A DNA stretch of 64,000 nucleotides from Calothrix sp. PCC 7716 (GTDB lineage: Bacteria; Cyanobacteriota; Cyanobacteriia; Cyanobacteriales; Nostocaceae). The stretch lies in assembly GCF_019977735.1 (NCBI RefSeq), contig NZ_AP025018.1:4278001-4342000 (forward strand), read 5' to 3'. Positions 1 to 64,000 of the stretch are shown here, piece after piece. The translations under genes were made by a program, and so were the position numbers. The first letter of the stretch is position 1. The number at the start of each line of letters is the position of its first letter. The notes beneath the pieces were generated by a model, which made no database searches, was not told where the DNA came from, and was given only the letters and a program-made list of their open reading frames with translations.

Positions 1-519
1 GTTTTCTGGCCAATGGTATTACCAATGGTTATTTTGGCTGGATTTGTATTGCACTTACCATTAATACTAGAAAGCTTATCTTTACTACCTTCCTGGGCAG
101 TACTCAATAAAGATGTAGCTTTGTTGCTGATATGGTCGAGTATATTTGGTGTAAGCATTGCTGGGGTGATTTACTTGGGTGACTTCATTCCCAAACCAGT
201 TAAACTTCCGCTGCAACCTCTACAAAACTTGCTAGCTTACGATTTTTACACTCCCAAGCTGTACCGTGCGAGCATAGTATTGGGTGTCGATTTAATATCA
301 AAACTTACCGATATCGTTGACCGCTTCGTTGTTGATGGTATCGTTAACCTATTTGGTTTAATTTCCCTTGGTGGTGGTGAAGGACTCAAATACAGTAACT
401 CTGGACAAACACAGTTCTACGCATTAACCATTTTGCTTGGAGTTAGTCTATTAGGCGCCTTCGTTACCTGGCAATTCTGGGGAGACGAATTTATGCATTT
501 AATGTCCGCAGTTCAGTAA
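1..519 (+). CDS. ndhF3: NDH-1 subunit 5, CO2-uptake type (C-terminal part)
   Basis: The reading frame is open from the first base, so this is the 3' end of a gene cut by the window edge. About 172 residues remain: hydrophobic helices, then a loop rich in Pro-Lys, a segment with the YDFYTPKLY motif, and a last membrane helix ending near WQFWGDEF. This fits the C-terminal end of the NdhF antiporter-like proton-pumping subunit of cyanobacterial NDH-1. The ndhD and cupA genes that follow identify it as the low-CO2-inducible NdhF3 of the NDH-1MS complex in the thylakoid membrane. The first ATG in the window (13) is internal, not the start. Sure of family; isoform inferred from context. Confidence 0.88.
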   Translation, partial: VFWPMVLPMVILAGFVLHLPLILESLSLLPSWAVLNKDVALLLIWSSIFGVSIAGVIYLGDFIPKPVKLPLQPLQNLLAYDFYTPKLYRASIVLGVDLISKLTDIVDRFVVDGIVNLFGLISLGGGEGLKYSNSGQTQFYALTILLGVSLLGAFVTWQFWGDEFMHLMSAVQ

Positions 520-674
520 AAAGTGCTGAGTGCTGAGTGCTGAGTAGAGTTAGTAGTTAGGAGTTAGGAGTTAGGAGTTAGGAATTAACTAACACTCAAA
601 ACTTAAAACTCAAAACTCAAAACTCAGCACTCAGCACTCAGCACTCAGCACTCAGCACTCAGCACTTTCAACTT
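520..674. repeat. Heptamer tandem repeats forming a large dyad
   Basis: The spacer between ndhF3 and ndhD3 is almost wholly short tandem repeats. TGAGTGC units come first, then TAGGAGT units, then CTCAAAA units, then many ACTCAGC units. The first and last blocks are complementary, so a long hairpin is possible. These resemble the STRR heptamer repeats long known from heterocystous cyanobacteria. A related block lies at 55407-55539 and a short one at 56439-56469. Lying inside an operon, the block could change mRNA stability between ndhF3 and ndhD3. Confidence 0.85.
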
Positions 675-689
675 ATTTAGAATGAATTT

Positions 690-2189
690 ATGTTAAGTGT
701 TTTAATTTGGGCGCCTATTTTAGGTGCGTTAGTAGTTGCCGTACTTCCGAAAAAGCTACCTGCGGGAAATGTTCGGTTTGTAAGCTTGTTTATTGCAGGA
801 CTGGTTTTTCTTTGGAATCTGTTTATTTTACTCAAATTTGATGTTATCAATCCAGGGATGCAGTTAACTGAGTATCTACCTTGGAATGAAACTCTCGGTT
901 TGAACTATCAACTGGGAGCAGATGGTTTATCTATTCTGATGTTGGTATTAAATAGCTTTCTGACTTGGATTGCCATTTACAGCAGTAGTAAACAAACAGA
1001 GCGTCCCAGACTTTTTTACTCACTAATTCTACTTATTAGTGGTGGTGTTGCAGGAGCGTTTGCTGCACAAAATCTACTGTTATTCTTCTTGTTCTACGAA
1101 TTTGAATTAATTCCTTTCTACCTGCTAATTTCAATTTGGGGTGGTGAAAGACGTGCTTATGCAGGAATTAAATTCTTAATTTATACTGCGGTTTCAGGCG
1201 CCTTGATTTTGGCAAGCTTCTTAGGAATAGTATGGTTGACAGGCGCTAAAAGCTTTGCAATGGACACTATTTCGGTTCAAGGTTTGTCAAGTGGACTACA
1301 ATTGCTCCTTTTAGTTGGAGTTGTAATTGGCTTTGGCATAAAAATACCTTTGGTTCCATTTCATACTTGGTTGCCTGATGCTTATGTTGAAGCATCTGCA
1401 CCAATAGCAATTCTTCTTGGTGGTGTCTTAGCAAAACTTGGAACTTACGGTTTACTCAGATTTGGTTTAGGTCTGTTCCCAGATGCATGGAGCGTTATTG
1501 CACCAACTTTAGCAATTTGGGGCGCCGCTAGTGCCGTCTACGGAACAGTCACCGCTGTTGCTCAAAAGGACATTAAGCGCATGGTCGCTTACAGTTCGGT
1601 TGGACACATGGGTTACATTTTACTCGCTGCTGCTGCTAGTACACCTCTCGCACTCGTTGGCGCCGTTGCCCAAATGGTAAGTCACGGTTTAATTTTAGCA
1701 ATGCTATTCCACCTTGTTGGAGTCGTTGAAGCTAAAGCTGGTACACGGGAACTAGACCAACTCAACGGTTTAATGAGTCCCATTCGTGGTTTACCCTTAA
1801 CAAGTGCTTTATTAGTACTTGGTGGGATGGCAAGCGCGGGTATTCCCGGAATGACAGGGTTTGTAGCAGAGTTTATAGTTTTCCAAGGTAGTTTTGCTGT
1901 GTTCCCTATCCCTACACTAATGTGTGTAGTAGCCACAGGTTTAACAGCAGTATATTTTGTAATTCTGCTCAACCGCACTTGTTTCGGTAAATTAGACAAC
2001 AACTTAGCATATTACCCCCGCACATTGTGGTCAGAGAAAATCCCCGGTTTAATCTTGGCAGCGTTAATTATATACCTAGGTTTCCAGCCTAATAACTTGG
2101 TACGTTGGAGTGAACCAACCACCACCGCAATGGTTGCTGCAATTCCAGCCATAGAAAAAACAGTCACCCCACAAGTAGCAATGAAATAA
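690..2189 (+). CDS. ndhD3: NDH-1 subunit 4, CO2-uptake type
   Basis: A 499-residue polytopic membrane protein of the NuoM/NdhD antiporter-like family, which pumps protons in NDH-1. Visible hallmarks are FYEFELIPFYLLISIWGG near residue 135 (with the conserved Glu), the KIPLVPFHTWLPDAYVEA signature near 220, and KDIKRMVAYSSVGHMGYI near 290. Length is normal for NdhD. With NdhF3 and CupA it should form the high-affinity, inducible CO2-hydrating NDH-1MS complex. The ATG at 690 gives the expected N-terminus (MLSVLIWAPILGA). The D3 isoform is assigned from its place between ndhF3 and cupA. Confidence 0.93.
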   Translation: MLSVLIWAPILGALVVAVLPKKLPAGNVRFVSLFIAGLVFLWNLFILLKFDVINPGMQLTEYLPWNETLGLNYQLGADGLSILMLVLNSFLTWIAIYSSSKQTERPRLFYSLILLISGGVAGAFAAQNLLLFFLFYEFELIPFYLLISIWGGERRAYAGIKFLIYTAVSGALILASFLGIVWLTGAKSFAMDTISVQGLSSGLQLLLLVGVVIGFGIKIPLVPFHTWLPDAYVEASAPIAILLGGVLAKLGTYGLLRFGLGLFPDAWSVIAPTLAIWGAASAVYGTVTAVAQKDIKRMVAYSSVGHMGYILLAAAASTPLALVGAVAQMVSHGLILAMLFHLVGVVEAKAGTRELDQLNGLMSPIRGLPLTSALLVLGGMASAGIPGMTGFVAEFIVFQGSFAVFPIPTLMCVVATGLTAVYFVILLNRTCFGKLDNNLAYYPRTLWSEKIPGLILAALIIYLGFQPNNLVRWSEPTTTAMVAAIPAIEKTVTPQVAMK

Positions 2190-2194
2190 AAAAT

Positions 2195-2224
2195 TGTAGA
2201 GACGCGACATGTTGTGTCTCTACA
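2195..2224. repeat. 30-bp palindromic interspersed repeat (TGTAGAGACG family)
   Basis: TGTAGAGACGCGACA is followed by an imperfect reverse complement ending TCTCTACA, between ndhD3 and cupA. Other copies lie at 8846-8875 (perfect), 16612-16639, 42827-42851 and, degenerate, at 35534-35565 and 47335-47360. The hairpin could act as a weak terminator or an RNA-processing site inside the operon. Confidence 0.85.
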
Positions 2225-2282
2225 GAAGGCACCATTATATCGTAAACTCGACCCCATTAAAATCTAAAATAAAGGAATTTCG

Positions 2283-3605
2283 ATGGTACTAACTCCTGAA
2301 AAACAAACTACAAAACTACCACCTTCAACTCACGAGTTTGCTGATATCATTCATCGTTTAGAAGCGGGTGGTTCGATGCTGCCAGATACGCCAGAGAACT
2401 TAATGCAAATCATTGGTATATATAAAGCTTACGCTGTGCCAATGGATTTTTACTGGCGTGACTTACTTTATATTGCCGAACAAGTATTTTTAGACCCATT
2501 TCCATTCTTCAAATATTTCATTTCAGATGAATACTTACAGCGTCACAACCATTATGCAGGTGATGATGCTGACTTAAGAATTTGGCGTGGTCCGGCAACA
2601 GCGCACCCTGAACTTTTAGAGTTCATGGAAAAAGGTGAAACAACCAAAATGCCAAAGCTACTCCATCACCTTTTACATGACCGGGTAAATATGGAGTTTG
2701 CCGAAGCTTGTATGCGTGCGATGCTATGGCATCGTCACATGTACGCTCCTGTCAACCAATTTGATGCGTATTTAGACTCTGACGAATACCGCGCTAACGC
2801 TGACCGTGCGATTAAAGCATACTTCAAACGCAACCCCTTAATGATGGGAATGTACAAATTATTCCCAGAAATGTTCATTGAACAATGCCGCCAAATGTCA
2901 TATTACTCGAACCTAGGTTTATTCTGGGAAGTAATGGCGCCTGTGTTCTTTGAAATGTCAGATATTTACGACGAAGGTGGTTTTAAAGGTGTACCCGACG
3001 CGATGAACTTCTTGGTAAATGGAATTTTCGCTATTGCTGGGCGCCCAATTTATCACCACGTTTACGTAGACGGTGAATGCTACGAAGTCATTCCTAAATC
3101 AAAAGGTTTCACTTGGTTATACGAAGCAGCACTACCTTACGTCGAAGCCGTATTCTACCGTACAGCACCATTTCGTGGTACAAAATCATACAATGCACAA
3201 GCCGGACAAGTACCCGACAAACAAACAGACTTCCACTACGGAATCCTTTACGCCGACGTATTTCCAGTAGGTACTGCTGGTATTCCACCAACATTATTAA
3301 TGCAAGACATGTTGCATTTCTTACCCAAATATCTTAAAGATTATTACCTTCAACATTGCCGTGGTGACGAGGATATTCTTATTCAATTGGGTATTACCTT
3401 CCAACGGTCAATGTATAACGTCACCTCAGCAGTAATTCAAGCATTGCGAACTGCCTTGTTATACCCATTAGATGACCCCAACCCCAAACACTTACAAGCA
3501 AACCGCGAATTCTTTGAAATGCAAATAGGCCGCTTCTGTCGTCCTGAATATGGAATGCGCGACGCTGCACGCTTACGCCAAATTCAAAGCCAAGAATATC
3601 GTTAA
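2283..3605 (+). CDS. cupA: CO2 hydration protein CupA/ChpY
   Basis: A 440-residue soluble protein of the cyanobacterial CO2-hydration (Cup/Chp) family. It binds the NDH-1MS complex and is thought to drive CO2 to bicarbonate conversion using NDH-1 energy. The family signature near the start is visible (STHEFADIIHRLEAGGSMLPD, then YAVPMDFYWRDLLYIAEQ), and so are many conserved His/Tyr/Asp residues in the middle. The ATG at 2283 has an AAGGA ribosome site just upstream. It is the third gene of the ndhF3-ndhD3-cupA operon. The small CupS partner that often follows is not found downstream here. The alternative constitutive CupB is less likely because of the ndhD3/F3 context. Confidence 0.93.
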   Translation: MVLTPEKQTTKLPPSTHEFADIIHRLEAGGSMLPDTPENLMQIIGIYKAYAVPMDFYWRDLLYIAEQVFLDPFPFFKYFISDEYLQRHNHYAGDDADLRIWRGPATAHPELLEFMEKGETTKMPKLLHHLLHDRVNMEFAEACMRAMLWHRHMYAPVNQFDAYLDSDEYRANADRAIKAYFKRNPLMMGMYKLFPEMFIEQCRQMSYYSNLGLFWEVMAPVFFEMSDIYDEGGFKGVPDAMNFLVNGIFAIAGRPIYHHVYVDGECYEVIPKSKGFTWLYEAALPYVEAVFYRTAPFRGTKSYNAQAGQVPDKQTDFHYGILYADVFPVGTAGIPPTLLMQDMLHFLPKYLKDYYLQHCRGDEDILIQLGITFQRSMYNVTSAVIQALRTALLYPLDDPNPKHLQANREFFEMQIGRFCRPEYGMRDAARLRQIQSQEYR

Positions 3606-3606
3606 T

Positions 3607-3796
3607 GATCCCCCCAACCCCCCTTAATAAGGGGGGCTAAAAACTCATCTTCTTCCCCCTTATTAAGGGGGCTAAAAACTCATCTTCTTCCCCCCTTATT
3701 AAGGGGGGCTAGGGGGGATTTTACACCATCAACAATATGACAAAACAACCTCTCTTGTCCCCCCCTTATTAATGGGGGCTAGGGGGGATTTTAACC
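3607..3796. repeat. C-tract/G-tract palindromic repeat cluster
   Basis: At least four hairpins of the form CCCCCCTTAATAAGGGGGG, some with a trailing GGCTAGGGGGGAT, directly follow the cupA stop. Related blocks are at 4401-4474, 40466-40579 and 57810-57955. The position suggests operon-end transcription termination or mRNA 3' protection; this is inference. From 3797 to 4007 I see no gene. Confidence 0.85.
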
Positions 3797-4007
3797 ATCA
3801 AAAAAAGGCAAAGAAAAAGATAATAATAATCAAATCAACTTCTATAAATCTACTGACATCAAATACAAACCTAGTAAAATGCTTCATTTCCCCTTAAAAA
3901 GCCACACAAACTAAATATTAACTTCAAACAAAATTAGATATAACCACAGTTACTAATCATACCCTTCATCACATAGACTCAACATACAACGCGCGCCTTA
4001 TTGCAAA

Positions 4008-4394
4008 ATGCCAAAGCAAAAACATCTACTTGAAACAGGTTATTACTTACCATACAACCCAGAATTAAAACAAACAGCAAGAGAACTAAGACAAAACCAG
4101 ACACCAGCAGAAAAGAAACTATGGAACAATTACTTTAAAACCTTTAAATATAGAGTAGTAAGACAACGACCAATTGATTATTTTATCGTTGATTTCTACT
4201 GTGCAGCTTTAAAATTAGTAATAGAAGTTGATGGTGAAAGTCATTTTACTAACGATAGCATAGCTTATGACTTAGAAAGAACACAACTTTTAGAAGGGTA
4301 CGGATTGAAAGTTATAAGGTTTACGAATGATGAAGTAATGAAAACTTTTGAAGGAGTGTGTGCGAGAATAGAAGAATTGGTAAATAATATTTAA
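4008..4394 (+). CDS. DUF559 (Vsr-like endonuclease fold) protein
   Basis: A 128-residue protein of the DUF559 family, which has the very-short-patch-repair/PD-(D/E)XK-like fold. Visible are the N-terminal ARELRQNQTPAEKKLW helix, the core IDYFIVDFYCAALKLVIEVDGESH (Asp and Glu-Val-Asp as likely metal ligands), and the C-terminal VIRFTNDEVM. The cellular role of the family is not settled; a nuclease role is inferred. It stands alone between two C/G-tract repeat blocks and has no partner methylase here. Confidence 0.85.
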   Translation: MPKQKHLLETGYYLPYNPELKQTARELRQNQTPAEKKLWNNYFKTFKYRVVRQRPIDYFIVDFYCAALKLVIEVDGESHFTNDSIAYDLERTQLLEGYGLKVIRFTNDEVMKTFEGVCARIEELVNNI

Positions 4395-4400
4395 ATTAAA

Positions 4401-4474
4401 TCCCCCCTAACCCCCCTTAATAAGGGGGGAACAAGAGAAGTTAAAGCCCCCTTTATCAAGGGGGGTTGGGGGGA
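4401..4474. repeat. C-tract/G-tract palindromic repeat pair
   Basis: Two hairpin units of the CCCCCCTTAATAAGGGGGG family sit between two convergent genes. The block also codes for the last residues and stop codon of the minus-strand gene at 4407-5018, which reads through it. It may also terminate the DUF559 gene. Confidence 0.85.
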
Positions 4475-5018
4475 TTAAACTGGACTCTATTACTTGCCTT
4501 TGCTGTTGTTGTTGTAACTGGTGCATATGGTTAAACAATTTCCAGCAGTATTCTTCTGGCAACCCACAAGTAACGGCGCCTCGTAAAACTATATTAAAAT
4601 ACCAATCGTTCGGCGCCACTTCAGTAGCAAGTTTATTAACAACTACATAAGTACGCACATTTTTATAAACTTTACCGTGAGCGCGAACTTCAATTATTTC
4701 TTGACGATAACCACCTCTTGGCACGTCTTCACGTTTGTCTAACTGTTCGCTCAGGCGCCAAGGTAACTTGTACAATACACCTTTAACACTCGCTTTTGGG
4801 TCTGGTACTACATCCAATACACCACATTTACGAGTTTGTGAATAGCGATAAAAACCTAGTCGATAACCTTTTAGTGTTCCAGTACCCACTACATAAAGAT
4901 GAGTTTTTTCACCTAGTGACCGTTTTAAGTCCACTGGACACATACACGAACCATATGCAAAATAGTAAAATGTTGATTCTTCACTATGCTGTGATTCCAA
5001 GCTACCCAAATTATTCAC
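4407..5018 (-). CDS. Gamma-glutamylcyclotransferase-like protein with repeat-encoded tail
   Basis: A 203-residue protein of the GGCT/AIG2-like fold. The FYYFAYGSCM motif near residue 17 is the typical YGS substrate loop. GVLYKL and LDKRED near 85-95 hold the expected catalytic acidic region. These enzymes release 5-oxoproline from gamma-glutamyl amines or peptides; the exact substrate is unknown. The domain ends around residue 175. The last ~26 residues (PPTPLDKGG...SPLIKGG) come from the C/G-tract repeat, so the natural C-terminus has been replaced. The start is GTG. Confidence 0.75.
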   Translation of the reverse strand: MNNLGSLESQHSEESTFYYFAYGSCMCPVDLKRSLGEKTHLYVVGTGTLKGYRLGFYRYSQTRKCGVLDVVPDPKASVKGVLYKLPWRLSEQLDKREDVPRGGYRQEIIEVRAHGKVYKNVRTYVVVNKLATEVAPNDWYFNIVLRGAVTCGLPEEYCWKLFNHMHQLQQQQQRQVIESSLIPPTPLDKGGFNFSCSPLIKGG

Positions 5019-5111
5019 CTATTTCTATATAAATGCAACTACTGGTATTATTTTAACATCATTTTTAAGTATCCTGAATGTTTTTTGTGAATAGCATAAA
5101 TAATTAAATAA

Positions 5112-5142
5112 TGGGACAGGCAAGGATGCCTATCCCACAAGA
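5112..5142. repeat. Interspersed GGCATCC-type palindrome
   Basis: TGGGACAGGC-AAGGAT-GCCTATCCCA is followed by CAAGA. The same family recurs at 18245-18270, 19873-19905, 20898-20930, 35088-35135 and 36259-36316, always between genes. Here it is downstream of the large minus-strand repeat-protein gene's neighbour and may be a terminator-like hairpin. Confidence 0.75.
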
Positions 5143-5162
5143 TAATTTGATTTAAGATGAGG

Positions 5163-7835
5163 TTATCTGTTACTGAGTGTTGTTGCTGTTAAGTCATTCC
5201 AAGCTTTTAATACAACATTTAAGTTGTTTGGTAGTTTGTCGCGTGATGTATCATTATACTGAATTGTGCCATCTTCACTGGTTAAAGTATAAGTGATATA
5301 ATCTGCGGCGCCGCTTGGTGCAGGATAAGTAACATTTTGGAATAGTTCTGCCTGCCGTTTTAATAACTGTTCAAAGCGTTCTGTTTCTTCAATAGAAAGT
5401 CGGAAAACTCTGCGCTCTGAATCATTTGTATCACCTAAACGAGTTTGAATAAGGCGCCCATCTTCGAGTAAAACTGTTTCGTAGGTTCTGCCAACAATAC
5501 CACCTGTTGTTACATATCGGAATATTACACCATTTGTTAATGCTTTAGGTAATTCACGTGTAGGTATTGGTACACCACCGTTTGCTACTTCATCTACAAT
5601 TCTGCTAGCATCTTCATTTAATCGAAATGCAATTTTATTATTTGCACTGCCAACAAAGTTATTAGTGTGGTAAACAAAACGCTCTCTACCAACTGCTACG
5701 GTGATACGCCATCCTTTTACTGATGAAGAGGTAGTTGAGCTTCCATTCAAACCAAGATTACCATTTTTCCAAGTTACTTGTTCGGCGCCTGTAATGTTTT
5801 TAGTAGATACATTGACTTTCGCAACCGCGCGTTTTTGTGCATCTGCTAATACACTGTTTACTATCGCTCTTGGTATGCTAGCTACAGCTAGGTATTCAAA
5901 ACGAGTACTTTCTTTATCAACAGCGTATACCCAATTTTGCATTCCATCCGATACAGTTACTTCTGCATCAAATCTCTCAGAATTTCCTAACTTGATGTTT
6001 GTAATACGAAGGTCTGCTAGTTCATTACCAGAAGAACGTCTTAAAGCATCGCGTTTTATTACTTCTGCAAGTCTTGGTGCCAAAGCAGGAGTTTGGTCTT
6101 GATTTACAATTTTAGCATCTGCACTTACTAAATAAGTCCAGGCGCCAAGTCCACTATCAACCGTAACATTCCAACCTGGAGTAGGACGATATGACCTATC
6201 ACATATGGGGTTGAATGTTAAATTACAAGGGTTAGGGAAAGTTACTTTTTGTGAAGAAGTAATTCTAAATGTATCTTCAGAACGTCCCGACCATTTAGAA
6301 GCATCACGCAATACAGCGTCAGCAATATTTATGGGTATATTTACATTGCTACCTACCTGGTCTTGTCTACCACCCTGCACTAGTTTGAGTTGTGACCCAT
6401 TATCACTAACCAAATAAACCCATGCATCACGAACGTTGTTTGGTTTAACACTAACTTCCCAACCAGATACTGGTATCGGTGTACAAGCAGGTAAAGTTCC
6501 TGGGTCTTCACAACCGAAGAACCACTGCTTACGCTTGTACGAAACTAGCTCAAAATCTTTTTGTGGTAACTCCGCAGTTTGGGCAGCTTTAGATAAAACT
6601 GCATTTCTTGCTGCTTTTGGTAAACCATCTGCTAATAACTGTAAAGACTGACCGTTGTCATTACTCAAATATACCCAACGGTCTTGCTCGTTACCTACAG
6701 TTACTTTCCATATATATGATGAATTACGTCCTTGTTCCCATTTTCCACTTTCGATATTAACAACCGATAATGCTGCTACAGGTATTCCTGTACCTTCAGA
6801 AACGCGCCGTAATATTCTATCACTGACAACTTGGGGCAGCTTGATATTACTTGCAGCTAAATTCAATCTTACTTGTGAACCATCTGGTAAAACATGGTAC
6901 ACCAGGCGCCGTTGACCTGCTTCTACTGTGACACGAAATGCAGGTTGTGCTATTTTAGTGCAAGCTTCATTTGGTCTTGCTAAACCCAAACAACCATCAA
7001 CGGTTATTTGTTGAACACTTGCAATTTCTAAATCAGAAACTGGTAAACCTGTATTGCGAACAGCCGCTCTTAAAACTGCGCGTTCAGCTTTATCAGATAA
7101 ACCTTTGTTATTAACATCGCTTTCAGTTCTATTTAATCTAACAATAGAACCACTTTCATTAGTATGGTAAACCAAATTTACGTTTTTAATACCAACAACA
7201 ACACGCCAACCAGAAACTATTACTTGACTACATGCTCTGTTCGGTTCAGCGAGTTCCAAACATCCATCTCTCCAATCTCGCGCTTGTGCTTGAGTAATGT
7301 TAAGCTGTCTGGGTAGCACTCTTAAACGAGATGATGCATCTCTAATTACAGCATCACGAACTCTATTGGGTAAACGAGTGTTATTGCTATTATCAGCAAT
7401 ATTTCGATTAGTAACACGTAAAACACGACCATTGTTATTAGTATGATAAATAAAATTGTTGCGACCGTCAGATGCTATAACTTGCCATCCTGGAACTAAC
7501 GCTTGTGTACAAAGTTCACCGGGACCTGCTATCTCTAAACAACCATTACGCCAAGTTCTTTCAGTAGATTCAACTATACTTATATTTGCTGGTAAAATAC
7601 CTTGGCGCCGCGATAAGTCTCTGATAACGGCATTTCTGACCGAACGAGGTAAATTACGAGTAGCACTGACTTTTATAGCTTCTTTTGTAACGTTTGATGT
7701 AGAATTTAAAGGTGCCGCTGTAGCACTCTTAATTAAAGTGACGCTGCTACTAACTGACAAAATACCGCTTAATACCAAAGCAGTAACTTTTTGCCGCTGA
7801 TTCATGATAGAATGTTTTGTGATATTGCTTTTCAT
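5163..7835 (-). CDS. Large secreted protein with eight ~80-residue repeats
   Basis: About 890 residues. A Sec signal peptide is clear (VTALVLSGILSV then SATAA). Then come eight divergent repeats of about 75-85 residues. Each starts with a helix like LPRSVRNAVIRDLS, passes WxxGCL...CTxxxVPGW (two Cys in repeats 1-3 and 5) and ends with a strand like WVYxxNxxGxxLRL. Repeats 4, 7 and 8 lack the Cys pair. The last ~130 residues are a different domain beginning KALTNGVIFRYVTTGG. I do not recognise a function; the alternating helix and strands recall PepSY-like inhibitory folds, but this is only a guess. The first ATG after a TTG codon was chosen as start. Confidence 0.8.
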   Translation of the reverse strand: MKSNITKHSIMNQRQKVTALVLSGILSVSSSVTLIKSATAAPLNSTSNVTKEAIKVSATRNLPRSVRNAVIRDLSRRQGILPANISIVESTERTWRNGCLEIAGPGELCTQALVPGWQVIASDGRNNFIYHTNNNGRVLRVTNRNIADNSNNTRLPNRVRDAVIRDASSRLRVLPRQLNITQAQARDWRDGCLELAEPNRACSQVIVSGWRVVVGIKNVNLVYHTNESGSIVRLNRTESDVNNKGLSDKAERAVLRAAVRNTGLPVSDLEIASVQQITVDGCLGLARPNEACTKIAQPAFRVTVEAGQRRLVYHVLPDGSQVRLNLAASNIKLPQVVSDRILRRVSEGTGIPVAALSVVNIESGKWEQGRNSSYIWKVTVGNEQDRWVYLSNDNGQSLQLLADGLPKAARNAVLSKAAQTAELPQKDFELVSYKRKQWFFGCEDPGTLPACTPIPVSGWEVSVKPNNVRDAWVYLVSDNGSQLKLVQGGRQDQVGSNVNIPINIADAVLRDASKWSGRSEDTFRITSSQKVTFPNPCNLTFNPICDRSYRPTPGWNVTVDSGLGAWTYLVSADAKIVNQDQTPALAPRLAEVIKRDALRRSSGNELADLRITNIKLGNSERFDAEVTVSDGMQNWVYAVDKESTRFEYLAVASIPRAIVNSVLADAQKRAVAKVNVSTKNITGAEQVTWKNGNLGLNGSSTTSSSVKGWRITVAVGRERFVYHTNNFVGSANNKIAFRLNEDASRIVDEVANGGVPIPTRELPKALTNGVIFRYVTTGGIVGRTYETVLLEDGRLIQTRLGDTNDSERRVFRLSIEETERFEQLLKRQAELFQNVTYPAPSGAADYITYTLTSEDGTIQYNDTSRDKLPNNLNVVLKAWNDLTATTLSNR

Positions 7836-8077
7836 AGTCAAACCTGGAGGAGCAGTAATTAATCGTTAGTCATTAATTTATGGTAGATAACTAATTGTCA
7901 ACGACAACAAATTCTTCATCCTAAACTTATACTGTTCGGGACGAAATTTTAAACAAAATAAATATAGTATTGTTGCCCTGATATACAAAAATAGACGCAA
8001 ACTTACTCGCCCTTTGTTCCTTTGTTTTTACAGAAACTTTAAAAAGGGCGAGTCAGGCTATGTATATACCAGGACTT

Positions 8078-8160
8078 AGAAACCTGGTTTCTTATTGATA
8101 GCATGTAATAAAAATGACGATTTGTCTGCGACAATGAATACGTAGAAACCAGGTTTCTTG
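8078..8160. repeat. ~80-bp element with AAACCTGGTTTC ends
   Basis: The element is bounded by GAAACCTGGTTTC and GAAACCAGGTTTC with a core containing AAAAATGACGATTTGTC. A near copy in the opposite orientation lies at 47724-47790, sharing core and both ends but lacking about 16 bp. Simpler relatives are at 37691-37751 and 45440-45475. It looks like a small mobile or spread intergenic element. Nothing else stands out in 7836-8077. Confidence 0.8.
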
Positions 8161-8166
8161 TGGCCA

Positions 8167-8670
8167 CTAAGCTGACAAAGACTGTTGATTAAACGACGTT
8201 GTAGCATCAAAACGAATTGTACATGCAGCCCAGTCTTTTAAATCAGGCGCCAGCCATACCAAACGGCGTACAATATCATCATTGACCCAAAGTACCAAAG
8301 GGAAATGGAACTGTTTACGTAACTCATCGCGCATGAGGTTCGTAGAAACAATTAACTGATTAATAGAAATGACCGACTCCAAACCCCTAACCATCAAAGC
8401 TTCAGGCTGAGTAGAACCTAATGTAGTCGCAATCGTCGTATACAGTGTATCAGCCGTTGGAGGTAAAACTATCTCTTTAATATCCACAGCAGAGAACTCA
8501 TGCAGCAAACTAACTATATCCTGTTGTCGCTGTGGAGAATTACAGCAAGCTAAAAGTAACGAAAAATCACCGCTCGCTACCATTATTGACCTTGCTAGTG
8601 TTTTTATGGCAGCAGTTGAGCTAGCTGTATCTCGTTTTGGTTCTCGTTGTGTTTTAAGTAGACCTATCAT
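8167..8670 (-). CDS. Conserved N-terminal domain protein, probably truncated
   Basis: A 167-residue protein. The segment ALMVRGLESVISINQLIVSTNLMRD then FPLVLWVNDDIVRRLVWLAPD is like the N-terminal module of large cyanobacterial TPR or NTPase proteins, where the chain continues much further. Here it stops soon after DLKDWAACTIRF, so this may be a stand-alone version or a shortened remnant. Function unknown. The palindromic element at 8078-8160 begins right after its stop, which fits loss of the 3' part by a rearrangement, but this is inference. Confidence 0.6.
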   Translation of the reverse strand: MIGLLKTQREPKRDTASSTAAIKTLARSIMVASGDFSLLLACCNSPQRQQDIVSLLHEFSAVDIKEIVLPPTADTLYTTIATTLGSTQPEALMVRGLESVISINQLIVSTNLMRDELRKQFHFPLVLWVNDDIVRRLVWLAPDLKDWAACTIRFDATTSFNQQSLSA

Positions 8671-8845
8671 TTCACGCCCTGACTATAATTTGATGCACTA
8701 AAAAGAAAATATCAGCAAAATTACCCAGAAAAATCTTCCCAAAAGCAGGTATTGAGTAATTTTGTTGACATCTATTGGGATAACCTTGAATCGATTTTAT
8801 TCACGGTATTAAAATCGAGGGTGAGGTGGTTCACCCCACATTTAA

Positions 8846-8875
8846 TGTAGAGACGTGACATGTCACGTCTCTACA
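8846..8875. repeat. Perfect 30-bp palindrome (TGTAGAGACG family)
   Basis: TGTAGAGACGTGACA and its exact reverse complement. The right end overlaps the stop codon of the minus-strand gene at 8871-10103, so the repeat supplies that TAG. No other feature is visible in 8671-8845. Confidence 0.9.
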
Positions 8876-10103
8876 ACTTTTTACTAAAGAGACGGTAATA
8901 CAAGTGTGTGCTTAATTCTTTGATGGGAAACAATATATAGGTCAAAGGGTTGACGGTGACGATGATGTTACGAAAATCTCGCTTTGCTAAAAAGAGTATT
9001 CCTTTAGCAACAAAAGGCGCCGACATAACACCATAAGGATTAAGCTGACTTTTAAACGGGCCAAGAATTAATTTGCGTATGGTGCAAACCTTATCTAAGC
9101 GTTTGAGGGTGATAATTTCTCCTAAAGCGCGTTTGCTAAGTTCGTAAAGCGGACTAAGTGCTGGAGATACTTCTGCTTCCGAGGTGTTAACCCAAATTTC
9201 TTTTGTGGCCTTGTCCGAAACCCCGGTTATAGTGGACATAAATATATCCATCAACCGCAACGCACTAAAAGTATTTACTTCATAAGAAGAATTTATAGCT
9301 TCTGTTGTACGGGCGCCATATACGTTAATTCCGTGGTTGATAATTAAAATATCGACTTTCTGTAAGCTGTCCTTAAGTGCAGCTTCGTCACCCATCTGCC
9401 ACGAAAGCACTTTTATCCCATCTATAGATATTTGGTCTGGACGAGTTGTGAGAGCGACGACCTTAGCTCTGTGCAGTACAAGCTCTGCTGTTAACGCTTG
9501 TCCTAAAGCACCAGATGCTCCAGTTATAGCTACTGTTTTGCCTTGAAGCGATAATCCTGTTCCAAGCACTTTATCCACCAGAGGAAAAACACCACTATAG
9601 TATGCATTCACATTATCAAAATGATGGCGCCAGTGGTAGGTTCTATTTACCAGCCATACAGAAGGAACTTCATCCAACGGTCCAGGTAAATGAGTATAGT
9701 CAGTTTCAATACTTCCCTGAAAATACCTTAAACCCGCACCATACAGAAAACCCCAAGCATAAAAGACTCCCAACCAAAACCCCGCTTGATGAATAACAAA
9801 AGCAAGCGGTGTAACGACTGCCACAAGTAAACCCGACTCTAAAATATCATGATATAGCTGCGAATCTTGATAAGCTTTGAGCGAAACCACCGAAAAATCG
9901 CGTTTATACGCCATATGGTGCTTGTTATGCCATTTCGCTAACCAACTAACTTGGTGGCATAAAGCGTGATAGCTGTCTCTCAACACCTCAGCAAGCAATA
10001 GCGATAACAAAGCCCAAATTGTAAATTGAATGCAAGTGACTACTATAACAGCCCAGTTTGCCTGAATTGCCTCTATTACGTCCAAACGATTTAAAATCTC
10101 CAT
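8871..10103 (-). CDS. Sterol desaturase-like / short-chain dehydrogenase fusion
   Basis: A 410-residue two-domain protein. Residues ~25-180 form a membrane fatty-acid hydroxylase/sterol desaturase-like domain with His clusters HALCH (46-50), HNKHH (59-63) and HWRHH (157-161) and hydrophobic helices. Residues ~185-400 form a Rossmann short-chain dehydrogenase with TGASGALG (194-201) for NAD(P) binding and YELSK as the catalytic Tyr-x-x-x-Lys. The same fusion is common in cyanobacteria; its substrate is unknown, probably a lipid. The last codons and TAG stop fall in a perfect palindromic repeat. Confidence 0.85.
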   Translation of the reverse strand: MEILNRLDVIEAIQANWAVIVVTCIQFTIWALLSLLLAEVLRDSYHALCHQVSWLAKWHNKHHMAYKRDFSVVSLKAYQDSQLYHDILESGLLVAVVTPLAFVIHQAGFWLGVFYAWGFLYGAGLRYFQGSIETDYTHLPGPLDEVPSVWLVNRTYHWRHHFDNVNAYYSGVFPLVDKVLGTGLSLQGKTVAITGASGALGQALTAELVLHRAKVVALTTRPDQISIDGIKVLSWQMGDEAALKDSLQKVDILIINHGINVYGARTTEAINSSYEVNTFSALRLMDIFMSTITGVSDKATKEIWVNTSEAEVSPALSPLYELSKRALGEIITLKRLDKVCTIRKLILGPFKSQLNPYGVMSAPFVAKGILFLAKRDFRNIIVTVNPLTYILFPIKELSTHLYYRLFSKKL

Positions 10104-10200
10104 ATCGTGCTAGTGATATCTCTTTTTTTTCTTAATCATTCTTAATAATCCACTAACAACGGTCAAAAATCGAGTTTTAGAGAAGACTAAATTATCTTTC

Positions 10201-10283
10201 CCCCCTCTGTGTCCTCTGCGCCTCTGTGGTAAAAAATAAACCAGGTCAAGATATTTACCACAGAGACACAGAGAGCGCAGAGA
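10201..10283. repeat. CACAGAG-type inverted repeat
   Basis: CTCTGTGTCCTCTGCGCCTC...GTGGT on the left is mirrored by ACCACAGAGACACAGAGAGCG on the right around a ~25-bp AT-rich loop. This is a widespread cyanobacterial interspersed type. It lies in the divergent spacer between 10103 and 10355 and creates a spurious upstream extension of the next ORF. Confidence 0.8.
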
Positions 10284-10354
10284 GAAATGCAACTTATCAG
10301 CAAAATTGGTGGTCATACCTGTATCATGCGTTCAAAGAGTTACACGAGTTAATA

Positions 10355-11584
10355 ATGATAAATTTGAAGTGGAGTGTGAGGCGCCCCATTAAACAGCGTT
10401 ATTTTGCGGCACTGGTGGCTTTGAGTTTAGCGGTAACAATGTTCGTATCTTTACCAACTACCGCACAAATACCTTCGCGCTCACCAGCAAGTGAGTTACG
10501 GGGAGTTTGGCTAACTAATATAGATAGTAACGTCCTGTTCAATAAACAGCGTTTAGATAATGCTCTAAACCGTCTCAAAGAATTAAATTTTAATATCGTA
10601 TATCCGACCGTATGGAACTGGGGGTGGACGTTATATCCAAGTAAAGTTGCCCAAAGAGTCATTGGACGTAACCTTGACCCCGAACCAGGACTACAAGGAC
10701 GCGATATGCTCAAAGAAGCCGTAGAATTAGGACATGCAAAGGGTTTAAAGGTAATACCCTGGTTTGAGTTTGGCTTTATGGCGCCAGCTGACTCAGAACT
10801 AGCAAAACGGCGCCCACAATGGCTGACTAGTCGTCGAGACGGTACTAAAATTGTTAAAGAAGGGACACACGAGAGAGTATGGTTAAATCCATTTCGCCCA
10901 GATGTCCAGCAATTTATGTTGGATTTAATTGTAGAAATAGTTAAAAACTACGATGTAGATGGTATTCAATTTGACGACCATTTTGGATTACCTGCCGAAC
11001 TAGGCTATGATTCCTACACAGTAGCGCTGTATAAAAAAGAAAATCGCGGTAAACTGCCACCCAAAAACCCCCAAGACCCAGAATGGTTACGTTGGCGTGC
11101 CAATAAAATTACAAACTACATGAAACGGGTATTTACAGCCATAAAAGCAGCCAACAAAAATTGCCTAGTTTCAGTATCACCAAACCCACAGCGCTTTTCT
11201 TATGACTTCTTCCTCGCAGACTGGCAACGCTGGGAACGCATGGGACTAATCGAAGAGTTAATTATACAGATATATCGCAATGACTTAAAAGTATTTAACA
11301 GCGAATTAGACCGTCCAGAAGTCAAAGCAGCAAGAAGCCATATCCCCGTCAGCATTGGCATTATTAGCGGCTTAAAAAATAAACATGTACCAATAGAACA
11401 AATTCAAACGCAAGTCCAAAACGTGCGCGCGCGTAAATTTGCAGGAGTTTCATTCTTCTTCTACGAAACCCTATGGAATATGAGTAAAGAACCAACGCAG
11501 CAACGTCAAGCTGGTTTACAAACCATGTTCCCCACACCAACAACATACCCACATTTACTAAACGGGTGGAAAGCTAGTAGATAA
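10355..11584 (+). CDS. Glycoside hydrolase family 10-like (GHL10/YngK-type) secreted protein
   Basis: About 409 residues from the ATG at 10355. The frame is open to 10226, but that part is repeat sequence and would bury the signal peptide. A basic start (WSVRRPIKQRY) and hydrophobic segment ending PTTAQ form a signal peptide. The body opens with ELRGVWLTNIDSNV, the typical GHL10/DUF187 start, followed by VIPWFEFGFM and VDGIQFDDHF with likely acidic catalytic residues of a TIM barrel. It probably acts on a cell-wall or exopolysaccharide glycan outside the inner membrane. Substrate unknown. Confidence 0.85.
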   Translation: MINLKWSVRRPIKQRYFAALVALSLAVTMFVSLPTTAQIPSRSPASELRGVWLTNIDSNVLFNKQRLDNALNRLKELNFNIVYPTVWNWGWTLYPSKVAQRVIGRNLDPEPGLQGRDMLKEAVELGHAKGLKVIPWFEFGFMAPADSELAKRRPQWLTSRRDGTKIVKEGTHERVWLNPFRPDVQQFMLDLIVEIVKNYDVDGIQFDDHFGLPAELGYDSYTVALYKKENRGKLPPKNPQDPEWLRWRANKITNYMKRVFTAIKAANKNCLVSVSPNPQRFSYDFFLADWQRWERMGLIEELIIQIYRNDLKVFNSELDRPEVKAARSHIPVSIGIISGLKNKHVPIEQIQTQVQNVRARKFAGVSFFFYETLWNMSKEPTQQRQAGLQTMFPTPTTYPHLLNGWKASR

Positions 11585-11586
11585 TT

Positions 11587-11622
11587 GTAGGTTGGGTTAG
11601 GCGCCAGCCGTAACCCAACATC
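11587..11622. terminator. GTTGGGTT hairpin after the hydrolase gene
   Basis: GTTGGGTTAGGCGCC...GTAACCCAAC forms a hairpin 3 bp past the stop at 11584. A similar TTGGGTTACGG...AACCCAA hairpin is at 48422-48450. Intrinsic terminator or interspersed repeat; there is no strong T run. Confidence 0.5.
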
Positions 11623-11646
11623 CTAACCCAATGACAAAATTCTCAA

Positions 11647-11967
11647 ATGTCAAGTTACGAAAACATATACAAAATAGTACGCCAAATACCTCAAGGAAAA
11701 GTTGCCACATACGGGCAAGTCGCAGAACTAGCAAACCTTTGTGGCAAACCTCGTTTAGTCGGATACGCGCTTTATCGTGTAGATATATCATCAGATATTC
11801 CTTGGCACAGAGTAGTAAACGCCAAAGGTGAAATATCTTACTCTCCACTGCGTCAAGGTGGTGACCACACGCAAAAAGTTTTGTTAGAACAAGAAGGAAT
11901 AGAATTTAGCCCCAAAGGAAAAATTAACTTGCGTAAACATTTATGGCAACCAACACTAGAATATTAA
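11647..11967 (+). CDS. Alkyltransferase-like protein (MGMT family without catalytic Cys)
   Basis: A 106-residue protein matching the C-terminal, DNA-binding part of O6-alkylguanine-DNA alkyltransferases: YKIVRQIPQGKVATYGQVAELA with the helix-turn-helix, then LVGYAL. The active-site motif PCHR reads PWHR, so the acceptor Cys is a Trp. That is the signature of ATL proteins, which bind O6-alkylguanine lesions and hand them to nucleotide excision repair rather than repairing them. Length and motif fit bacterial ATLs well. It likely acts alone in the cytosol. Confidence 0.88.
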   Translation: MSSYENIYKIVRQIPQGKVATYGQVAELANLCGKPRLVGYALYRVDISSDIPWHRVVNAKGEISYSPLRQGGDHTQKVLLEQEGIEFSPKGKINLRKHLWQPTLEY

Positions 11968-12038
11968 AAATATAAAACTCTCTCCTAGCATTTAGAAGAG
12001 AGTTTAAAAAATACAAGTTGTAATATCACAGACATGCT

Positions 12039-12185
12039 TCAAAAGGCGCCTAGCAATACAAACAGAGTAAATAGCGACACTATTCCCATCCCTACCATTA
12101 CAATCGTAAAGTAAGGAGCATGATTCATTTTGTCTAAATATTCGTTTCTTTTGCGGTCTTCTTCAGTTAACGTTGTAAAGCTCAT
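12039..12185 (-). CDS. Small single-span membrane protein (48 aa)
   Basis: A short ORF: charged N-terminus MSFTTLTEEDRKRNEYLDKM, then a single hydrophobic helix FTIVMVGMGIVSLFTLFVLLG and a stop. An in-frame ATG 9 bp upstream (12194) would add MRE and has a G-rich Shine-Dalgarno-like stretch before it, so either start is possible. The charge and hydrophobicity pattern looks like a genuine small membrane protein. I cannot name a family. The rest of 11968-12486 is AT-rich with no clear gene. Confidence 0.6.
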   Translation of the reverse strand: MSFTTLTEEDRKRNEYLDKMNHAPYFTIVMVGMGIVSLFTLFVLLGAF

Positions 12186-12486
12186 TTCTCGCATAACTAC
12201 CCCCGCTAGCTTTTGTAGCTGATAAAATCAATAACATCTGACTGAGAGCTATATTTTCAATTTAACTACAATCACAGTGATAATTACAAATAAGTTTAAT
12301 AATATGCACAAAACTATAACTAGTTTAATCTCTAGTCATAAAACTTTAATTTGTGATACTTATTGATACAATGTGCGTGTTTTTCGAGAGTATTATCGTT
12401 AATTGTAACATTTTTGATGACTTTAAATAAGCAAATACTAACATAGTTTCTTTACAACAATAAACATTTACTGTTCTTAACAAAAA

Positions 12487-12792
12487 TTAGGCGCCAAACC
12501 ATTCAAGTGCAGAACTTGCAATATCTGTAGGAACTGTGTGAAATCCATTAAACTCCTGATAAACTAAATCGTAACCCGCGCGCTGTAACTTTGGCACAAT
12601 CTTGCGACTACAATGTTCAATTGACAGAATACTATCCATTTTGCCGTGTGAGATAAAAATGCGCGGTTGCCCATGTTGTGAAGCAGGCGCCATAAATCCT
12701 GGTGAGAATGCGATGATATGGTTAAATAAGTCACCGTTTGTAATACCAATACTAAGTGCATAAGAGGCGCCATTAAGAGCTTTTCCGTCTAA
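12487..12792 (-). pseudogene. Esterase/phospholipase alpha-beta hydrolase, 3' remnant
   Basis: The frame open from 12792 to the stop at 12487 encodes the C-terminal half of a dienelactone hydrolase/phospholipase-type esterase. NGASYALSIG is the region just after the nucleophile, HGKMDSIL holds the catalytic Asp and FNGFHTVP the catalytic His. The half with the nucleophilic Ser motif is missing: upstream of NGAS the frame meets unrelated sequence and a TGA at 12793-12795. So only about 102 residues of what should be ~210 remain. No plausible start exists for the whole remnant. Confidence 0.75.
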
Positions 12793-12961
12793 TCAGCACA
12801 ATTTACTTAGTGTCATTCAAAGTTGGATTGACGAAATTGAATAAGTAATGAATAAGCAGAGTTTGATTACTGCAAAGTCTGCTTACGATTCGAGAGTTAG
12901 CTAGAAGATATCTGATAATGATATATCTATAGATAATACAATAGTTAAAATAACAACAAAA

Positions 12962-13573
12962 ATGAAGTTTAATACAAAGCTTTTAATTTCAGTTATTGGA
13001 ATACTTATTCTATGTCATCAATCTCCTGCCAAAGCAGCAGAGCCTTGCCCTGAAGGAGCAATTGAAGAAGCATCTGAAGAAACTAGAACATATTTAAACA
13101 CGGAGTATGAATTTACTTTTGAATTACCTGCTAACTACAGAGCAGTACTGGCTTTTAATAACTCTGTAATAAGTATCCTTGACCCCATCAGCTATGAAAT
13201 ATTTCAGTGTTTAGTGAGGAGAAGAGAGCCTGGGCACTACTTCCCTTCAGGAGTTAATGTTGAGATAAAGCAATTGAAGTATGATAATTTGCTAGACGCA
13301 ATTCAGGAAGAATATGATGATATCAAAGCTATCAGAACAATCAGTATTAGTAGACAGAAAAGTATTTTATATTTGTACAAAGACCCTCATAGCGAACCGT
13401 ATCTAGGTGTCTCTTTTGCCCATCCTAATAGAAGGCATTTAATCACTATCAGCGTGCCTATAGAAGTAGAGCTTATTTCTAATTCTCAGGGACAGGATGA
13501 GGTTGTTCCTACAGATGTAATGCTGAAAGATGTCATGAAATTAATTACGTCTACTTTCAAATTTACGGATTAG
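12962..13573 (+). CDS. Secreted protein of unknown function
   Basis: A 203-residue protein with a clear signal peptide (KLLISVIGILILCHQSPAKAA, cleavage after AKAA). The mature part starts EPCPEGAIEE and contains an FTFELPANYRAV segment, a second Cys near residue 82, and a C-terminal DVMKLITSTFKF. The pattern (YEFTFELP..., a late LITSTFKF strand/helix) recalls small periplasmic PsbP-like folds, but I do not claim that family. Stands alone between an esterase remnant and convergent genes. Confidence 0.75.
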   Translation: MKFNTKLLISVIGILILCHQSPAKAAEPCPEGAIEEASEETRTYLNTEYEFTFELPANYRAVLAFNNSVISILDPISYEIFQCLVRRREPGHYFPSGVNVEIKQLKYDNLLDAIQEEYDDIKAIRTISISRQKSILYLYKDPHSEPYLGVSFAHPNRRHLITISVPIEVELISNSQGQDEVVPTDVMLKDVMKLITSTFKFTD

Positions 13574-13640
13574 ATTTTATTTACATAATAATACAAGCAT
13601 TAACAATATCTATATAGGCGCCTGCGCTAAATATAGTAAG

Positions 13641-13676
13641 ATTCCCAATTTCTCAAAGAAAGCAGGAATCTTAAAA
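13641..13676. terminator. Hairpin between convergent genes
   Basis: AAGATTCC ... GGAATCTT with a ~14-bp loop, followed on the plus strand by a run of A and containing symmetrical arms. It lies between the secreted-protein gene (+) and the 13736-14071 gene (-), so it could terminate both. Confidence 0.55.
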
Positions 13677-13735
13677 AATAACAAAATTTTACATTTCAGC
13701 AAAAATCAACTAAAGCTATACTCAACGCATTAGGT

Positions 13736-14071
13736 TTATATGTTGGCGCCTGATGGTAATTTCTTGAAAGGCTTTTGTAACTTTAGTGCGTCTTCAAGAG
13801 TACCAAAATTCCCGACATCTTGAGGTAAAGTAGGATTCTCTCCTTGAAAAAATTTGCGAACAATACTCATTACCTCATCAACAATGTGTTGGTTACATCT
13901 AAAAATTTCTCCAAAACTTGTCTCGTGGGTTATGATTTGCAACTGTTTATTCGCAATTGTGTCAAATTGGCGCGAGAATGTGAATTCATGTTGCTCATCA
14001 TCAATTAGCACGTATACCTTTAAGGAATTTACGTCATTGTTAGGCTGTATTTTCAAAACTTGAGTATTCAT
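13736..14071 (-). CDS. Hypothetical protein coupled to C39-like peptidase
   Basis: A 111-residue cytosolic protein without recognised domain: beta-rich start (SLKVYVLIDDEQHEFTFSRQFD), helical middle (QHIVDEVMSIVRKFFQGE) and a charged tail. Its ATG overlaps the stop of the upstream C39-like peptidase frame by 4 bases, so translation was probably coupled. The coupling suggests a chaperone, inhibitor or substrate role for the peptidase, which is inference only. Confidence 0.65.
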   Translation of the reverse strand: MNTQVLKIQPNNDVNSLKVYVLIDDEQHEFTFSRQFDTIANKQLQIITHETSFGEIFRCNQHIVDEVMSIVRKFFQGENPTLPQDVGNFGTLEDALKLQKPFKKLPSGANI

Positions 14072-14667
14072 AGTTTTTTACAGTATATACCTCGAAGTGT
14101 CCAGTATTGTAAGAAGGTTTCTTCATCCATTTTATATCTAGTTTTTTGCCAAGGGTCTAGAATCAAGAGCCTACCATTAATATCATAACCATTAACTACA
14201 ACTAAATGACCCAAGCTTGCCCCTAGCTCTCGAAGCTCTGCTATCCATATCCCTGTAGATATTAGTACGGATAGTAACTCCGCATCACTTGCACCTGGAA
14301 TCACCAAACCACCACCAATCTATTGCCTTGACTTTTCATAATCTAGCATGTTTATTGCTTGTGCTAAATTATATACATTTACGGGCGTTCCGGTTACTGA
14401 CGCTATAAGTTCTTGATTTACGTCATTAACTCCGAGGTATTTTAATAACATTTCAGCGCAAGCTGGGCCACAAGAGATAGTGTCACGTTGTTGAATAACA
14501 GTAGAATCACTTGTTTCATCAATTACTTTCCACTTTCCTCCTGCCCCTGACAGTTCTTCAGGCTTTGAAAAATCGCTACTCAATCGCTTTCCTTTAATTT
14601 TTAGCTGTTTAAGTAGTACATATCGCCCTAAATGATTATCTGTCAGGGCAAGTGTATTATTTAGCAC
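14068..14667 (-). pseudogene. C39-like papain-fold peptidase interrupted by one amber codon
   Basis: Two open segments in the same frame, 14323-14667 and 14068-14319, are separated only by one TAG at 14320-14322. Together they read as a full C39-like/papain-like Cys peptidase of about 200 residues: RDTISCGPACAEM (Cys nucleophile), ELGASLGHLVVVNGYD (His) and LLILDPW (Asp). All three catalytic residues survive. TGG to TAG would be the simplest lesion (KSRQ-W-IGGGL). The GTG at 14665-14667 is the likely start. The interruption is recent, since the second half has no other disablement. Read-through or a sequencing error are alternatives. Confidence 0.75.
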
Positions 14668-14723
14668 TAAATTAATGCCAGAAGATACTTTTCCACTTTA
14701 AAAACGAAGACTGTGTTATGATG

Positions 14724-14744
14724 ATATTACGTATGCTAAGTAAT
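14724..14744. promoter_or_regulatory. Candidate MarR operator upstream of marR
   Basis: ATATTACGTATGCTAAGTAAT is imperfectly palindromic (ATTAC/GTAAT arms) and ends 5 bp before the marR start codon. The string ATATTACGTAT recurs at 15319-15329 upstream of the MFS gene. This suggests an operator used for autoregulation and for control of the exporters. Confidence 0.5.
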
Positions 14745-14749
14745 CACAC

Positions 14750-15217
14750 ATGGTAATGACATCAGGTAGTGGGCAAGCAATTGCATCGTGGCTTTCTGTA
14801 CTGGCGCCGCATGGTCTCGGTTATCGTATTAAGCTGCTTTCACAATTACTAACGCGGAAGTTTACTGAAAAATTGGAGCCGTATGGACTTACACCTTTCC
14901 ACTGGTTAGTTTTATGTTGTTTATGGCAAGAGGATGGTTTGCCGACTTCTAGTATTGGTGATAAGTTACAGCAGGTGGGTGGCACTTTAACTGGTGTACT
15001 CGACCGGATGGAAGAACGCGGTTTAGTAAGACGCGAACGTGACCCAAAAGACCGTCGCATTTGGCGCATTTGGCTAACCGACGCTGGGCGCGAGTTTGAG
15101 ACGATTTTACCTCCCCTTGGAGTCGAACTGCGCGAACAAGTCATGCAAGGTATTTCTCCATCGGAGCGCGAAATGTTTTCCCAAATCCTCAATAAAGCTA
15201 TAGCTAATCTATCTTAG
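14750..15217 (+). CDS. MarR-family transcriptional regulator
   Basis: A 155-residue winged-helix protein. PFHWLVLCCLWQEDGLPTS, then IGDKLQQVGGTLTGVLDRMEERGLV as the recognition helix, and RRERDPKDRRIWRIWLTDAG as the wing (the DxRxxxxxLT signature). MarR proteins are dimeric repressors that release DNA on ligand binding and often control a neighbouring exporter. Two MFS exporters follow on the same strand, and a shared ATATTACGTAT motif lies upstream of both marR and the first MFS gene. Confidence 0.92.
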   Translation: MVMTSGSGQAIASWLSVLAPHGLGYRIKLLSQLLTRKFTEKLEPYGLTPFHWLVLCCLWQEDGLPTSSIGDKLQQVGGTLTGVLDRMEERGLVRRERDPKDRRIWRIWLTDAGREFETILPPLGVELREQVMQGISPSEREMFSQILNKAIANLS

Positions 15218-15318
15218 TAGTGTTGTGCGTAAATCCATTGCCTGCCGTTAAACCGAAATGTATATACAGTAACTTCTACTAATTGGGTGATGTAAACCCT
15301 GTAAGTCTTTTGTAAAAA

Positions 15319-15332
15319 TATTACGTATACGA
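15319..15332. promoter_or_regulatory. Second copy of the ATATTACGTAT motif
   Basis: ATATTACGTATACG, containing the palindromes TACGTA and GTATAC, 40 bp before the GTG start of the first MFS gene. It matches the first 11 bases of the site before marR. Regulatory role inferred from the match and context. Confidence 0.45.
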
Positions 15333-15371
15333 AATTAATTGATATATAATTGTAGATAAAATATATTTAGT

Positions 15372-16616
15372 GTGCTATTACCAGCTTTTCGTTCACGTAA
15401 CTACCGCTTATTTTTTACCGGACAAGGTATCTCGCTAATTGGGTCGTGGATGACTCAACTTGCTACTGTTTGGTTAGTATATCGTCTGACTGACTCCGCT
15501 TTAATGCTAGGAGTCGTCGCATTTACAAGCCAGATACCTAGTTTTTTTCTATCACCTTTTGGTGGTGTATTTGCTGATAGATTTTCTCGTCACAAAACTT
15601 TAATTGGTACTCAAGTTTTAGCAATGTTGCAGTCATTAGCACTAGCAGCACTAGCATTGACGAATGTAATTCAAATTTGGCAAATAATTGCTTTGAGCTT
15701 GGTTCAAGGTTTTATTAATGCTTTTGATGCTCCTGCACGTCAAGCGTTTGTACCCGAATTAATCGAAAAACGCGAAGATTTAGCAAATGCCATTGCCGTT
15801 AACTCTACTATGTTCAACGGCGCCCGCTTGATAGGGCCTGCAATTGGTGGTTTAATATTAGCGCGTGTTGGTGCTGGTTATTGCTTTTTGATAGATGGTG
15901 TTAGCTACATTGCTGTGATTATTGGGTTACTGGCAATGCGAATTCAAGAAAAACGAATTCCCTTTTCTGATGTTAGCCCAATACAAAGAATTAAAGAAGG
16001 CTTTATTTACGCCTTTGGTTTTCCACCAATTCGGACTATATTATTACATGCTGCCATAATTAGTTTATTTGGTATTCAATATACCGTGCTTGTACCTATT
16101 TATGCTGAGAAAATTCTTGGAGGTGGCGCCGAAACTCTAGGCTTCTTAATGGCTGCATCGGGAATAGGCGCCTTAGCAGGTGGTATATATTTAGCTACAC
16201 GAAAAACCGTAGCAGGACTAGGTAAAGTAATTGTTTTAGCAGCAAGTATTCTTGGACTAGGACTAATAGCATTTTCTATTTCTCGCCATTTACCCCTATC
16301 ATTACTCACAATGTTATTCGTTGGACTCGGCACAATTTTACAAGTTGCTTCTAGTAATACGGTACTACAAACAATTGTAGATGAAGACAAGCGGGGTAGA
16401 GTCATGAGTTTATTTACAATGTCATTTTTAGGAATGACACCATTTGGTAACTTATTAGGAGGAGCATTAGCAGAACGAATTGGGGCGCCGACTACATTGG
16501 TTATCGACGGTATTATTTGTATTATAGCCTCAATAATCTTAGCCAAACAGTTACCATCACTCAGGCGCTTAGTCATCCCTATCTACGAAAAAAAAGGAAT
16601 TATCAAAACAATGTAG
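15372..16616 (+). CDS. MFS transporter (EntS/MFS_3-like)
   Basis: A 414-residue inner-membrane transporter with about 12 helices. FRSRNYRLFFTGQGISLIGSWM at the N-terminus and GGVFADRFSRHKTL (loop 2-3 motif A) are typical of the enterobactin-exporter-like MFS_3 group, as is ARQAFVPELIEKREDLANAIA. It probably exports a small molecule such as a siderophore or toxic compound. The start is GTG at 15372. The TAG stop lies inside a palindromic repeat (16612-16639), and the second exporter starts 31 bp later, so the two are probably co-transcribed under MarR control. Confidence 0.88.
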   Translation: MLLPAFRSRNYRLFFTGQGISLIGSWMTQLATVWLVYRLTDSALMLGVVAFTSQIPSFFLSPFGGVFADRFSRHKTLIGTQVLAMLQSLALAALALTNVIQIWQIIALSLVQGFINAFDAPARQAFVPELIEKREDLANAIAVNSTMFNGARLIGPAIGGLILARVGAGYCFLIDGVSYIAVIIGLLAMRIQEKRIPFSDVSPIQRIKEGFIYAFGFPPIRTILLHAAIISLFGIQYTVLVPIYAEKILGGGAETLGFLMAASGIGALAGGIYLATRKTVAGLGKVIVLAASILGLGLIAFSISRHLPLSLLTMLFVGLGTILQVASSNTVLQTIVDEDKRGRVMSLFTMSFLGMTPFGNLLGGALAERIGAPTTLVIDGIICIIASIILAKQLPSLRRLVIPIYEKKGIIKTM

Positions 16617-16639
16617 AGACGTGACATATCACGTCTCCA
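16612..16639. repeat. TGTAGAGACG palindrome between two MFS genes
   Basis: TGTAGAGACGTGACATATCACGTCTCCA. Its first bases give the TAG stop of the upstream gene and it ends 8 bp before the next ATG, where it could mask or expose the ribosome site. Confidence 0.85.
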
Positions 16640-16646
16640 ATATGTT

Positions 16647-18227
16647 ATGGCAAACCAACTCGCAGCAAACAAACCCAATTCTCCTACCGAAGTCCCCTTG
16701 AGAACCTGGATAGGAGTAATAGCGAGCATGTTGGGAGCATTCATGGCAGTACTCGATATCCCAATTACCAACGCATCCCTACAAGAAATACAAGCGAGTT
16801 TAGGAGCATCATTAGACGAACATTCTTGGATTTCCACATCATATTTAGTTGCCGCAATTGTTGTTATTCCTTTAACTGGGTGGTTATCGCGCATTTTTAC
16901 ACTGCGAAGATATTTATTAGTTAACACAGCTTTATTTATACTCTTTTCTGTATGCTGTGCTTTTGCGTGGGATTTAAATTCAATGATATTATTGCGCGCT
17001 TTGCAGGGTCTTACCGGAGGTGTGTTAATACCTAGTGCCATGACAGTTGTACTAACTACTTTACCAGCTTCTAAGCAATCTGTTGGATTAGCAGCATTCG
17101 GGATAACAGCCGTATTTGCACCTTCAATTAGTCCAACTTTAGGAGCTTGGTTAACTGAAAATCTGAGTTGGCACTATAGTTTTTATATTAATATCTTTCC
17201 CGGCGCCTTAATGCTTGCTGGGGTTTGGTATGGAATTTATCAGCCAAAACCTCAGTATGAATTATTAAAACAAGGTGACTGGTTTGGAATTGCTTCAATG
17301 GCAATTGGTTTAGGTTGTTTACAAATTGTTTTAGAAGAAGGTAGTCGTAAAGATTGGTTTAGTTCGCAATTGATTTTATATTTAACAATCATTGCTGTTA
17401 TATTCTTAGCATTATTTTTTGCCATTGAATTAACGCGCAAACAACCATTTATTAACTTACGATTATTGAAGAATAGAAACTTTGGTTTAGCAAGTATCGT
17501 TAATGTTTCTCTTGGCTTTGGCTTATACGGTTCTATATATATATTATCTTTATACCTTGCTCAAATCCAGAAATATAATGCTCTACAAATCGGTCAAGTC
17601 TTAATTTGGGCAGGTGTACCGCAGCTATTTATTATTCCATTTATCCCCAAACTCATGCAGCGTATCGATATACGCTTTATGGTTGCGCTTGGAGTCGCTT
17701 TATTTTCAGTTAGCGCTTTTATGAACGCGCGCTTAACTTATCAAACAGGATACGACCAATTAATCTGGTTACAGCTAGTTAGAGCAATGGGACAACCATT
17801 AATTATGGTACCATTAACTTCAATTGCCACAGCAGCTTTAACCCCAAAAGATGCAGGTTCAGCGAGTGGTTTATTTAACATGATGCGTAACTTAGGTGGT
17901 TCAATAGGTATTGCTGCGTTAGCAACTTTATTAACAAACCGCGAACAATTCCACTCAAATCGACTTAGTGATTCTGTCTCGTTATATAATTCACAAACCC
18001 AAGAAAGAATCAATCAACTTACGCAATTTTTTACTAGTCGCGGCGCCGATTTAAGTACAGCCCAAGACCAAGCAATCAAAGCCATCGACAATCTAGTTCG
18101 TCGTGAAGCATTTGTAATGGCTTTCAATGACTGCTTCTATTTTATTGGTATCGCTTTATTAGTTAGCGGTATTGCTATTTTATTCTTTAAGAAAGTTAAA
18201 GCAACAGGTGGCGCCGTTGGACATTAA
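16647..18227 (+). CDS. DHA2-family MFS drug transporter (EmrB/QacA-like)
   Basis: A 526-residue protein with about 14 membrane helices. The DHA2 signature LDIPITNASLQEIQASLG is near residue 36 (motif D1), LLRALQGLTGGVLIPSAM holds motif B, and FAPSISPTLGAWLTE motif C. The family exports hydrophobic drugs or natural products by proton antiport, often with an HlyD/EmrA partner, which is absent here. The long periplasmic loop near 430-480 is usual for EmrB. Likely in an operon with the upstream MFS gene. Confidence 0.9.
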   Translation: MANQLAANKPNSPTEVPLRTWIGVIASMLGAFMAVLDIPITNASLQEIQASLGASLDEHSWISTSYLVAAIVVIPLTGWLSRIFTLRRYLLVNTALFILFSVCCAFAWDLNSMILLRALQGLTGGVLIPSAMTVVLTTLPASKQSVGLAAFGITAVFAPSISPTLGAWLTENLSWHYSFYINIFPGALMLAGVWYGIYQPKPQYELLKQGDWFGIASMAIGLGCLQIVLEEGSRKDWFSSQLILYLTIIAVIFLALFFAIELTRKQPFINLRLLKNRNFGLASIVNVSLGFGLYGSIYILSLYLAQIQKYNALQIGQVLIWAGVPQLFIIPFIPKLMQRIDIRFMVALGVALFSVSAFMNARLTYQTGYDQLIWLQLVRAMGQPLIMVPLTSIATAALTPKDAGSASGLFNMMRNLGGSIGIAALATLLTNREQFHSNRLSDSVSLYNSQTQERINQLTQFFTSRGADLSTAQDQAIKAIDNLVRREAFVMAFNDCFYFIGIALLVSGIAILFFKKVKATGGAVGH

Positions 18228-18244
18228 ATCACAATGTGCAATAA

Positions 18245-18270
18245 TGTGGAACAGGCATCCTGCCTGTTTT
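18245..18270. repeat. GGCATCC-type palindrome
   Basis: GTGGAACAGGCATCCTGCCTGTTT, a hairpin of the family seen at 5112 and elsewhere, 18 bp after the DHA2 gene stop. It could act as terminator. Confidence 0.7.
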
Positions 18271-18335
18271 ATAAATATAAAGTAAAATTTGCAATTAATA
18301 TTAGAATAATAAAAACTAGTTTATATACACTACCT

Positions 18336-19193
18336 ATGGCAACCCAACTTCGTGAAGCCAAATCTTCAACTGGACTGGTAATAACTTGGGAAGCGTTGCC
18401 CGACGATTATCAGTTGGAGGATGAACCAGTGGAGAGTACAGGTCACCCACTTGTGGCTGGTGCCTTACGTGAGAGTTTAGAAATTTATGGTTTAATTTTA
18501 GCACAGATGCTAATAGCCTCTAACTTTGCTTTGTGTGCAAATGTAAACGGGCAACCAGTTGTAAAGGCGCCTGACTGGCTATACGTTCCATCAGTTAACG
18601 AGATTCTAAGCGACCGTAAAAGCTACACACCTAACTTAGAAGGTGATGTACCTGCGATTGTAATGGAATTTTTATCAGACAAGGATGGCGAAGAATATTC
18701 GGTCAAACGAACTCACCCACCAGGGAAATGGTTCTTTTACGAACAAATTTTACAAGTCCCTATTTATGTGATTTTTGACCAAGATGGGGGTTTATTAGAA
18801 TTTTATCGTCTTGAAAACGGGCACTACGAGCTAAAACAACCCGATGAGAATGGGCGCCATTGGATTGACTCATTAAATCTATTTTTGGGAACTTGGCAAG
18901 GAACAAAAGAACAGAGAACAGGTTACTGGTTACGCTGGTGGGACGCAGACGGTAATTTATTACTGTGGGCTGTTGAACGAGTTGAACTCGAAAATCAGTG
19001 TGCTGAACAAGAACGTTTACGTGCCGAACAAGAAAGCCAACGTGCCGAACAGGAACGTTTACGTGCTGAACAAGAAAGCCAGCGTGCCGAACAGGAACAT
19101 TTACGTGCCGAACAGGAACGTCAGCAAAAAGAACGACTTATAGCTTATTTGTTATCTCAAGGCATTGACCCCAATAATTTGCCCCCTGAATAA
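18336..19193 (+). CDS. Uma2 family nuclease-like protein with coiled-coil tail
   Basis: About 285 residues from the ATG at 18336; the frame is open further upstream but passes through a repeat. The Uma2 (DUF820) PD-(D/E)XK-like core is visible as VKAPDWLYVP, PAIVMEFLSDKDGEEY and GKWFFYEQILQVPIYVIFD. The C-terminal ~70 residues are a coiled coil of near-perfect 14-residue units (AEQERLRAEQESQR), encoded by 42-bp tandem DNA repeats around 19004-19130 whose copy number may vary. Uma2 proteins are very numerous in cyanobacteria and their role is unknown. Confidence 0.85.
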   Translation: MATQLREAKSSTGLVITWEALPDDYQLEDEPVESTGHPLVAGALRESLEIYGLILAQMLIASNFALCANVNGQPVVKAPDWLYVPSVNEILSDRKSYTPNLEGDVPAIVMEFLSDKDGEEYSVKRTHPPGKWFFYEQILQVPIYVIFDQDGGLLEFYRLENGHYELKQPDENGRHWIDSLNLFLGTWQGTKEQRTGYWLRWWDADGNLLLWAVERVELENQCAEQERLRAEQESQRAEQERLRAEQESQRAEQEHLRAEQERQQKERLIAYLLSQGIDPNNLPPE

Positions 19194-19242
19194 CATATTT
19201 AGTAGTAGTTCATGTCATTAAATTTGCTTGGTTGACAGTAAA

Positions 19243-19270
19243 AAGGGGGTTGTATGATATACATCCCCTT
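19243..19270. terminator. Hairpin AAGGGG...CCCCTT
   Basis: AAGGGGGTTGTATGATATACATCCCCTT, 50 bp after the Uma2 stop. Internal complement GTATGATATAC extends the stem. Likely terminator. From 19271 to 19496 there is only AT-rich sequence with no gene. Confidence 0.5.
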
Positions 19271-19496
19271 ATAAGGTGCAATATTAAAGTAATATTTATT
19301 ACGGAGAGTGTGGTTGAATTTGATACTATTATATACAGCGTGCGCTGGTAATTACGGAAACAATCAAAAATATTTTTAGGTAATTAAAACTCTATACTTA
19401 GTGCTTATATACTACAAGTCTCCAATCAAAATTATTTAAATGATTTGGGAAGTTTGTTGTAATATTTTATGAGTATATTGTTTATTTAAGATTACA

Positions 19497-19832
19497 ATGC
19501 CGTTAAAAATTATTGATAACTTTGACAGCAGCTTTTCATTAGAACCAGATGCAAAGCTAGTACTATTTGAACTACTAAAAAATGAAAGCTTTTTGAGTCA
19601 AATATCTAGTGCAATTGCAGATAAATTAAATGGCAATCGCGTCGAATTTACAGAACTATTATTCCAACCCGTTCCCTATACCACAGCTACACCCAAGGGA
19701 ATGCCTGCGGAATTTGAAAAGTATCATAATTCTGATAATCATTTTATTATTAATGTACCACCCAATTTTATGTTCAAAGCAAAAATATCTAAGCCTAGCC
19801 GTCTTTGTGCTATATATCGAGTAAATACTTAG
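19497..19832 (+). CDS. Hypothetical protein
   Basis: A 111-residue protein with no recognised domain. The N-terminal half is helical and acidic (LEPDAKLVLFELLKNESFLSQISSAIADKL), the C-terminal half is strand-like (FIINVPPNFMFKAKIS) and basic at the end. It starts with ATG and ends in TAG; the AT content is like its surroundings. It has no operon partner; the convergent aldo/keto reductase lies 77 bp downstream. Real gene likely but not certain. Confidence 0.5.
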   Translation: MPLKIIDNFDSSFSLEPDAKLVLFELLKNESFLSQISSAIADKLNGNRVEFTELLFQPVPYTTATPKGMPAEFEKYHNSDNHFIINVPPNFMFKAKISKPSRLCAIYRVNT

Positions 19833-19872
19833 ACTTAGACTTAGTGGGTGTTTAATTGAACTCTCATTATTT

Positions 19873-19905
19873 GAGGCGGGCAAGGATGCCCACCCCACAA
19901 GACAA
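19873..19905. repeat. GGCAAGGATGCC-type palindrome between convergent genes
   Basis: GAGGCGGGCAAGGATGCCCACCCC then ACAAGACA; same family as 5112-5142. Placed between convergent stops at 19832 and 19910. Confidence 0.7.
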
Positions 19906-19909
19906 CCAA

Positions 19910-20869
19910 TCAAGCTGCTGTTGCATGAAGTAAGGCAGGCGCCAGCACTTCGTCAATCTTTCTTAACACATCATCGTTCAACTTTACATTTGATGCAGCC
20001 GCGTTATCTGCAACTTGTTCAGGACGACTGGCGCCAATAATAGTAGAAGATACTCGCTCGTCTTTTAATACCCATGCTAAAGCTAGTTGAGCCATCGAAA
20101 TATTTAAGCTTTGAGCAATAGGCTTAAGATTTTGAACTGCACTAAGTACTCGGTCGGATGTTATGTCACCCATGAAAGCATTCATTTGGCTATTTGCCGC
20201 ACGAGAATCTGATGGTGGTTTTTGTCCAGGTTGATATTTACCTGTGAGAACTCCTTGAGCAAGTGGTGACCATACTATTTGACTTATACCATTTGCTGCA
20301 CATAATGGAAAAACTTCAGCTTCTGGTTTACGCCACAGCATAGAATATTGCGGTTGACTTGATACAAATTGCTCCATGTTTGTCATATTTAATGCCGCTT
20401 GTATCTGTGCGGGGTTCCACTCGCTGAACCCAATGTAGCGAGCTTTGCCTTGTCTTACAACATTGGTCAACGCTTCCATTGTTTCTTCTAACGGGGTATT
20501 CACATCGTAACGATGACACTGGTACAAATCTACGTAATCTGTGCGTAATCTTTGTAATGATGCATCGATTTGTTTATAGATTTGGGCAGCAGATAATCCT
20601 TGGTCAGTAGGAGACATGGGGAAATATACTTTGGTGGCTAAAACATAGGATTTGCGGTCAATACCCTGTAAAACTTCACCCAAAAGTGATTCTGCGGCGC
20701 CTCGACCATATACATTTGCGGTGTCAATAAAATTAATACCAACATCAAAAGCTTTGTGAATGCAAGCTTCTGCCTGTTGCCGCTCAACACCACCTCCGTA
20801 AGTCAACCATGACCCTAAACTAATTTCCGAAACATTAAGATCACTATTACCAAGTCGTCGATACTTCAT
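19910..20869 (-). CDS. Aldo/keto reductase
   Basis: A 319-residue NADPH-dependent TIM-barrel oxidoreductase of the AKR family, close to the Kv-beta/YghZ-type group. The catalytic tetrad is visible: FIDTANVYG (Asp, Tyr), LATKVYF (Lys) and LYQCHRYD (His). The C-terminal IIGASRPEQVADN is the NADP-binding motif. Cytosolic, probably reducing reactive carbonyls; the physiological substrate is unknown. Start ATG at 20869 gives the usual MKYRRLGNSDLNVS. Confidence 0.93.
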   Translation of the reverse strand: MKYRRLGNSDLNVSEISLGSWLTYGGGVERQQAEACIHKAFDVGINFIDTANVYGRGAAESLLGEVLQGIDRKSYVLATKVYFPMSPTDQGLSAAQIYKQIDASLQRLRTDYVDLYQCHRYDVNTPLEETMEALTNVVRQGKARYIGFSEWNPAQIQAALNMTNMEQFVSSQPQYSMLWRKPEAEVFPLCAANGISQIVWSPLAQGVLTGKYQPGQKPPSDSRAANSQMNAFMGDITSDRVLSAVQNLKPIAQSLNISMAQLALAWVLKDERVSSTIIGASRPEQVADNAAASNVKLNDDVLRKIDEVLAPALLHATAA

Positions 20870-21349
20870 ATTGCGTTCTCCGTTTTAATACTCAATTCTT
20901 GTGGAACGGGCTTTTGATGCCCGTTTCAAGCTTACAGGCGGCATTGGATATTAGCATAATGTCAGTATTAAAAAATTCTTTAACTGCTGCAACATTTATT
21001 TTTAAAGATAAATATTATTTACTTGCTCTATCTAAAGATATATAAAATTATATTTCATTGATACTTGACTGTCTGCTTTCTTCCATAGTTAATTTTTTGT
21101 ATTCATTGATACTTCGATTTGAAATAATTCTTAATGTTTATTTAGGGTAACGAAAGGTTTGTGATTAATAATTTTGAACTGAACATATATGTATTTATAT
21201 ATTTTTTAAATCAAAAAATAAATCAATTTTTACAAAAGATTATGCATTGACTTATACGATTAAATGTAATGTTAATCTCTACCTTGTGGTGATGTTTTGG
21301 GAAACACAGTAGTGCAAAATGCCAAGTAACTTATAATCAAACGAAATTT
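20870..21349. other. Intergenic region with one repeat
   Basis: A divergent spacer. It holds a palindrome at 20898-20930 (CTTGTGGAACGGGC...GCCCGTTTCAAG) of the GGCATCC family, then ~400 bp of AT-rich sequence. I see no gene or RNA; it presumably holds the promoter for the 21350 gene. Confidence 0.7.
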
Positions 21350-21727
21350 ATGCACGAAATATCAGACGCTAACATACAGCTAGCACAGCTACATGCACTC
21401 ACCACATATAGACACGGTTTGCTAATTGTAGCTTTGGCTAAGTCTCTAAAAAGCGATGGCAACTTTTATATACAGGAATGTAGTCAACTTATTCAGCAGC
21501 ATGGTTTGCTTGTACAAATGTACGCACGAAAATCATTAACTTATGCAGAAAAGCTATCGGTATGCAGTTGTTACTCAACAGAGTTATATGTTAAAGCTAT
21601 CAAAGCACGCTCCAAAGCAACTATCTTATACGCCAAAGCAGTAACTATTTACACACAAGTCGTTCAGGGTAAGCACAGCGCTGCTAAAATATTGTTGCAA
21701 CTGCCAAACATAGAAAATATATATTAG
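21350..21727 (+). CDS. Hypothetical helical protein
   Basis: A 125-residue, mostly helical cytosolic protein (HALTTYRHGLLIVALAKSL, then YVKAIKARSKATILYAKAVTIYTQVV). The Ala/Tyr-rich repeats of hydrophobic residues suggest a small helical bundle. No family recognised. A good hairpin follows 67 bp after the stop, supporting a single-gene transcript. Confidence 0.6.
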   Translation: MHEISDANIQLAQLHALTTYRHGLLIVALAKSLKSDGNFYIQECSQLIQQHGLLVQMYARKSLTYAEKLSVCSCYSTELYVKAIKARSKATILYAKAVTIYTQVVQGKHSAAKILLQLPNIENIY

Positions 21728-21794
21728 ATATTAAGGCACCTGTTACCCACTTCAAATAAGTTAACAGACCGCCGTATTTTTAAGCAAGGCTTGT

Positions 21795-21827
21795 GTAGAA
21801 AATCCTAATAATTTAAGGATTTTCTAC
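21795..21827. terminator. Perfect hairpin GTAGAAAATCC...GGATTTTCTAC
   Basis: An 11-bp perfect stem with an 11-base AT loop, downstream of the 21350-21727 gene. Terminator or 3' stabiliser; a T-rich but short tail follows. Confidence 0.6.
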
Positions 21828-21928
21828 TTCTATGGGTAGAGTGGATTTGAGCTAGCACTAATGATATATTGCATATCAGCAAATATTGCGAGTGCTATAG
21901 TCCTCAATTCTGAGATTGTGCCTTTAAA

Positions 21929-22897
21929 ATGAAGTTACTTAGGTTTCTCTTACTTGAAAACAATCTCCCAGATGCGGATGCAATTAAAGCCACCTTACTT
22001 GATGGCGCCATTGACTGTGAGTTGTTGAGAGTAGAAACCCGCTGTGAATTTGTTGCGGCACTTGAGAGCAATCAATTTGACCTAATTTTATCAGATTATA
22101 CGGCACCTGCTTTGGATGGACTCTCTGCTCTAGAAATTGCCCGCAACATTAGTCCTGATGTTCCATTTATTTTTGTCTCTAGCAGTTTAGACGAGGAGCT
22201 AGAAATTGCAGCGCTAAAAAGTGGCGCCACAGATTATATACTCAAGCAACGGTTAGGGCGATTAGTACCATGTGTAGTGCGGGCATTGCGCTCAACTCAA
22301 GAACCCAAGCAAGCCAAAGAGCTAGAACAGGTAAACGAGGAATTGAAATTAACCCTAGAAGAACTTCAAGTTGCTGAAGAAGAACTGCGTCAACAAAATG
22401 AAGAACTGGCTATTGCCCAAGAAGCTATCGTAATAGAAAAACAAAGGTATCAAGATTTATTCAACTTTGCACCAAGTGGCTACGTAGTTACTGATGCAGT
22501 TGGAAAGATTACTGAAGCAAATTGGCATATTGCTGCTTTAGTTGGTCGCGACCCCGGCTACTTGGTTGGTGTACCGTTGGCGGTTTATATTTCTAAGTCA
22601 GACTGTCGCGCTTTCAGAAATCTGTTTTATGATTTGCGGCACCAGCATCAGCTACAAACCGATGAACTTAGTTTAAAGCCTGTAAATAAAATCCCAATTC
22701 CTGTTGCAATTACTGCTATTGCCGTCCGCGATGAGAAAGGGCAGTTCGTTGGCGCCCGTTGTTCAATTCAAGATATCACCGAGCGCAAACGTGCGGAACT
22801 TAATGCTCAATTTCTTGACAAGATTAGTCAAGATTTAGTGATTGTAACTAATATAGAGGAAATTGTGCAATTAGTGGGTGGGCAAACGGCTTTGTGA
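21929..22897 (+). CDS. Hybrid sensor kinase, N-terminal part (REC-like, PAS, broken GAF)
   Basis: Encodes 322 residues of what was one long sensor protein continuing in the next frame. Residues ~4-125 are a receiver-like domain in which the usual Asp-Asp pocket reads ENN, while the phospho-acceptor region ILSDYTAP and the Lys of DYILK remain. Residues ~130-175 are a coiled coil and ~176-290 a PAS domain (FNFAPSGYVVTDAVGKITEAN, ending IQDITERKRAE). A GAF domain begins near 295 and is cut at EEIVQLVG by a frameshift. GTGG is duplicated in tandem at 22874-22881; removing four bases restores LVGKRLCDYL. Confidence 0.85.
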   Translation: MKLLRFLLLENNLPDADAIKATLLDGAIDCELLRVETRCEFVAALESNQFDLILSDYTAPALDGLSALEIARNISPDVPFIFVSSSLDEELEIAALKSGATDYILKQRLGRLVPCVVRALRSTQEPKQAKELEQVNEELKLTLEELQVAEEELRQQNEELAIAQEAIVIEKQRYQDLFNFAPSGYVVTDAVGKITEANWHIAALVGRDPGYLVGVPLAVYISKSDCRAFRNLFYDLRHQHQLQTDELSLKPVNKIPIPVAITAIAVRDEKGQFVGARCSIQDITERKRAELNAQFLDKISQDLVIVTNIEEIVQLVGGQTAL

Positions 22898-24854
22898 TTA
22901 TCTCAAAATTTCAAGCTGTATCTTTACCCAAATCAACTTAGCGGCAGACCAAGCGGTAAATGAATATAATTGGCATCAAGATGATATGCCTAGCTTGGTT
23001 GGGGTTTATCGCATCTCAGAGTATGTCTCCGCCAAATTTTTACAAGATGCTAAAGCCGGAAAACCAGTTGTTGTAAGAAATGTAAATACTGACGCGCGTA
23101 TTGTTGACCCGCAACGCTTCCACAAGCTTGACATTGGCGCCGAACTCAATATCCCGTTAATTATAGACGGAGAATGGAAATTTTCATTCACTGTCTTTCA
23201 TTCACAGCCTTATAATTGGCGCGAAGACGAAATTAAATTGATGCAGGAATTAGCGAACCGCATCTTTCAGAAATTGGAACGCACGCGCGTTGAAGCAGCT
23301 TTGCGCCATAGTGAATCTCGTTTCCGCCTTATGGTTGAAAGTGCTAAAGAATACGCTATTTTCACCCTCGACCTTAACAACATCATTTCTAGTTGGAATT
23401 CCGGCGCCGAGAGGCTTTTGGGTTACACAGAAACAGAAGCTGTAGGCTGTAGCGGTAAGATGATTTTTACACCAGAAGACAAGGAGCTACAAAAACCTGA
23501 GCAGGAAATAAAACTTGCCTTAACTCTTGGACGTGCGGAAAATGAACGTTGGCATGTACGCTCTGATGGCAGTCGCTTTTGGGGAAGTGGTTTAATGATG
23601 CCGTTGCTTTCAGAAACGGGCAATGTACAGGGATTTGTCAAAATTATGCAGGACAAAACCACGCAACGGCAAGCTCATGAACAAATCCAGCAACAAGCCG
23701 AGCAATTAAAACAAGCCAATCGAATTAAAGATGAGTTTCTAGCAGTATTATCCCATGAATTACGGTCGCCTCTAAACCCCATCTTAGGTTGGTCAAAAAT
23801 ACTTCAAACGGGCAAGCTAGATAAAGCGAAAACTGCTCAAGGCTTGGCTACTATTGAACGCAACGCCAAATTACAATCGGAACTAATCGAAGATTTACTT
23901 GATGTCTCCCGAATTCTACAAGGCAAACTCGCCCTTAATGTTCGCCCAGTTGATTTGGCGCCTATCATTCAAGCGGCAATGGAAACAGTACAGCTAGCAG
24001 CACAAGCTAAATCAATCCAAATACACACAAACCTTGAACCAAATGTAGGACAAGTATCAGGTGATGCGAATCGATTACAGCAAATAGTTTGGAATCTTCT
24101 CTCTAACGCCGTTAAGTTCACTTCACAAGGGGGGCAAGTTAATATTGAATTAAGGCGCCGCCCCCTAAATAATACAGTTAATACAGCTAATACAGCCCAA
24201 ATTATTGTCAGCGATAATGGTATTGGTATAAAACCCGAATTTATTCTCCATGTATTTGACTACTTCCGCCAAGAAGATGGTTCTACAACTCGAAGGTTTG
24301 GTGGACTAGGTTTGGGATTAGCAATTGTCCGTCACTTAATCGAACTACATGGTGGAACCGTTAGTGTAGAAAGTCCAGGTGAAGGGCAAGGGTCAACCTT
24401 TACTGTAACATTGCCACTTATTCCAAATTCCACAGAAACAAACACTGATAATAAACTGCCTGAATCATCCTTTAATTTAGAAGGTATTAAAGTTTTACTT
24501 GTTGATGATGATAGCGATACACGCGAATTTATCACCTTCATGCTATCTATGTATGGAGCTTCGGTAACAGCCGTTGATAGTGGCGCCAAAGCTCTCGCGA
24601 CTTTAGCCCAATATAAACCAGATATATTAGTAAGTGATATCGGGATGCCAGACATAGATGGTTATATGCTGATACTGCAATTAAGAACTTTGGCGCCAGA
24701 ACAAGGTGGACTTTTACCCGCTATTGCCCTAACTGCCTTTGCCGGAGAAATAAATCAGCAACAAGCTCTTAAAGCCGGATTTCAACGACATATATCCAAG
24801 CCACTTGAACCAGTAACCTTAATTACGGCAATTGCAGAGTTAATTGGCACCTAA
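22878..24854 (+). CDS. Hybrid histidine kinase, C-terminal part (GAF, PAS, HK, REC)
   Basis: Continues the preceding gene in another frame; its own start would be GTG at 22878 within the duplicated GTGG. It holds most of a GAF domain (CDYLKISSCIFTQINL), a PAS domain near residues 150-270, a HisKA dimerisation domain with phospho-His in VLSHELRSPLNPILG, HATPase with NAVKFTSQGG, DNGIGI and FGGLGLGLAI, and a canonical receiver (LLVDDDSDTREF, VSDIGMPDID, HISKPLEP). The catalytic half could be active if it is translated alone, but without the sensor input. Confidence 0.85.
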   Translation: MGKRLCDYLKISSCIFTQINLAADQAVNEYNWHQDDMPSLVGVYRISEYVSAKFLQDAKAGKPVVVRNVNTDARIVDPQRFHKLDIGAELNIPLIIDGEWKFSFTVFHSQPYNWREDEIKLMQELANRIFQKLERTRVEAALRHSESRFRLMVESAKEYAIFTLDLNNIISSWNSGAERLLGYTETEAVGCSGKMIFTPEDKELQKPEQEIKLALTLGRAENERWHVRSDGSRFWGSGLMMPLLSETGNVQGFVKIMQDKTTQRQAHEQIQQQAEQLKQANRIKDEFLAVLSHELRSPLNPILGWSKILQTGKLDKAKTAQGLATIERNAKLQSELIEDLLDVSRILQGKLALNVRPVDLAPIIQAAMETVQLAAQAKSIQIHTNLEPNVGQVSGDANRLQQIVWNLLSNAVKFTSQGGQVNIELRRRPLNNTVNTANTAQIIVSDNGIGIKPEFILHVFDYFRQEDGSTTRRFGGLGLGLAIVRHLIELHGGTVSVESPGEGQGSTFTVTLPLIPNSTETNTDNKLPESSFNLEGIKVLLVDDDSDTREFITFMLSMYGASVTAVDSGAKALATLAQYKPDILVSDIGMPDIDGYMLILQLRTLAPEQGGLLPAIALTAFAGEINQQQALKAGFQRHISKPLEPVTLITAIAELIGT

Positions 24855-24938
24855 ATTATACTCACGACACTAATTAACTCATACTTGGGAAAGATGCTAA
24901 TAACGAGTTATGTTCATAAGTTTGTAATTGAACTCAAG

Positions 24939-25385
24939 ATGAATAGAACAATGGTACTTTACAAGATTGGTGATTTTGATGCAGATGACCGTAACAATAT
25001 CGAAGGAATGAGTGTTTATACTCAGGCAAGTTCAGAAGAAATTGGTACAGTTAGTAATGCATTGGTAGATGACCAAGGAAAGTTCCGTTATCTTATTGTT
25101 AATATGGGTTTCTGGGTTTTTGGTAAAAAAGTATTGCTGCCTATAAGTCGTGGCAGAATTGATTTTTATAACCAATGTGTGTATGTTACGATGACAAAGC
25201 GAGAAGCAGAAGATTTACCTGAATATGAAGAAGGTATGACGCTTGATGTCAACTATGAAGAGCGGTTGCGTAGATCATTTCTGCTAGCATCTCTTGGCGC
25301 CACTGCGGCAGCTGTTGCTTCTGCTGCTCCTATTTATGACCGTGGTACTTACAACTACACTCAAGATACAGACTTATATAAATAA
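24939..25385 (+). CDS. PRC-barrel domain protein
   Basis: About 148 residues from the ATG at 24939, which gives the usual MNRTMVLYKIGDFDADDR start; upstream codons are in frame but not conserved-looking. The PRC-barrel core is VYTQASSEEIGTVSNALVDDQGKFRYLIVNMGFWVFGKKVLLPI. The C-terminal third has an Ala-rich hydrophobic stretch (ASLGATAAAVASAAP). PRC-barrels bind RNA or protein partners; these cyanobacterial versions are often stress-related. Role unknown. Confidence 0.8.
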   Translation: MNRTMVLYKIGDFDADDRNNIEGMSVYTQASSEEIGTVSNALVDDQGKFRYLIVNMGFWVFGKKVLLPISRGRIDFYNQCVYVTMTKREAEDLPEYEEGMTLDVNYEERLRRSFLLASLGATAAAVASAAPIYDRGTYNYTQDTDLYK

Positions 25386-25827
25386 TGTTGGTACGCATGA
25401 CGTTTAAAAATTTCTCTATTAATACGTCAGATGTCTGTATTTGCATTGGTAACTCAAAACGCAATCCGATATGATAAAACTTTACTCATTGTATAGGCTA
25501 ACTCTAAACCTTGCAATTACTTGTGTTTTGTAATACGAGATGCGTAAACTTACGTGTTTAAGTACTAAGCGCCTACATCAACGCAACGCCGGTGTTAATC
25601 TATTCATTTCTTGTTAAATTTTCTACTGATAGCAATTGTATTTTATGTATCAATAATTGCATACAGCTGTTTCCGGATGTTTGTCAAATATTGTAATAAA
25701 AGTTTATGCTTAATTGTATTGCTGTGATGGTAGGATAATATCAATGCAAAAGCGCACCGTACCTGCAAAGTCTGTGCGCTTCTGTAGAAACTAAATTTCA
25801 TTAGTCATTCTTAGGAGTCATTGTAAC
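25386..25827. other. Intergenic region with a hairpin
   Basis: AT-rich, no ORF. A hairpin AAGCGCAC...GTGCGCTT lies at 25750-25781, about 50 bp before the next start codon, with a good AGGAG ribosome site between. It may be a leader structure for the 25828 gene. Confidence 0.5.
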
Positions 25828-26199
25828 ATGGATGCCTTGCTAACAGATCAATTTGCTCAAAATTATTTATTCAGTGGCTATAACTCCGATGCAGTAATGG
25901 ATGTGGAAAGCATACGCGCGCTTTTAGGTTTGGCGACAGGCGCCTTATTGGCGGCAGGTGAGTCATTCAAACAATATAAAGAGGACTTGGGCAAAAATTT
26001 CAATGGTTGGGTATATAGGAATGATTTTGTACTAAGCGATGCAAATAAACTAATAAAACTGTTTGATTATTTTGGGGATAGTTTTGATGAGTTGAGTAGT
26101 GTAAATGTACTTGAGTTATTAAAATTGTTGATGCCAAGTCAGCGTGTTTCGAGAGCAGTATTAGCAGATGCAGTGGATGAGGTGCGCGCGGGAAAGTAA
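25828..26199 (+). CDS. Hypothetical protein
   Basis: A 123-residue protein with an AGGAG ribosome site 11 bp before its ATG. It has a short Gly/Ala-rich hydrophobic segment (LLGLATGALLAAG) followed by helical, acidic sequence (FDYFGDSFDELSSVNVLELLKLL). No known family seen. It ends 24 bp before the convergent small ribbon-helix-helix gene. It may be unrelated to the TnpB locus that follows. Confidence 0.6.
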   Translation: MDALLTDQFAQNYLFSGYNSDAVMDVESIRALLGLATGALLAAGESFKQYKEDLGKNFNGWVYRNDFVLSDANKLIKLFDYFGDSFDELSSVNVLELLKLLMPSQRVSRAVLADAVDEVRAGK

Positions 26200-26223
26200 C
26201 TGTAATTTAATTTGTGGAAATAA

Positions 26224-26397
26224 CTACCCATTAGTAACATTTTTGTCCAGCTTCTCTCGTGCCATACGTTCAATTACATCACTCAAGCTGTTGGCACCCA
26301 ACTCGATTTGTTTTTGCTCTAACCATTGGATTGCTGTTTGAGTCAGAGTCATAGTAAATCTACGTTTGGATTCATTATAAATTGTTTTACCTGCCAT
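26224..26397 (-). CDS. Ribbon-helix-helix DNA-binding protein (57 aa)
   Basis: A short gene whose product fits the Arc/CopG fold exactly: a basic beta strand KRRFTMTLTQ, helix A TAIQWLEQKQIELG, a turn at ANS and helix B LSDVIERMAREKL. Such proteins are dimeric and bind palindromic operators. It is divergent from the TnpB-related gene, with 62 bp between the start codons and a perfect 29-bp palindrome in that gap. It is therefore a strong candidate repressor of itself and of the tnpB-like gene. Confidence 0.8.
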   Translation of the reverse strand: MAGKTIYNESKRRFTMTLTQTAIQWLEQKQIELGANSLSDVIERMAREKLDKNVTNG

Positions 26398-26409
26398 ATT
26401 GACAACCTT

Positions 26410-26438
26410 AATATACTCATATAGTATATGAGTATATT
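26410..26438. promoter_or_regulatory. 29-bp perfect palindromic operator
   Basis: Arms AATATACTCATATA and its exact reverse complement flank one central G. It sits midway between the divergent starts of the ribbon-helix-helix gene (26397) and the TnpB-related gene (26460). Probable operator for the small regulator. Between it and the tnpB ATG is the leader TTTGAGAGGTCGAGTCAA, shared with the second TnpB locus. Confidence 0.7.
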
Positions 26439-26459
26439 ACATTTGAGAGGTCGAGTCAA

Positions 26460-28154
26460 ATGGTAATTGCAATAGAGTCAATTAAAACATACACTACACA
26501 AGTAGATTTTTGGCATTGGGGAGAGTTGTCTGCTCTTACAAGCTTGGTTGATGAAGCTCGCCATTTTTGTCTTGAATTAATAATTAGCGGAAAAAGCAGA
26601 CTTGAGTGTAACAAGCAACTACAATCCAAATTTAATATTAACAAGCGTTGGTCTTCATCAATATATACGGAAGTACAAGTAATTGTAGATAATATAAACG
26701 AAAATAGAAACAATCATATAAAAGTTATTGAAGAGCAAATCAAATCTATAAAATCTGATATTAATCAACGGATTAAGCAGATAAAAAAACACAAAAAAGA
26801 ATTTTTAGAAAAAAAAGGTTTTACTAAGATTAAAGACGCTTGTAGTATTAATGCGAAGCAACGTCAATCAACGCAGCTTCAAGATGCTAAGTTTGAATTG
26901 CATCAGAAGAAGCGCAGATTGCATTTACTAGAAAAGCAGCTAGAACACATAAAATCAACGCGCGCCAATTACGTATTACCAGATAGCAATGGTTTTATGC
27001 TGGTTGGTAGTAAAGATGAGTCGAGTGGCAATGAATCAGCACAATTTGATTATATTGAGAGTGCAGACAAATTTATTTTATCTATTCGCACCCCCTACGC
27101 ATTGGAAGAAAGATTAGGTGGTAAATATATTCGTATTGACGGGCTAAATTTTAAACATGGTAAACATGAATTAATTGAATCAATATCTCCAAGGTGTTAT
27201 CAGGTTGCGAGTAAAAAAGAGGCGAAAAAATGGGCAGTTGGTTATAGTGCTGTAACTCTACGCTTCTACTGGAAGAATGATTGTTGGTATGTTGCTGCTT
27301 CTACTAATATACATTTACCTGATATTACATCTGAATATCTTTCTGGTTATGTTGGCGTTGATTTGAACGCTGACTCTGTTGGTTGGGCAGTATGTGATGC
27401 ACAGGGTAATTTGGTAGAGTATGGTGATTTCAAGTGCGATTTACACTCCAAAACGTCAAATCAACGTGAAGCTATATTATCAGATGCAGCAACATTTATT
27501 GCATTAAAAGCTAAACAATATAACTACCCAATTGCATCTGAGCAATTAGACTTTTCTGCTAAAAAGAAACAACTTGGAGAAAAAGGTAAAAAATATGCCA
27601 GGATGTTATCAACATTTGCTTATTCCCAATGGAATGAAGCTTTGAATAGTGCTTGCCAAAAGCATGGTATTTACCACAAAAAGATAAATCCAGCTTACAG
27701 TAGTCAAATTGGCATGATGAAATTCATGTCAATGTATGGCATGAATTCTTCATCTGCGGCAGCTTTTGTAATCGCGCGTCGTGGTCGAAGATTTTCGGAA
27801 CGACTACCGAAACAACATCACTTACTTCCTTCCAAGTCCGCCTACACTAAGGTTAATAAAGTGAAGCACGTTTGGTCGCATTGGAGTAAGGTGAGCAAGA
27901 GTAACAAGTGTACTCCCAGACACAAATATTTTACTGCCCGTCTTAACAGGACGCGAAAGGTTACGTCTTTTTGTCAGCTTGCCTGCATTGTAGGCGAGTC
28001 CCGACTTTTGGACAATCCAATTCAATTGGAGCTTTTTGAGGTTGGTGTAACTCCAACGGGAAATGGTGCGGTATCCGTTGCCGCATCTAGGTCTAGAAAA
28101 AACAAAAGGGTAAAAGTTTCTACTTTTGTCCAAATGTGTCTAGATTTAAATTAA
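26460..28154 (+). CDS. TnpB-related protein (IS200/IS605 accessory type)
   Basis: A 564-residue protein of the TnpB superfamily, longer than typical TnpB (~400). A charged coiled-coil region spans ~80-175. RuvC-I is YVGVDLNADSVGWAV (~300), a Glu-containing YPIASEQLDFS (~360) fits RuvC-II, and NPAYSSQIG precedes NSSSAAAFVIARRG, where the usual RuvC-III Asp is replaced by Ser. The zinc-ribbon Cys pairs are absent. So RNA-guided binding is plausible while cleavage is doubtful. A GAGAGG ribosome site precedes the ATG. No TnpA is nearby. Hairpin-rich DNA in the last ~200 bp may encode a guide RNA. Confidence 0.85.
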   Translation: MVIAIESIKTYTTQVDFWHWGELSALTSLVDEARHFCLELIISGKSRLECNKQLQSKFNINKRWSSSIYTEVQVIVDNINENRNNHIKVIEEQIKSIKSDINQRIKQIKKHKKEFLEKKGFTKIKDACSINAKQRQSTQLQDAKFELHQKKRRLHLLEKQLEHIKSTRANYVLPDSNGFMLVGSKDESSGNESAQFDYIESADKFILSIRTPYALEERLGGKYIRIDGLNFKHGKHELIESISPRCYQVASKKEAKKWAVGYSAVTLRFYWKNDCWYVAASTNIHLPDITSEYLSGYVGVDLNADSVGWAVCDAQGNLVEYGDFKCDLHSKTSNQREAILSDAATFIALKAKQYNYPIASEQLDFSAKKKQLGEKGKKYARMLSTFAYSQWNEALNSACQKHGIYHKKINPAYSSQIGMMKFMSMYGMNSSSAAAFVIARRGRRFSERLPKQHHLLPSKSAYTKVNKVKHVWSHWSKVSKSNKCTPRHKYFTARLNRTRKVTSFCQLACIVGESRLLDNPIQLELFEVGVTPTGNGAVSVAASRSRKNKRVKVSTFVQMCLDLN

Positions 28155-28257
28155 CGGTGCAATACCTCGAATCACGTGTGCAGATATTGATTCAATAAGC
28201 AAACAGTACAAGATTATTTCGACACCGACTATTAAACGTAACAGTGTTAGTAGTGTA

Positions 28258-28857
28258 GTGTCGGTTGCTAAGAGCAATGAAGATTCGGTTGAGTTATCGA
28301 TGGTTGGTAATCAACTTGGTGGCACGGGTATATTTCGGTTGGAAGTTAAAGACCATGAACTCGCAAACCAACTTGATATTGAGTGGAAAAAGTCAGAGAT
28401 GAGTAAACCGAGTTGGGTGAGATTCCTATCAGGAAGTGCGCGCGCGATACAGGAGATAGCGCAAGTCGTACTTGGTCGCAAATTGAATGATGCATCCGAG
28501 TTGGATGAGTTGACTGTCGCGGTACGTGGTACTAATCATCTTTCATCTAATCATGTGAAAGTACAAGATAATATTGATATCGTGGCGCCTGTAAACTGTG
28601 AGGCAGTGGAGGCTTCATCAACCGCCTTACCCGAAGTTATTCAAGAAATTCTGAATAAATTTAGTATTTTGGGTGGTCAAGTCATTCGTTTGAATGCTCA
28701 ACCAAAAGGCATTAGTGCAATGATGCAGTCTATATGCCGTAGTGAAAGAGATATTCTTGTACATGAACTCAAGCAGTATGCCCAATATGAGGGATTGAAT
28801 GTCAATTCCCTACTTAATATTGATAATCCAGAGATTCGCGCGGCAGTTGCAGTGTGA
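28258..28857 (+). CDS. Hypothetical protein downstream of TnpB-related gene
   Basis: A 199-residue protein from the GTG at 28258. The frame stays open upstream to 28150, just before the tnpB stop, with plausible coding sequence (ADIDSISKQYKIISTPTIKRNS) but no standard start, so the true N-terminus may be longer. The C-terminal 70 residues look helical (LPEVIQEILNKFSILGGQVIRLN; ERDILVHELKQYAQYEGL). No known domain recognised. Same strand and close spacing suggest co-transcription with the TnpB-related gene. Confidence 0.6.
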   Translation: MSVAKSNEDSVELSMVGNQLGGTGIFRLEVKDHELANQLDIEWKKSEMSKPSWVRFLSGSARAIQEIAQVVLGRKLNDASELDELTVAVRGTNHLSSNHVKVQDNIDIVAPVNCEAVEASSTALPEVIQEILNKFSILGGQVIRLNAQPKGISAMMQSICRSERDILVHELKQYAQYEGLNVNSLLNIDNPEIRAAVAV

Positions 28858-29026
28858 TTCAATTTACTACTAAGCGGTCGCGGGAGCGCATTGTTCACTT
28901 TAATCCGCGCTCGTATTGGTCGTAGTTGGTGATTTGGGCGCTATAATTAACACATTGATTCAAAGTAATTTACTTACCTGTGGTAAGAGGTATTTAGTGA
29001 CGAGGAAAGGAAAATAAGAAAAGTGC

Positions 29027-31627
29027 ATGAACAACCACGCTCGGCACAAACCAGACAGCGATAAAACTAGAGAAGAACTCCTTGCTGAATTACAAGCTTT
29101 GAGAGTGGAAGTCAATTGTTTACGCCAAAATCATCATATTACTCAAGTACACCAAGCTGAAATTGCTCTCCAACAGCAATTTGAACAACAGCGCTTGGTA
29201 ATAAAAATGCAAGAGCGCATTCAAAAATCACTCTTATTAAACGATATTCTTAACACCACGGTAGAAGAAGTACGGCAATTTCTTCAAACTGACCGTGTAA
29301 TAATTTTTGAGTTTAATCAAAACTGCAATGGAACTGTTGTTGTAGAATCTGTAGCACCACAGTGGCAATCTATATTAGATAAGCAAATTCATGGCTCTTG
29401 TTTTGGCGCCAATGTCGAAACTTTTAAACAGGGTTCCGTTGCAGCATCTGATATTTATACTGCTAATATTAACCCCTGTCACCTAGAGTTACTAGCTAAC
29501 TTTCAAGTCCGCGCTTTTCTTGTAGTTCCAATTTTACAAGGTGATAATTTATGGGGATTACTAATTGCTCACCACTGCACGGTGCCAAGATTATGGCAAA
29601 ATACAGAAATCGAATTATTGCAACAGCTAGCCACACAAGTCGGAATTGCAATTCAACAATCTAATTTGTTTCAACAAGTACAAATTGAGTTGATAGAGCG
29701 TCAGCGAACTGAAAAGGTTTTGCTGCAAAGAGAAGAACAACTAAAACAAGCAAAAGCAGAACTTGAACAACGTGTAGCACTTAGAACCGCTGAATTAACT
29801 GCCAAAGAAAAAATATTGAGCGATTTTTTAAACGCAGCAGCAGGAGCAGGTATTGGCATAGGCATTCATAGCGAAGATAAATGTTTTTTAGCAATTAACC
29901 ACGCTTTAGCTGATATTAACGGCGCCGCGATTAATGAGCATTTAGGTAAAACGATATACGATGTTTTACCATCAATGTTAGCATCTAATGTAGATTCGCT
30001 TTTTGACAAGGTAATAACAACAGGGCAACCAATATTAAACTTAGAAGTTCAAGGTGAAACTGCCAGTAAACCTGGTATACCACGAGATTGGTTAATTAAC
30101 TTTTTCCCTACATTTTTAGAAGATGGTTTTGTTAGCGGACTTGGAACCGTTGTGTTTGAAATTACCGAACGTAAACGCGCAGAAAATCTTCTCTATCAAC
30201 GTCAACAAGAATTTATTGCCTTGGTTGAAAATGCTCCAGACATAATCGCACGCTTTGATAAAGATTTACGCTATCTCTATATAAACCCTGCCGTCGAAAA
30301 GGAACATGGTATTCCAGCACAGGCTATTATTGGTAAAATTTATCGAGAAGAAATAAAAATTGTTGAAACTGATATTAGTATTGAAGGTGAGTTACGAGCT
30401 GCTTTTGCAACTGGCAAAGAAAGACGTCTTGAGTACCGCTATCAAAGTCCTCAAGGACAAAAATACTACCAAGCACGTTATGTTCCAGAATTTGGTCGTG
30501 ATGGTAGCGTTGAATCTGTTCTCGTCGTTACTCAAGATATCACCGCAATTAAAAATATCCAAGAAGCATTACGTCATAGCGAACAAGAATTTCGGTCTTT
30601 AAGCGAAAGTTCTCCTGTTGGTATTTTTAGAACCAACGCAAATGGAGAATACACTTATACAAATCCACGCTATCACGATATTTGTGACTGTACTTTTGAA
30701 GAAAGCTTGGGAAATGGTTGGATGAACCTTTTACATCCAGAAGATAAAGCTGCTGTTATTGCTAAATGGTCGAGCGCTGTATCTAAGTATAAACATGTCA
30801 AATGTGAAATTCGCTACGTCCGGAAAGATGGTTCTGTTCGCTACTGTCAAGTACAAGCTACTCCTGTTGTTGATAGTCACGAAAAATTACTAGGACATGT
30901 TGGTACATTAGAAGACATTACCGAAAGTCGGGCTATCAGTCAAATGAAAAACGAATTTATTTCTATTGTTAGCCATGAACTTCGCACACCCTTAACTTCG
31001 CTACGTGGTTCTCTAGAATTACTTAAGAGTGGCATTTACGACAAAAAGCCAGAAAAAGGTAAACGAATGTTACAAGTTGCCGCCGATAGTGCCGCGCGTT
31101 TAGTCCGACTCGTTAGTGATATCCTTGACCTAGAGCGGTTAGAATCTGGTAAATATGAACTAACTAAAGAACGCTGTAATGCCGCAATAATTATGCAGCA
31201 ATCAGTGGAACTAATGCGGGGAGATGCCGAGCAAAACAATATTACCCTTAATGTTACTCCCCTAGAAGTTGAAGTTTACGCTGCCTGTGATGCCATCGTC
31301 CAAACCATAACAAACTTGTTAAGTAATGCTGTGAAATTTTCTGAACCCGGAGCAACAGTTTGGGTCGATGCAAAACTGCAAGGAGAATATGTCCTCTTTT
31401 CAGTCAAAGACACAGGACGTGGTATTCCACCTGATAAACTAGAAACGATATTTGGACAGTTTCAACAAGTCGATGCATCAGATTCTCGTCAAAAGGGAGG
31501 AACTGGTTTGGGTTTAGCCATTTGCCGCAGTATTATTCAACAACATGGATGTCAAATTTGGGCAGAAAGTACTTTAGGTGAAGGCAGTACCTTTTATTTT
31601 ACATTATCATTAGCTAAGGAAACGTGA
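29027..31627 (+). CDS. Sensor histidine kinase with cyanobacteriochrome-like GAF and PAS domains
   Basis: An 866-residue soluble kinase. After a coiled coil, residues ~65-215 form a GAF domain with GSCF and NPCHLELL motifs and LWGLLIAHHC, the pattern of bilin-binding cyanobacteriochromes; the PCH Cys is the usual chromophore ligand. Three PAS-like domains follow (~265-385, ~390-515, ~520-640). HisKA has IVSHELRTPLTSLRG and HATPase has NAVKFSEPG, DTGRGIP and KGGTGLGLAI. A single-domain response regulator follows 40 bp downstream, its likely partner. Light sensing is inferred from the GAF motif only. Confidence 0.88.
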   Translation: MNNHARHKPDSDKTREELLAELQALRVEVNCLRQNHHITQVHQAEIALQQQFEQQRLVIKMQERIQKSLLLNDILNTTVEEVRQFLQTDRVIIFEFNQNCNGTVVVESVAPQWQSILDKQIHGSCFGANVETFKQGSVAASDIYTANINPCHLELLANFQVRAFLVVPILQGDNLWGLLIAHHCTVPRLWQNTEIELLQQLATQVGIAIQQSNLFQQVQIELIERQRTEKVLLQREEQLKQAKAELEQRVALRTAELTAKEKILSDFLNAAAGAGIGIGIHSEDKCFLAINHALADINGAAINEHLGKTIYDVLPSMLASNVDSLFDKVITTGQPILNLEVQGETASKPGIPRDWLINFFPTFLEDGFVSGLGTVVFEITERKRAENLLYQRQQEFIALVENAPDIIARFDKDLRYLYINPAVEKEHGIPAQAIIGKIYREEIKIVETDISIEGELRAAFATGKERRLEYRYQSPQGQKYYQARYVPEFGRDGSVESVLVVTQDITAIKNIQEALRHSEQEFRSLSESSPVGIFRTNANGEYTYTNPRYHDICDCTFEESLGNGWMNLLHPEDKAAVIAKWSSAVSKYKHVKCEIRYVRKDGSVRYCQVQATPVVDSHEKLLGHVGTLEDITESRAISQMKNEFISIVSHELRTPLTSLRGSLELLKSGIYDKKPEKGKRMLQVAADSAARLVRLVSDILDLERLESGKYELTKERCNAAIIMQQSVELMRGDAEQNNITLNVTPLEVEVYAACDAIVQTITNLLSNAVKFSEPGATVWVDAKLQGEYVLFSVKDTGRGIPPDKLETIFGQFQQVDASDSRQKGGTGLGLAICRSIIQQHGCQIWAESTLGEGSTFYFTLSLAKET

Positions 31628-31667
31628 TATTACATAAGCTAAAAAGTATATAATTATACATTATTCT

Positions 31668-32048
31668 ATGGCACCAAAACGAGTTTTAGTAATTGACGAC
31701 GAGGAGTTGATACAAGAAGTTATCCAAGCTAGTTTGGAAGATATCGTTGGTTGGGAAGTATTACTAGCAAGTTCAGGTACTGAAGGGTTAACTGTTGCTG
31801 CTTCTCAATCTCCTGATGTAATTTTGCTTGATGTATCAATGCCAATTATGGATGGAATTCAAACGTTCAAAAAGTTACAGGATGATTCCGCTACACAAAC
31901 AATTCCTGTAATTTTTTTAACTGCTAAGGTACAACCTAGTGACAAAGCAATTTTTTCTCAGCTTGGTGTTGTTGGTGTCATTGCCAAACCTTTTGACCCG
32001 ATGACTTTAAACAAAGAAGTATCCGAGATTTTAGGGTGGAAATCATAA
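31668..32048 (+). CDS. Single-domain response regulator (CheY-like)
   Basis: A 126-residue receiver domain with no output domain: VLVIDDEELIQE (acidic pair), VILLDVSMPIMDG (phospho-acceptor Asp), FLTAK (Thr) and IAKPFDP (Lys). All catalytic residues are present. It follows the GAF/PAS histidine kinase by 40 bp, so it is likely its phosphorylation target, relaying the signal to another protein. Confidence 0.93.
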   Translation: MAPKRVLVIDDEELIQEVIQASLEDIVGWEVLLASSGTEGLTVAASQSPDVILLDVSMPIMDGIQTFKKLQDDSATQTIPVIFLTAKVQPSDKAIFSQLGVVGVIAKPFDPMTLNKEVSEILGWKS

Positions 32049-32057
32049 AAAAGTAAA

Positions 32058-32531
32058 TTATTGGCGCCTGGAATTACTACTACCTAAAGGAGCATATCCA
32101 AATGTCGTATTAAACTGACGACACCAAATAGCAACCGATTTAAAATCTGCTAAATTAACATTTTCGGGTATTGCGTAGCGCTGAACACCATTTGTTCTTT
32201 GTAAACGAGCAAGCTGCACATAATCTTTTTCTTTGATACCATCGGGTACTGTTGTATTCCGATGCAAAATGACGTACAAATCTGGCCCATTATTAGTTTT
32301 AAACTTTTCGCTAAATTCAACGAAGCGTTTTCCATTTTGATTCACAATACGCGCATTTCCTTGAGTTGGATATTCCACTGCTCTAAAACTTCCAATTGCC
32401 GCACTCGCAGTTTTTGATGTTGTTTCACTCGAAGGCGCCTTTTCTGTATCGGTCTGGTTAGTACTAACGGAAGTCGTACAACTTGTCATTAATACTGCAA
32501 CGGCGCCAAGAATAGCCAATTTATATTTCAT
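32058..32531 (-). CDS. DM13-domain lipoprotein
   Basis: A 157-residue protein with a lipobox (LAILGAVAVLMTSC), so it is likely anchored to the membrane facing the periplasm. A low-complexity Ser/Thr linker is followed by a DM13 domain (GSFRAVEYPTQGNARIV, GPDLYVILHR, and the invariant Cys in VAIWCRQFNTTFGYAPL). DM13 domains are proposed redox or electron-transfer domains with the conserved Cys. Its stop is 9 bp from the convergent regulator gene. Confidence 0.88.
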   Translation of the reverse strand: MKYKLAILGAVAVLMTSCTTSVSTNQTDTEKAPSSETTSKTASAAIGSFRAVEYPTQGNARIVNQNGKRFVEFSEKFKTNNGPDLYVILHRNTTVPDGIKEKDYVQLARLQRTNGVQRYAIPENVNLADFKSVAIWCRQFNTTFGYAPLGSSNSRRQ

Positions 32532-32832
32532 ATTCCGTTTGATTGTGTCCCATAACTAAAATTTAAACCTTTTAGGAGATGACAGAACAAATATAAGTTG
32601 AGAATTTGCTTAAGTTTTATGCTTTTAATTTCAGCTTAATCTCACCCAGTTCTAATAAAACCTTTAACTATATTGGTTATTGTTGGTAATGTGGTGACTA
32701 TTACCGTATAAACACTTAAACTATTTATGTAATTATTAAGTATTATTAAGATAGATGTAATTTCATAAATTGCGTCAAACCCATTAATAGCAAAGTTTTG
32801 GGCAAAACATTTAAATCAAGACTTATAGCAAA

Positions 32833-35082
32833 ATGTCTGTATCGCACTTAAAACCTAAATCTCGATGGACAAGCAGCAGGCAACTGCAAACAGCAACGCT
32901 AATGTTAGTTGGCACCTTAATAATTTCGGGGTTAGTGGTCGCTCTCTGGTTTGCTGGTGAACACCGCATTAGTCAAATATTTGAGCAAGTTAATAAATTA
33001 CAGCAAAACCCACCAATGTGGTTAGAAGCACCTATGGTAACTGGTAAATATTTACTGGCGCCAACAATAGCATTATTTATAGGGGTGATAGCTGTAATGC
33101 GGGTTTCTCCACTACCACGCACCTGGTCACGACGCATTGTAGTAGGTATTGTAATTATATTGACTTTGCGTTATGTCACTTGGCGCAGCTTATCTACACT
33201 CAACTTAGTCAACCCCTTAAACGGTGTATTTAGCTTGGGACTTTTTGTGTTAGAAATGCTAATGCTAGTTAGCAGCACGATTCAATTATTCTTAATGCTA
33301 AACGTTAAAGACCGCAAGCGTGCTGCCGATATAAAATCTCAAGCTGTTATTGATGGCAGCTTTGACCCTACTGTAGACATTTTTATTCCTACCTATTCAG
33401 AACCAACGTTTATACTAAGACGTACTATTATCGGTTGCCAAGCTTTAGATTATCCCAACAAGAAAATATATTTGCTTGATGATACTAGGCGCCCAGAAAT
33501 GGCAGAATTAGCGAAACAGTTAAAGTGTAATTATATAACCCGACTCGATAACCTTCATGCTAAAGCAGGCAACTTAAACCATGCATTAACAAAAACGGAG
33601 GGTGAGTTAATAGTTATATTCGATGCAGACTTTATACCTACCACTAACTTTCTTACTCGTACCGTTGGCTTTTTCCAAGATAGTAACGTTGCACTCGTCC
33701 AAACACCGCAAAGCTTTTATAACGCAGACCCAATAGCTCGTAATCTCGGTCTAGAAAATATTTTAACTTCCGAAGAAGAAGTATTCTACCGACAAATTCA
33801 ACCAATTCGCGATGGCGCAGATAGCGTAGTATGTGCAGGAACATCATTTGTAGTGCGTCGCAGTGCATTACTAGAAACAGGTGGTTTCGTTACAGAATCT
33901 TTGAGCGAAGATTATTTTACAGGTATTCGTCTCTCAGCAAATGGATACCGTTTAATTTACTTAGATGAAAAATTGAGTGCAGGTTTAGCAGCAGAAAACA
34001 TTGCCGCTCATACTACACAAAGACTACGCTGGGCAAGAGGAACACTACAAGCATTTTTTATTACATCAAATCCACTAACGATTCCTGGACTTAGTTTAAT
34101 TCAAAGACTCGCGCATTTAGAAGGATTACTGCATTGGTTTACTAGTATATCGCGGGTTTATTTTCTCATTATGCCTTTAATGTACTCATTCCTGGGTGTC
34201 ATTCCCATCAAAGCCACTCCCGCAGAGTTAATGTTCTTTTTCTTACCTTATTATTTAGTAAATTTAGCAGTATTTGCTTGGTTAAATAATCACGCGCGTT
34301 CTGCCATACTCTCAGATATATATTCTCTAGTACTATGTTTTCCCTTAGCATTAACAGTTATTCAGGTAATGCTAAATCCTTTCTCTAGAGGTTTTAAAGT
34401 CACACCCAAAGGAACAGTAAACAACAATTATACATTCAATTGGAAACTAGCTCTACCTTTAATCTGTCTATTTATTCTTACAGCCATCAGCTTGTGGCGA
34501 AACTTAGGCATGTCTATGATACAAGGAGTATGGGCGCCTGAAGTTGATAACACCGTCAAAGGAATTGGTTTAGGTTGGCTATGGAGTACATATAACCTAA
34601 TTATGATTGGCATTGCCTTACTAATACTTCTAGATGCACCCAAACCAGATATTTACGAATGGTTTGATTTACGACGAGTCGTTAAATTAACCCTTAATGA
34701 TAATCAAACATTATGGGGAGTAACAACAATTATTTCAGAAGCAGGCGCCGAAATTGCCCTTACAAAAACTCCCCTCGACCTACTACCCAACTCTACAGTA
34801 CATCTAGAAATAGCAGAAGAAAACTTACAACTAGGCGCCGAAATCATCCAAACAGGAATTAATAACGAATACCATACTCTCAGAGTCAAATATACATCAC
34901 TTAGCTTGACACAACATCGGCGCCTCGTCAAAATGTTATTCTGTCGTCCAGGACAATGGAAGCGCAATAAAACACCAGGAGAACTTCAATCACTCTTACT
35001 AATATTCAGAATACTTCTAAAACCCCGCATCTTCTTTAACAGAAACCTAGAAGTCACCCCAATAGCACTCACCAAACTCTAA
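32833..35082 (+). CDS. Cellulose synthase-like family 2 glycosyltransferase with PilZ domain
   Basis: A 749-residue inner-membrane enzyme. Two N-terminal helices and two more near 120-160 precede the cytosolic GT2 domain with IPTYSEP, LLDDTRRPEM, FDADFIPT, VQTPQ, SEDYFTG and QRLRWARG, the full D,D,D,QxxRW set of processive synthases. Further helices (~410-600) and a C-terminal PilZ-like domain (~615-700) follow, but the RxxxR c-di-GMP motif is not obvious. It likely makes cellulose or a related beta-glucan and exports it. No bcsB/bcsZ partners are adjacent. 32532-32832 holds no gene. Confidence 0.88.
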   Translation: MSVSHLKPKSRWTSSRQLQTATLMLVGTLIISGLVVALWFAGEHRISQIFEQVNKLQQNPPMWLEAPMVTGKYLLAPTIALFIGVIAVMRVSPLPRTWSRRIVVGIVIILTLRYVTWRSLSTLNLVNPLNGVFSLGLFVLEMLMLVSSTIQLFLMLNVKDRKRAADIKSQAVIDGSFDPTVDIFIPTYSEPTFILRRTIIGCQALDYPNKKIYLLDDTRRPEMAELAKQLKCNYITRLDNLHAKAGNLNHALTKTEGELIVIFDADFIPTTNFLTRTVGFFQDSNVALVQTPQSFYNADPIARNLGLENILTSEEEVFYRQIQPIRDGADSVVCAGTSFVVRRSALLETGGFVTESLSEDYFTGIRLSANGYRLIYLDEKLSAGLAAENIAAHTTQRLRWARGTLQAFFITSNPLTIPGLSLIQRLAHLEGLLHWFTSISRVYFLIMPLMYSFLGVIPIKATPAELMFFFLPYYLVNLAVFAWLNNHARSAILSDIYSLVLCFPLALTVIQVMLNPFSRGFKVTPKGTVNNNYTFNWKLALPLICLFILTAISLWRNLGMSMIQGVWAPEVDNTVKGIGLGWLWSTYNLIMIGIALLILLDAPKPDIYEWFDLRRVVKLTLNDNQTLWGVTTIISEAGAEIALTKTPLDLLPNSTVHLEIAEENLQLGAEIIQTGINNEYHTLRVKYTSLSLTQHRRLVKMLFCRPGQWKRNKTPGELQSLLLIFRILLKPRIFFNRNLEVTPIALTKL

Positions 35083-35087
35083 CACCT

Positions 35088-35135
35088 CTTGTGGAACAGG
35101 CATCATCTTGTGGAACAGGCATAGAAAGCCTGCTT
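35088..35135. repeat. Partly duplicated TTGTGGAACAGGCAT repeat
   Basis: CTCTTGTGGAACAGGCAT occurs twice in a row, then GAAAGCCTGCTT closes the hairpin. Same family as 18245 and 36259. Downstream of the glycosyltransferase gene. Confidence 0.75.
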
Positions 35136-35250
35136 AATTATACTAAAATAATGTTACAGTTCAACCCTAGAATTATGACATTTCGCTACCTTGAACTTCC
35201 AATCAGATAACAGAGATTGTAATCCTTATTGTTGCGTAGGGTGGGCAGTG

Positions 35251-35429
35251 CTAGCCCTGTCAAGGTGAGCATGAGTACTACGCATTTATTCGGGTTTTAG
35301 CCTTGCACTGATTAAAATTTGAAAGCAAAAAATTAAATTTGCGCTCAATTTTATATTTCAGAGTTGGGGGTACAACGTAAAAATAAGGCTTTTGTCTAGT
35401 ACACAAGTGGTACACCTTGACAGGGCTAG
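35251..35429. mobile_element. 179-bp MITE-like element
   Basis: Perfect 17-bp terminal inverted repeats, CTAGCCCTGTCAAGGTG at the left and its reverse complement at the right, bound a 179-bp AT-rich element with no ORF. It is flanked on both sides by the direct repeat GTGGGCAGTG (35241-35250 and 35430-35439), a 10-bp target-site duplication. The element sits in a palindromic GGTGGGCAGTGCCCACC repeat whose right half follows intact. So a non-autonomous transposon inserted into another repeat. No transposase is in the window. Confidence 0.85.
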
Positions 35430-35533
35430 GTGGGCAGTGCCCACCTTACCCTAATTGAGAAGTTGCAAGATATAAGGTAAGTGAAAACAACATTAGAACA
35501 TGTTTAATATAACATTTTATATTAAAAAAGAAT

Positions 35534-35565
35534 TGTAGAGACATCTTTGAGCAGGCGCCTCTACA
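35534..35565. repeat. Degenerate TGTAGAG palindrome
   Basis: TGTAGAGACATC...GGCGCCTCTACA, ends match the TGTAGAGACG family, middle diverged. Downstream of the minus-strand gene at 35612. Confidence 0.6.
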
Positions 35566-35611
35566 GTTACCATAAATTCGTTTTATACTTGTAGCCAGAC
35601 AATCAAAAAAC

Positions 35612-36226
35612 TTAAATGTATTCGTTTTGATTAACAGTTGCTGTGTAGGTATCTTTTTGTTCAGAAGAATCGGCGCCTTCGTTACCTTGGCTATCAGCTT
35701 CTGTTTCGGGATTTGAGTAAGCTGCGTTTTTAACAGAATCAACTGTATTATAAGCAGCAGTTTTAACAGTGTCAGTAGTATTTTTAACAGTATCATTAAC
35801 GTTTACTACTGTATTTTTGACTTTATCTACAGAAGCGTTAACAGTGTTATTAACGTCTACCGCTGTATCCTTGATTATATCTCCAACATTTTTTGTTGTA
35901 TCGCTAACACCGCTTGCCACAGTATTAACAGTTTCACCTATTGCTGCAACTGTTTGGTTAAAACCTTGTGCTGTGTTTCTAACAACATTAGTTACACCTT
36001 GTATCGTTTGACTCAGCTTTTCACCAATTCCTTTTATTGCTAATGTACCAGCAATTGCACCTACTCCGGCGCCAATTAAGCTTCCAATAACAACTTTCGA
36101 TAACTCATTATTACGTGCATTATTTGCTTTCTGAGACTCCTCATTCAAAATGTAAGGATTAGAAAATGTATCCTGTGTTGATATATTTTGTCTTTCTGGA
36201 GGTAATAATGGTTGATTGCTATTCAT
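35612..36226 (-). CDS. Glycine-zipper and amphipathic-repeat protein (LEA-like)
   Basis: A 204-residue protein. Disordered N-terminus, then a glycine-zipper hydrophobic segment (VIGSLIGAGVGAIAGTLAI, ~45-65), then ~110 residues of repeated amphipathic helix rich in Val, Asn, Thr and Lys (VNDTVKNTTDTVKTAAYNTVDSVK), with acidic tail. The pattern resembles LEA or apolipoprotein-like helices that coat membranes or protect against drying. It is a paralogue of the next gene (36359-37384) and probably arose by tandem duplication. Function unproven. Confidence 0.7.
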   Translation of the reverse strand: MNSNQPLLPPERQNISTQDTFSNPYILNEESQKANNARNNELSKVVIGSLIGAGVGAIAGTLAIKGIGEKLSQTIQGVTNVVRNTAQGFNQTVAAIGETVNTVASGVSDTTKNVGDIIKDTAVDVNNTVNASVDKVKNTVVNVNDTVKNTTDTVKTAAYNTVDSVKNAAYSNPETEADSQGNEGADSSEQKDTYTATVNQNEYI

Positions 36227-36258
36227 AACAAGCTCCTCATAAAAAATTATTTTCTTAC

Positions 36259-36316
36259 TCTTGTGTATGCTCTTGTGTATGCTCTTGTGGAACGGGCATC
36301 CTGCCTGTCCAACAAA
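36259..36316. repeat. CTCTTGTGTATG triplet plus GGCATCC palindrome
   Basis: Two CTCTTGTGTATG units and one CTCTTGTGGAACGGGCAT unit, then CCTGCCTGTCCAACAA. This lies between the two paralogous minus-strand genes and may have arisen by slippage of the palindrome's left arm. Confidence 0.7.
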
Positions 36317-36358
36317 CTAAAATACAGGGTGACTCAAGCCACCCCATATTAAATTGAC

Positions 36359-37384
36359 CTATTCAAAAGCACTACCAGTACGGTTGATTTCTTCTTCTAA
36401 TGAATCCATATCAATAGAAGCAGAAGCTCTACGTGCTTCAAGGTCTGAAGCTGGACTTACATAAATAGAGGCAGAACTTGTATCGCTCATTGGGCTGCTC
36501 ATACTGCTTGTTGATTGACCAGCAGTATAACCACTACTGTATTGACTACCTGAAGGCGCCGATTTAGGTTGCTGCGCTTCGTACTTAAATGTATCAGTTG
36601 CATACTGCACCGACTGATTCAAATTTTCAGCAGTGTTCTGTACATTGTCAGCTCCAGATTTGACTGCTTGGTTAAGACCATCTGCTGTACTTTGCACAGC
36701 GTCAGCTCCAGATTTGACTGCTTGGCTGAGACCATCTGCTGTGCCTTGTACAACATCAGCTCCAGCTTTTACTACTTGACCTACACCTTGACTTACACCT
36801 TGTGCAGTACTCTGTACAGCATCCATTGTGCCAGCTGCTACTTGTGAAGCGCTGTCAGCAACACCTTTTGCTGTGTCTACTGCACCACCAACAACTGCTT
36901 GGGTTGTACCCTCAGCTACACTTTGTACTGCTTGTCCTAAACCTTGACCTGTTTGCATTAAACCAGAACCGATGGTTTTAGCTGCTTCACCAAGACCCTT
37001 AGTTGCGTGCCCAAAACCTTGAGCAATTCTTTTGCCAGCAAATGCAGCAGCTAAAGACCCTAAAGTACCACCAATAAGTCCACCTAACAGTACTCTGCTC
37101 AATGTATTATTTTTCTCTTGTTCTGATGGACTTTTCATATCTGTATTTCCAGAACCAGAGAAACCACCACCATACTGTTGATTAAACTGACCAGATGGTT
37201 GGTTGTATTGCTGACTATATGGTTGATTAGATTGACTATATTGCTGATTGTTATATTGTTGACCGTATCCGCTACGGCCTTCATAGCCCTGTCTACCTAT
37301 ATCACTCATATTGGCATCGGCGCCTGTTTGACTTTGATAATACTGATTATCACGTTGCTCATTGTTTCGTATGTTATCAACCAT
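36359..37384 (-). CDS. Q/N-rich, glycine-zipper, 18-residue-repeat protein (LEA-like)
   Basis: A 341-residue protein. The N-terminal ~85 residues are Gln/Asn/Tyr/Gly-rich and prion-like (QQYNNQQYSQSNQ). A glycine-zipper LGGLIGGTLGSLAAAFAG follows (~105), then ~150 residues of amphipathic helix with four consecutive 18-residue units such as GLSQAVKSGADAVQSTAD; the coding DNA shows a matching 54-bp period. The tail is Ser-rich and acidic. Similar helices bind lipid surfaces or act as LEA protectants. Paralogue of the neighbour at 35612. No known enzymatic motif. Confidence 0.7.
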   Translation of the reverse strand: MVDNIRNNEQRDNQYYQSQTGADANMSDIGRQGYEGRSGYGQQYNNQQYSQSNQPYSQQYNQPSGQFNQQYGGGFSGSGNTDMKSPSEQEKNNTLSRVLLGGLIGGTLGSLAAAFAGKRIAQGFGHATKGLGEAAKTIGSGLMQTGQGLGQAVQSVAEGTTQAVVGGAVDTAKGVADSASQVAAGTMDAVQSTAQGVSQGVGQVVKAGADVVQGTADGLSQAVKSGADAVQSTADGLNQAVKSGADNVQNTAENLNQSVQYATDTFKYEAQQPKSAPSGSQYSSGYTAGQSTSSMSSPMSDTSSASIYVSPASDLEARRASASIDMDSLEEEINRTGSAFE

Positions 37385-38356
37385 ATTCTTCGACTCCTTG
37401 TAAAGGCAAAATGTGTTTCGATAATGCTAATTTAGCGGTTGAAAACAGTATATTAACCTTTCTATAGACAGAGTATATTATTTTTTTATCTACATCTATA
37501 GCGGTAGCATTTAATCAAATTTAATCGCTATCTTAATCAATGAAAACTACTAACACAGATTTATACTTTTATTTAAACAAATTATTAATTTTTACATAAA
37601 AATTCATTTGTTTAATATCTTCTTAACCTTCTGTGAATACGACAGAAAACCTTACTGTCTAGAGGCTAATTAGAAACTGTTAGATATAAAGAAACGGGGT
37701 TGATTATCAAAATATTTATTTATTATGTATCGATAAAACCCGGTTTCTCGGAGTAATTAATAATATTTCCTTACCTAATACCTTGCACCCCTACCTCGCT
37801 CCCAAAAATTGCAGCTTGCTAACCAAGTTTTCCTTTATGGTAGTCGAAAAGCTTATCGTTACGTAAGGTGGGCAGTCCCCACCTTACTTTGCTTTACACG
37901 TATTACTTTTTAGTTACTTCTGACACACTATTTATAAAATATTACGGTACTTGGTATCGAAATCACTAATTACATGAGGCGCCATACTGATTTGATTTCC
38001 TCCGCCTATCTTCACCTCCTAAGTTAAGAACTAAAACCCTTATAATCATCTTTCTTTAGGATGAGTTAGATTAATATTTGATTGCTTTCAGCGAGTAATA
38101 ATTATGTATGTAAGGTCTGCTCAAAAGCATGTATAATAAGGCTTATAGATAATATTAAAACATTTGTATAGGTGAAATGTGACTACTTACTTGCACAAAT
38201 TAAAAATGTGACTATATTCTGGCTGCCAATGTAAGTTAGTAGCTCCAAAAACGAAAACAGAAGCGAATAGCTTATAGTTGCCATAAAACTTATAAATCTA
38301 AATCAGAAATACATTACCTTACCTTTGTCAGATTTTTTTCTCATCAGCAAATTATA
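37385..38356. other. ~970-bp intergenic region with two repeats
   Basis: AT-rich divergent spacer without a credible gene. It carries an AAACGGGG...AAACCCGGTTTC element at 37691-37751 (relative of 8078-8160) and a GTAAGGTGGGCAGTCCCCACCTTAC-type palindrome at 37863-37887. The remainder would hold promoters of both flanking genes. Confidence 0.7.
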
Positions 38357-39007
38357 TTGTTTACACAGGTAATACATATAAACTTAACCACGGAGAAACA
38401 ATTGCAAACCTCGAAACTACTACGGGATATATTACAGCGTCACTCAGCAGAACGTATATACTTAAGAGATTTAGTTTCTGAGATGAAAGAACGTTCGTTT
38501 GCAGGGTTATTAATGATTTGTGCATTACCAGAAGCTCTACCATTACCTGTTGCCGGAGTTTCTGCAATTATTGGTATACCGTTGATGATAGTTTCTCTTC
38601 AGTTGCTTTTGGGTTTTCGCAAACCTTGGTTGCCAAGTTGGATAGCTAACCGTTCGTTAAAGCGTAAAGATGTAGAGAAGCTTTTCAATAAAATTTTGTC
38701 AATCCTTGAAAAATACGAAAGTGTAATTCGTCCACGTTGGAAATTTGTAACTCACCCAAACGTACAACGTTTGCTCGGACTATTACTTCTCATACTGGCT
38801 TTTATTATTGCGCTTCCCATTCCTTTCGGGAATATGCTTCCTGCGATTATTATCATTATCATTAGTTTGGGTTTAATTGAGCAAGATGGTATTGTGATAG
38901 CTTTGGGTGCGTGTTTATCTTGTATACTCTTCGCTTTTGTCGCATATGCACTACTTGCTTTAAGCCAGTTTATCCCAAAATTCAATAGTGGGTTCTCCGC
39001 TCGGTAA
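38357..39007 (+). CDS. ExoD-family membrane protein
   Basis: About 216 residues with the ExoD (exopolysaccharide synthesis) signature: SAERIYLRDLVSEMKERSFAGLLMICALPEALPLPVAG, then GIPLMIVSLQLLLG and a second pair of helices (LLLLILAFIIALPIPFGNMLPAI). Predicted inner-membrane protein. ExoD is needed for normal exopolysaccharide in rhizobia, mechanism unknown. The start shown is TTG; there is no ATG before the conserved core begins, so the first residues are uncertain. Confidence 0.8.
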   Translation: MFTQVIHINLTTEKQLQTSKLLRDILQRHSAERIYLRDLVSEMKERSFAGLLMICALPEALPLPVAGVSAIIGIPLMIVSLQLLLGFRKPWLPSWIANRSLKRKDVEKLFNKILSILEKYESVIRPRWKFVTHPNVQRLLGLLLLILAFIIALPIPFGNMLPAIIIIIISLGLIEQDGIVIALGACLSCILFAFVAYALLALSQFIPKFNSGFSAR

Positions 39008-39118
39008 AATAGTTCTTTCGGTATATGAAACGTAAAAATTTAAGTTAGATAATTAGAAGTATATATCAAAAAATTATATACAGTACCGTCAAATTTTTAA
39101 GACTCGTTAAAAAATACG

Positions 39119-40462
39119 ATGAAATTAATAGAAATAATACGTTCTAAATGGAACTTTTTTAAAAAGGCATTAAAAACTTCGGCGCCAAGTGAAAAACTCC
39201 AGCAATATAAAAAAGCCTCTTTATTTCCTAATGGTAAAGCAAACAAGGCAGCATTGTCGGTGGTCATGCGCGGTGTTGCCGAAGTCTTATCACAAAAAAT
39301 GAACCTACCCTGGAAAACTGAAGCCAGTAATAATACTTTGAGTTACGAACAAATTAATAGCGGCAAAGGAAAAATTTGTTATTACATCACCGATAACCCA
39401 GAAACCCCGCAACCAGATACTTTAGTTGAAGAAACTGCTCTTAACGTTATCGACCAATTCGACCCTAGAGCTTGCGCTATTCATTTAATATACTGTGCCC
39501 TTGCTGCAAACCTTGACAAACCTTGGGAACAGAGTTTTGTCATTGACGACAAACAGCTACTTGAGTATACAGGACTCGTCAGGCGCCGCGACTTGTGCAA
39601 ACACGAACAATTGAGCATTTTATATGAACTATTACGTCAACCAGCCCAGATATTAGCTCGTATAGTTTGGCCTAAGCAAGGAAAAGTCGGAGCATTTACA
39701 GTTGCAGATTTAAAAATCTGGGATATCACCGTATTGAGAGACTACCAAACCGACAAAGCTGGTAATACCAAGTTAGTTGGTTTAAAAGTCATTGGTAAAG
39801 CAGGCGCCTGGGCAAAATACTTTCTCAACAAATCAGACTATCATTACAGCACAGGTGTAATCACCAAAAAAACCGTCCAAAAACTATTTAGCATCGGCAA
39901 GCAAAATATTGGCGCCGCAAGAATGTTAGTATGGCTAACCTTCCAAGTACAACCAGGCAAACAAGACAGTGTAATGGGTAAAACCCTAATGGAAATAGCT
40001 TACGGCGCCGAAAAAGTATCAATGGTCGAACAAGACAGACAACTTAGACGCTCCTTAGCAGATGACTTTGAAACAGATTTAAAAGTAGTCAAAGATGCAG
40101 GTTGGCATGTGGAAGTTAACCAAGGAACAGTTTGGCTAAAAAGTGAACACCCAACTAAAAGACCTATTGGTTACTGGAACGACTTATTAAATACAACATT
40201 GCGTATTCAATTACCAACCGACGCACAAGAGTATTTAGCGCTACCAGAAAATCAATATATAGTAAATAATGTCGAAGAAACTCTTAAACCTCCAACAGCT
40301 AACGTTATTAGAGAAGCAAGAAAAGCCAAAGGTTGGTCAAGAGCAGTGTTTGCTACTAGGATGGGAAAAAGTATATCTTGGGTTGATGCTATAGAGACAG
40401 GTCATCGTCAAGTTTCTCAAAAAGACTTGCCCAAAATAATTGATGAACTTGAATTGGAATAG
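39119..40462 (+). CDS. Helix-turn-helix protein of cyanobacterial type, function unknown
   Basis: A 447-residue soluble protein. The long N-terminal part (VMRGVAEVLSQKMNLPWKTEASNNTLSYEQ, ITDNPETPQPDTLVEETALNVIDQFD, and a WAKYFLN motif) is like a multi-copy cyanobacterial family of unknown role, with some features of plasmid replication-type winged helices. The last ~55 residues are an XRE/Cro-type HTH (IREARKAKGWSRAVFATRMGKSISWVDAIETG). Likely DNA-binding. It is followed at once by a C/G-tract repeat. Confidence 0.7.
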   Translation: MKLIEIIRSKWNFFKKALKTSAPSEKLQQYKKASLFPNGKANKAALSVVMRGVAEVLSQKMNLPWKTEASNNTLSYEQINSGKGKICYYITDNPETPQPDTLVEETALNVIDQFDPRACAIHLIYCALAANLDKPWEQSFVIDDKQLLEYTGLVRRRDLCKHEQLSILYELLRQPAQILARIVWPKQGKVGAFTVADLKIWDITVLRDYQTDKAGNTKLVGLKVIGKAGAWAKYFLNKSDYHYSTGVITKKTVQKLFSIGKQNIGAARMLVWLTFQVQPGKQDSVMGKTLMEIAYGAEKVSMVEQDRQLRRSLADDFETDLKVVKDAGWHVEVNQGTVWLKSEHPTKRPIGYWNDLLNTTLRIQLPTDAQEYLALPENQYIVNNVEETLKPPTANVIREARKAKGWSRAVFATRMGKSISWVDAIETGHRQVSQKDLPKIIDELELE

Positions 40463-40465
40463 AAT

Positions 40466-40579
40466 GATCCCCCCCTAACCCCCCCTTAATAAGGGGGGGA
40501 AAAGAAAGTAAACAAACAATTCTTAGCCATATATGTAAGCAATTCTTAGCCCCCCTTATTAAGGGGGGTTGGGGGGATC
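40466..40579. repeat. C/G-tract palindrome pair between convergent genes
   Basis: Two long C/G-tract hairpins (CCCCCCTTAATAAGGGGGG types) with ~60 bp between, including a duplicated AATTCTTAGCC motif. The right unit overlaps the last codons and stop of the minus-strand gene 40559-42166. Confidence 0.85.
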
Positions 40580-42166
40580 AAAATTAGTCCCTAATTTATA
40601 CAGAGAGTAAAACTTATCTGAGTAAACACGATTCATTTTAGAGTCATACACTGTTTCTATATTACGTCGCAACTGATTAGGAGGATTCAACACATAGACA
40701 CTTGAAGATAAATTTACCACCTTCGGCGCCGAATTTTCTCTAAATAATAATAATCTTACTTCTGAATTCAACAAATAACTCAAAGAAAAAACGTTACCAT
40801 AATTAATTCCAGCATCATCGCTAATTAAAACCGAGCGTGATTGATTAATAATGCGAGCAACTTCAGGGTTTCCATAACTAACAACTTTATTCCACCAAGT
40901 ATCAGCTTGAGAATTAACGGCAATTGAAATAATTCCAAGCGTTAGTATTGCCACTGTCATTCTACACCAAATTTGGCGCCGTGAGAAAATACCGTCATTA
41001 ACTTGATAGCATAAAAAGTAAGCAACAGCTATAATTATCCCTAAATATGAAGGTATCAAATATCGCTCAGAAACTGACCGCATTCCACCCAAAATTAAAT
41101 CAGGTATTACTAACGGTAACGCTGGAATAAAAATTAGAGTTACAACAAACAACCATACCTTTATATTTGTTCTTACATATAAAAAGTAAATAGCATAGCT
41201 CACAAAACCCAAAACGAACAACGCAGCTAAATATTGAAAAATATTATCTAAATTCCAATTAAAATCAAAAAAAATACGCGTAATTTGCAATAACCAAGAT
41301 TGAACTAAATTTGTTACAGGAATTGGCGCCTGTGTCCATTCAGTAGTAATATTAAATCTATAGAAATTAGTAGCAACAATAATCAACCAAGGACTAACAA
41401 ACAAAAAACTAACTAACATCGCTGTTAAAAAAGCTTCTACAGTTCTTGTCAATTTAAATTTAGCTGTAGTAATTACATAAACAGCATGAGCAATTGCGAC
41501 AAATCCACTCAGTAAAAATGTGTACATGCTTAATGCCAAACTCAATGCGTATATTCCCCAATTAAAAACAGGATATTTTATATCTTGCGATTCTTCAACT
41601 TTTATCGCACGTAATAAACAACCACTCGATAATAAAATAGTTACAGCCCAAAGAATATACTCACGCGCTTCAGTAGAATAAACAAATAATATTGGCGAAC
41701 ATAACGTTAATGCTACAGCAAAATAAGGCGCCCCTAATGGAACTCTAAACAATAAATAACACAACCAATACATAGAAGGAATTAACAATAAACTAATCAC
41801 AGCAGATAAACATCTAATAGCTGTTACCGAGTTACCAAAAATAGCCACCCAAAACCGCGCCAATATATAATAAAGCGGTGGATGCTGAGGGTCTTCAATC
41901 GCCAAAGAGTTAATAGTATCAATCAAACCTCTATCATTATTAACACCTTGAAATTTAGCTAAACTATCGCTCGTAATTACACGACCATTAAACACTTCCC
42001 GCTTGACTTCACTTGCTGTATATCCCGATACTCGCAGCATTGTAAAAGTTTCATCATGCCAAAAAACTTTACCGTCTAGGTTCACGAAGCGAAAACACAC
42101 TCCTAGCAGTAAAACCACAACAATAAAATACCGTAACCAATTAGGAGCAATTCGGAGATGCTTCAT
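40559..42166 (-). CDS. Family 39-like membrane glycosyltransferase (ArnT/PMT type)
   Basis: A 535-residue integral membrane protein with about 11 helices. The N-terminal VFWHDETFTMLRVSG has the acidic pair in the first periplasmic loop typical of GT-C/GT39 enzymes using polyprenyl-phosphate sugars, and EDPQHPPLYYILARFW is the family motif. It likely glycosylates a lipid or surface polymer in the periplasm. The last residues, NFDPPNPP, and the stop come from the palindromic repeat, so the natural C-terminus is altered. No operon partner. Confidence 0.82.
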   Translation of the reverse strand: MKHLRIAPNWLRYFIVVVLLLGVCFRFVNLDGKVFWHDETFTMLRVSGYTASEVKREVFNGRVITSDSLAKFQGVNNDRGLIDTINSLAIEDPQHPPLYYILARFWVAIFGNSVTAIRCLSAVISLLLIPSMYWLCYLLFRVPLGAPYFAVALTLCSPILFVYSTEAREYILWAVTILLSSGCLLRAIKVEESQDIKYPVFNWGIYALSLALSMYTFLLSGFVAIAHAVYVITTAKFKLTRTVEAFLTAMLVSFLFVSPWLIIVATNFYRFNITTEWTQAPIPVTNLVQSWLLQITRIFFDFNWNLDNIFQYLAALFVLGFVSYAIYFLYVRTNIKVWLFVVTLIFIPALPLVIPDLILGGMRSVSERYLIPSYLGIIIAVAYFLCYQVNDGIFSRRQIWCRMTVAILTLGIISIAVNSQADTWWNKVVSYGNPEVARIINQSRSVLISDDAGINYGNVFSLSYLLNSEVRLLLFRENSAPKVVNLSSSVYVLNPPNQLRRNIETVYDSKMNRVYSDKFYSLYKLGTNFDPPNPP

Positions 42167-42274
42167 AAACCTTTATATAGCAATTGCAGTTCACATCTGA
42201 ATTTAGCAAAGTTCACATGCTTCTCGAAGCTTGCTACAATAAGTTAGCATATCCCTTGCTTGTTACCAGCCGTT

Positions 42275-42843
42275 ATGACTCGTGAAATAGTATTGCCTTC
42301 TTGGTGTAGTGATGAGGATTTAATGCAAATGAGCGCAGAAAATCCAGAAATGCGCTTTGAACGTAATGCTGACGGAACTCTAGAAACTATGTCTCCTACA
42401 GGTGGATTTTCTGGCAACAGAGAATTAAAAGCTGGTGCATCATTATGAAATTGGGTGGAAAGTCAAGGACTGGGTGAGGTATACTAAGAACGGTTTAGAA
42501 ATGTCATTCTCAGCGTAGCGTAATGCGGAGCATTTGCCGCAGGCTAGAATCTCTAAGATGCTTCACTGCACTGCGTTTCGTTCAGCATGACAAAGTTTAT
42601 ATTTAACCCGTTTGCAGTATATTTGGCCCTAGTACTGGTTTTAGACTCAAAAACAAAGCAATACGCTCTCCTGATGCTGCGTTTGTCGCTGCAAAACGTT
42701 TACCCCAAGACTGGGAAACTAGAGAAGATCAATTTCTGGATTTGGCGCCTGATTTTATCATTGAAATCCGTTCTAGCACCGACAGTCTGGAAAAACTTAA
42801 GCGAAAAATGCAAGAATATATAGAGAAGAGACGTTACATGTAA
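42275..42843 (+). pseudogene. Uma2-family pseudogene with three lesions
   Basis: The N-terminal part (MTREIVLPSWCSDEDLMQMSAENPEMRFER, SPTGG) runs to a TGA at 42446-42448, where TGG would give the conserved LWNWVESQGLGEVY. Then a ~90-bp interspersed repeat (42503-42592) interrupts the frame. The middle Uma2 core resumes at about 42620 (FGPSTGFRLKNKAIRSPDAAFV, APDFIIEIRS). Finally the palindrome at 42827-42851 truncates the C-terminus just after MQEYIE. Nonfunctional by any reading. Confidence 0.85.
42503..42592. repeat. GTCATTCTcAGCG-type interspersed repeat
   Basis: Begins GTCATTCTCAGCGTAGCG, contains AGAATCTC and ends CAGCATGAC. The same family lies at the right window edge (63861-64000). 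It interrupts the Uma2 pseudogene. Confidence 0.75.
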
Positions 42844-42916
42844 CGTCTTTACCCCTTATCATTAATGTCTCCTTAATCTGAGTTGAATAGATTAGAGGTA
42901 ACTATCTCTTATATCT

Positions 42917-44329
42917 ATGACACTGTGTATCAACCCAGATTGCCAACACCCAAATAACCCCGATACAGTTAAAGTTTGTCTGAGTTGCGGTAGTAAGCTT
43001 TTATTACTCGAAAGGTACCGACCTACTACTATTATTGGTAAAGGAGGATTTGGCAAAACATTTTTAGCTACTGACGAACACAAACCATCTAAACCTCGCT
43101 GTGCGGTTAAACAGTTAAGCTTTACTGGTACTGGGCAACTTGTCAATAAAGCAGTGGAGTTGTTCGAGCAAGAAGCAGTTGTTTTAGAATCTTTAGGCAA
43201 CCACCCGCAAATCCCCACACTTCTAGCATATTTTACCCATGAACAACGGCTTTATATTGTTCAAGAATTTATAGAGGGTGTGACTTTAGAGCAAGAATTG
43301 CTTCAAGGCGCCTATAATGAAGTTAAAATTAGGTGTCTGTTACACGATATATTACCCGTTTTAAAGTTTGTTCACGAACATAATATATTACACCGTGACA
43401 TTAAGCCGCCCAATATTATCATCCGGGCGAGTGACGGTAAACCTGTCTTAATTGATTTTGGTGTTGCCAAGGTTTTACAGTCATCAAGTTTTATTCAACA
43501 AGCAACCGCTCTTGGTACTTTACATTATGCGGCGCCTGAGCAATTTAGAGGCTCTGTTTTTCAAAATAGTGATTTATATAGCTTGGGTGTTACGTGTATT
43601 AGTTTAATTACGGGTGTATTCTCAGTTGAAAAACTTTATGATGGCACCAGTTCCAGTTGGTGTTGGCGTAACTTTGTACCTGCTACGTCTAACATTATTA
43701 GCGATGAATTAGGACAAATTTTAGATAAATTGCTACAATTTCAGCCAATACATCGGTATTCGTCAGCACAAGAAGTTCTGCAAGCGCTTTCGTTGTTACC
43801 ACCTGTTAGTACACAGATACCGCCAACGCTACATCTAGACACATTGATTGCAGTTACAGTTCCAAGTAGTGCGAGTCAAACTTCTAAAATAGAAATATAT
43901 TATATCAAACTTGAACTTTTACTTAAATCTCAGAAATGGAAAGAAGCAGACTTAGAAACTTGGAAATTACTATGCATGGCATTAAATAAACCTTTAGAAG
44001 CTAAGATAACAAGTAGTGAAATTAACTTGATTAACTGCGAACAATTACATAAAATAGACCAGCTTTGGATAGAAGCAAGTAATGGTAAATTTGGCTTTAG
44101 CATTCAAAATAAAATATTAGAGAGTGTCAGAAAAGACTACGTACTGTTTTGTCAACATGTACAATGGCAAAGCTACAACTCGATATTGTTCCACCAAAGT
44201 CTAAAATTCAGCAACGAAGCTCCACCCGGACACTTCCCTTCGCGAATTTGGGCTGAAAGTGATAAATATTGGCGTTACCTGGACATAATTGCTTTAAAGT
44301 TAGCACAGTGCAACGTCACTACCATTTAG
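42917..44329 (+). CDS. Ser/Thr protein kinase with zinc ribbon and GUN4 domain
   Basis: A 470-residue soluble protein. An N-terminal four-Cys zinc ribbon (C4, C9, C21, C24) leads to a Hanks-type kinase: IGKGGFGKTF (P-loop), AVKQL (Lys), HRDIKPPN (catalytic loop), LIDFGVAK (DFG) and APEQF. All key residues are present, so it should be active. From ~320 the sequence is a GUN4-type domain (LELLLKSQKWKEADLETWKLL, IDQLWIEASNGKFGFSIQ), known to bind porphyrins in GUN4. The gene is followed 36 bp later by a PstS-like anchored protein, likely co-transcribed. Confidence 0.88.
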   Translation: MTLCINPDCQHPNNPDTVKVCLSCGSKLLLLERYRPTTIIGKGGFGKTFLATDEHKPSKPRCAVKQLSFTGTGQLVNKAVELFEQEAVVLESLGNHPQIPTLLAYFTHEQRLYIVQEFIEGVTLEQELLQGAYNEVKIRCLLHDILPVLKFVHEHNILHRDIKPPNIIIRASDGKPVLIDFGVAKVLQSSSFIQQATALGTLHYAAPEQFRGSVFQNSDLYSLGVTCISLITGVFSVEKLYDGTSSSWCWRNFVPATSNIISDELGQILDKLLQFQPIHRYSSAQEVLQALSLLPPVSTQIPPTLHLDTLIAVTVPSSASQTSKIEIYYIKLELLLKSQKWKEADLETWKLLCMALNKPLEAKITSSEINLINCEQLHKIDQLWIEASNGKFGFSIQNKILESVRKDYVLFCQHVQWQSYNSILFHQSLKFSNEAPPGHFPSRIWAESDKYWRYLDIIALKLAQCNVTTI

Positions 44330-44365
44330 CAAGTTTTACTCAACAATTCTATTTAATCTAATTAT

Positions 44366-45439
44366 ATGAATAAGGCTAAAACTTCATTAAAAGATACACA
44401 AGAAGCGTTAGAAACCGCTAAATATTCTTACGAAGAAAATCTCCGCAAGTTACAAAGCATTGAGCAACAAGCACATGCTGCTCAAGCATCCGGAGATGAT
44501 GCAGGTGCAAAAAAACTGATGATGCAGGCAATTCAAGTTGAGGAACATCTTTCAGTATTGGATGCTGATATCAAATATTTAGAGAGTCTTCTGAACGAGA
44601 AACCAAAGCCAAAAAATTTCAATATCATCTTACTGTCGTTAATTCCACTCGCCTTGATATTATTCCTTGGCTTAGGCTATTGGTGGCATCTTACACAAAA
44701 GGCGCCGACTACTACAAGTTGTTTACCATCTGGCACCAAACTGCGAATTAATGGTTCCACCAGTATGGTAGGAATAAATCAAAAACTCAAAGGACTAATT
44801 GAGTCAAAGTGTCCTGGTTCGGTAATTGAAACTGCATCGAATGGTACAGATATAGGAATTCAGCAAGTTACCGCAGGTCAAGTGGATATAGCTGCTGTCT
44901 CACGACCGTTAAACGCACAAGAACAAGCAAATGGGCTAGTTCCCACTTTTGTCAAGCGTGATGCAATCGCGGTTGTGGTTGGTAAACAAAATCCATTTCA
45001 GCAAGGATTAACAACTGCCCAAGTCGCGGACATCTTTAAAGGTAATATTACCAATTGGTCGGCAGTTGGTGGTAATAATAGCACCATCCAAGTTATAAAC
45101 CGAGCATCTGTTAGTGGTACGCATCACGCATTCGCTGAATTAGTTCTCAAAAATGCCGAATTTGGTACCACACCTAATATAACTACATATCCAACCGACG
45201 AAACAACTCCTATCCTCAAAAAACTCCAAACCGATGGTATTAGCTATGGTAGCTACAGTCAAGTAAATCAAAAGAGTGTACGAGTAGTCCCCATCAATGG
45301 TTTAATGCCAGACTCTCAGCAATATCCACTGCGGCGCCAGCTATTCTATATATATAGAGACCCAATGAGTCCTGCTGTAAAAACCTTCATGGGTTTTCTC
45401 AAATCACCCGAAGTTCAAAAAATCATCGACGAAAACTAG
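44366..45439 (+). CDS. Membrane-anchored PstS-like substrate-binding protein
   Basis: A 357-residue protein. The N-terminal ~80 residues are a cytosolic coiled coil, then one membrane helix (IILLSLIPLALILFLGLGYWW), then a periplasmic phosphate-binding-type domain (LRINGSTSMVGI, AAVSRPLNAQEQ, GLTTAQVADIFKGNITNW, SGTHHAF). Such domains bind phosphate or similar anions. Unlike ABC-linked PstS it lacks a lipobox and carries a cytosolic coil, so it looks like a sensor subunit for the neighbouring kinase; that coupling is inference. Confidence 0.85.
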   Translation: MNKAKTSLKDTQEALETAKYSYEENLRKLQSIEQQAHAAQASGDDAGAKKLMMQAIQVEEHLSVLDADIKYLESLLNEKPKPKNFNIILLSLIPLALILFLGLGYWWHLTQKAPTTTSCLPSGTKLRINGSTSMVGINQKLKGLIESKCPGSVIETASNGTDIGIQQVTAGQVDIAAVSRPLNAQEQANGLVPTFVKRDAIAVVVGKQNPFQQGLTTAQVADIFKGNITNWSAVGGNNSTIQVINRASVSGTHHAFAELVLKNAEFGTTPNITTYPTDETTPILKKLQTDGISYGSYSQVNQKSVRVVPINGLMPDSQQYPLRRQLFYIYRDPMSPAVKTFMGFLKSPEVQKIIDEN

Positions 45440-45475
45440 AAACCGGGTTTCTTTGCATAGAAACTGGGTTTCTTT
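45440..45475. repeat. Double GAAACCGGGTTTC repeat
   Basis: GAAACCGGGTTTCTT and GAAACTGGGTTTCTT in tandem right at the PstS-like stop codon; relatives at 8078, 37691 and 47724. Terminator-like. Confidence 0.75.
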
Positions 45476-45513
45476 GATATGCTGAAATGCAGTTTGAGTT
45501 AAAGTAAGCCGCT

Positions 45514-46149
45514 GTGAGCAGAATTCGCGAACCAATTGCTAGCCTCCTTCTTTATCATGCCTTCAAATGGTCGGTTGTGGCGCCTATGTTTCACGTATAC
45601 TTCCGGGGACTAATTCATGGCATTGAAAATGTGCCACAAGAAGGTCCCCTGGTAGTAGTTAGTAACCACGCAAGCAATTATGACCCTCCAATTGTGTCGA
45701 ATTGTGTTCGCCGTCCTGTAGCATATATGGCAAAGAAAGAGTTATTTGATATACCTTTTTTACGCAAAGCCATTCAGCTATACGGCGCCTATCCCGTCAG
45801 TCGTGGCAGCGCTGACACCAAAGCCATTCGTGCTGCATTGGAATACTTAGAAAACGGTTGGGCTGTTGGCGTATTTTTACAAGGTACACGTACCGAAACT
45901 GGTAAAATAACTGACCCCAAACGTGGCGCCGCACTACTCGCAGCCAAAGGTAATGCTCCCATACTACCTGTATGCTTATGGGGTACACAAGAAATTGAGA
46001 AAAAAGGCGCCATCCCTCGTCCAGCAGGTGTAACAGTACGAATAGGTCAATTAATAGAGGCGCCGACCTCTGGTAGTAAAGAAGAACTAGAAGAAATTAC
46101 AAAAAAATGCGCCGACGCAATTAATGCGCTACATAATTTAGGAAGATAG
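45514..46149 (+). CDS. PlsC-type 1-acylglycerol-3-phosphate acyltransferase
   Basis: A 211-residue acyltransferase: VSNHASNYDPPIV contains the HX4D catalytic motif, VFLQGTRTETG the block III GTR motif (Gln in place of the usual Glu), and ILPVCLWGTQ block IV. It should transfer an acyl chain to lysophosphatidic acid or a related lipid at the membrane surface. The start is GTG. The Gln replacement may alter phosphate binding but occurs in homologues. No operon partner. Confidence 0.88.
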   Translation: MSRIREPIASLLLYHAFKWSVVAPMFHVYFRGLIHGIENVPQEGPLVVVSNHASNYDPPIVSNCVRRPVAYMAKKELFDIPFLRKAIQLYGAYPVSRGSADTKAIRAALEYLENGWAVGVFLQGTRTETGKITDPKRGAALLAAKGNAPILPVCLWGTQEIEKKGAIPRPAGVTVRIGQLIEAPTSGSKEELEEITKKCADAINALHNLGR

Positions 46150-46162
46150 TAGCCCACTAGAT

Positions 46163-46188
46163 AGTATGGTGGGCATTGCCCACCCTAC
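46163..46188. repeat. GGTGGGCATTGCCCACC palindrome
   Basis: AGTATGGTGGGCATTGCCCACC, then CTAC, 13 bp after the plsC stop. Same family as 37863-37887, 60992-61019 and the copy split by the MITE at 35241-35456. Probable terminator. Confidence 0.75.
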
Positions 46189-46292
46189 ATTACTCCTATA
46201 GATAAATTCAAATACGCTCAAAGGAAGTACTCACGCACCCTTTAATTCTGCTAAGTTAGCTTCAAATTAAAAAAAAGCGATTAATACTTAGT

Positions 46293-47333
46293 ATGACAGG
46301 GTTAGAAGCTAAAAATATATGGTCGCGACTTAGCAGTTCATCGTTAGTTCGCTTTCTGCTATTTGTTGCATGTGGGTGGGCAAGTGTTCAACTACTAGCT
46401 TATTTTGAATCGATAATTGTCATTTTTGCATTTGCCGCGATTATTGCTTTTTTACTTAGCTACCCAGTCAAATGGTTAACACGTTACATACCGCATAGTG
46501 TTGCGACAATATTAATTTTCTTAGTTAGCATGACTGTTATTGTAGGAGTAACTGTTACAGTTGGTTTGACGATTTTATCGCAAGGACAGCAGTTAATTGA
46601 CAGCGTTACTCGGTTTTTAGATTCATTAGTACCCCTATCAAATAAGGTAGAAGAGTTTTTCCTTAGTCGTAACATCCAAATTGACTTGTCTGTTTTTGAG
46701 GCGCAGTTACGAAATCAAGCATTATCATGGTTAGCCACAAGTTTAACTATATTTCAAGGTTTTATCACAAATTTTGTTACATTTATTTTTATTGCAGTTG
46801 TTGCTTTTTTCATGCTACTTGATGGCGGTAAATTATGGGAGCTTATAATGAAAGCTGCACCCAAGCAACGAAGAACACATATCACAAAAATAGTTAGAAA
46901 AAACTTTTTAGGTTTTTTTCGTGGTCAGCTAATACTTACTCTGTTTTTAACTCTAAGTACGTTTATAGTATTTACTGTGCTTCAAGTTCCTTTTGCTTTA
47001 ATATTATCTGTAATGGTTGGAGTTTTAGATATAATTCCAGGTATAGGAGCAACTTTAGCGGTTGCTTTGGTAACTTTAATTGTGCTATCTCAAAGTGTTT
47101 GGTTAGCATTACAAGTATTAGTCGCCTGTATTATTCTACAACAAATTCAAGATAATTTTATCTCTCCAAGGGTGATGCAAGGAGCATTAAATTTAAACCC
47201 TGTTGTCGTATTTTTTGCCTTATTAGTAGGTGCCAGAGTCGCAGGTTTATTAGGAATTTTTATCTCTATTCCCATTGCTGGTGTCATTGTCTCTCTATTT
47301 GAAATTGATGAAATGAAAGCAGAAGTTGAATAA
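46293..47333 (+). CDS. AI-2E family transporter (PerM/YdiK-like)
   Basis: A 346-residue polytopic protein: two helix pairs at the N-terminus (VRFLLFVACGWASVQLLAYF, VIFAFAAIIAFLLSYPVKWL), a cytosolic segment (~90-150), then LDIIPGIGATLAVAL, the family hallmark, and QIQDNFISPRVMQGALNLNPVVVFFALL near the C-terminus. These proteins export AI-2-like signals or act as ion antiporters; substrate here unknown. No neighbour suggests a role. A degenerate TGTAGAG repeat follows the stop. Confidence 0.88.
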   Translation: MTGLEAKNIWSRLSSSSLVRFLLFVACGWASVQLLAYFESIIVIFAFAAIIAFLLSYPVKWLTRYIPHSVATILIFLVSMTVIVGVTVTVGLTILSQGQQLIDSVTRFLDSLVPLSNKVEEFFLSRNIQIDLSVFEAQLRNQALSWLATSLTIFQGFITNFVTFIFIAVVAFFMLLDGGKLWELIMKAAPKQRRTHITKIVRKNFLGFFRGQLILTLFLTLSTFIVFTVLQVPFALILSVMVGVLDIIPGIGATLAVALVTLIVLSQSVWLALQVLVACIILQQIQDNFISPRVMQGALNLNPVVVFFALLVGARVAGLLGIFISIPIAGVIVSLFEIDEMKAEVE

Positions 47334-47426
47334 ATGTAGAGATGTGATAATATTCCGTCTGCCATACATTGTGAAAATAAGGTAAAATGAAAAATTAGTA
47401 ATTAGTTAAGAATTATAAACAGTAGG

Positions 47427-47714
47427 ATGTCAAATATTAGAACAGAGTTAATTGAAAACCTGGATGAGGCAGAATGGGATTGGCTAGTTCCTCATGCACA
47501 ACGAGATGCAATTATTTTGGTGTCATCACATCTTGACCTTCTCGACGTTGGGGTTGCCATTGCATCTGATAGTACCAACGAAGTCCAAGTTTGGATAGAC
47601 GAAGCTTTAATTACTAAACCCTCACCTCAACAACTCGGCACCTGGAATACTGACCGCACTAAACGGTTTGATACTTTAATCGTACAACCTTATGTGCTGG
47701 TTAAAGAGAAATAA
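47427..47714 (+). CDS. DUF2288 family protein
   Basis: A 95-residue protein matching DUF2288: LDEAEWDWLVPHAQRDAIILVSSHLDLLDVGVAIASD, then VQVWIDEALITKPSPQQLGTWN and a C-terminal FDTLIVQPYVLV. Cytosolic, no known function. Full family length, with AGGATG at the start codon. Convergent with the YdcF gene. Confidence 0.85.
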   Translation: MSNIRTELIENLDEAEWDWLVPHAQRDAIILVSSHLDLLDVGVAIASDSTNEVQVWIDEALITKPSPQQLGTWNTDRTKRFDTLIVQPYVLVKEK

Positions 47715-47723
47715 ATTATCAAC

Positions 47724-47790
47724 GAGAAACCTGGTTTCTACGCCAAATCGTCATTTTTATTACATGTTATCAACGAGAAACCAGGTTTCT
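47724..47790. repeat. ~67-bp GAAACCTGGTTTC element
   Basis: GAAACCTGGTTTC, then ACGCCAAATCGTCATTTTTA, then CATGTTATCAACGAGAAACC and the closing AGGTTTC. It is the reverse complement of the element at 8078-8160, apart from a short deletion. Lies between convergent genes. Confidence 0.8.
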
Positions 47791-47792
47791 AA

Positions 47793-48392
47793 TTACTTTA
47801 ACTGTTCCCCTTTCGCTCCTGTGTAACCTGTGGTTAACCATAATATAGAGCGAACTCCATCGCGGACACTTTTTTGTATTGGTTCTGGGGGAACGTCAGA
47901 AGGTATAGACACTGCTTTAAAGCCAATTCCTCTACTACCCAATACAATTTCGCCGACAACCGACGCGCGTCGCATATGGTAATCTGAAGTTACCAAATAT
48001 ACTTTTCTAATCTTGCGTGCTTCGAGTTCATCGACAAGTGTAGTAAAGTTTGTTACAGTGTCTACAGCATCGTAATCTAAGTGTAGGCGCCTTAAATCTA
48101 CTCCTTGCTTTGAAAATACTTTCTTTGTTGGCGCCTTTGGACTGCCACCAGATATCCAAATTGGTATACTAGGATGCTTTTTGGCAAACTGAGCAGTAAA
48201 TTTTTCTCGTTCTAGGCTTTTAGTAGAGCCACCTAGAACTAAAATTGCTTCTGGTTGTATAAAAGTATTTTGCACTTCCCTGTAACCCAACAGCAACATT
48301 AGCGGTAGGGCAAGAATTGTAAACCGAGGAACACCTTTAAACACTAGCTTATTCAAGGTTCTATAACGTCTTGTTGTTTCTGCTGATGTCAC
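47793..48392 (-). CDS. YdcF/ElyC-family DUF218 membrane protein
   Basis: A 199-residue protein with one N-terminal hydrophobic segment (FTILALPLMLLLGYREV) and a DUF218 domain: AILVLGGSTKSLEREKFTAQFAKKHP, IWISGGSPKAPTKKVF, DYDAVDTVTNFTTLVDEL, and VYLVTSDYHMRRASVVG. The family is linked to envelope polysaccharide and peptidoglycan maintenance. The start is GTG. It would be anchored in the inner membrane with the domain in the periplasm. No further partner nearby. Confidence 0.85.
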   Translation of the reverse strand: MTSAETTRRYRTLNKLVFKGVPRFTILALPLMLLLGYREVQNTFIQPEAILVLGGSTKSLEREKFTAQFAKKHPSIPIWISGGSPKAPTKKVFSKQGVDLRRLHLDYDAVDTVTNFTTLVDELEARKIRKVYLVTSDYHMRRASVVGEIVLGSRGIGFKAVSIPSDVPPEPIQKSVRDGVRSILWLTTGYTGAKGEQLK

Positions 48393-48421
48393 AATTTTCT
48401 TTCAATAATATTAATACGTAG

Positions 48422-48450
48422 CTTGGGTTACGGCTTTGCACAACCCAACA
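48422..48450. repeat. TTGGGTT...AACCCAA repeat
   Basis: CTTGGGTTACGGCTTTGCACAACCCAAC; relative at 11587-11622. Upstream of ydcF-like gene, downstream of the tRNA. Confidence 0.6.
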
Positions 48451-48588
48451 AAACCAAAGCATATTATGCAGTTAGAGCAATTTAATATAAAAAATATAAT
48501 CCTATAACCCGATGCACTCTGAATTGTATCCGCAACACGCGAAAATGCAAAGATTTGTATAATACTTTATTTTGTTTTATTCATTAAG

Positions 48589-48899
48589 CAGGACTGGCCA
48601 GCCTCGAACTGGCGACCTAGCGCTTCAGATTTGTGTGAGTTTCCCCACTCTCCGGACTATATCTTCACCATAGGTATTTAATAAAAACCTTTAGGTGGTG
48701 GCTGTTTAGTCTCTAGACCTTCCTATGTATACACAGATGAATCTGTGTATTACGAACAGGCTTGGCTTGGTATTACCATGAAGTACTACATCGCACTTTT
48801 TAGGCTTCACCGAGTTTAACCACATTCACGCACAAAGTTTCCTTTGTGGTGCCCGATTATTCAGGAGGCGCTCGCTCTATCCATCTGAGCTACAGCCCC
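48589..48899 (-). tRNA. trnR-CCU: tRNA-Arg(CCU) gene containing a group I intron
   Basis: The minus strand reads GGGGCTG (acceptor), TA, D-arm GCTC...GAGC, anticodon stem AGCGC and loop bases CTCCT (exon 1, 48863-48899). Exon 2 (48589-48625) begins AA-GCGCT, then the variable region, T-arm GCCAG-TTCGAGG-CTGGC and acceptor CAGTCCT plus discriminator G. Joined, the loop is CTCCTAA with anticodon CCT. All stems pair (two GU in the acceptor). No CCA is encoded. The intron lies between positions 36 and 37, the site known for cyanobacterial tRNA-Arg(CCU) introns. Confidence 0.93.
48626..48862 (-). ncRNA. Group I self-splicing intron in tRNA-Arg(CCU)
   Basis: A 237-nt intron without ORF. Exon 1 ends in U and the intron ends in G, as required. 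Core elements are visible on the minus strand: a P7 5' strand with GTCTAGAGACTAAACA and a 3' partner with AAGATATAGTCC. A stable CACAGATTCATCTGTG hairpin fits a peripheral helix. It should self-splice from the precursor tRNA with guanosine. Confidence 0.9.
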
Positions 48900-48927
48900 A
48901 AAAGAGTTGTTACACAGATTATAGCAG

Positions 48928-50064
<1,137 letters not shown>

Positions 50065-50166
50065 TTACTTAAATGGGGTATTTACTCCAGAGTAACTGAC
50101 AACAAACTCTGAACGCTCCCTACCTTGGGATGTTTTTTTTACCAGCAACAGACTTGCTATGCCATC

Positions 50167-52596
50167 ATGACTAAACGCAACACTATTGATTTTCTCGAAT
50201 ATCTGTTGTTGGGACTCTGTATATGGGGTGCGTTCGCAGCGTTCATCAGTCAAGAGTATTCTTACGCCATTTTTCCTTTGACCCTCGCCATTGCATTAAA
50301 TGTAGCCAATCAACAGCGTCTGCGCTTCTTACAACGTTCCTGTGAAAATTCAATCGGACAATTAGGACAACCCAACCCTCAATTAAGCTTAACGCAACAG
50401 CAAGTTGAGCAACTGCGTAACCAAGAGAAACAAGATATAGAAGCAATCAACATACGTTTAAAACAACTCGAATCGTTCCGTATTGAAATCTCTAAAACTC
50501 AGCAAACCCAGCAGAACACCGTGAATGCTATCAACCTGCGCTTGGCTCAAATTGACAATATTGCCCAGCAGTTAAACGCTACACAACGACTATTAGAGGA
50601 AATGCGCTCCTCACAGCAGCAGAATATTGATTCTATAAATCAGAGATTAACGCAACTCGATGCTTTAACCAAACAAGCAAATCCAAATGCGCTTAATCAA
50701 CGTTTGACTCAAATCGATAATATTGCCCAGCAATTAAATGCCACACAGCAGTATCTTGAACAGTTACGACAAAACCAGGTACAAAACGTCAATATTATTA
50801 ATCAGCGCTTAACTCAAATCGATGGTTTTACACAACAGCTAAATTCAACAAAGCAACAGGTTGAGCAGTTACATAACCAGCAAATAAACATTCAAGAAAT
50901 CAATCAGCGTTTTGCTCAGGTAGATAATGTGACACAACAAGTAGTGAATACGCAAAAGCAACTAGAGGAGATGCAAAAAAGTCAACAGCAAAACGTGCAA
51001 GCGATAAATCAAAGATTAGCTCAAATCGACTCACTAACTCGACAAATCAATACAAACTCAAATAAACAAGCAGAGCAATACCAAACAAATCAGCAACTCA
51101 ACATTACTGCATTAGTGAGTGGATTTAACCAACAACTAAGCGCAACACAACAGCAAATTGAAGAATTACAAAAAACCCAGCAGCAAAATACAGAAAATAT
51201 TAATCAAAAATTATCAGCCCTAGATATATTTACTACAGAATTAAGTTCTACATTAGCCAAACAAATCGAGCAGTTACAAACGAATCAACAAGTTAATGTC
51301 AATGCAATTAATCAGCGATTAGCACAAATAGATAATATCGCGCAAAACTTCAATTGGATTCGCACTTCAATTCAAGAACTACAGCAAACTCAGCAGCAAG
51401 CGAATCAAAAAACGCAAGAAGACATCTCGCAAATAAAATCTCAAATCGCGCGACTATCAGGTAGACTAGAGCCAGAAAATACAACCACTAAACCTTCCGT
51501 AGCTCAACAAGAAGCAAAAGCTAATGTAGCACCAACACCACCTCAACCAACACCACCTCAACCAACACCACCTCAACCAACTACCACAAATCAACCTGTA
51601 ATCTCAAATCAATCTGTATCTCCCCAACAAGTTACCACTTATCAACTTCCTACAACTCTCAAACAACATTCTGACTTAATATTATCAATAGCATTTAGTC
51701 CAGATGGAACATTACTAGCTAGCGGTAGTTGTGACGAAACAATAAATATTTGGAATTTAGTTAACCAAAAATACAATACAATTTCCGGACATAAACAAAC
51801 ATCATCTTCTGGTGGAGTAAACTCAGTTGTATTTAGTCCCAATGGTCAAATATTAGCTAGTGGTAGCGACGATGCAACAGTTAGATTATGGAATGTGCAA
51901 ACCGGAGAAGCAATTAACACATTTAACGGACATGACGACCGAGTATACTGCGTTGCATTTAGTCCAGACGGTCGCATTATTGCCAGTGGTAGTAAAGACC
52001 AAACCGTTAAACTATGGACTATAGACGGTAGAGAAATAGATGTCCTCAAAGCTCATTCCGATGATGTCTTATGTTTAGCCTTTAGCCCAAACGGTAAAAT
52101 ATTAGCCAGCGGCGCCGGAGGGTATGATAACACAATTAAGATTTGGCACCTTGAACAACATAAATTCTTGACTATTGCAAAACATACCGATGACATCAGC
52201 GCACTTGCCAGTAGTCCAGATGGTAAAATCTTAGCAAGTGGCAGCTGGGATAAAACAATTAGATTATGGAACTTAGAAAACGGTAGAGAAATAAATACCT
52301 TCACAGGTCATGAAGACCGTGTTTATACTGTAGCCTTCAGCCCCAACGGTCGAGTTTTAGCAAGCGGCAGTCGTGACAAAACAGTAAGACTTTGGCAAGT
52401 TGATACAGGAACCTTACTAAAAACCTACACAGGACACGAAGACCGGGTATTTAGCGTCGCATTTAGTCCCGACGGTAAAATTCTTGCCACAGGTAGCGCA
52501 GACCGCACAATTATGCTGTTACCCGTTGGCGATATAGTCGGAAATGGCGCCGGTAGAACAAGTCAAATACCAAGACGAGGCAAAGCAAACGACTAA
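50167..52596 (+). CDS. Membrane-anchored coiled-coil WD40 repeat protein
   Basis: About 809 residues from the ATG at 50167. Two hydrophobic helices (LEYLLLGLCIWGAFAAFI, YAIFPLTLAIALNVA) anchor it. About 400 residues of Gln-rich coiled coil follow, with recurring units like INQRLTQIDNIAQQLNATQQ, then a Pro/Thr/Gln linker of PPQPT repeats. The last ~290 residues form seven WD40 blades (VFSPNGQILASGSDDATVRLWN type), enough for one propeller. Such proteins scaffold complexes at the membrane; the client is unknown. Confidence 0.88.
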   Translation: MTKRNTIDFLEYLLLGLCIWGAFAAFISQEYSYAIFPLTLAIALNVANQQRLRFLQRSCENSIGQLGQPNPQLSLTQQQVEQLRNQEKQDIEAINIRLKQLESFRIEISKTQQTQQNTVNAINLRLAQIDNIAQQLNATQRLLEEMRSSQQQNIDSINQRLTQLDALTKQANPNALNQRLTQIDNIAQQLNATQQYLEQLRQNQVQNVNIINQRLTQIDGFTQQLNSTKQQVEQLHNQQINIQEINQRFAQVDNVTQQVVNTQKQLEEMQKSQQQNVQAINQRLAQIDSLTRQINTNSNKQAEQYQTNQQLNITALVSGFNQQLSATQQQIEELQKTQQQNTENINQKLSALDIFTTELSSTLAKQIEQLQTNQQVNVNAINQRLAQIDNIAQNFNWIRTSIQELQQTQQQANQKTQEDISQIKSQIARLSGRLEPENTTTKPSVAQQEAKANVAPTPPQPTPPQPTPPQPTTTNQPVISNQSVSPQQVTTYQLPTTLKQHSDLILSIAFSPDGTLLASGSCDETINIWNLVNQKYNTISGHKQTSSSGGVNSVVFSPNGQILASGSDDATVRLWNVQTGEAINTFNGHDDRVYCVAFSPDGRIIASGSKDQTVKLWTIDGREIDVLKAHSDDVLCLAFSPNGKILASGAGGYDNTIKIWHLEQHKFLTIAKHTDDISALASSPDGKILASGSWDKTIRLWNLENGREINTFTGHEDRVYTVAFSPNGRVLASGSRDKTVRLWQVDTGTLLKTYTGHEDRVFSVAFSPDGKILATGSADRTIMLLPVGDIVGNGAGRTSQIPRRGKAND

Positions 52597-52657
52597 TTTG
52601 TTACAATATGTATGTAGCATCTAACTACATTACTGCCTGTGAGCTACTTTGACACTC

Positions 52658-54007
52658 TCAGCCGCTTTGGGTCTGAGATTCTGCGGACAGAGTAGCCTGT
52701 AACAGAGGCTCCTTACGCGGAACATGCCACAATCTCACTCTCGCTGCGGATGTCAATGTCCGCCTACCCAGTCTGCTTAAGTCAATGCTTAAGTTACTGG
52801 CTACTTTTCTTAAAATATTTGCACTGCCGTTTAAATCGGCATTGACAATTGAGTTATCAGCAGATTGGTACAAGCCACGTTCAACACGCTTACCCGATGC
52901 TTTCCACCCTTCTGGTTTGTTACCAAAAACGGGCAGGGAGTCTCCATCTAAATAGCTTGCTTTTGACGTGTAAGATTCTTCAGTTACCTGAAATCTAATA
53001 CCATGCTTTTCACAAAATTGTTTTAATCGGTCTTTGAGCTTTCCTAATGGCATCTGAACAAATTTCTGATTTTGAACTCGTCCAATATTGGCGTTAGCTT
53101 TAAAACCTTCATTCCAACCAATTACTAATGTTCCAATGCCAAATTTTAAGCAGTGGTCAATAATTAGCTTTGCCGCTTTATTAATCCCATCACGCATTTG
53201 GTGATTGCGTTTACGGGTAACGCGGTCTAGCCAACTATCCCAGTATGCTTCTGGTTTGCCTTCTTTGCGTGTAGCTACTTTTTTGTTCCATAACTGATTC
53301 ATTGCCTTTAATGCACGGGCATCAATCAGTAAAGAATTTCCTAAAGTATCAACACAAGCCGCTAAATTATCAGCAGTACCTAAGTCAATAGACAAAGCTT
53401 GATTAATATCTAATTCATGCTTTTGTGCTGTAACTTCGTAAGACATTTCAAGGTAATAAGCACCATTTTTCGGCAGAATGGTAAACTCTTTAACCTTTAA
53501 ATAGTCAATGTTCGTTGGCATGGGAAGAAAAAACTCAGATATCCCAAACCATCTTCTAATGGTTAAACCTAGAGAAAATCTAAGCTTGTCATCAACTAAA
53601 GTTGGTCTTTGTCCTCCTGAATTTGGGTAAGCCACTTTATATAATTTAGAACCCGTTAAATAGTCTGGTACTTGTGGCTTAAAATGCAATTGACCTTGAA
53701 AGTACAAAATTCTTAACTCTTTAAAAGATTTGAATGCTTCTGTTACTGACATTAGCGTCTGCTGCATCGGCGTTGATGGCAGAGACTGAGCTACTAATGT
53801 TTTAGCAACAGTCGGCTCAAAAGCTATATCGTATTTACCTGTTAATACTTTGCCTGTCTTAAAAAATGTCTGACGTGCAAAGTAAACCGCATTGTTATAC
53901 AGCTTACCCGACTGTTCGCACAAATACCTTAATATTGCTTGTGTTTCAATATCTGGCTTTAACAGAACTTGCTGCACTCCCATTGATTTTTTTTCTTTCT
54001 TTGCCAT
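52658..54007 (-). CDS. tnpB: TnpB family RNA-guided nuclease
   Basis: A 449-residue TnpB of the IS200/IS605-IS1341 group. N-terminal YLCEQSGKLYNNAVYFARQTFF is the wedge/REC start. RuvC-I is ALSIDLGTADNLAAC; the later VTEESYTSKAS supplies a Glu, and the third motif is NADLNGSANILRK with its Asp. The zinc-ribbon Cys residues are missing and the usual RuvC-II Glu position (GTLVIGWNEGFK) is not canonical, so the active site may be rearranged, as described for some TnpB clades. No TnpA is near. The 5' leader and divergent small gene resemble those of the TnpB-related locus at 26460. Confidence 0.9.
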   Translation of the reverse strand: MAKKEKKSMGVQQVLLKPDIETQAILRYLCEQSGKLYNNAVYFARQTFFKTGKVLTGKYDIAFEPTVAKTLVAQSLPSTPMQQTLMSVTEAFKSFKELRILYFQGQLHFKPQVPDYLTGSKLYKVAYPNSGGQRPTLVDDKLRFSLGLTIRRWFGISEFFLPMPTNIDYLKVKEFTILPKNGAYYLEMSYEVTAQKHELDINQALSIDLGTADNLAACVDTLGNSLLIDARALKAMNQLWNKKVATRKEGKPEAYWDSWLDRVTRKRNHQMRDGINKAAKLIIDHCLKFGIGTLVIGWNEGFKANANIGRVQNQKFVQMPLGKLKDRLKQFCEKHGIRFQVTEESYTSKASYLDGDSLPVFGNKPEGWKASGKRVERGLYQSADNSIVNADLNGSANILRKVASNLSIDLSRLGRRTLTSAARVRLWHVPRKEPLLQATLSAESQTQSG

Positions 54008-54028
54008 TGCTCGACCTCAATGTTATAT

Positions 54029-54044
54029 TATTAGTATACTAATA
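54029..54044. promoter_or_regulatory. 16-bp perfect palindrome between tnpB and small gene
   Basis: TATTAGTATACTAATA, midway in the 53-bp gap between the divergent starts (54007 and 54061). Same position and AT-rich style as the 29-bp palindrome at the first TnpB locus. Likely operator. Confidence 0.65.
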
Positions 54045-54060
54045 TATATACAGAATTGCA

Positions 54061-54243
54061 ATGGTATTCAAGAAAAAACACAAATTAGGTTTTACAAGTA
54101 GTCAACCGTTTGATAAAGACCCCGTATGCTTTAAAGTGTTGCCAGGAGTCAAAGATAAATTAAAAGTCATTCCTAATTGGCAGGAGCGATTAAGAGCGGC
54201 AGTCGATAAACTAATAGAAGAAGCAAAGATTCAAGGCGACTAA
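54061..54243 (+). CDS. Small tnpB-associated protein, ribbon-helix-helix-like (60 aa)
   Basis: A 60-residue protein: very basic start (MVFKKKHKLGFTS), a strand-like PVCFKVLPG, and two helical parts VKDKLKVIP and NWQERLRAAVDKLIEEA. The layout fits a ribbon-helix-helix DNA-binding dimer, though sequence support is weaker than for the first locus. It is divergent from tnpB across a perfect palindrome, so autoregulation and control of tnpB are plausible. Immediately after its stop lie two hairpins. Confidence 0.65.
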   Translation: MVFKKKHKLGFTSSQPFDKDPVCFKVLPGVKDKLKVIPNWQERLRAAVDKLIEEAKIQGD

Positions 54244-54287
54244 AGTCGCTTGCGTCGCTTCCCTAGGATGGGCTAAAGCCCTCTGAG
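54236..54287 (+). terminator. Tandem hairpins after the small gene
   Basis: GGCGACTAAAGTCGC and GGGCTAAAGCCC follow one another right at the stop of the 60-residue gene. They could be a terminator or the left-end hairpins of an IS605-type element. Confidence 0.55.
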
Positions 54288-54310
54288 TTTCCCGCATACC
54301 AGGTAATATT

Positions 54311-54913
54311 ATGAGCAACCGCATAGATATTAATCGTGCATATGAAGTTCTCGGATTATCACCCGGTGCATCACAGGAAGAAATAAAGCGTGCATACCGT
54401 CAACTAATAAGAATATGGCATCCCGATAGTATTGCAGACCCAGTAAAAAAGCTCGAAGCCGAAGAAAGAACCAAAATAATCAATACAGCATATAGAACAC
54501 TCAAATCATATATACCTACTACACAAGAGGCGCCTAAACCCAAACGTACTACAGTAAATACTCAATCCAAAGCATCAAGCGCAGAGAGATTTTATCAATC
54601 AGGGGTTGCAAACGTACAACTGAGCAAATACGAAGAAGCCCTAAATGACTTTAGTCAAGCAATTCGGCTCAACCCTCTTTATATAGAAGCTTACAAATAT
54701 AGAGGACTTGTTTGTTCGCAACTTGGCTTAGAACTGCGTGCGACTGCTGACTTAACAAAAGCAGCAGAACTCGAACGGCGCCTACACGGTAAACATACCA
54801 GACCCCCAGCGGCGCCTGCAAATTATAAATACTCATACTACCGTAAGCCTAAACCCTTTCATCAAAGGGTGTGCCAAGCCCTAAAAAGCTTGTTTAGATT
54901 AAAAAAACGTTAA
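54311..54913 (+). CDS. DnaJ-domain protein with TPR
   Basis: A 200-residue protein. Residues 7-65 are a J domain (YEVLGLSPGASQEEIKRAYRQLIRIWHPDS) with intact HPD, able to stimulate Hsp70 ATPase. Residues ~95-155 hold about two TPR motifs (FYQSGVANVQLSKYEEALNDFSQAIRLNP). The C-terminus is very basic (KSLFRLKKR). A co-chaperone or adaptor in the cytosol. Length and architecture are usual for short cyanobacterial DnaJ-TPR proteins. Confidence 0.9.
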   Translation: MSNRIDINRAYEVLGLSPGASQEEIKRAYRQLIRIWHPDSIADPVKKLEAEERTKIINTAYRTLKSYIPTTQEAPKPKRTTVNTQSKASSAERFYQSGVANVQLSKYEEALNDFSQAIRLNPLYIEAYKYRGLVCSQLGLELRATADLTKAAELERRLHGKHTRPPAAPANYKYSYYRKPKPFHQRVCQALKSLFRLKKR

Positions 54914-55406
54914 CAAAACTTTATGTAATATCTAAGCAATCACTATCATATATATAAAGCTAGTTGGCAAAACTTTGCAGAAAGTAAACAGCCATCACAA
55001 ATGGTAAATATGTGAGATTTTCCCAGAAAGAAGTGCTAACTTAAAAACATGGCACAGAGAACTTCAAGTTTCAATCAGTCAATAGATTGATGTTAAAGCC
55101 AGTGCCACCTTGCTTTAATATCGCCGCAATCACTGTTCTATAGTCGCATCCTTCGATAAATGTGTTTTCGCCTTAAGTTCGTTTCATTGTTTTTGGAGGT
55201 TATTGAACGCACAGCCAAAAATGCCTGCCTAGCTAAAAAAAAGGATGTACAGCATTATAGAAAACAAATTGCGATGTATTTGTCCACACTAGTAAAGTAA
55301 TTCTCCTGCTAATTTTTAACTACTACAAATTCATTCCACATATAGTAAACCGCTGTAAGCTACTGATGAAATTCGGTCGTAGCATACAGCGGTTAACTCT
55401 TGATTT
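54914..55406. other. Intergenic region without a recognised gene
   Basis: About 490 bp. No ORF of note. The section 55040-55260 is less AT-rich than usual for spacers here and contains complementary stretches (CAATCAGTCAATAGATTG), so an RNA gene is possible, but I cannot name one. Confidence 0.4.
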
Positions 55407-55539
55407 AGTGCTGAGTAAGAGTGATGAGTGGAAAGTGCTGAGTGCTGAGTAATATTTACAATTCCTAACTCCTAACTCCTAATTCCTAACTCCTAACTTC
55501 TAACTCCTAACTCTACTCAGCACTCAGAACTCAGCACTT
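55407..55539. repeat. Heptamer tandem repeat block (STRR type)
   Basis: AGTGCTGAGT units, then CCTAACT/TCCTAAC units, then ACTCAGC/ACTCAGA units, closing with AGCACTTTTTAC. Complementary ends form a dyad, as at 520-674. The right end supplies the last codon and stop of the minus-strand PEP-CTERM gene. Confidence 0.85.
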
Positions 55540-56256
55540 TTTACTTTTTATTACGCCCACAACAAGCAGCGTACCTAAAATAACAGACGGTTCAGGAACT
55601 TCACGGGTATTAGTACTAGATTTAGAATTTAATACAAACGCGCGTTCGACTGGTGCGCTGCTTCTCGACCAGTTCTCGAAGTTGCCTAGGTAAGCACTCA
55701 TGCCATTAGTGCCAAAACCTTTATCTGTGGTTTCCCAGTAAATTTCATCACGGTCAAATTTATTAGAAAGGTGTAAACCCAACCAATAGGTAGTGTCCGC
55801 AGCTATCTTCACTGGCTTTTCTAAATCAAACGAGTAACTATACTCGTCATAATAATTAAACAGCGAACGATTTGTAGCTTTCTTTACTACATTAGCCCCA
55901 ATACCTGAAACAAAAGGTTGTGTATCAGGTTGACCATCAATATCTTCAAATAAAAAATACTTAAGAGTACGATCCCATTTAGATTTAGGCGCCTCAACAG
56001 TCCAAAACTGAATATTATCCAACAAGCTATCTTGCTTAACAGCAAAGTCTTCCGCTTGTATCCATAAAGTAGCCTCTCTTCCAGCAGTTAAACTAGGCGC
56101 CCCATCATCAAACAATACTTTTGGCTGCGTAATCAGCTTTTGGGCAAATATACCTTGAGTGGCACTTGCCCTTCCAGTTTGTAACAAACCTAATGCAGCA
56201 AATAACACTCCAATACAAACAGGGAAGAACTTATGCGGAATAGTTAGCCGAGTCAT
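55531..56256 (-). CDS. PEP-CTERM sorting-domain protein
   Basis: A 241-residue exported protein: signal peptide (FFPVCIGVLFAALGLLQTGRASA), a beta-rich body with acidic DDGAPSLTAGREATLWIQAEDF, and a C-terminal PEP-CTERM signal VPEPSVILGTLLVVGVIKSKK for EpsH/exosortase processing. It is likely a surface or matrix protein linked to exopolysaccharide. The final Cys and stop fall in the heptamer repeat. Function of the body unknown. The exosortase is not in this window. Confidence 0.85.
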   Translation of the reverse strand: MTRLTIPHKFFPVCIGVLFAALGLLQTGRASATQGIFAQKLITQPKVLFDDGAPSLTAGREATLWIQAEDFAVKQDSLLDNIQFWTVEAPKSKWDRTLKYFLFEDIDGQPDTQPFVSGIGANVVKKATNRSLFNYYDEYSYSFDLEKPVKIAADTTYWLGLHLSNKFDRDEIYWETTDKGFGTNGMSAYLGNFENWSRSSAPVERAFVLNSKSSTNTREVPEPSVILGTLLVVGVIKSKKC

Positions 56257-56438
56257 TGATTATCTCCTGAAACCAGGTCATTTTACTGGTAGACTTACCC
56301 GGCAGTAGTCGCGTGCTAGCATCCCCCTGTGGTAAACATACTTGTTTATCACTACTTAATAAATACAAGTTTTTACGTATAAATACAGGATACATAAGTT
56401 TATTTAAATAATTATCTTTTCCCCATAAACATTCCTTC

Positions 56439-56469
56439 TCAGCACTCATCACTCAGCACTCAGCACTTT
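56439..56469. repeat. Short heptamer repeat
   Basis: Four CTCAGCACT/CTCATCACT units, the right-hand part of the STRR type, between divergent genes. Confidence 0.7.
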
Positions 56470-56540
56470 CCGACTCTCCCCTTGCCCTCACAGGCTCTTG
56501 TGCGTCACAATAAAAATAAAAGTTGTAATTTGTCTTAACA

Positions 56541-57800
56541 ATGGCGCAAGCAAAAATTTCTCAAACTCTTGACACTCCTCAAATTACGACGAACCCCAAC
56601 GGTTATGACTACGACTTAGTAATCGTTGGTGGTGGAATTGTCGGTTTAACCCTAGCAAGCTCTCTTAAAGATTCAGGGTTAAATGTTTTGTTAATAGAAG
56701 CTCGTGTAGAATCAGCAGCAGTAATGAAAGGACAAGCGTATGCAGTACATATGCTTTCGGCTTTGATTTACGAGGGAATAGGGGTTTGGAAGAAGATTTT
56801 GCCCAATATAGAGACATATCGACGGGTACGTTTATCAGATGCAGATTATTCTGGTGTAGTAGAATTTAGCACTAGTGATATAAATAAAGATGATTTGGGA
56901 TATGTAGCAGAACACCAAGCACTGCTATATCCATTACAAGAATTTGTTAAAGACTGTTCTAACGTCACAGTACTTTGTCCAGCAGAAGTTATCGAGACAA
57001 AATACTTAGCAGATGCTGCTGTCACAACTATTAAAGTAGCAGACGAAATAAAAACGATACGTAGCAAATTATTGGTAGCAGCAGATGGTTCGCGTTCACG
57101 TATTCGTCAAGCTGCTGGAATTACAACCCGTGGCTGGAAATATTGGCAATCGTGTATTGTGGCTTTTGTAAAACCAGAAAAATCGCACAATCAAACCGCA
57201 TACGAAAAATTTCAAAAAAGCGGACCCTTCGCGATATTACCATTACCAGGAAACCGTTGCCGAATAGTTTGGACGGCGCCGCATTCTGAAGCGAAAGCAT
57301 TATGTGCTATGAACGACGAGGAATTTTTAGCCGAGTTGCAAGCACGTTACGGCGACCATATGGGTAAACTAGAGTTGCTAGGAGAGCGTTTTGTTTTCCC
57401 AGTACAGTTAATGCAAAGCGATAAATACGTTAAAAACCGTTTAGCATTAGTTGGTGACGCTGCTCACAACTGTCACCCAGTTGGAGGACAAGGTTTAAAT
57501 TTAGGCATTCGTGATGTCGCAGCATTAGCACAAGTCATCCAAGAAGCGCATTCAAAAGGTCAAGATATAGGCAATATTAAAATATTGAAACAATACGAAC
57601 GTTGGCGCCAATTAGAAAACTTAGCAATATTAGGTTTCACAGATATATTAGACAGAGTATTCTCCAATAACTTTTTACCTATAGTTATAGTACGGCGCCT
57701 GGGTTTACTCGCCATGAAATACATACCTATAGTTAAAGTCCTCTCCCTAAAACTCATGATTGGCTTACTAGGAAAAACTCCCAAACTAGCCCAAAGATAA
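56541..57800 (+). CDS. FAD-dependent aromatic hydroxylase (UbiH/COQ6-like)
   Basis: A 419-residue flavoprotein monooxygenase. LVIVGGGIVGLTLASSL is the GxGxxG FAD site at ~28, LLVAADGSRSRIRQAAGI the DG motif at ~178, and RLALVGDAAHNCHPVGGQGLNLGIRD the GD motif at ~300, which with its HPxxGQGxNxGxxD is a strong UbiH/Coq6 signature. It likely hydroxylates a prenylated quinone precursor. In cyanobacteria the pathway is plastoquinone or related, so the exact substrate is open. A C/G-tract repeat follows. Confidence 0.9.
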   Translation: MAQAKISQTLDTPQITTNPNGYDYDLVIVGGGIVGLTLASSLKDSGLNVLLIEARVESAAVMKGQAYAVHMLSALIYEGIGVWKKILPNIETYRRVRLSDADYSGVVEFSTSDINKDDLGYVAEHQALLYPLQEFVKDCSNVTVLCPAEVIETKYLADAAVTTIKVADEIKTIRSKLLVAADGSRSRIRQAAGITTRGWKYWQSCIVAFVKPEKSHNQTAYEKFQKSGPFAILPLPGNRCRIVWTAPHSEAKALCAMNDEEFLAELQARYGDHMGKLELLGERFVFPVQLMQSDKYVKNRLALVGDAAHNCHPVGGQGLNLGIRDVAALAQVIQEAHSKGQDIGNIKILKQYERWRQLENLAILGFTDILDRVFSNNFLPIVIVRRLGLLAMKYIPIVKVLSLKLMIGLLGKTPKLAQR

Positions 57801-57809
57801 ATTGAAAAA

Positions 57810-57955
57810 TCCCCCCTAACCCCCCTTAATAAGGGAGGGAAAGAGTGTTTTTAAGCCCACTTTAATACAGGAAAAAAAGAGTATTTTTAAGCCCACTTTA
57901 ATACAGGAAAAAAAGAGTATTTTTAAGCCCCCCTTATTAAGGGGGGTTGGGGGGA
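57810..57955. repeat. C/G-tract palindromes with inner tandem 37-bp repeat
   Basis: A CCCCCCTTAATAAGGG hairpin at each end, and between them a unit starting TTTTTAAGCCCACTTTAATA twice in tandem. Same family as 3607, 4401 and 40466; the inner tandem copy looks like slippage of a decayed hairpin. 57956-58065 is empty. Confidence 0.85.
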
Positions 57956-58065
57956 TTAAACTTAATTTATAATAGAAACCTGATATACTTTATTAATTTT
58001 TTCCAATTTCAAAACTTTGGAGTTAGTTAAAAACTTCATAAAATTACCACTTAACTTCAGCTTTT

Positions 58066-58515
58066 TTAAAGCTTTAGTAACACCTTCTTTATGACGTTTG
58101 GATATTTTGTAACTTTAATTTGATTATCTTGTTTTATGACTCGATATACTTCCAACTCTTGTTGCAACAAGCAATTACATAAACTTAGCATTACTGCATC
58201 TGAAGAACAAACAAAAACAGTTTTGGCTTTTGGGTATAATTCGCGCAATTGACACCCAAAGGTAATCATTTTACCATCTGCTGCATCTTTGGCGCCAGGT
58301 ACTTGAATTAAGTCATATCCTCGTTCATACAACGACTGGTCTATATTTCCCAGCGTGCGCCAATTAGCAAAAGCAATTTTACAAGTAATTTGAAACGAGC
58401 ATTGTTGTTGCAAAAAACCTTCCATTTCTGGCGATAATTGAAGGTTTTCTGCATCGAGTAACAAAACCGCAATTCCTTTACTGCGAACAGTTGGCATTAG
58501 CTCCTGTATCATCAT
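58066..58515 (-). CDS. NYN-domain (PIN-like) protein
   Basis: About 149 residues from the ATG at 58515. IAVLLLDAENLQ is the NYN start with its Asp, then CKIAFANWRTLG, a DLIQVPGAKDAADGKMITFG stretch with further Asp, and VFVCSSDAVMLSLCNCLLQQ with Ser-Asp. These Asp residues form a PIN-like ribonuclease centre. Many cyanobacterial members carry extra C-terminal domains, absent here, so this is a minimal form. Probably an RNA-processing role in the cytosol, unproven. Confidence 0.8.
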   Translation of the reverse strand: MMIQELMPTVRSKGIAVLLLDAENLQLSPEMEGFLQQQCSFQITCKIAFANWRTLGNIDQSLYERGYDLIQVPGAKDAADGKMITFGCQLRELYPKAKTVFVCSSDAVMLSLCNCLLQQELEVYRVIKQDNQIKVTKYPNVIKKVLLKL

Positions 58516-58729
58516 ATCCAATTGGATACCAAAATTATACCTTAAGTTTTAATCCATAAAATTGATAACCGCAAAACTACTAGTTAAATTTATTCGTAAT
58601 TATCGAGAGTAAGTAGAAACGAGAAATTAAACTTTTATAAACTGTGTTAGCAATACACATATTTTGGGAATACTAAAAGTGTGAAAAGTATAGACGAGTC
58701 TATTAAATTAAGAATATTGAGATATTACA

Positions 58730-60991
58730 GTGCAAAAATCTTTTAAACAACCCAAATTTCTAAAAAACATACCCCTACGTTTAATTCTTGTTATTCCATT
58801 TGTCTTGCAAATTTTTGCCGTTGTAGGGTTAGTAGGATATTTCTCATTTATTCGAGGGCAAAAAGCAGTTAACGACCTTGCGAATCAATTAATGGACAAA
58901 ACTAGTAAACAAGTTGATATACATTTAGATAATTACTTGGCATTGCCATTACAAATTACTCAGATGAATCTTAATGCCATTACAACTGGAAACTTAGATA
59001 TAAATAATCAAACAGAGAGTGAACGCTACTTTTGGCAACAAGCTCAAGCTTTCAAAAATATGAGTTATGTTGGTTATACCTTAAAGGATGGTACAGAAGC
59101 AGGCGCCGGACGTTGGATAAAAGGTTTAGGTGTTGTAATCTACGAAAATGTAAAAGGTTCGGGCAAAGCATCTGATTTTTCTACTGATGCACAAGGTAAT
59201 CGTAACGAACGCTTACAAAGTTATGATTATGACCCTCTCGCTCAACCTTGGTACAAAGAAACTGTTAGCGCGGGTAAGCTAACTTGGAATGAATTATATG
59301 TAGCTTTAAACACTAATATTGAGGTTACTCAAGCCGGAAAAACCCTTAATACCAATGTTGACAACTCGCTACAATATTATGTGGCTGTCGCTGCTAGGGC
59401 GCCTTTTTACAATAAAAATGGTAATTTACTAGGCACTATAGGTGTTGATTTGTTACTAACAGACATCAGTAATTTTTTGCATGATTTAAACGTTAGTCAA
59501 AAAGGCCAAGCCTTTATTATAGAGCGAAATGGTTTTTTAGTAGGTACATCTACAACCCATCCAATGTTGTATAAGGTTAAAGATACAGCAGAAAGATACA
59601 GCGCCCTTAAAAGTCCTGACCCTATTATTCGCACGGTTGCTAATGGATTACAAAAACGATTTGGTAACTTTAATAACATTCAAGCCGTTCAAAATAGTCA
59701 AGATATTGATATTACTTATAAGGGAGAACGCTATTTCGTTAGAGTCACTCCGTGGCGTTCTGGACATGGGTTAGATTGGCTAATGGTTGTAACTGTACCA
59801 GAATCTGACTTTATGGCAGAAATTAATGCCAATAATCGTGCAACTATTTTATTATGTTTGGCAGCATTAGGCATTACTGTACTATTAGGAATATATACAG
59901 CAAGCTGGATTACCAAACCAGTTTTACAACTATCTCAAGCCACAGAAGCAATTTCTACTGGAGAATTAAATCAAATTGTTAAAGAAAGTAAAATTCGTGA
60001 ACTTAACGTTCTTTCTCTCTCTTTTAACCGCATGGCACAACAGTTACGTTCTGCTTTTAGTGCCTTAGAAACTAGCAATGAAAAACTTGAAAAAACTAAT
60101 GCTGAATTAGAAACGCGCGTTATTGAAAGAACCAAGGAACTAGAAAATACACTTCATGAATTAAAACAAGCTCAAGCTCATTTAGTGCAAACAGAAAAAA
60201 TGTCAGCATTAGGGCAAATGGTCGCAGGTGTTGCTCACGAAATAAATAATCCTGTTAGCTTTATTTATGGTAATTTAGTTCACGTCAATAATTACACGCA
60301 AGATTTATTTAGACTTATACAAGTTTACCAAAATGCTTTACCTAATCCACCAGATACGATACAAGAAGTCATTGATGAGATTGAGTTGAATTTTATTGAA
60401 GAAGATTTGAATAAAACTTTTAGCTCGATGCAAACAGGCGCCAAGCGAATAAAGGAAATTGTTCTTTCATTGCGTAACTTTTCCCGTTTGGACGAGGCAG
60501 ATTTTAAAGAAGCAGATATTCATGAAGGTATAGATAGTACATTAATGATACTAGAATATCGTCTCAAAGCACAGCCTTATCGTCCAGAAATTCAAGTCAT
60601 TAAACAATACGATAAATTACCGTTAATTAAATGCTATGCTGGACAATTGAATCAAGTATTTACTAATTTGCTTTTCAATGCAATTGATGCTTTAGAAGAA
60701 GCTATTTCTCAAAATAGAGATATAATTCCTACTATTACAATTTCTACTTACATAACGGAAAATATTATCTCTATATCTATTATTGATAATGGTAAGGGTA
60801 TTGACGAAAGTATTCAAAGCAAGCTATTCGACCCATTCTTTACTACCAAACCTGTAGGCAAAGGTACAGGTCTAGGTTTATCTATTAGCTATCAAATTGT
60901 GGTAGAAAAACATTGTGGGCGCCTGTGGTGTGATTCGATAGCAGGTAAAGGAACCAAATTTGTAATCGAAATCCCTATAAATTTATCCTAA
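58730..60991 (+). CDS. Cache-domain transmembrane histidine kinase
   Basis: A 753-residue sensor. One helix near 15-40 (LRLILVIPFVLQIFAVVGLV), a periplasmic dCache sensor (~45-365; YDPLAQPWYKETVSAGKLTW, YVAVAARAPFYNKNGNLLGTIGVDLLLTD), a second helix (TILLCLAALGITVLLGIYTA), HAMP, coiled coil, HisKA with GVAHEINNPVSFI, and HATPase with DNGKGID and FDPFFTTKPVGKGTGLGLSIS. All catalytic motifs present. The start is GTG. No response regulator is adjacent. dCache usually binds small metabolites. Confidence 0.9.
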   Translation: MQKSFKQPKFLKNIPLRLILVIPFVLQIFAVVGLVGYFSFIRGQKAVNDLANQLMDKTSKQVDIHLDNYLALPLQITQMNLNAITTGNLDINNQTESERYFWQQAQAFKNMSYVGYTLKDGTEAGAGRWIKGLGVVIYENVKGSGKASDFSTDAQGNRNERLQSYDYDPLAQPWYKETVSAGKLTWNELYVALNTNIEVTQAGKTLNTNVDNSLQYYVAVAARAPFYNKNGNLLGTIGVDLLLTDISNFLHDLNVSQKGQAFIIERNGFLVGTSTTHPMLYKVKDTAERYSALKSPDPIIRTVANGLQKRFGNFNNIQAVQNSQDIDITYKGERYFVRVTPWRSGHGLDWLMVVTVPESDFMAEINANNRATILLCLAALGITVLLGIYTASWITKPVLQLSQATEAISTGELNQIVKESKIRELNVLSLSFNRMAQQLRSAFSALETSNEKLEKTNAELETRVIERTKELENTLHELKQAQAHLVQTEKMSALGQMVAGVAHEINNPVSFIYGNLVHVNNYTQDLFRLIQVYQNALPNPPDTIQEVIDEIELNFIEEDLNKTFSSMQTGAKRIKEIVLSLRNFSRLDEADFKEADIHEGIDSTLMILEYRLKAQPYRPEIQVIKQYDKLPLIKCYAGQLNQVFTNLLFNAIDALEEAISQNRDIIPTITISTYITENIISISIIDNGKGIDESIQSKLFDPFFTTKPVGKGTGLGLSISYQIVVEKHCGRLWCDSIAGKGTKFVIEIPINLS

Positions 60992-61019
60992 TAGTATGGT
61001 GGGCACTGCCCACCATACA
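60992..61019. repeat. GGTGGGCACTGCCCACC palindrome
   Basis: AGTATGGTGGGCACTGCCCACCATAC, directly after the kinase stop. Terminator-like; same family as 46163-46188. Confidence 0.75.
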
Positions 61020-61058
61020 ACACAGACAACTATTTTACATGTTGGAGTCGTTGTATTA

Positions 61059-61260
61059 TTCTCGGCTGACACGAATCGTAACACTATCTGCGGTTACTGT
61101 TTCTTATGGTTCAATATTTACTGTTTTTGTGCGGATATCAACTCGTGCTTTTTGGTCTATAAATGGTAATATTTAATACATTTATTATACCATAACGCCC
61201 TTAGTTTTACCTAAACGAAAAATAACTCCGCGTTGATATTCTCTATCAAGCTTTATTCCT
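61059..61260 (-). pseudogene. Stomatin/slipin (SPFH) pseudogene remnant
   Basis: One frame on the minus strand reads IKLDREYQRGVIFRLGKTKGV, then, after three stop codons, ILPFIDQKARVDIRTKTVNIEP, a stop, and ETVTADSVTIRVSR. This matches the N-terminal SPFH region of slipins (DREYERGVIFRLG...PFID...DLRT...PQETVTADNV). The stops all fall where normal residues are expected, with the frame kept, so it decayed by point mutation. Only ~65 residues remain; the rest is gone. 61261-61592 holds no gene. Confidence 0.75.
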
Positions 61261-61592
61261 TATACAGAAAGGATTACTCAGAAAGTGAAAAATGTACCTA
61301 TAAGAGTTCCCATAGATACTGAGGTGAGAAATGTATAGCTCTATTTTATACTTTCTATACTGATTGGATATTAATATTGTCTTAAAACAAATTAATAAAG
61401 ATAATTTGTCAATTGATCCCCAAATCGCGCGGTAGCTTGTAAACTGTGTAGAGGTCACTCGGATGTTAGTTTAAGGAGATATTAATGCCAATTATAAAGT
61501 TAAGATTAAAATTAAAATTTTAGAATTTGGTTCTCCTTGGCTCCAGTGATGCTAAAGTTGCATTCAATAAACGTCGTTTTCAGCGGGTTGAA

Positions 61593-63857
61593 ATGCTGAA
61601 GAAGCTACAAAAAAAGCAAATTTCTCTGATTGCGGGTGCTGGGTTGTGTGCCTTTCTAGCTGGAGCTTTGGTTTCAGCCCCTGAGATTGGCAAAAACTTT
61701 GGTAATTTGTTTAAATCTGGTAGGGACAAACCTGAACTCCTAACAGAAGAAACCAAAGCCAAATCAGCCGTACTACCTCTGGTTGTACAATCCCCGCAAG
61801 AACGGACGGCTAAACTTGAGGCTATTGCCAAAGGTTCTCCCTCAACTGACCGCAACCGCGCACGCTATCTATTAGCCAGCGATTTGATTGAAAGTAAAGA
61901 TGCCAAAAACGCCCTAAAGCATCTTGATAAGCTTGAAAATGATTACTCACAACTGGCGCCTTACGTCATTCTAAGACAAGCACAAGCGCACGAAATGTTA
62001 GGAGAAGATGGCAAAGCGTCAGATTTACGACAAAAGGTAATCAAAGATTATCCAACGCACCCTGCTACAGCTAAAGCGCTTTATTTGATTAGCACTAAAG
62101 AATATCAAGACCAAGCAATTGCTCAATTTCCATCACATCCTCTAACTTGGGAAATTATCAAGAAGCGCTTGGGCGAAAATCCTAACCAACCACAATTGCA
62201 GTTAGCATTGGCAAAATACTCGTTTGACCAACCGGGTATCACTGAAGTTTTGAACAAACTTGTCAATGACCCAACTCTCAAACCCGAAGAGTATGAAATT
62301 TTGGGAACTGCATTTTGGGAAAATAATGAGTTTGGTAAAGCTTCAACCGCTTACAGCAAGGCGCCTCGTACTGCTCGCAATTTATACCGTGCTGGACGCG
62401 GTTTGCAAGTTGGTGGAGAGCGCGAACAAGCTGCTGCGACTTATCAGGCATTAATTAGAGAATTTCCAGAAGCGCGAGAAACCGGAACAGCGTTAATACG
62501 AATGGCAGAAATAACATCTAATAAAAAAGATGCTCTGCCATATCTTGACGATGTTATCAGTAAATTCCCTGATAAAGCAGGCGCCGCACTAGTTAAAAAA
62601 ATAGAGATTCTCAAATCACAAAACGATGGCAAGGGTGCGGAAGCTGCACGCAAACTGTTAATTGACAAGTTTGGCAATACTGAAGAAGCTGCCGAATACC
62701 GTTGGAAAGTTGCTCTCGACAAAGCCAAAGCAAAAGATTTTAAAGCTGCTTGGCAATGGGCAGAACCAATTGCTACTAACAACCCCGATAGCATTTTGGC
62801 GCCACGAGCAAGTTTCTGGGTCGGAAAATGGGCTTCATTACTTGGTAAACAAAACGAAGCCAAACAAGCATATGAGTACACAGTAAGTAATTTTCCATAC
62901 TCTTACTACGCTTGGCGTTCAGCAGGGCTTTTAGGGTTAAACGTCGGAAACTTCAACAACGTTAGAGATTTAAAACCTCAAATTGTCGAACTTGTTCGTC
63001 CTGTACCTACAGCAGGTTCAGAAACATTTAAAGAATTATACCTGTTAGGACAAGACCGGGATGCTTGGTTACAGTGGAACACCGAATTCCAAAACAAAAT
63101 GCAGCCAAGTATAAACGAGCAGTTTACCGAAGGCTTAATGCAACTTGCAAGAGGTGAAAATCTTAAAGGTATTGACACAGTTTCGACGCTCGAAGACCGT
63201 GATGCACCTGAAGATTTAGCACAATATCAAACACTAAAAAAACAGCTGATCTATTGGCAAGCGCGCTACCCCTTCCCATATATTGACATCATCGAAAAAT
63301 GGTCAGCGCAGCACAAAGTCAACCCATTGCTCGTGACAGCAGTAATGCGTCAAGAGTCCAGGTTTGAGAAAAAAGCTAAATCAACAGCAGGCGCCACAGG
63401 CTTAATGCAAGTAATGCCAGCAACGGCAGAATTCATTGCACCGCAAATTAAACAGGATATCAAGAACATACAACTTGAAAAACCTGAAGACAATATCATG
63501 CTTGGAACATGGTATCTAGGACATACCCACGACCAGTACAAAGAAAACTCCCTCCTGGCAATAGCATCTTACAACGCAGGCCCAGGTAACGTATCCAAAT
63601 GGTTAACAACCTTACCAAAAGACGACCCCGACAACTTCGTCGAAAACATACCCTTCGACGAAACCAAAAACTACGTTCGTCAAGTATTTGGTAACTACTG
63701 GAACTATCTGCGTTTGTACAACCCTGAAATTTCGCAAATTGTCGCGAAATACTCAGCCGAACATCCTAAACTACCTCACGAAGGTTCACAAGACCAAGCA
63801 GCAACACAACAACCTGCCGCAGAAACACAACAAAAGACCGAAAAACCCAAACAATAA
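61593..63857 (+). CDS. Slt-type soluble lytic transglycosylase with TPR superhelix
   Basis: About 754 residues from the ATG at 61593; an upstream in-frame TTG at 61527 would add 22. An N-terminal membrane anchor or signal (ISLIAGAGLCAFLAGALVSA), then ~500 residues of helical TPR-like repeats (HLDKLENDYSQLAPYVILRQAQAHEMLGEDGKA), then a C-terminal SLT domain with the catalytic Glu in AVMRQESRFEKKAKSTAGATGLMQVMPATA and SYNAGPGNVSKWL. It cleaves peptidoglycan to give anhydromuropeptides in the periplasm. The tail is Gln-rich. Confidence 0.92.
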   Translation: MLKKLQKKQISLIAGAGLCAFLAGALVSAPEIGKNFGNLFKSGRDKPELLTEETKAKSAVLPLVVQSPQERTAKLEAIAKGSPSTDRNRARYLLASDLIESKDAKNALKHLDKLENDYSQLAPYVILRQAQAHEMLGEDGKASDLRQKVIKDYPTHPATAKALYLISTKEYQDQAIAQFPSHPLTWEIIKKRLGENPNQPQLQLALAKYSFDQPGITEVLNKLVNDPTLKPEEYEILGTAFWENNEFGKASTAYSKAPRTARNLYRAGRGLQVGGEREQAAATYQALIREFPEARETGTALIRMAEITSNKKDALPYLDDVISKFPDKAGAALVKKIEILKSQNDGKGAEAARKLLIDKFGNTEEAAEYRWKVALDKAKAKDFKAAWQWAEPIATNNPDSILAPRASFWVGKWASLLGKQNEAKQAYEYTVSNFPYSYYAWRSAGLLGLNVGNFNNVRDLKPQIVELVRPVPTAGSETFKELYLLGQDRDAWLQWNTEFQNKMQPSINEQFTEGLMQLARGENLKGIDTVSTLEDRDAPEDLAQYQTLKKQLIYWQARYPFPYIDIIEKWSAQHKVNPLLVTAVMRQESRFEKKAKSTAGATGLMQVMPATAEFIAPQIKQDIKNIQLEKPEDNIMLGTWYLGHTHDQYKENSLLAIASYNAGPGNVSKWLTTLPKDDPDNFVENIPFDETKNYVRQVFGNYWNYLRLYNPEISQIVAKYSAEHPKLPHEGSQDQAATQQPAAETQQKTEKPKQ

Positions 63858-63860
63858 TGT

Positions 63861-64000
63861 CATTCTGAGAATCTCAACTGTCATTCTGAGCGCAGCGTAA
63901 ACGAAGTTTTCCCGTTATCCGAAGGATATCCCGAAGGGTAGGGTAGAATCTCAACTACCATTCACATTTTACGAGATGCTACCCTGCGGGAAATCCTGCG
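63861..64000. repeat. GTCATTCTGAGCG-type interspersed repeat at window end
   Basis: GTCATTCTGAG, then GTCATTCTGAGCGCAGCG, then CGAAGGATATCCCGAAGG and AGAATCTCAAC; partner of the copy at 42503-42592. Extends past the window. Confidence 0.75.

Follow-up and report, generated by a model that had tools for sequence, protein, structure and literature searches.

Most cyanobacteria carry HIP1, a GC-rich palindrome that occurs about once per kb and is linked to solitary methyltransferases (PMC4390886), and it has long been asked why cyanobacteria contain one palindrome in thousands of copies. Using one genome and 19 kb of Calothrix D253, Elhai (2015; PMC4390886) already reported GGCGCC as an alternate highly iterated palindrome (HIP) in Calothrix PCC 7103. 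The same study gave a HIP density of 1,000-2,000/Mb, described exceptional HIPs as sporadic and not occurring in clades, considered an extra copy of the methyltransferase to have been possibly critical, stated that no enzyme of GRCGYC specificity had a known methylated base, and put forward a saturation idea that predicts mutual avoidance of sites (PMC4390886). For M.BsaHI, a 2008 report (PMC2413257) gives the central C of GRCGYC as the in vitro target and describes a recognition loop with an R eleven positions before a TL pair, a G or A just after this R and a shared C-TL trimer.

We analysed a window of 64,000 bases (GC 38.6%) of Calothrix sp. PCC 7716, for which a first-pass annotation had put GGCGCC at about 115 copies, roughly one per 550 bp, where a GC content near 39% should yield a handful. 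Counting confirmed 115 sites, one per 557 bp, against expectations of 3.3 (base composition), 5.3 (first-order Markov) and 5.0 (second-order). GGCGCC is the hexameric palindrome with the highest count, and among hexamers present 15 or more times in the window it shows the strongest over-representation (23-fold). The annotation was also correct that HIP1 is missing (no copy of GCGATCGC or of CGATCG) and that GATC is rare (10 copies vs approximately 131 expected, where it had estimated around a dozen), but GCGCGC, which it regarded as common, occurs at the second-order expectation (12 vs 11.9). It had allowed that GGCGCC might prove to be near expectation genome-wide, or HIP1 abundant elsewhere; both are excluded by the complete genome (G000), which contains 20,380 GGCGCC in 12,367,066 bases, compared with seven copies of the reversed control word CCGCGG, and in which HIP1 is not over-represented (66 copies in 12.37 Mb vs 64 of its reversed control word).

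Table 1. Location of the features discussed in the text (window positions unless a contig is given).
Feature	Position	Strand	Remarks
115 GGCGCC palindromes, window-wide	1..64000	.	First at 454, last at 63390; counts and positions
Largest GGCGCC-free gap, 2,645 bp	25939 to 28584	.	Site positions
HIP1 absence (GCGATCGC 0, CGATCG 0) and GATC scarcity (10 vs ~131)	1..64000	.	Counts
Example of a close GGCGCC pair (4575 and 4612)	4575..4617	.	Site positions
Stretch with homologues in each of the 6 sister genomes; anchor for site-by-site comparison	32085..42000	.	Part common to all 6: ~32085-35067 and 40592-42000
Solitary C5 methyltransferase, BsaHI/HindVP type	G000:C1:10950578-10951453	minus	Outside the window

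The annotation had proposed that the iterated motif was swapped at the level of the lineage, which is borne out in all seven sampled genomes of the genus and in none of the 138 other sampled genomes of the family. The genus, which includes the named strains Calothrix PCC 7103 (G127), Dulcicalothrix desertica PCC 7102 and Calothrix NIES-4105, carries 1,150-1,711 GGCGCC/Mb in all seven genomes, matching the HIP density of approximately 1,000-2,000 copies/Mb, whereas the other family genomes contain at most 111/Mb. HIP1 is reduced to 3.6-22.6/Mb in all seven (31-163 copies per genome) vs a median of 737/Mb in the others, in line with the restriction of alternate HIPs to genomes low in HIP1 (PMC4390886). 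Pooled stretches of the seven genomes (1.23 Mb) contain 1,963 GGCGCC, 21-fold over second-order expectation; in the same stretches GATC has an observed/expected ratio (O/E) of 0.19 and many further palindromes are avoided. As a GC-rich palindrome, the top hexamer with an O/E of 21-23, and with a GRCGYC-type C5 methyltransferase gene of predicted specificity in all seven genomes, GGCGCC is supported as an alternate HIP in place of HIP1. The clade-wide occurrence removes sporadic distribution outside clades, one of the two arguments that Elhai called compelling for HIP1 function (PMC4390886). Samples of the HIP1-poor genomes G022 (~78 kb) and G083 (~100 kb) revealed no further new HIP; HIP1 was still the top octamer among those listed in G083 and had 7 copies vs 0.3 expected in the G022 sample.

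Within the pooled stretches, 1,698 sites lie inside called ORFs (at least 100 codons, ATG start only; 22.8-fold) and 265 outside (15.4-fold), with all three frames in use (869/362/467), in agreement with the earlier impression of sites mostly within genes and in all frames. Comparison with sister genomes, which the annotation had recommended, was restricted to windows free of gaps and unaligned bases, after removal of alignments <200 bp and overlapping matches. At a DNA identity of 78-94% in aligned parts, GGCGCC was better conserved than hexamers of the same composition in all eight comparisons: from G000 to G138 in 261/282 cases (15 further sites one change off) vs 228/285, from G000 to G101 in 89/156 vs 60/156, from G101 to G000 in 89/109 vs 60/161 and, as the weakest contrast, from G000 to G115 in 106/139 vs 88/134. 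GGCGCC occupies 46-58% of the positions that could carry it synonymously. Gly-Ala pairs are encoded by GGC-GCC in 869 of 1,880 cases vs 41.6 expected from codon usage, and the dipeptide itself has an O/E of 1.14 in G000 and 1.15 in the sisters vs 0.83 in outgroup stretches (GA:AG comparison, p=2e-4). The depletion of the other GRCGYC words in the pooled stretches (O/E 0.18 for GACGTC, 0.27 for GACGCC/GGCGTC) fits conversion to GGCGCC as well as a relic of restriction.

A different solitary methylase, as suggested by the annotation, is represented by an intact orphan gene in all seven genus genomes, encoding a C5 methyltransferase of predicted GRCGYC type. The ORF is complete in each genome, and the protein belongs to the C5 fold family (PF00145, 218 bits) with the catalytic motif strings FAGCGG, GGPPCQ, ENV, QSRKR and GNA. 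A recognition loop of xRR followed by A or G, plus NRP, is present in all seven proteins and in all nine non-genus relatives listed; its G/A lies ten positions before T, compared with nine before TL in the BsaHI paper (PMC2413257). The trimer letters were compared with non-genus relatives only, and those of the genus match those of the five listed relatives with the adjoining gene family described below. The genus methyltransferases form one clade (FastTree support 0.996, 39 sequences), and their dN/dS of 0.03-0.15 indicates purifying selection. The gene neighbourhood is conserved in six of the seven genomes, and G076 has a full-length copy in a different gene context. Only one full-length copy is present in G101 and in G138, so a second copy is dispensable for the trait. 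In six of nine non-genus relatives examined, one gene family adjoins the methyltransferase, identified as PF09519 RE_HindVP in all three scanned; HindVP-type endonucleases matched in 31 of the 138 other family genomes, several copies with stop codons. As a search with one query (E<=1e-8) found this partner in none of the seven genus genomes, the genus methyltransferase is considered solitary. An enzyme of this type would be predicted to methylate GGCGCC sites, at the central C (GG-m5C-GCC); its predicted recognition word, GRCGYC, also includes sequences other than GGCGCC.

Outside the genus, 34 family genomes encode a full-length relative of the methyltransferase, a group that leaves out partial or split relatives (e.g. 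G034, G069, G144, G003 and G118), and all have <=43 GGCGCC/Mb; 27 of them have an endonuclease match, in several cases with stop codons, and seven have none. The most HIP1-poor other genomes (G022, G083 and G082) are without a close methyltransferase relative and contain only 3-326 GGCGCC. The excess is missing in sampled relatives with the enzyme and HIP1, and in those with low HIP1 and no close enzyme relative. Because the genus represents one evolutionary event, every gene fixed at its base would show the same correlation. Our methylase screen covered the C5 (PF00145) and N4/N6 (PF01555) families, the latter in ten genomes (seven of the genus, three others). A genus-specific N4/N6 methylase was rejected as cause, since the full-length group present in all seven also occurs in the three comparison genomes, as judged from lengths and scores. 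Also rejected as specific cause was a C5 group (L009 type) found in 7/7 genus genomes, which matches 110/138 others (E<=1e-20, part of them weak). A further cluster (cluster 2, L025 type), considered as a possible CGATCG enzyme, is neither ubiquitous nor genus-wide (22/138 others, 5/7 genus; E<=1e-60), and neither the PF00145 nor the PF01555 screen identified the CGATCG or the GATC methylase of HIP1 in the genus. The suspects are narrowed to one orphan enzyme, and the BsaHI/HindVP-derived methyltransferase is probably the cause of the GGCGCC excess.

In three species pairs sharing no genome, central-C transitions related to other single changes as 28:10, 23:13 and 12:8, whereas other nnCGnn hexamers gave ratios of 0.50-0.52 (p=8e-7, 5e-4 and 0.03), and they account for 68% of single changes at sites vs 32-34% in control hexamers. 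All exits from GGCGCC are strongly suppressed except C to T at the central position, a pattern expected if this C is 5-methylated. Exchange with GGTGCC includes a general CpG component. The footprint rests on the transition-ratio comparison and not on a polarised count, in which places where two outgroups disagree were dropped: 70 of 104 ancestral sites were kept throughout (475/1,396 in nnCGnn controls), 18 of 39 losses led to GGCACC and seven more were sites lost in the whole ingroup. This count is non-specific and was rejected as a deamination footprint, because C3>T/G4>A is the main route of loss in other CpG hexamers as well. Close pairs (12-60 bp) pooled over the seven genomes numbered 98 vs 168 expected, but within-gene shuffling in G000 shrinks the deficit (53 vs 64.5; 53 or fewer in 36 of 1,000 shuffles), so that site avoidance mostly reflects gene-to-gene variation; the strong mutual avoidance is mostly gone under this control, and saturation is not claimed. 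Of 38 codon pairs considered as spacing controls, 14 were used.

We lean slightly towards an explanation in which a HindVP/BsaHI-type GRCGYC system lost its endonuclease, leaving a solitary methyltransferase that would mark the central cytosine (GG-m5C-GCC), and in which the swap predates the divergence of the sampled genus species and has been retained since. Mismatch repair would take G-m5C, through a putative reader protein, as a keep-this-strand mark, after Elhai (2015; PMC4390886); mutations creating a methylatable GGCGCC would then be fixed and those destroying one reverted, so that sites would accumulate at permissive places and be lost mainly when the methylated C deaminates, giving GGTGCC. 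The genus-wide swap, orphan gene, site maintenance, codon and dipeptide distortion and central-C exchange bias are seen in the genomes themselves; in this explanation, the enzyme would methylate the sites, and the drive would come from repair rather than from fitness. Direct selection for a function of GGCGCC (recombination hot spot, nucleoid or segregation signal, uptake mark), which the methyltransferase may serve or merely accompany, is in our view rather unlikely, though the strong conservation of sites across 78-94% DNA identity, the filling of about half of the eligible positions in all three frames and a density within Elhai's range (PMC4390886) are compatible with it. A whole-word change within a family requires a changed reader too, as Elhai argued (PMC4390886), and GGCGCC is as dense in the samples from contigs C2 and C4 as on C1, so that a chromosome-specific role is not indicated. 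Selection and a mutation-like drive fit the data alike.

In E. coli, Vsr acts next to Dcm in very-short-patch T:G repair. Similar repair at m5C that over-corrects GGTGCC/GGCACC to GGCGCC could build the excess, and this exchange is the dominant single step (345/510 over all ordered pairs, which are non-independent). However, GGTGCC should then be the most depleted neighbour and is the least depleted (O/E 1.35 vs 0.23-0.91); Gly-Ala is encoded by GGT-GCC 84, GGC-GCA 24 and GGA-GCC 9 times, with codon-frequency products of ~126, 110 and 75, and all other exits are suppressed too. The neighbour pattern argues against short-patch repair as sole cause, which we consider improbable. Compositional or codon bias, or leftover restriction avoidance without an active process, could draw on the genus's avoidance of many other palindromes, which distorts word counts generally; but avoidance lowers counts, and GGCGCC is 21-fold up (15-fold outside ORFs), GGC-GCC reaches 21 times its codon-usage expectation and same-composition hexamers are less conserved in 8/8 comparisons. 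These controls refute this reading, to which we assign a very small probability. The dispersed, genus-wide sites, on other contigs too, could also have been spread by a short mobile or repeat element containing GGCGCC, yet orthologous sites in gap-free alignments differ mostly by single substitutions and the flanks around window sites vary, making such spread the least credible origin. Extending the methyltransferase and mismatch-repair explanation, we tentatively propose, with doubt outweighing belief, that the iterated word of a cyanobacterial lineage may depend on which orphan methyltransferase is coupled to mismatch repair: here, a domesticated GRCGYC enzyme would have succeeded a failed HIP1 at the base of the genus, and methylation-directed, self-reinforcing conversion would have rewritten about half of the codon-compatible positions, altering protein dipeptides. 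If the repair model is true, an epigenetic mark steers how sequences evolve throughout the genome, with effects that extend to the composition of proteins.

Much of the swap and of the methylase reading has been published before for Calothrix PCC 7103 (PMC4390886), which shares the motif, the near-loss of HIP1, the depleted GATC and other GRCGYC words, and GRCGYC methyltransferases. New are the clade-wide persistence, the solitary, intact methyltransferase under purifying selection, the site-maintenance and codon data, and the central-C footprint. Compared with Elhai (2015), the trait is found in 7/7 genus genomes, two of them with a single full-length methyltransferase copy, and both the mutation footprint and the 2008 BsaHI work (PMC2413257) support the central base. 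Like HIP1, the genus word is a highly iterated GC-rich palindrome linked to solitary methyltransferases, but it is GGCGCC, with HIP1 at 31-163 copies per genome and GATC at an O/E of 0.19. With restriction-modification systems of the BsaHI/HindVP type, the genus enzyme shares its C5 motifs and the recognition-loop trimers of relatives beside PF09519 endonucleases; in contrast to these systems, it has no detected endonuclease and occupies one conserved locus in six of seven genomes, and GGCGCC is enriched in the genus rather than avoided.

The window contains exactly 115 copies of GGCGCC, a 23-fold excess over a second-order Markov model, in line with the first-pass annotation, which had counted about 115 and considered them far above chance. 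Its observations that HIP1, the highly iterated palindrome (HIP) usual in most cyanobacteria, is missing and that GATC is rare were likewise reproduced (no HIP1; 10 GATC versus ~131 expected). GCGCGC, described there as common, is not enriched (12 observed versus 11.9 expected). The GGCGCC excess and HIP1 scarcity extend to the complete 12.37-Mb genome of Calothrix sp. PCC 7716 (G000), which contains 20,380 copies of GGCGCC, 66 of HIP1 and seven of the reversed control word CCGCGG; the window occupies C1:4278001-4342000 of it. GGCGCC was present in all 18 sampled 20-kb stretches of contigs C1, C2 and C4 (14-55 copies each).

The family sample comprised 145 Nostocaceae genomes, seven of the window's genus and 138 others. 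The proposed lineage-wide swap of the iterated motif is borne out, as high GGCGCC and low HIP1 counts (7,475-20,380 and 31-163 per genome) characterize all seven genus genomes and none of the 138 others, which contain 0-1,053 copies of GGCGCC and, with the sole exceptions of G022, G082 and G083, more than 1,000 of HIP1. Densities of GGCGCC, calculated from rounded genome sizes, are 1,150-1,711 per Mb in the genus versus at most 111 per Mb in the other 138. The three HIP1-poor genomes contain 50 (G022), 9 (G082) and 104 (G083) HIP1 per Mb; in the stretches sampled from G022 and G083, GATC is strongly depleted and a new iterated palindrome was not seen.

Alignments between genomes indicate that GGCGCC sites are actively kept. 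Aligned sites are identical between G000 and Dulcicalothrix desertica PCC 7102 in 261 of 282 cases (same-letter hexamers, 228 of 285), and 89 of 109 are kept from C42_A2020_038 to G000 (60 of 161) and 89 of 156 in the reverse direction (60 of 156). GGCGCC is ahead of control hexamers in all eight comparisons, the least from G000 to Calothrix NIES-4105 (106/139 versus 88/134). In the genus pool, it fills 868 of 1,879, 362 of 715 and 467 of 810 protein-permissible places in frames 0, 1 and 2, respectively (475/920, 189/402 and 230/396 in G000 alone). Gly-Ala pairs are written GGC-GCC in 869 of 1,880 cases in the genus, versus 41.6 expected from codon usage, and in 0 of 399 in stretches of eight outgroup genomes. 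The dipeptide itself has an observed/expected ratio (O/E) of 1.14 in G000, 1.15 in its sisters and 0.83 outside the genus, and Ala-Pro versus Pro-Ala shifts in the same direction; part of this contrast may come from restriction avoidance in some of the outgroups.

Several palindromes are nearly absent from 1.23 Mb pooled from the seven genus genomes (GTCGAC 0, TGCGCA 1, TTCGAA 2, GTGCAC 1, CGTACG 1, CCGCGG 1, CCATGG 2; O/E of 0.11 for GGCC and 0.19 for GATC), a pattern suggestive of numerous restriction systems in the past of the genus. CGCGCG is the second most over-represented hexameric palindrome in this pool (O/E 2.8, 459 copies). One stretch of Calothrix PCC 7103 (see table) may have been acquired recently from a cyanobacterium of the HIP1 type, and HIP content could be used as a marker of transferred DNA.

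Coordinates of methyltransferase loci and of stretches with deviating word content
Feature	Genome	Position	Strand	Observation
Orphan C5 methyltransferase, outside the window	G000 (Calothrix sp. PCC 7716)	C1:10950578-10951453	minus	
Open reading frame, 663 aa	G137	C3:129334-131166		two tandem C5 methylase-like matches
18-kb stretch	G127 (Calothrix PCC 7103)	C7:3778788-3796736		0 GGCGCC, 4 HIP1, 31 GATC
Similar, milder stretch	G000	C1:2600001-2620000		15 GGCGCC, 3 HIP1

All C5 methylase matches in the seven genus genomes were listed, and the longer ones were collected and clustered. One orthologous group is complete in all seven; its members share 85-93% identity with the G000 copy and form a single clade (support 0.996; dN/dS 0.03-0.15). 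An upstream gene of 390-394 aa and the first downstream genes are common to six of the seven loci. HK-06 encodes a full-length copy elsewhere, with pieces (84% and 90% identity) at contig ends. C42_A2020_038 and D. desertica PCC 7102 have no full-length copy besides this one, an argument against a second copy being required. D. desertica PCC 7102 and Calothrix PCC 7103 encode a second C5 methyltransferase of 658 aa (L088, L089) at the same locus, ~4.8 kb upstream of the orphan; it is absent from the 6.5 kb around the orphan gene in G000, FI2-JRJ7 and NIES-4105.

Outside the genus, one gene family, in some cases in pieces, adjoins the methyltransferase in six of nine inspected neighbourhoods, and all three proteins scanned belong to PF09519 (RE_HindVP); HindVP itself was inactive when tested in the BsaHI study (PMC2413257), in which M.BsaHI methylated GRCGYC at the central C in vitro. 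HindVP-type endonucleases were matched in 31 of the 138 other genomes and in none of the seven genus genomes (E ≤ 1e-8), consistent with the suspected solitary methylase behind the swap. The genus enzymes show the recognition-loop features described for BsaHI, and their loop trimers are identical to those of endonuclease-linked relatives; on this basis, GRCGYC specificity is predicted.

Central-C transitions outnumber other single changes at GGCGCC by 28:10, 23:13 and 12:8 in three species pairs without a common genome, compared to ratios of 0.50-0.52 for other nnCGnn hexamers and 0.32-0.43 for nGCGCn. Taken over all ordered pairs (a non-independent set), exits of other kinds are ~5x rarer than in control hexamers (2.98% versus 15.5%) and the central transition only 1.4x rarer (7.2% versus 9.8%). 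This pattern would be as expected from m5C at the third base.

Full-length relatives of the enzyme (at least 57% identity) occur in 34 of the 138 other genomes, 27 with and seven without an endonuclease match, at GGCGCC densities of 0-43 per Mb. The HIP1-poor G022, G083 and G082 lack a close relative and contain 326, 3 and 15 GGCGCC, respectively. Thus, among the sampled genomes, the swap is not accompanied by the orphan enzyme alone or by HIP1 loss alone. Both are combined in the genus; as the swap is one event, this association is a correlation. With modest confidence, we prefer methylation-directed biased repair over direct selection, the less favoured driver: GGCGCC would be built up and kept via the mismatch-repair ratchet directed by G-m5C that Elhai proposed (PMC4390886). 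The weak spacing signal counts against this ratchet, with 53 close GGCGCC pairs versus 64.5 under within-gene shuffling (36 of 1,000 shuffles). No neighbour of GGCGCC is less depleted than GGTGCC, which makes Vsr-like T:G repair unlikely as the sole cause.

Elhai 2015 (PMC4390886) was the sole source found in the openly licensed literature that mentions GGCGCC with HIP1 or Calothrix, or HIP1 with Calothrix, and novelty is claimed within the searched literature of this kind on HIPs. For Calothrix PCC 7103, that paper describes GGCGCC as the alternate HIP and notes two GRCGYC methyltransferases; it also argues that exceptional HIPs are sporadic and do not occur in clades. The third base of GGCGCC is the base demanded by Elhai's model.
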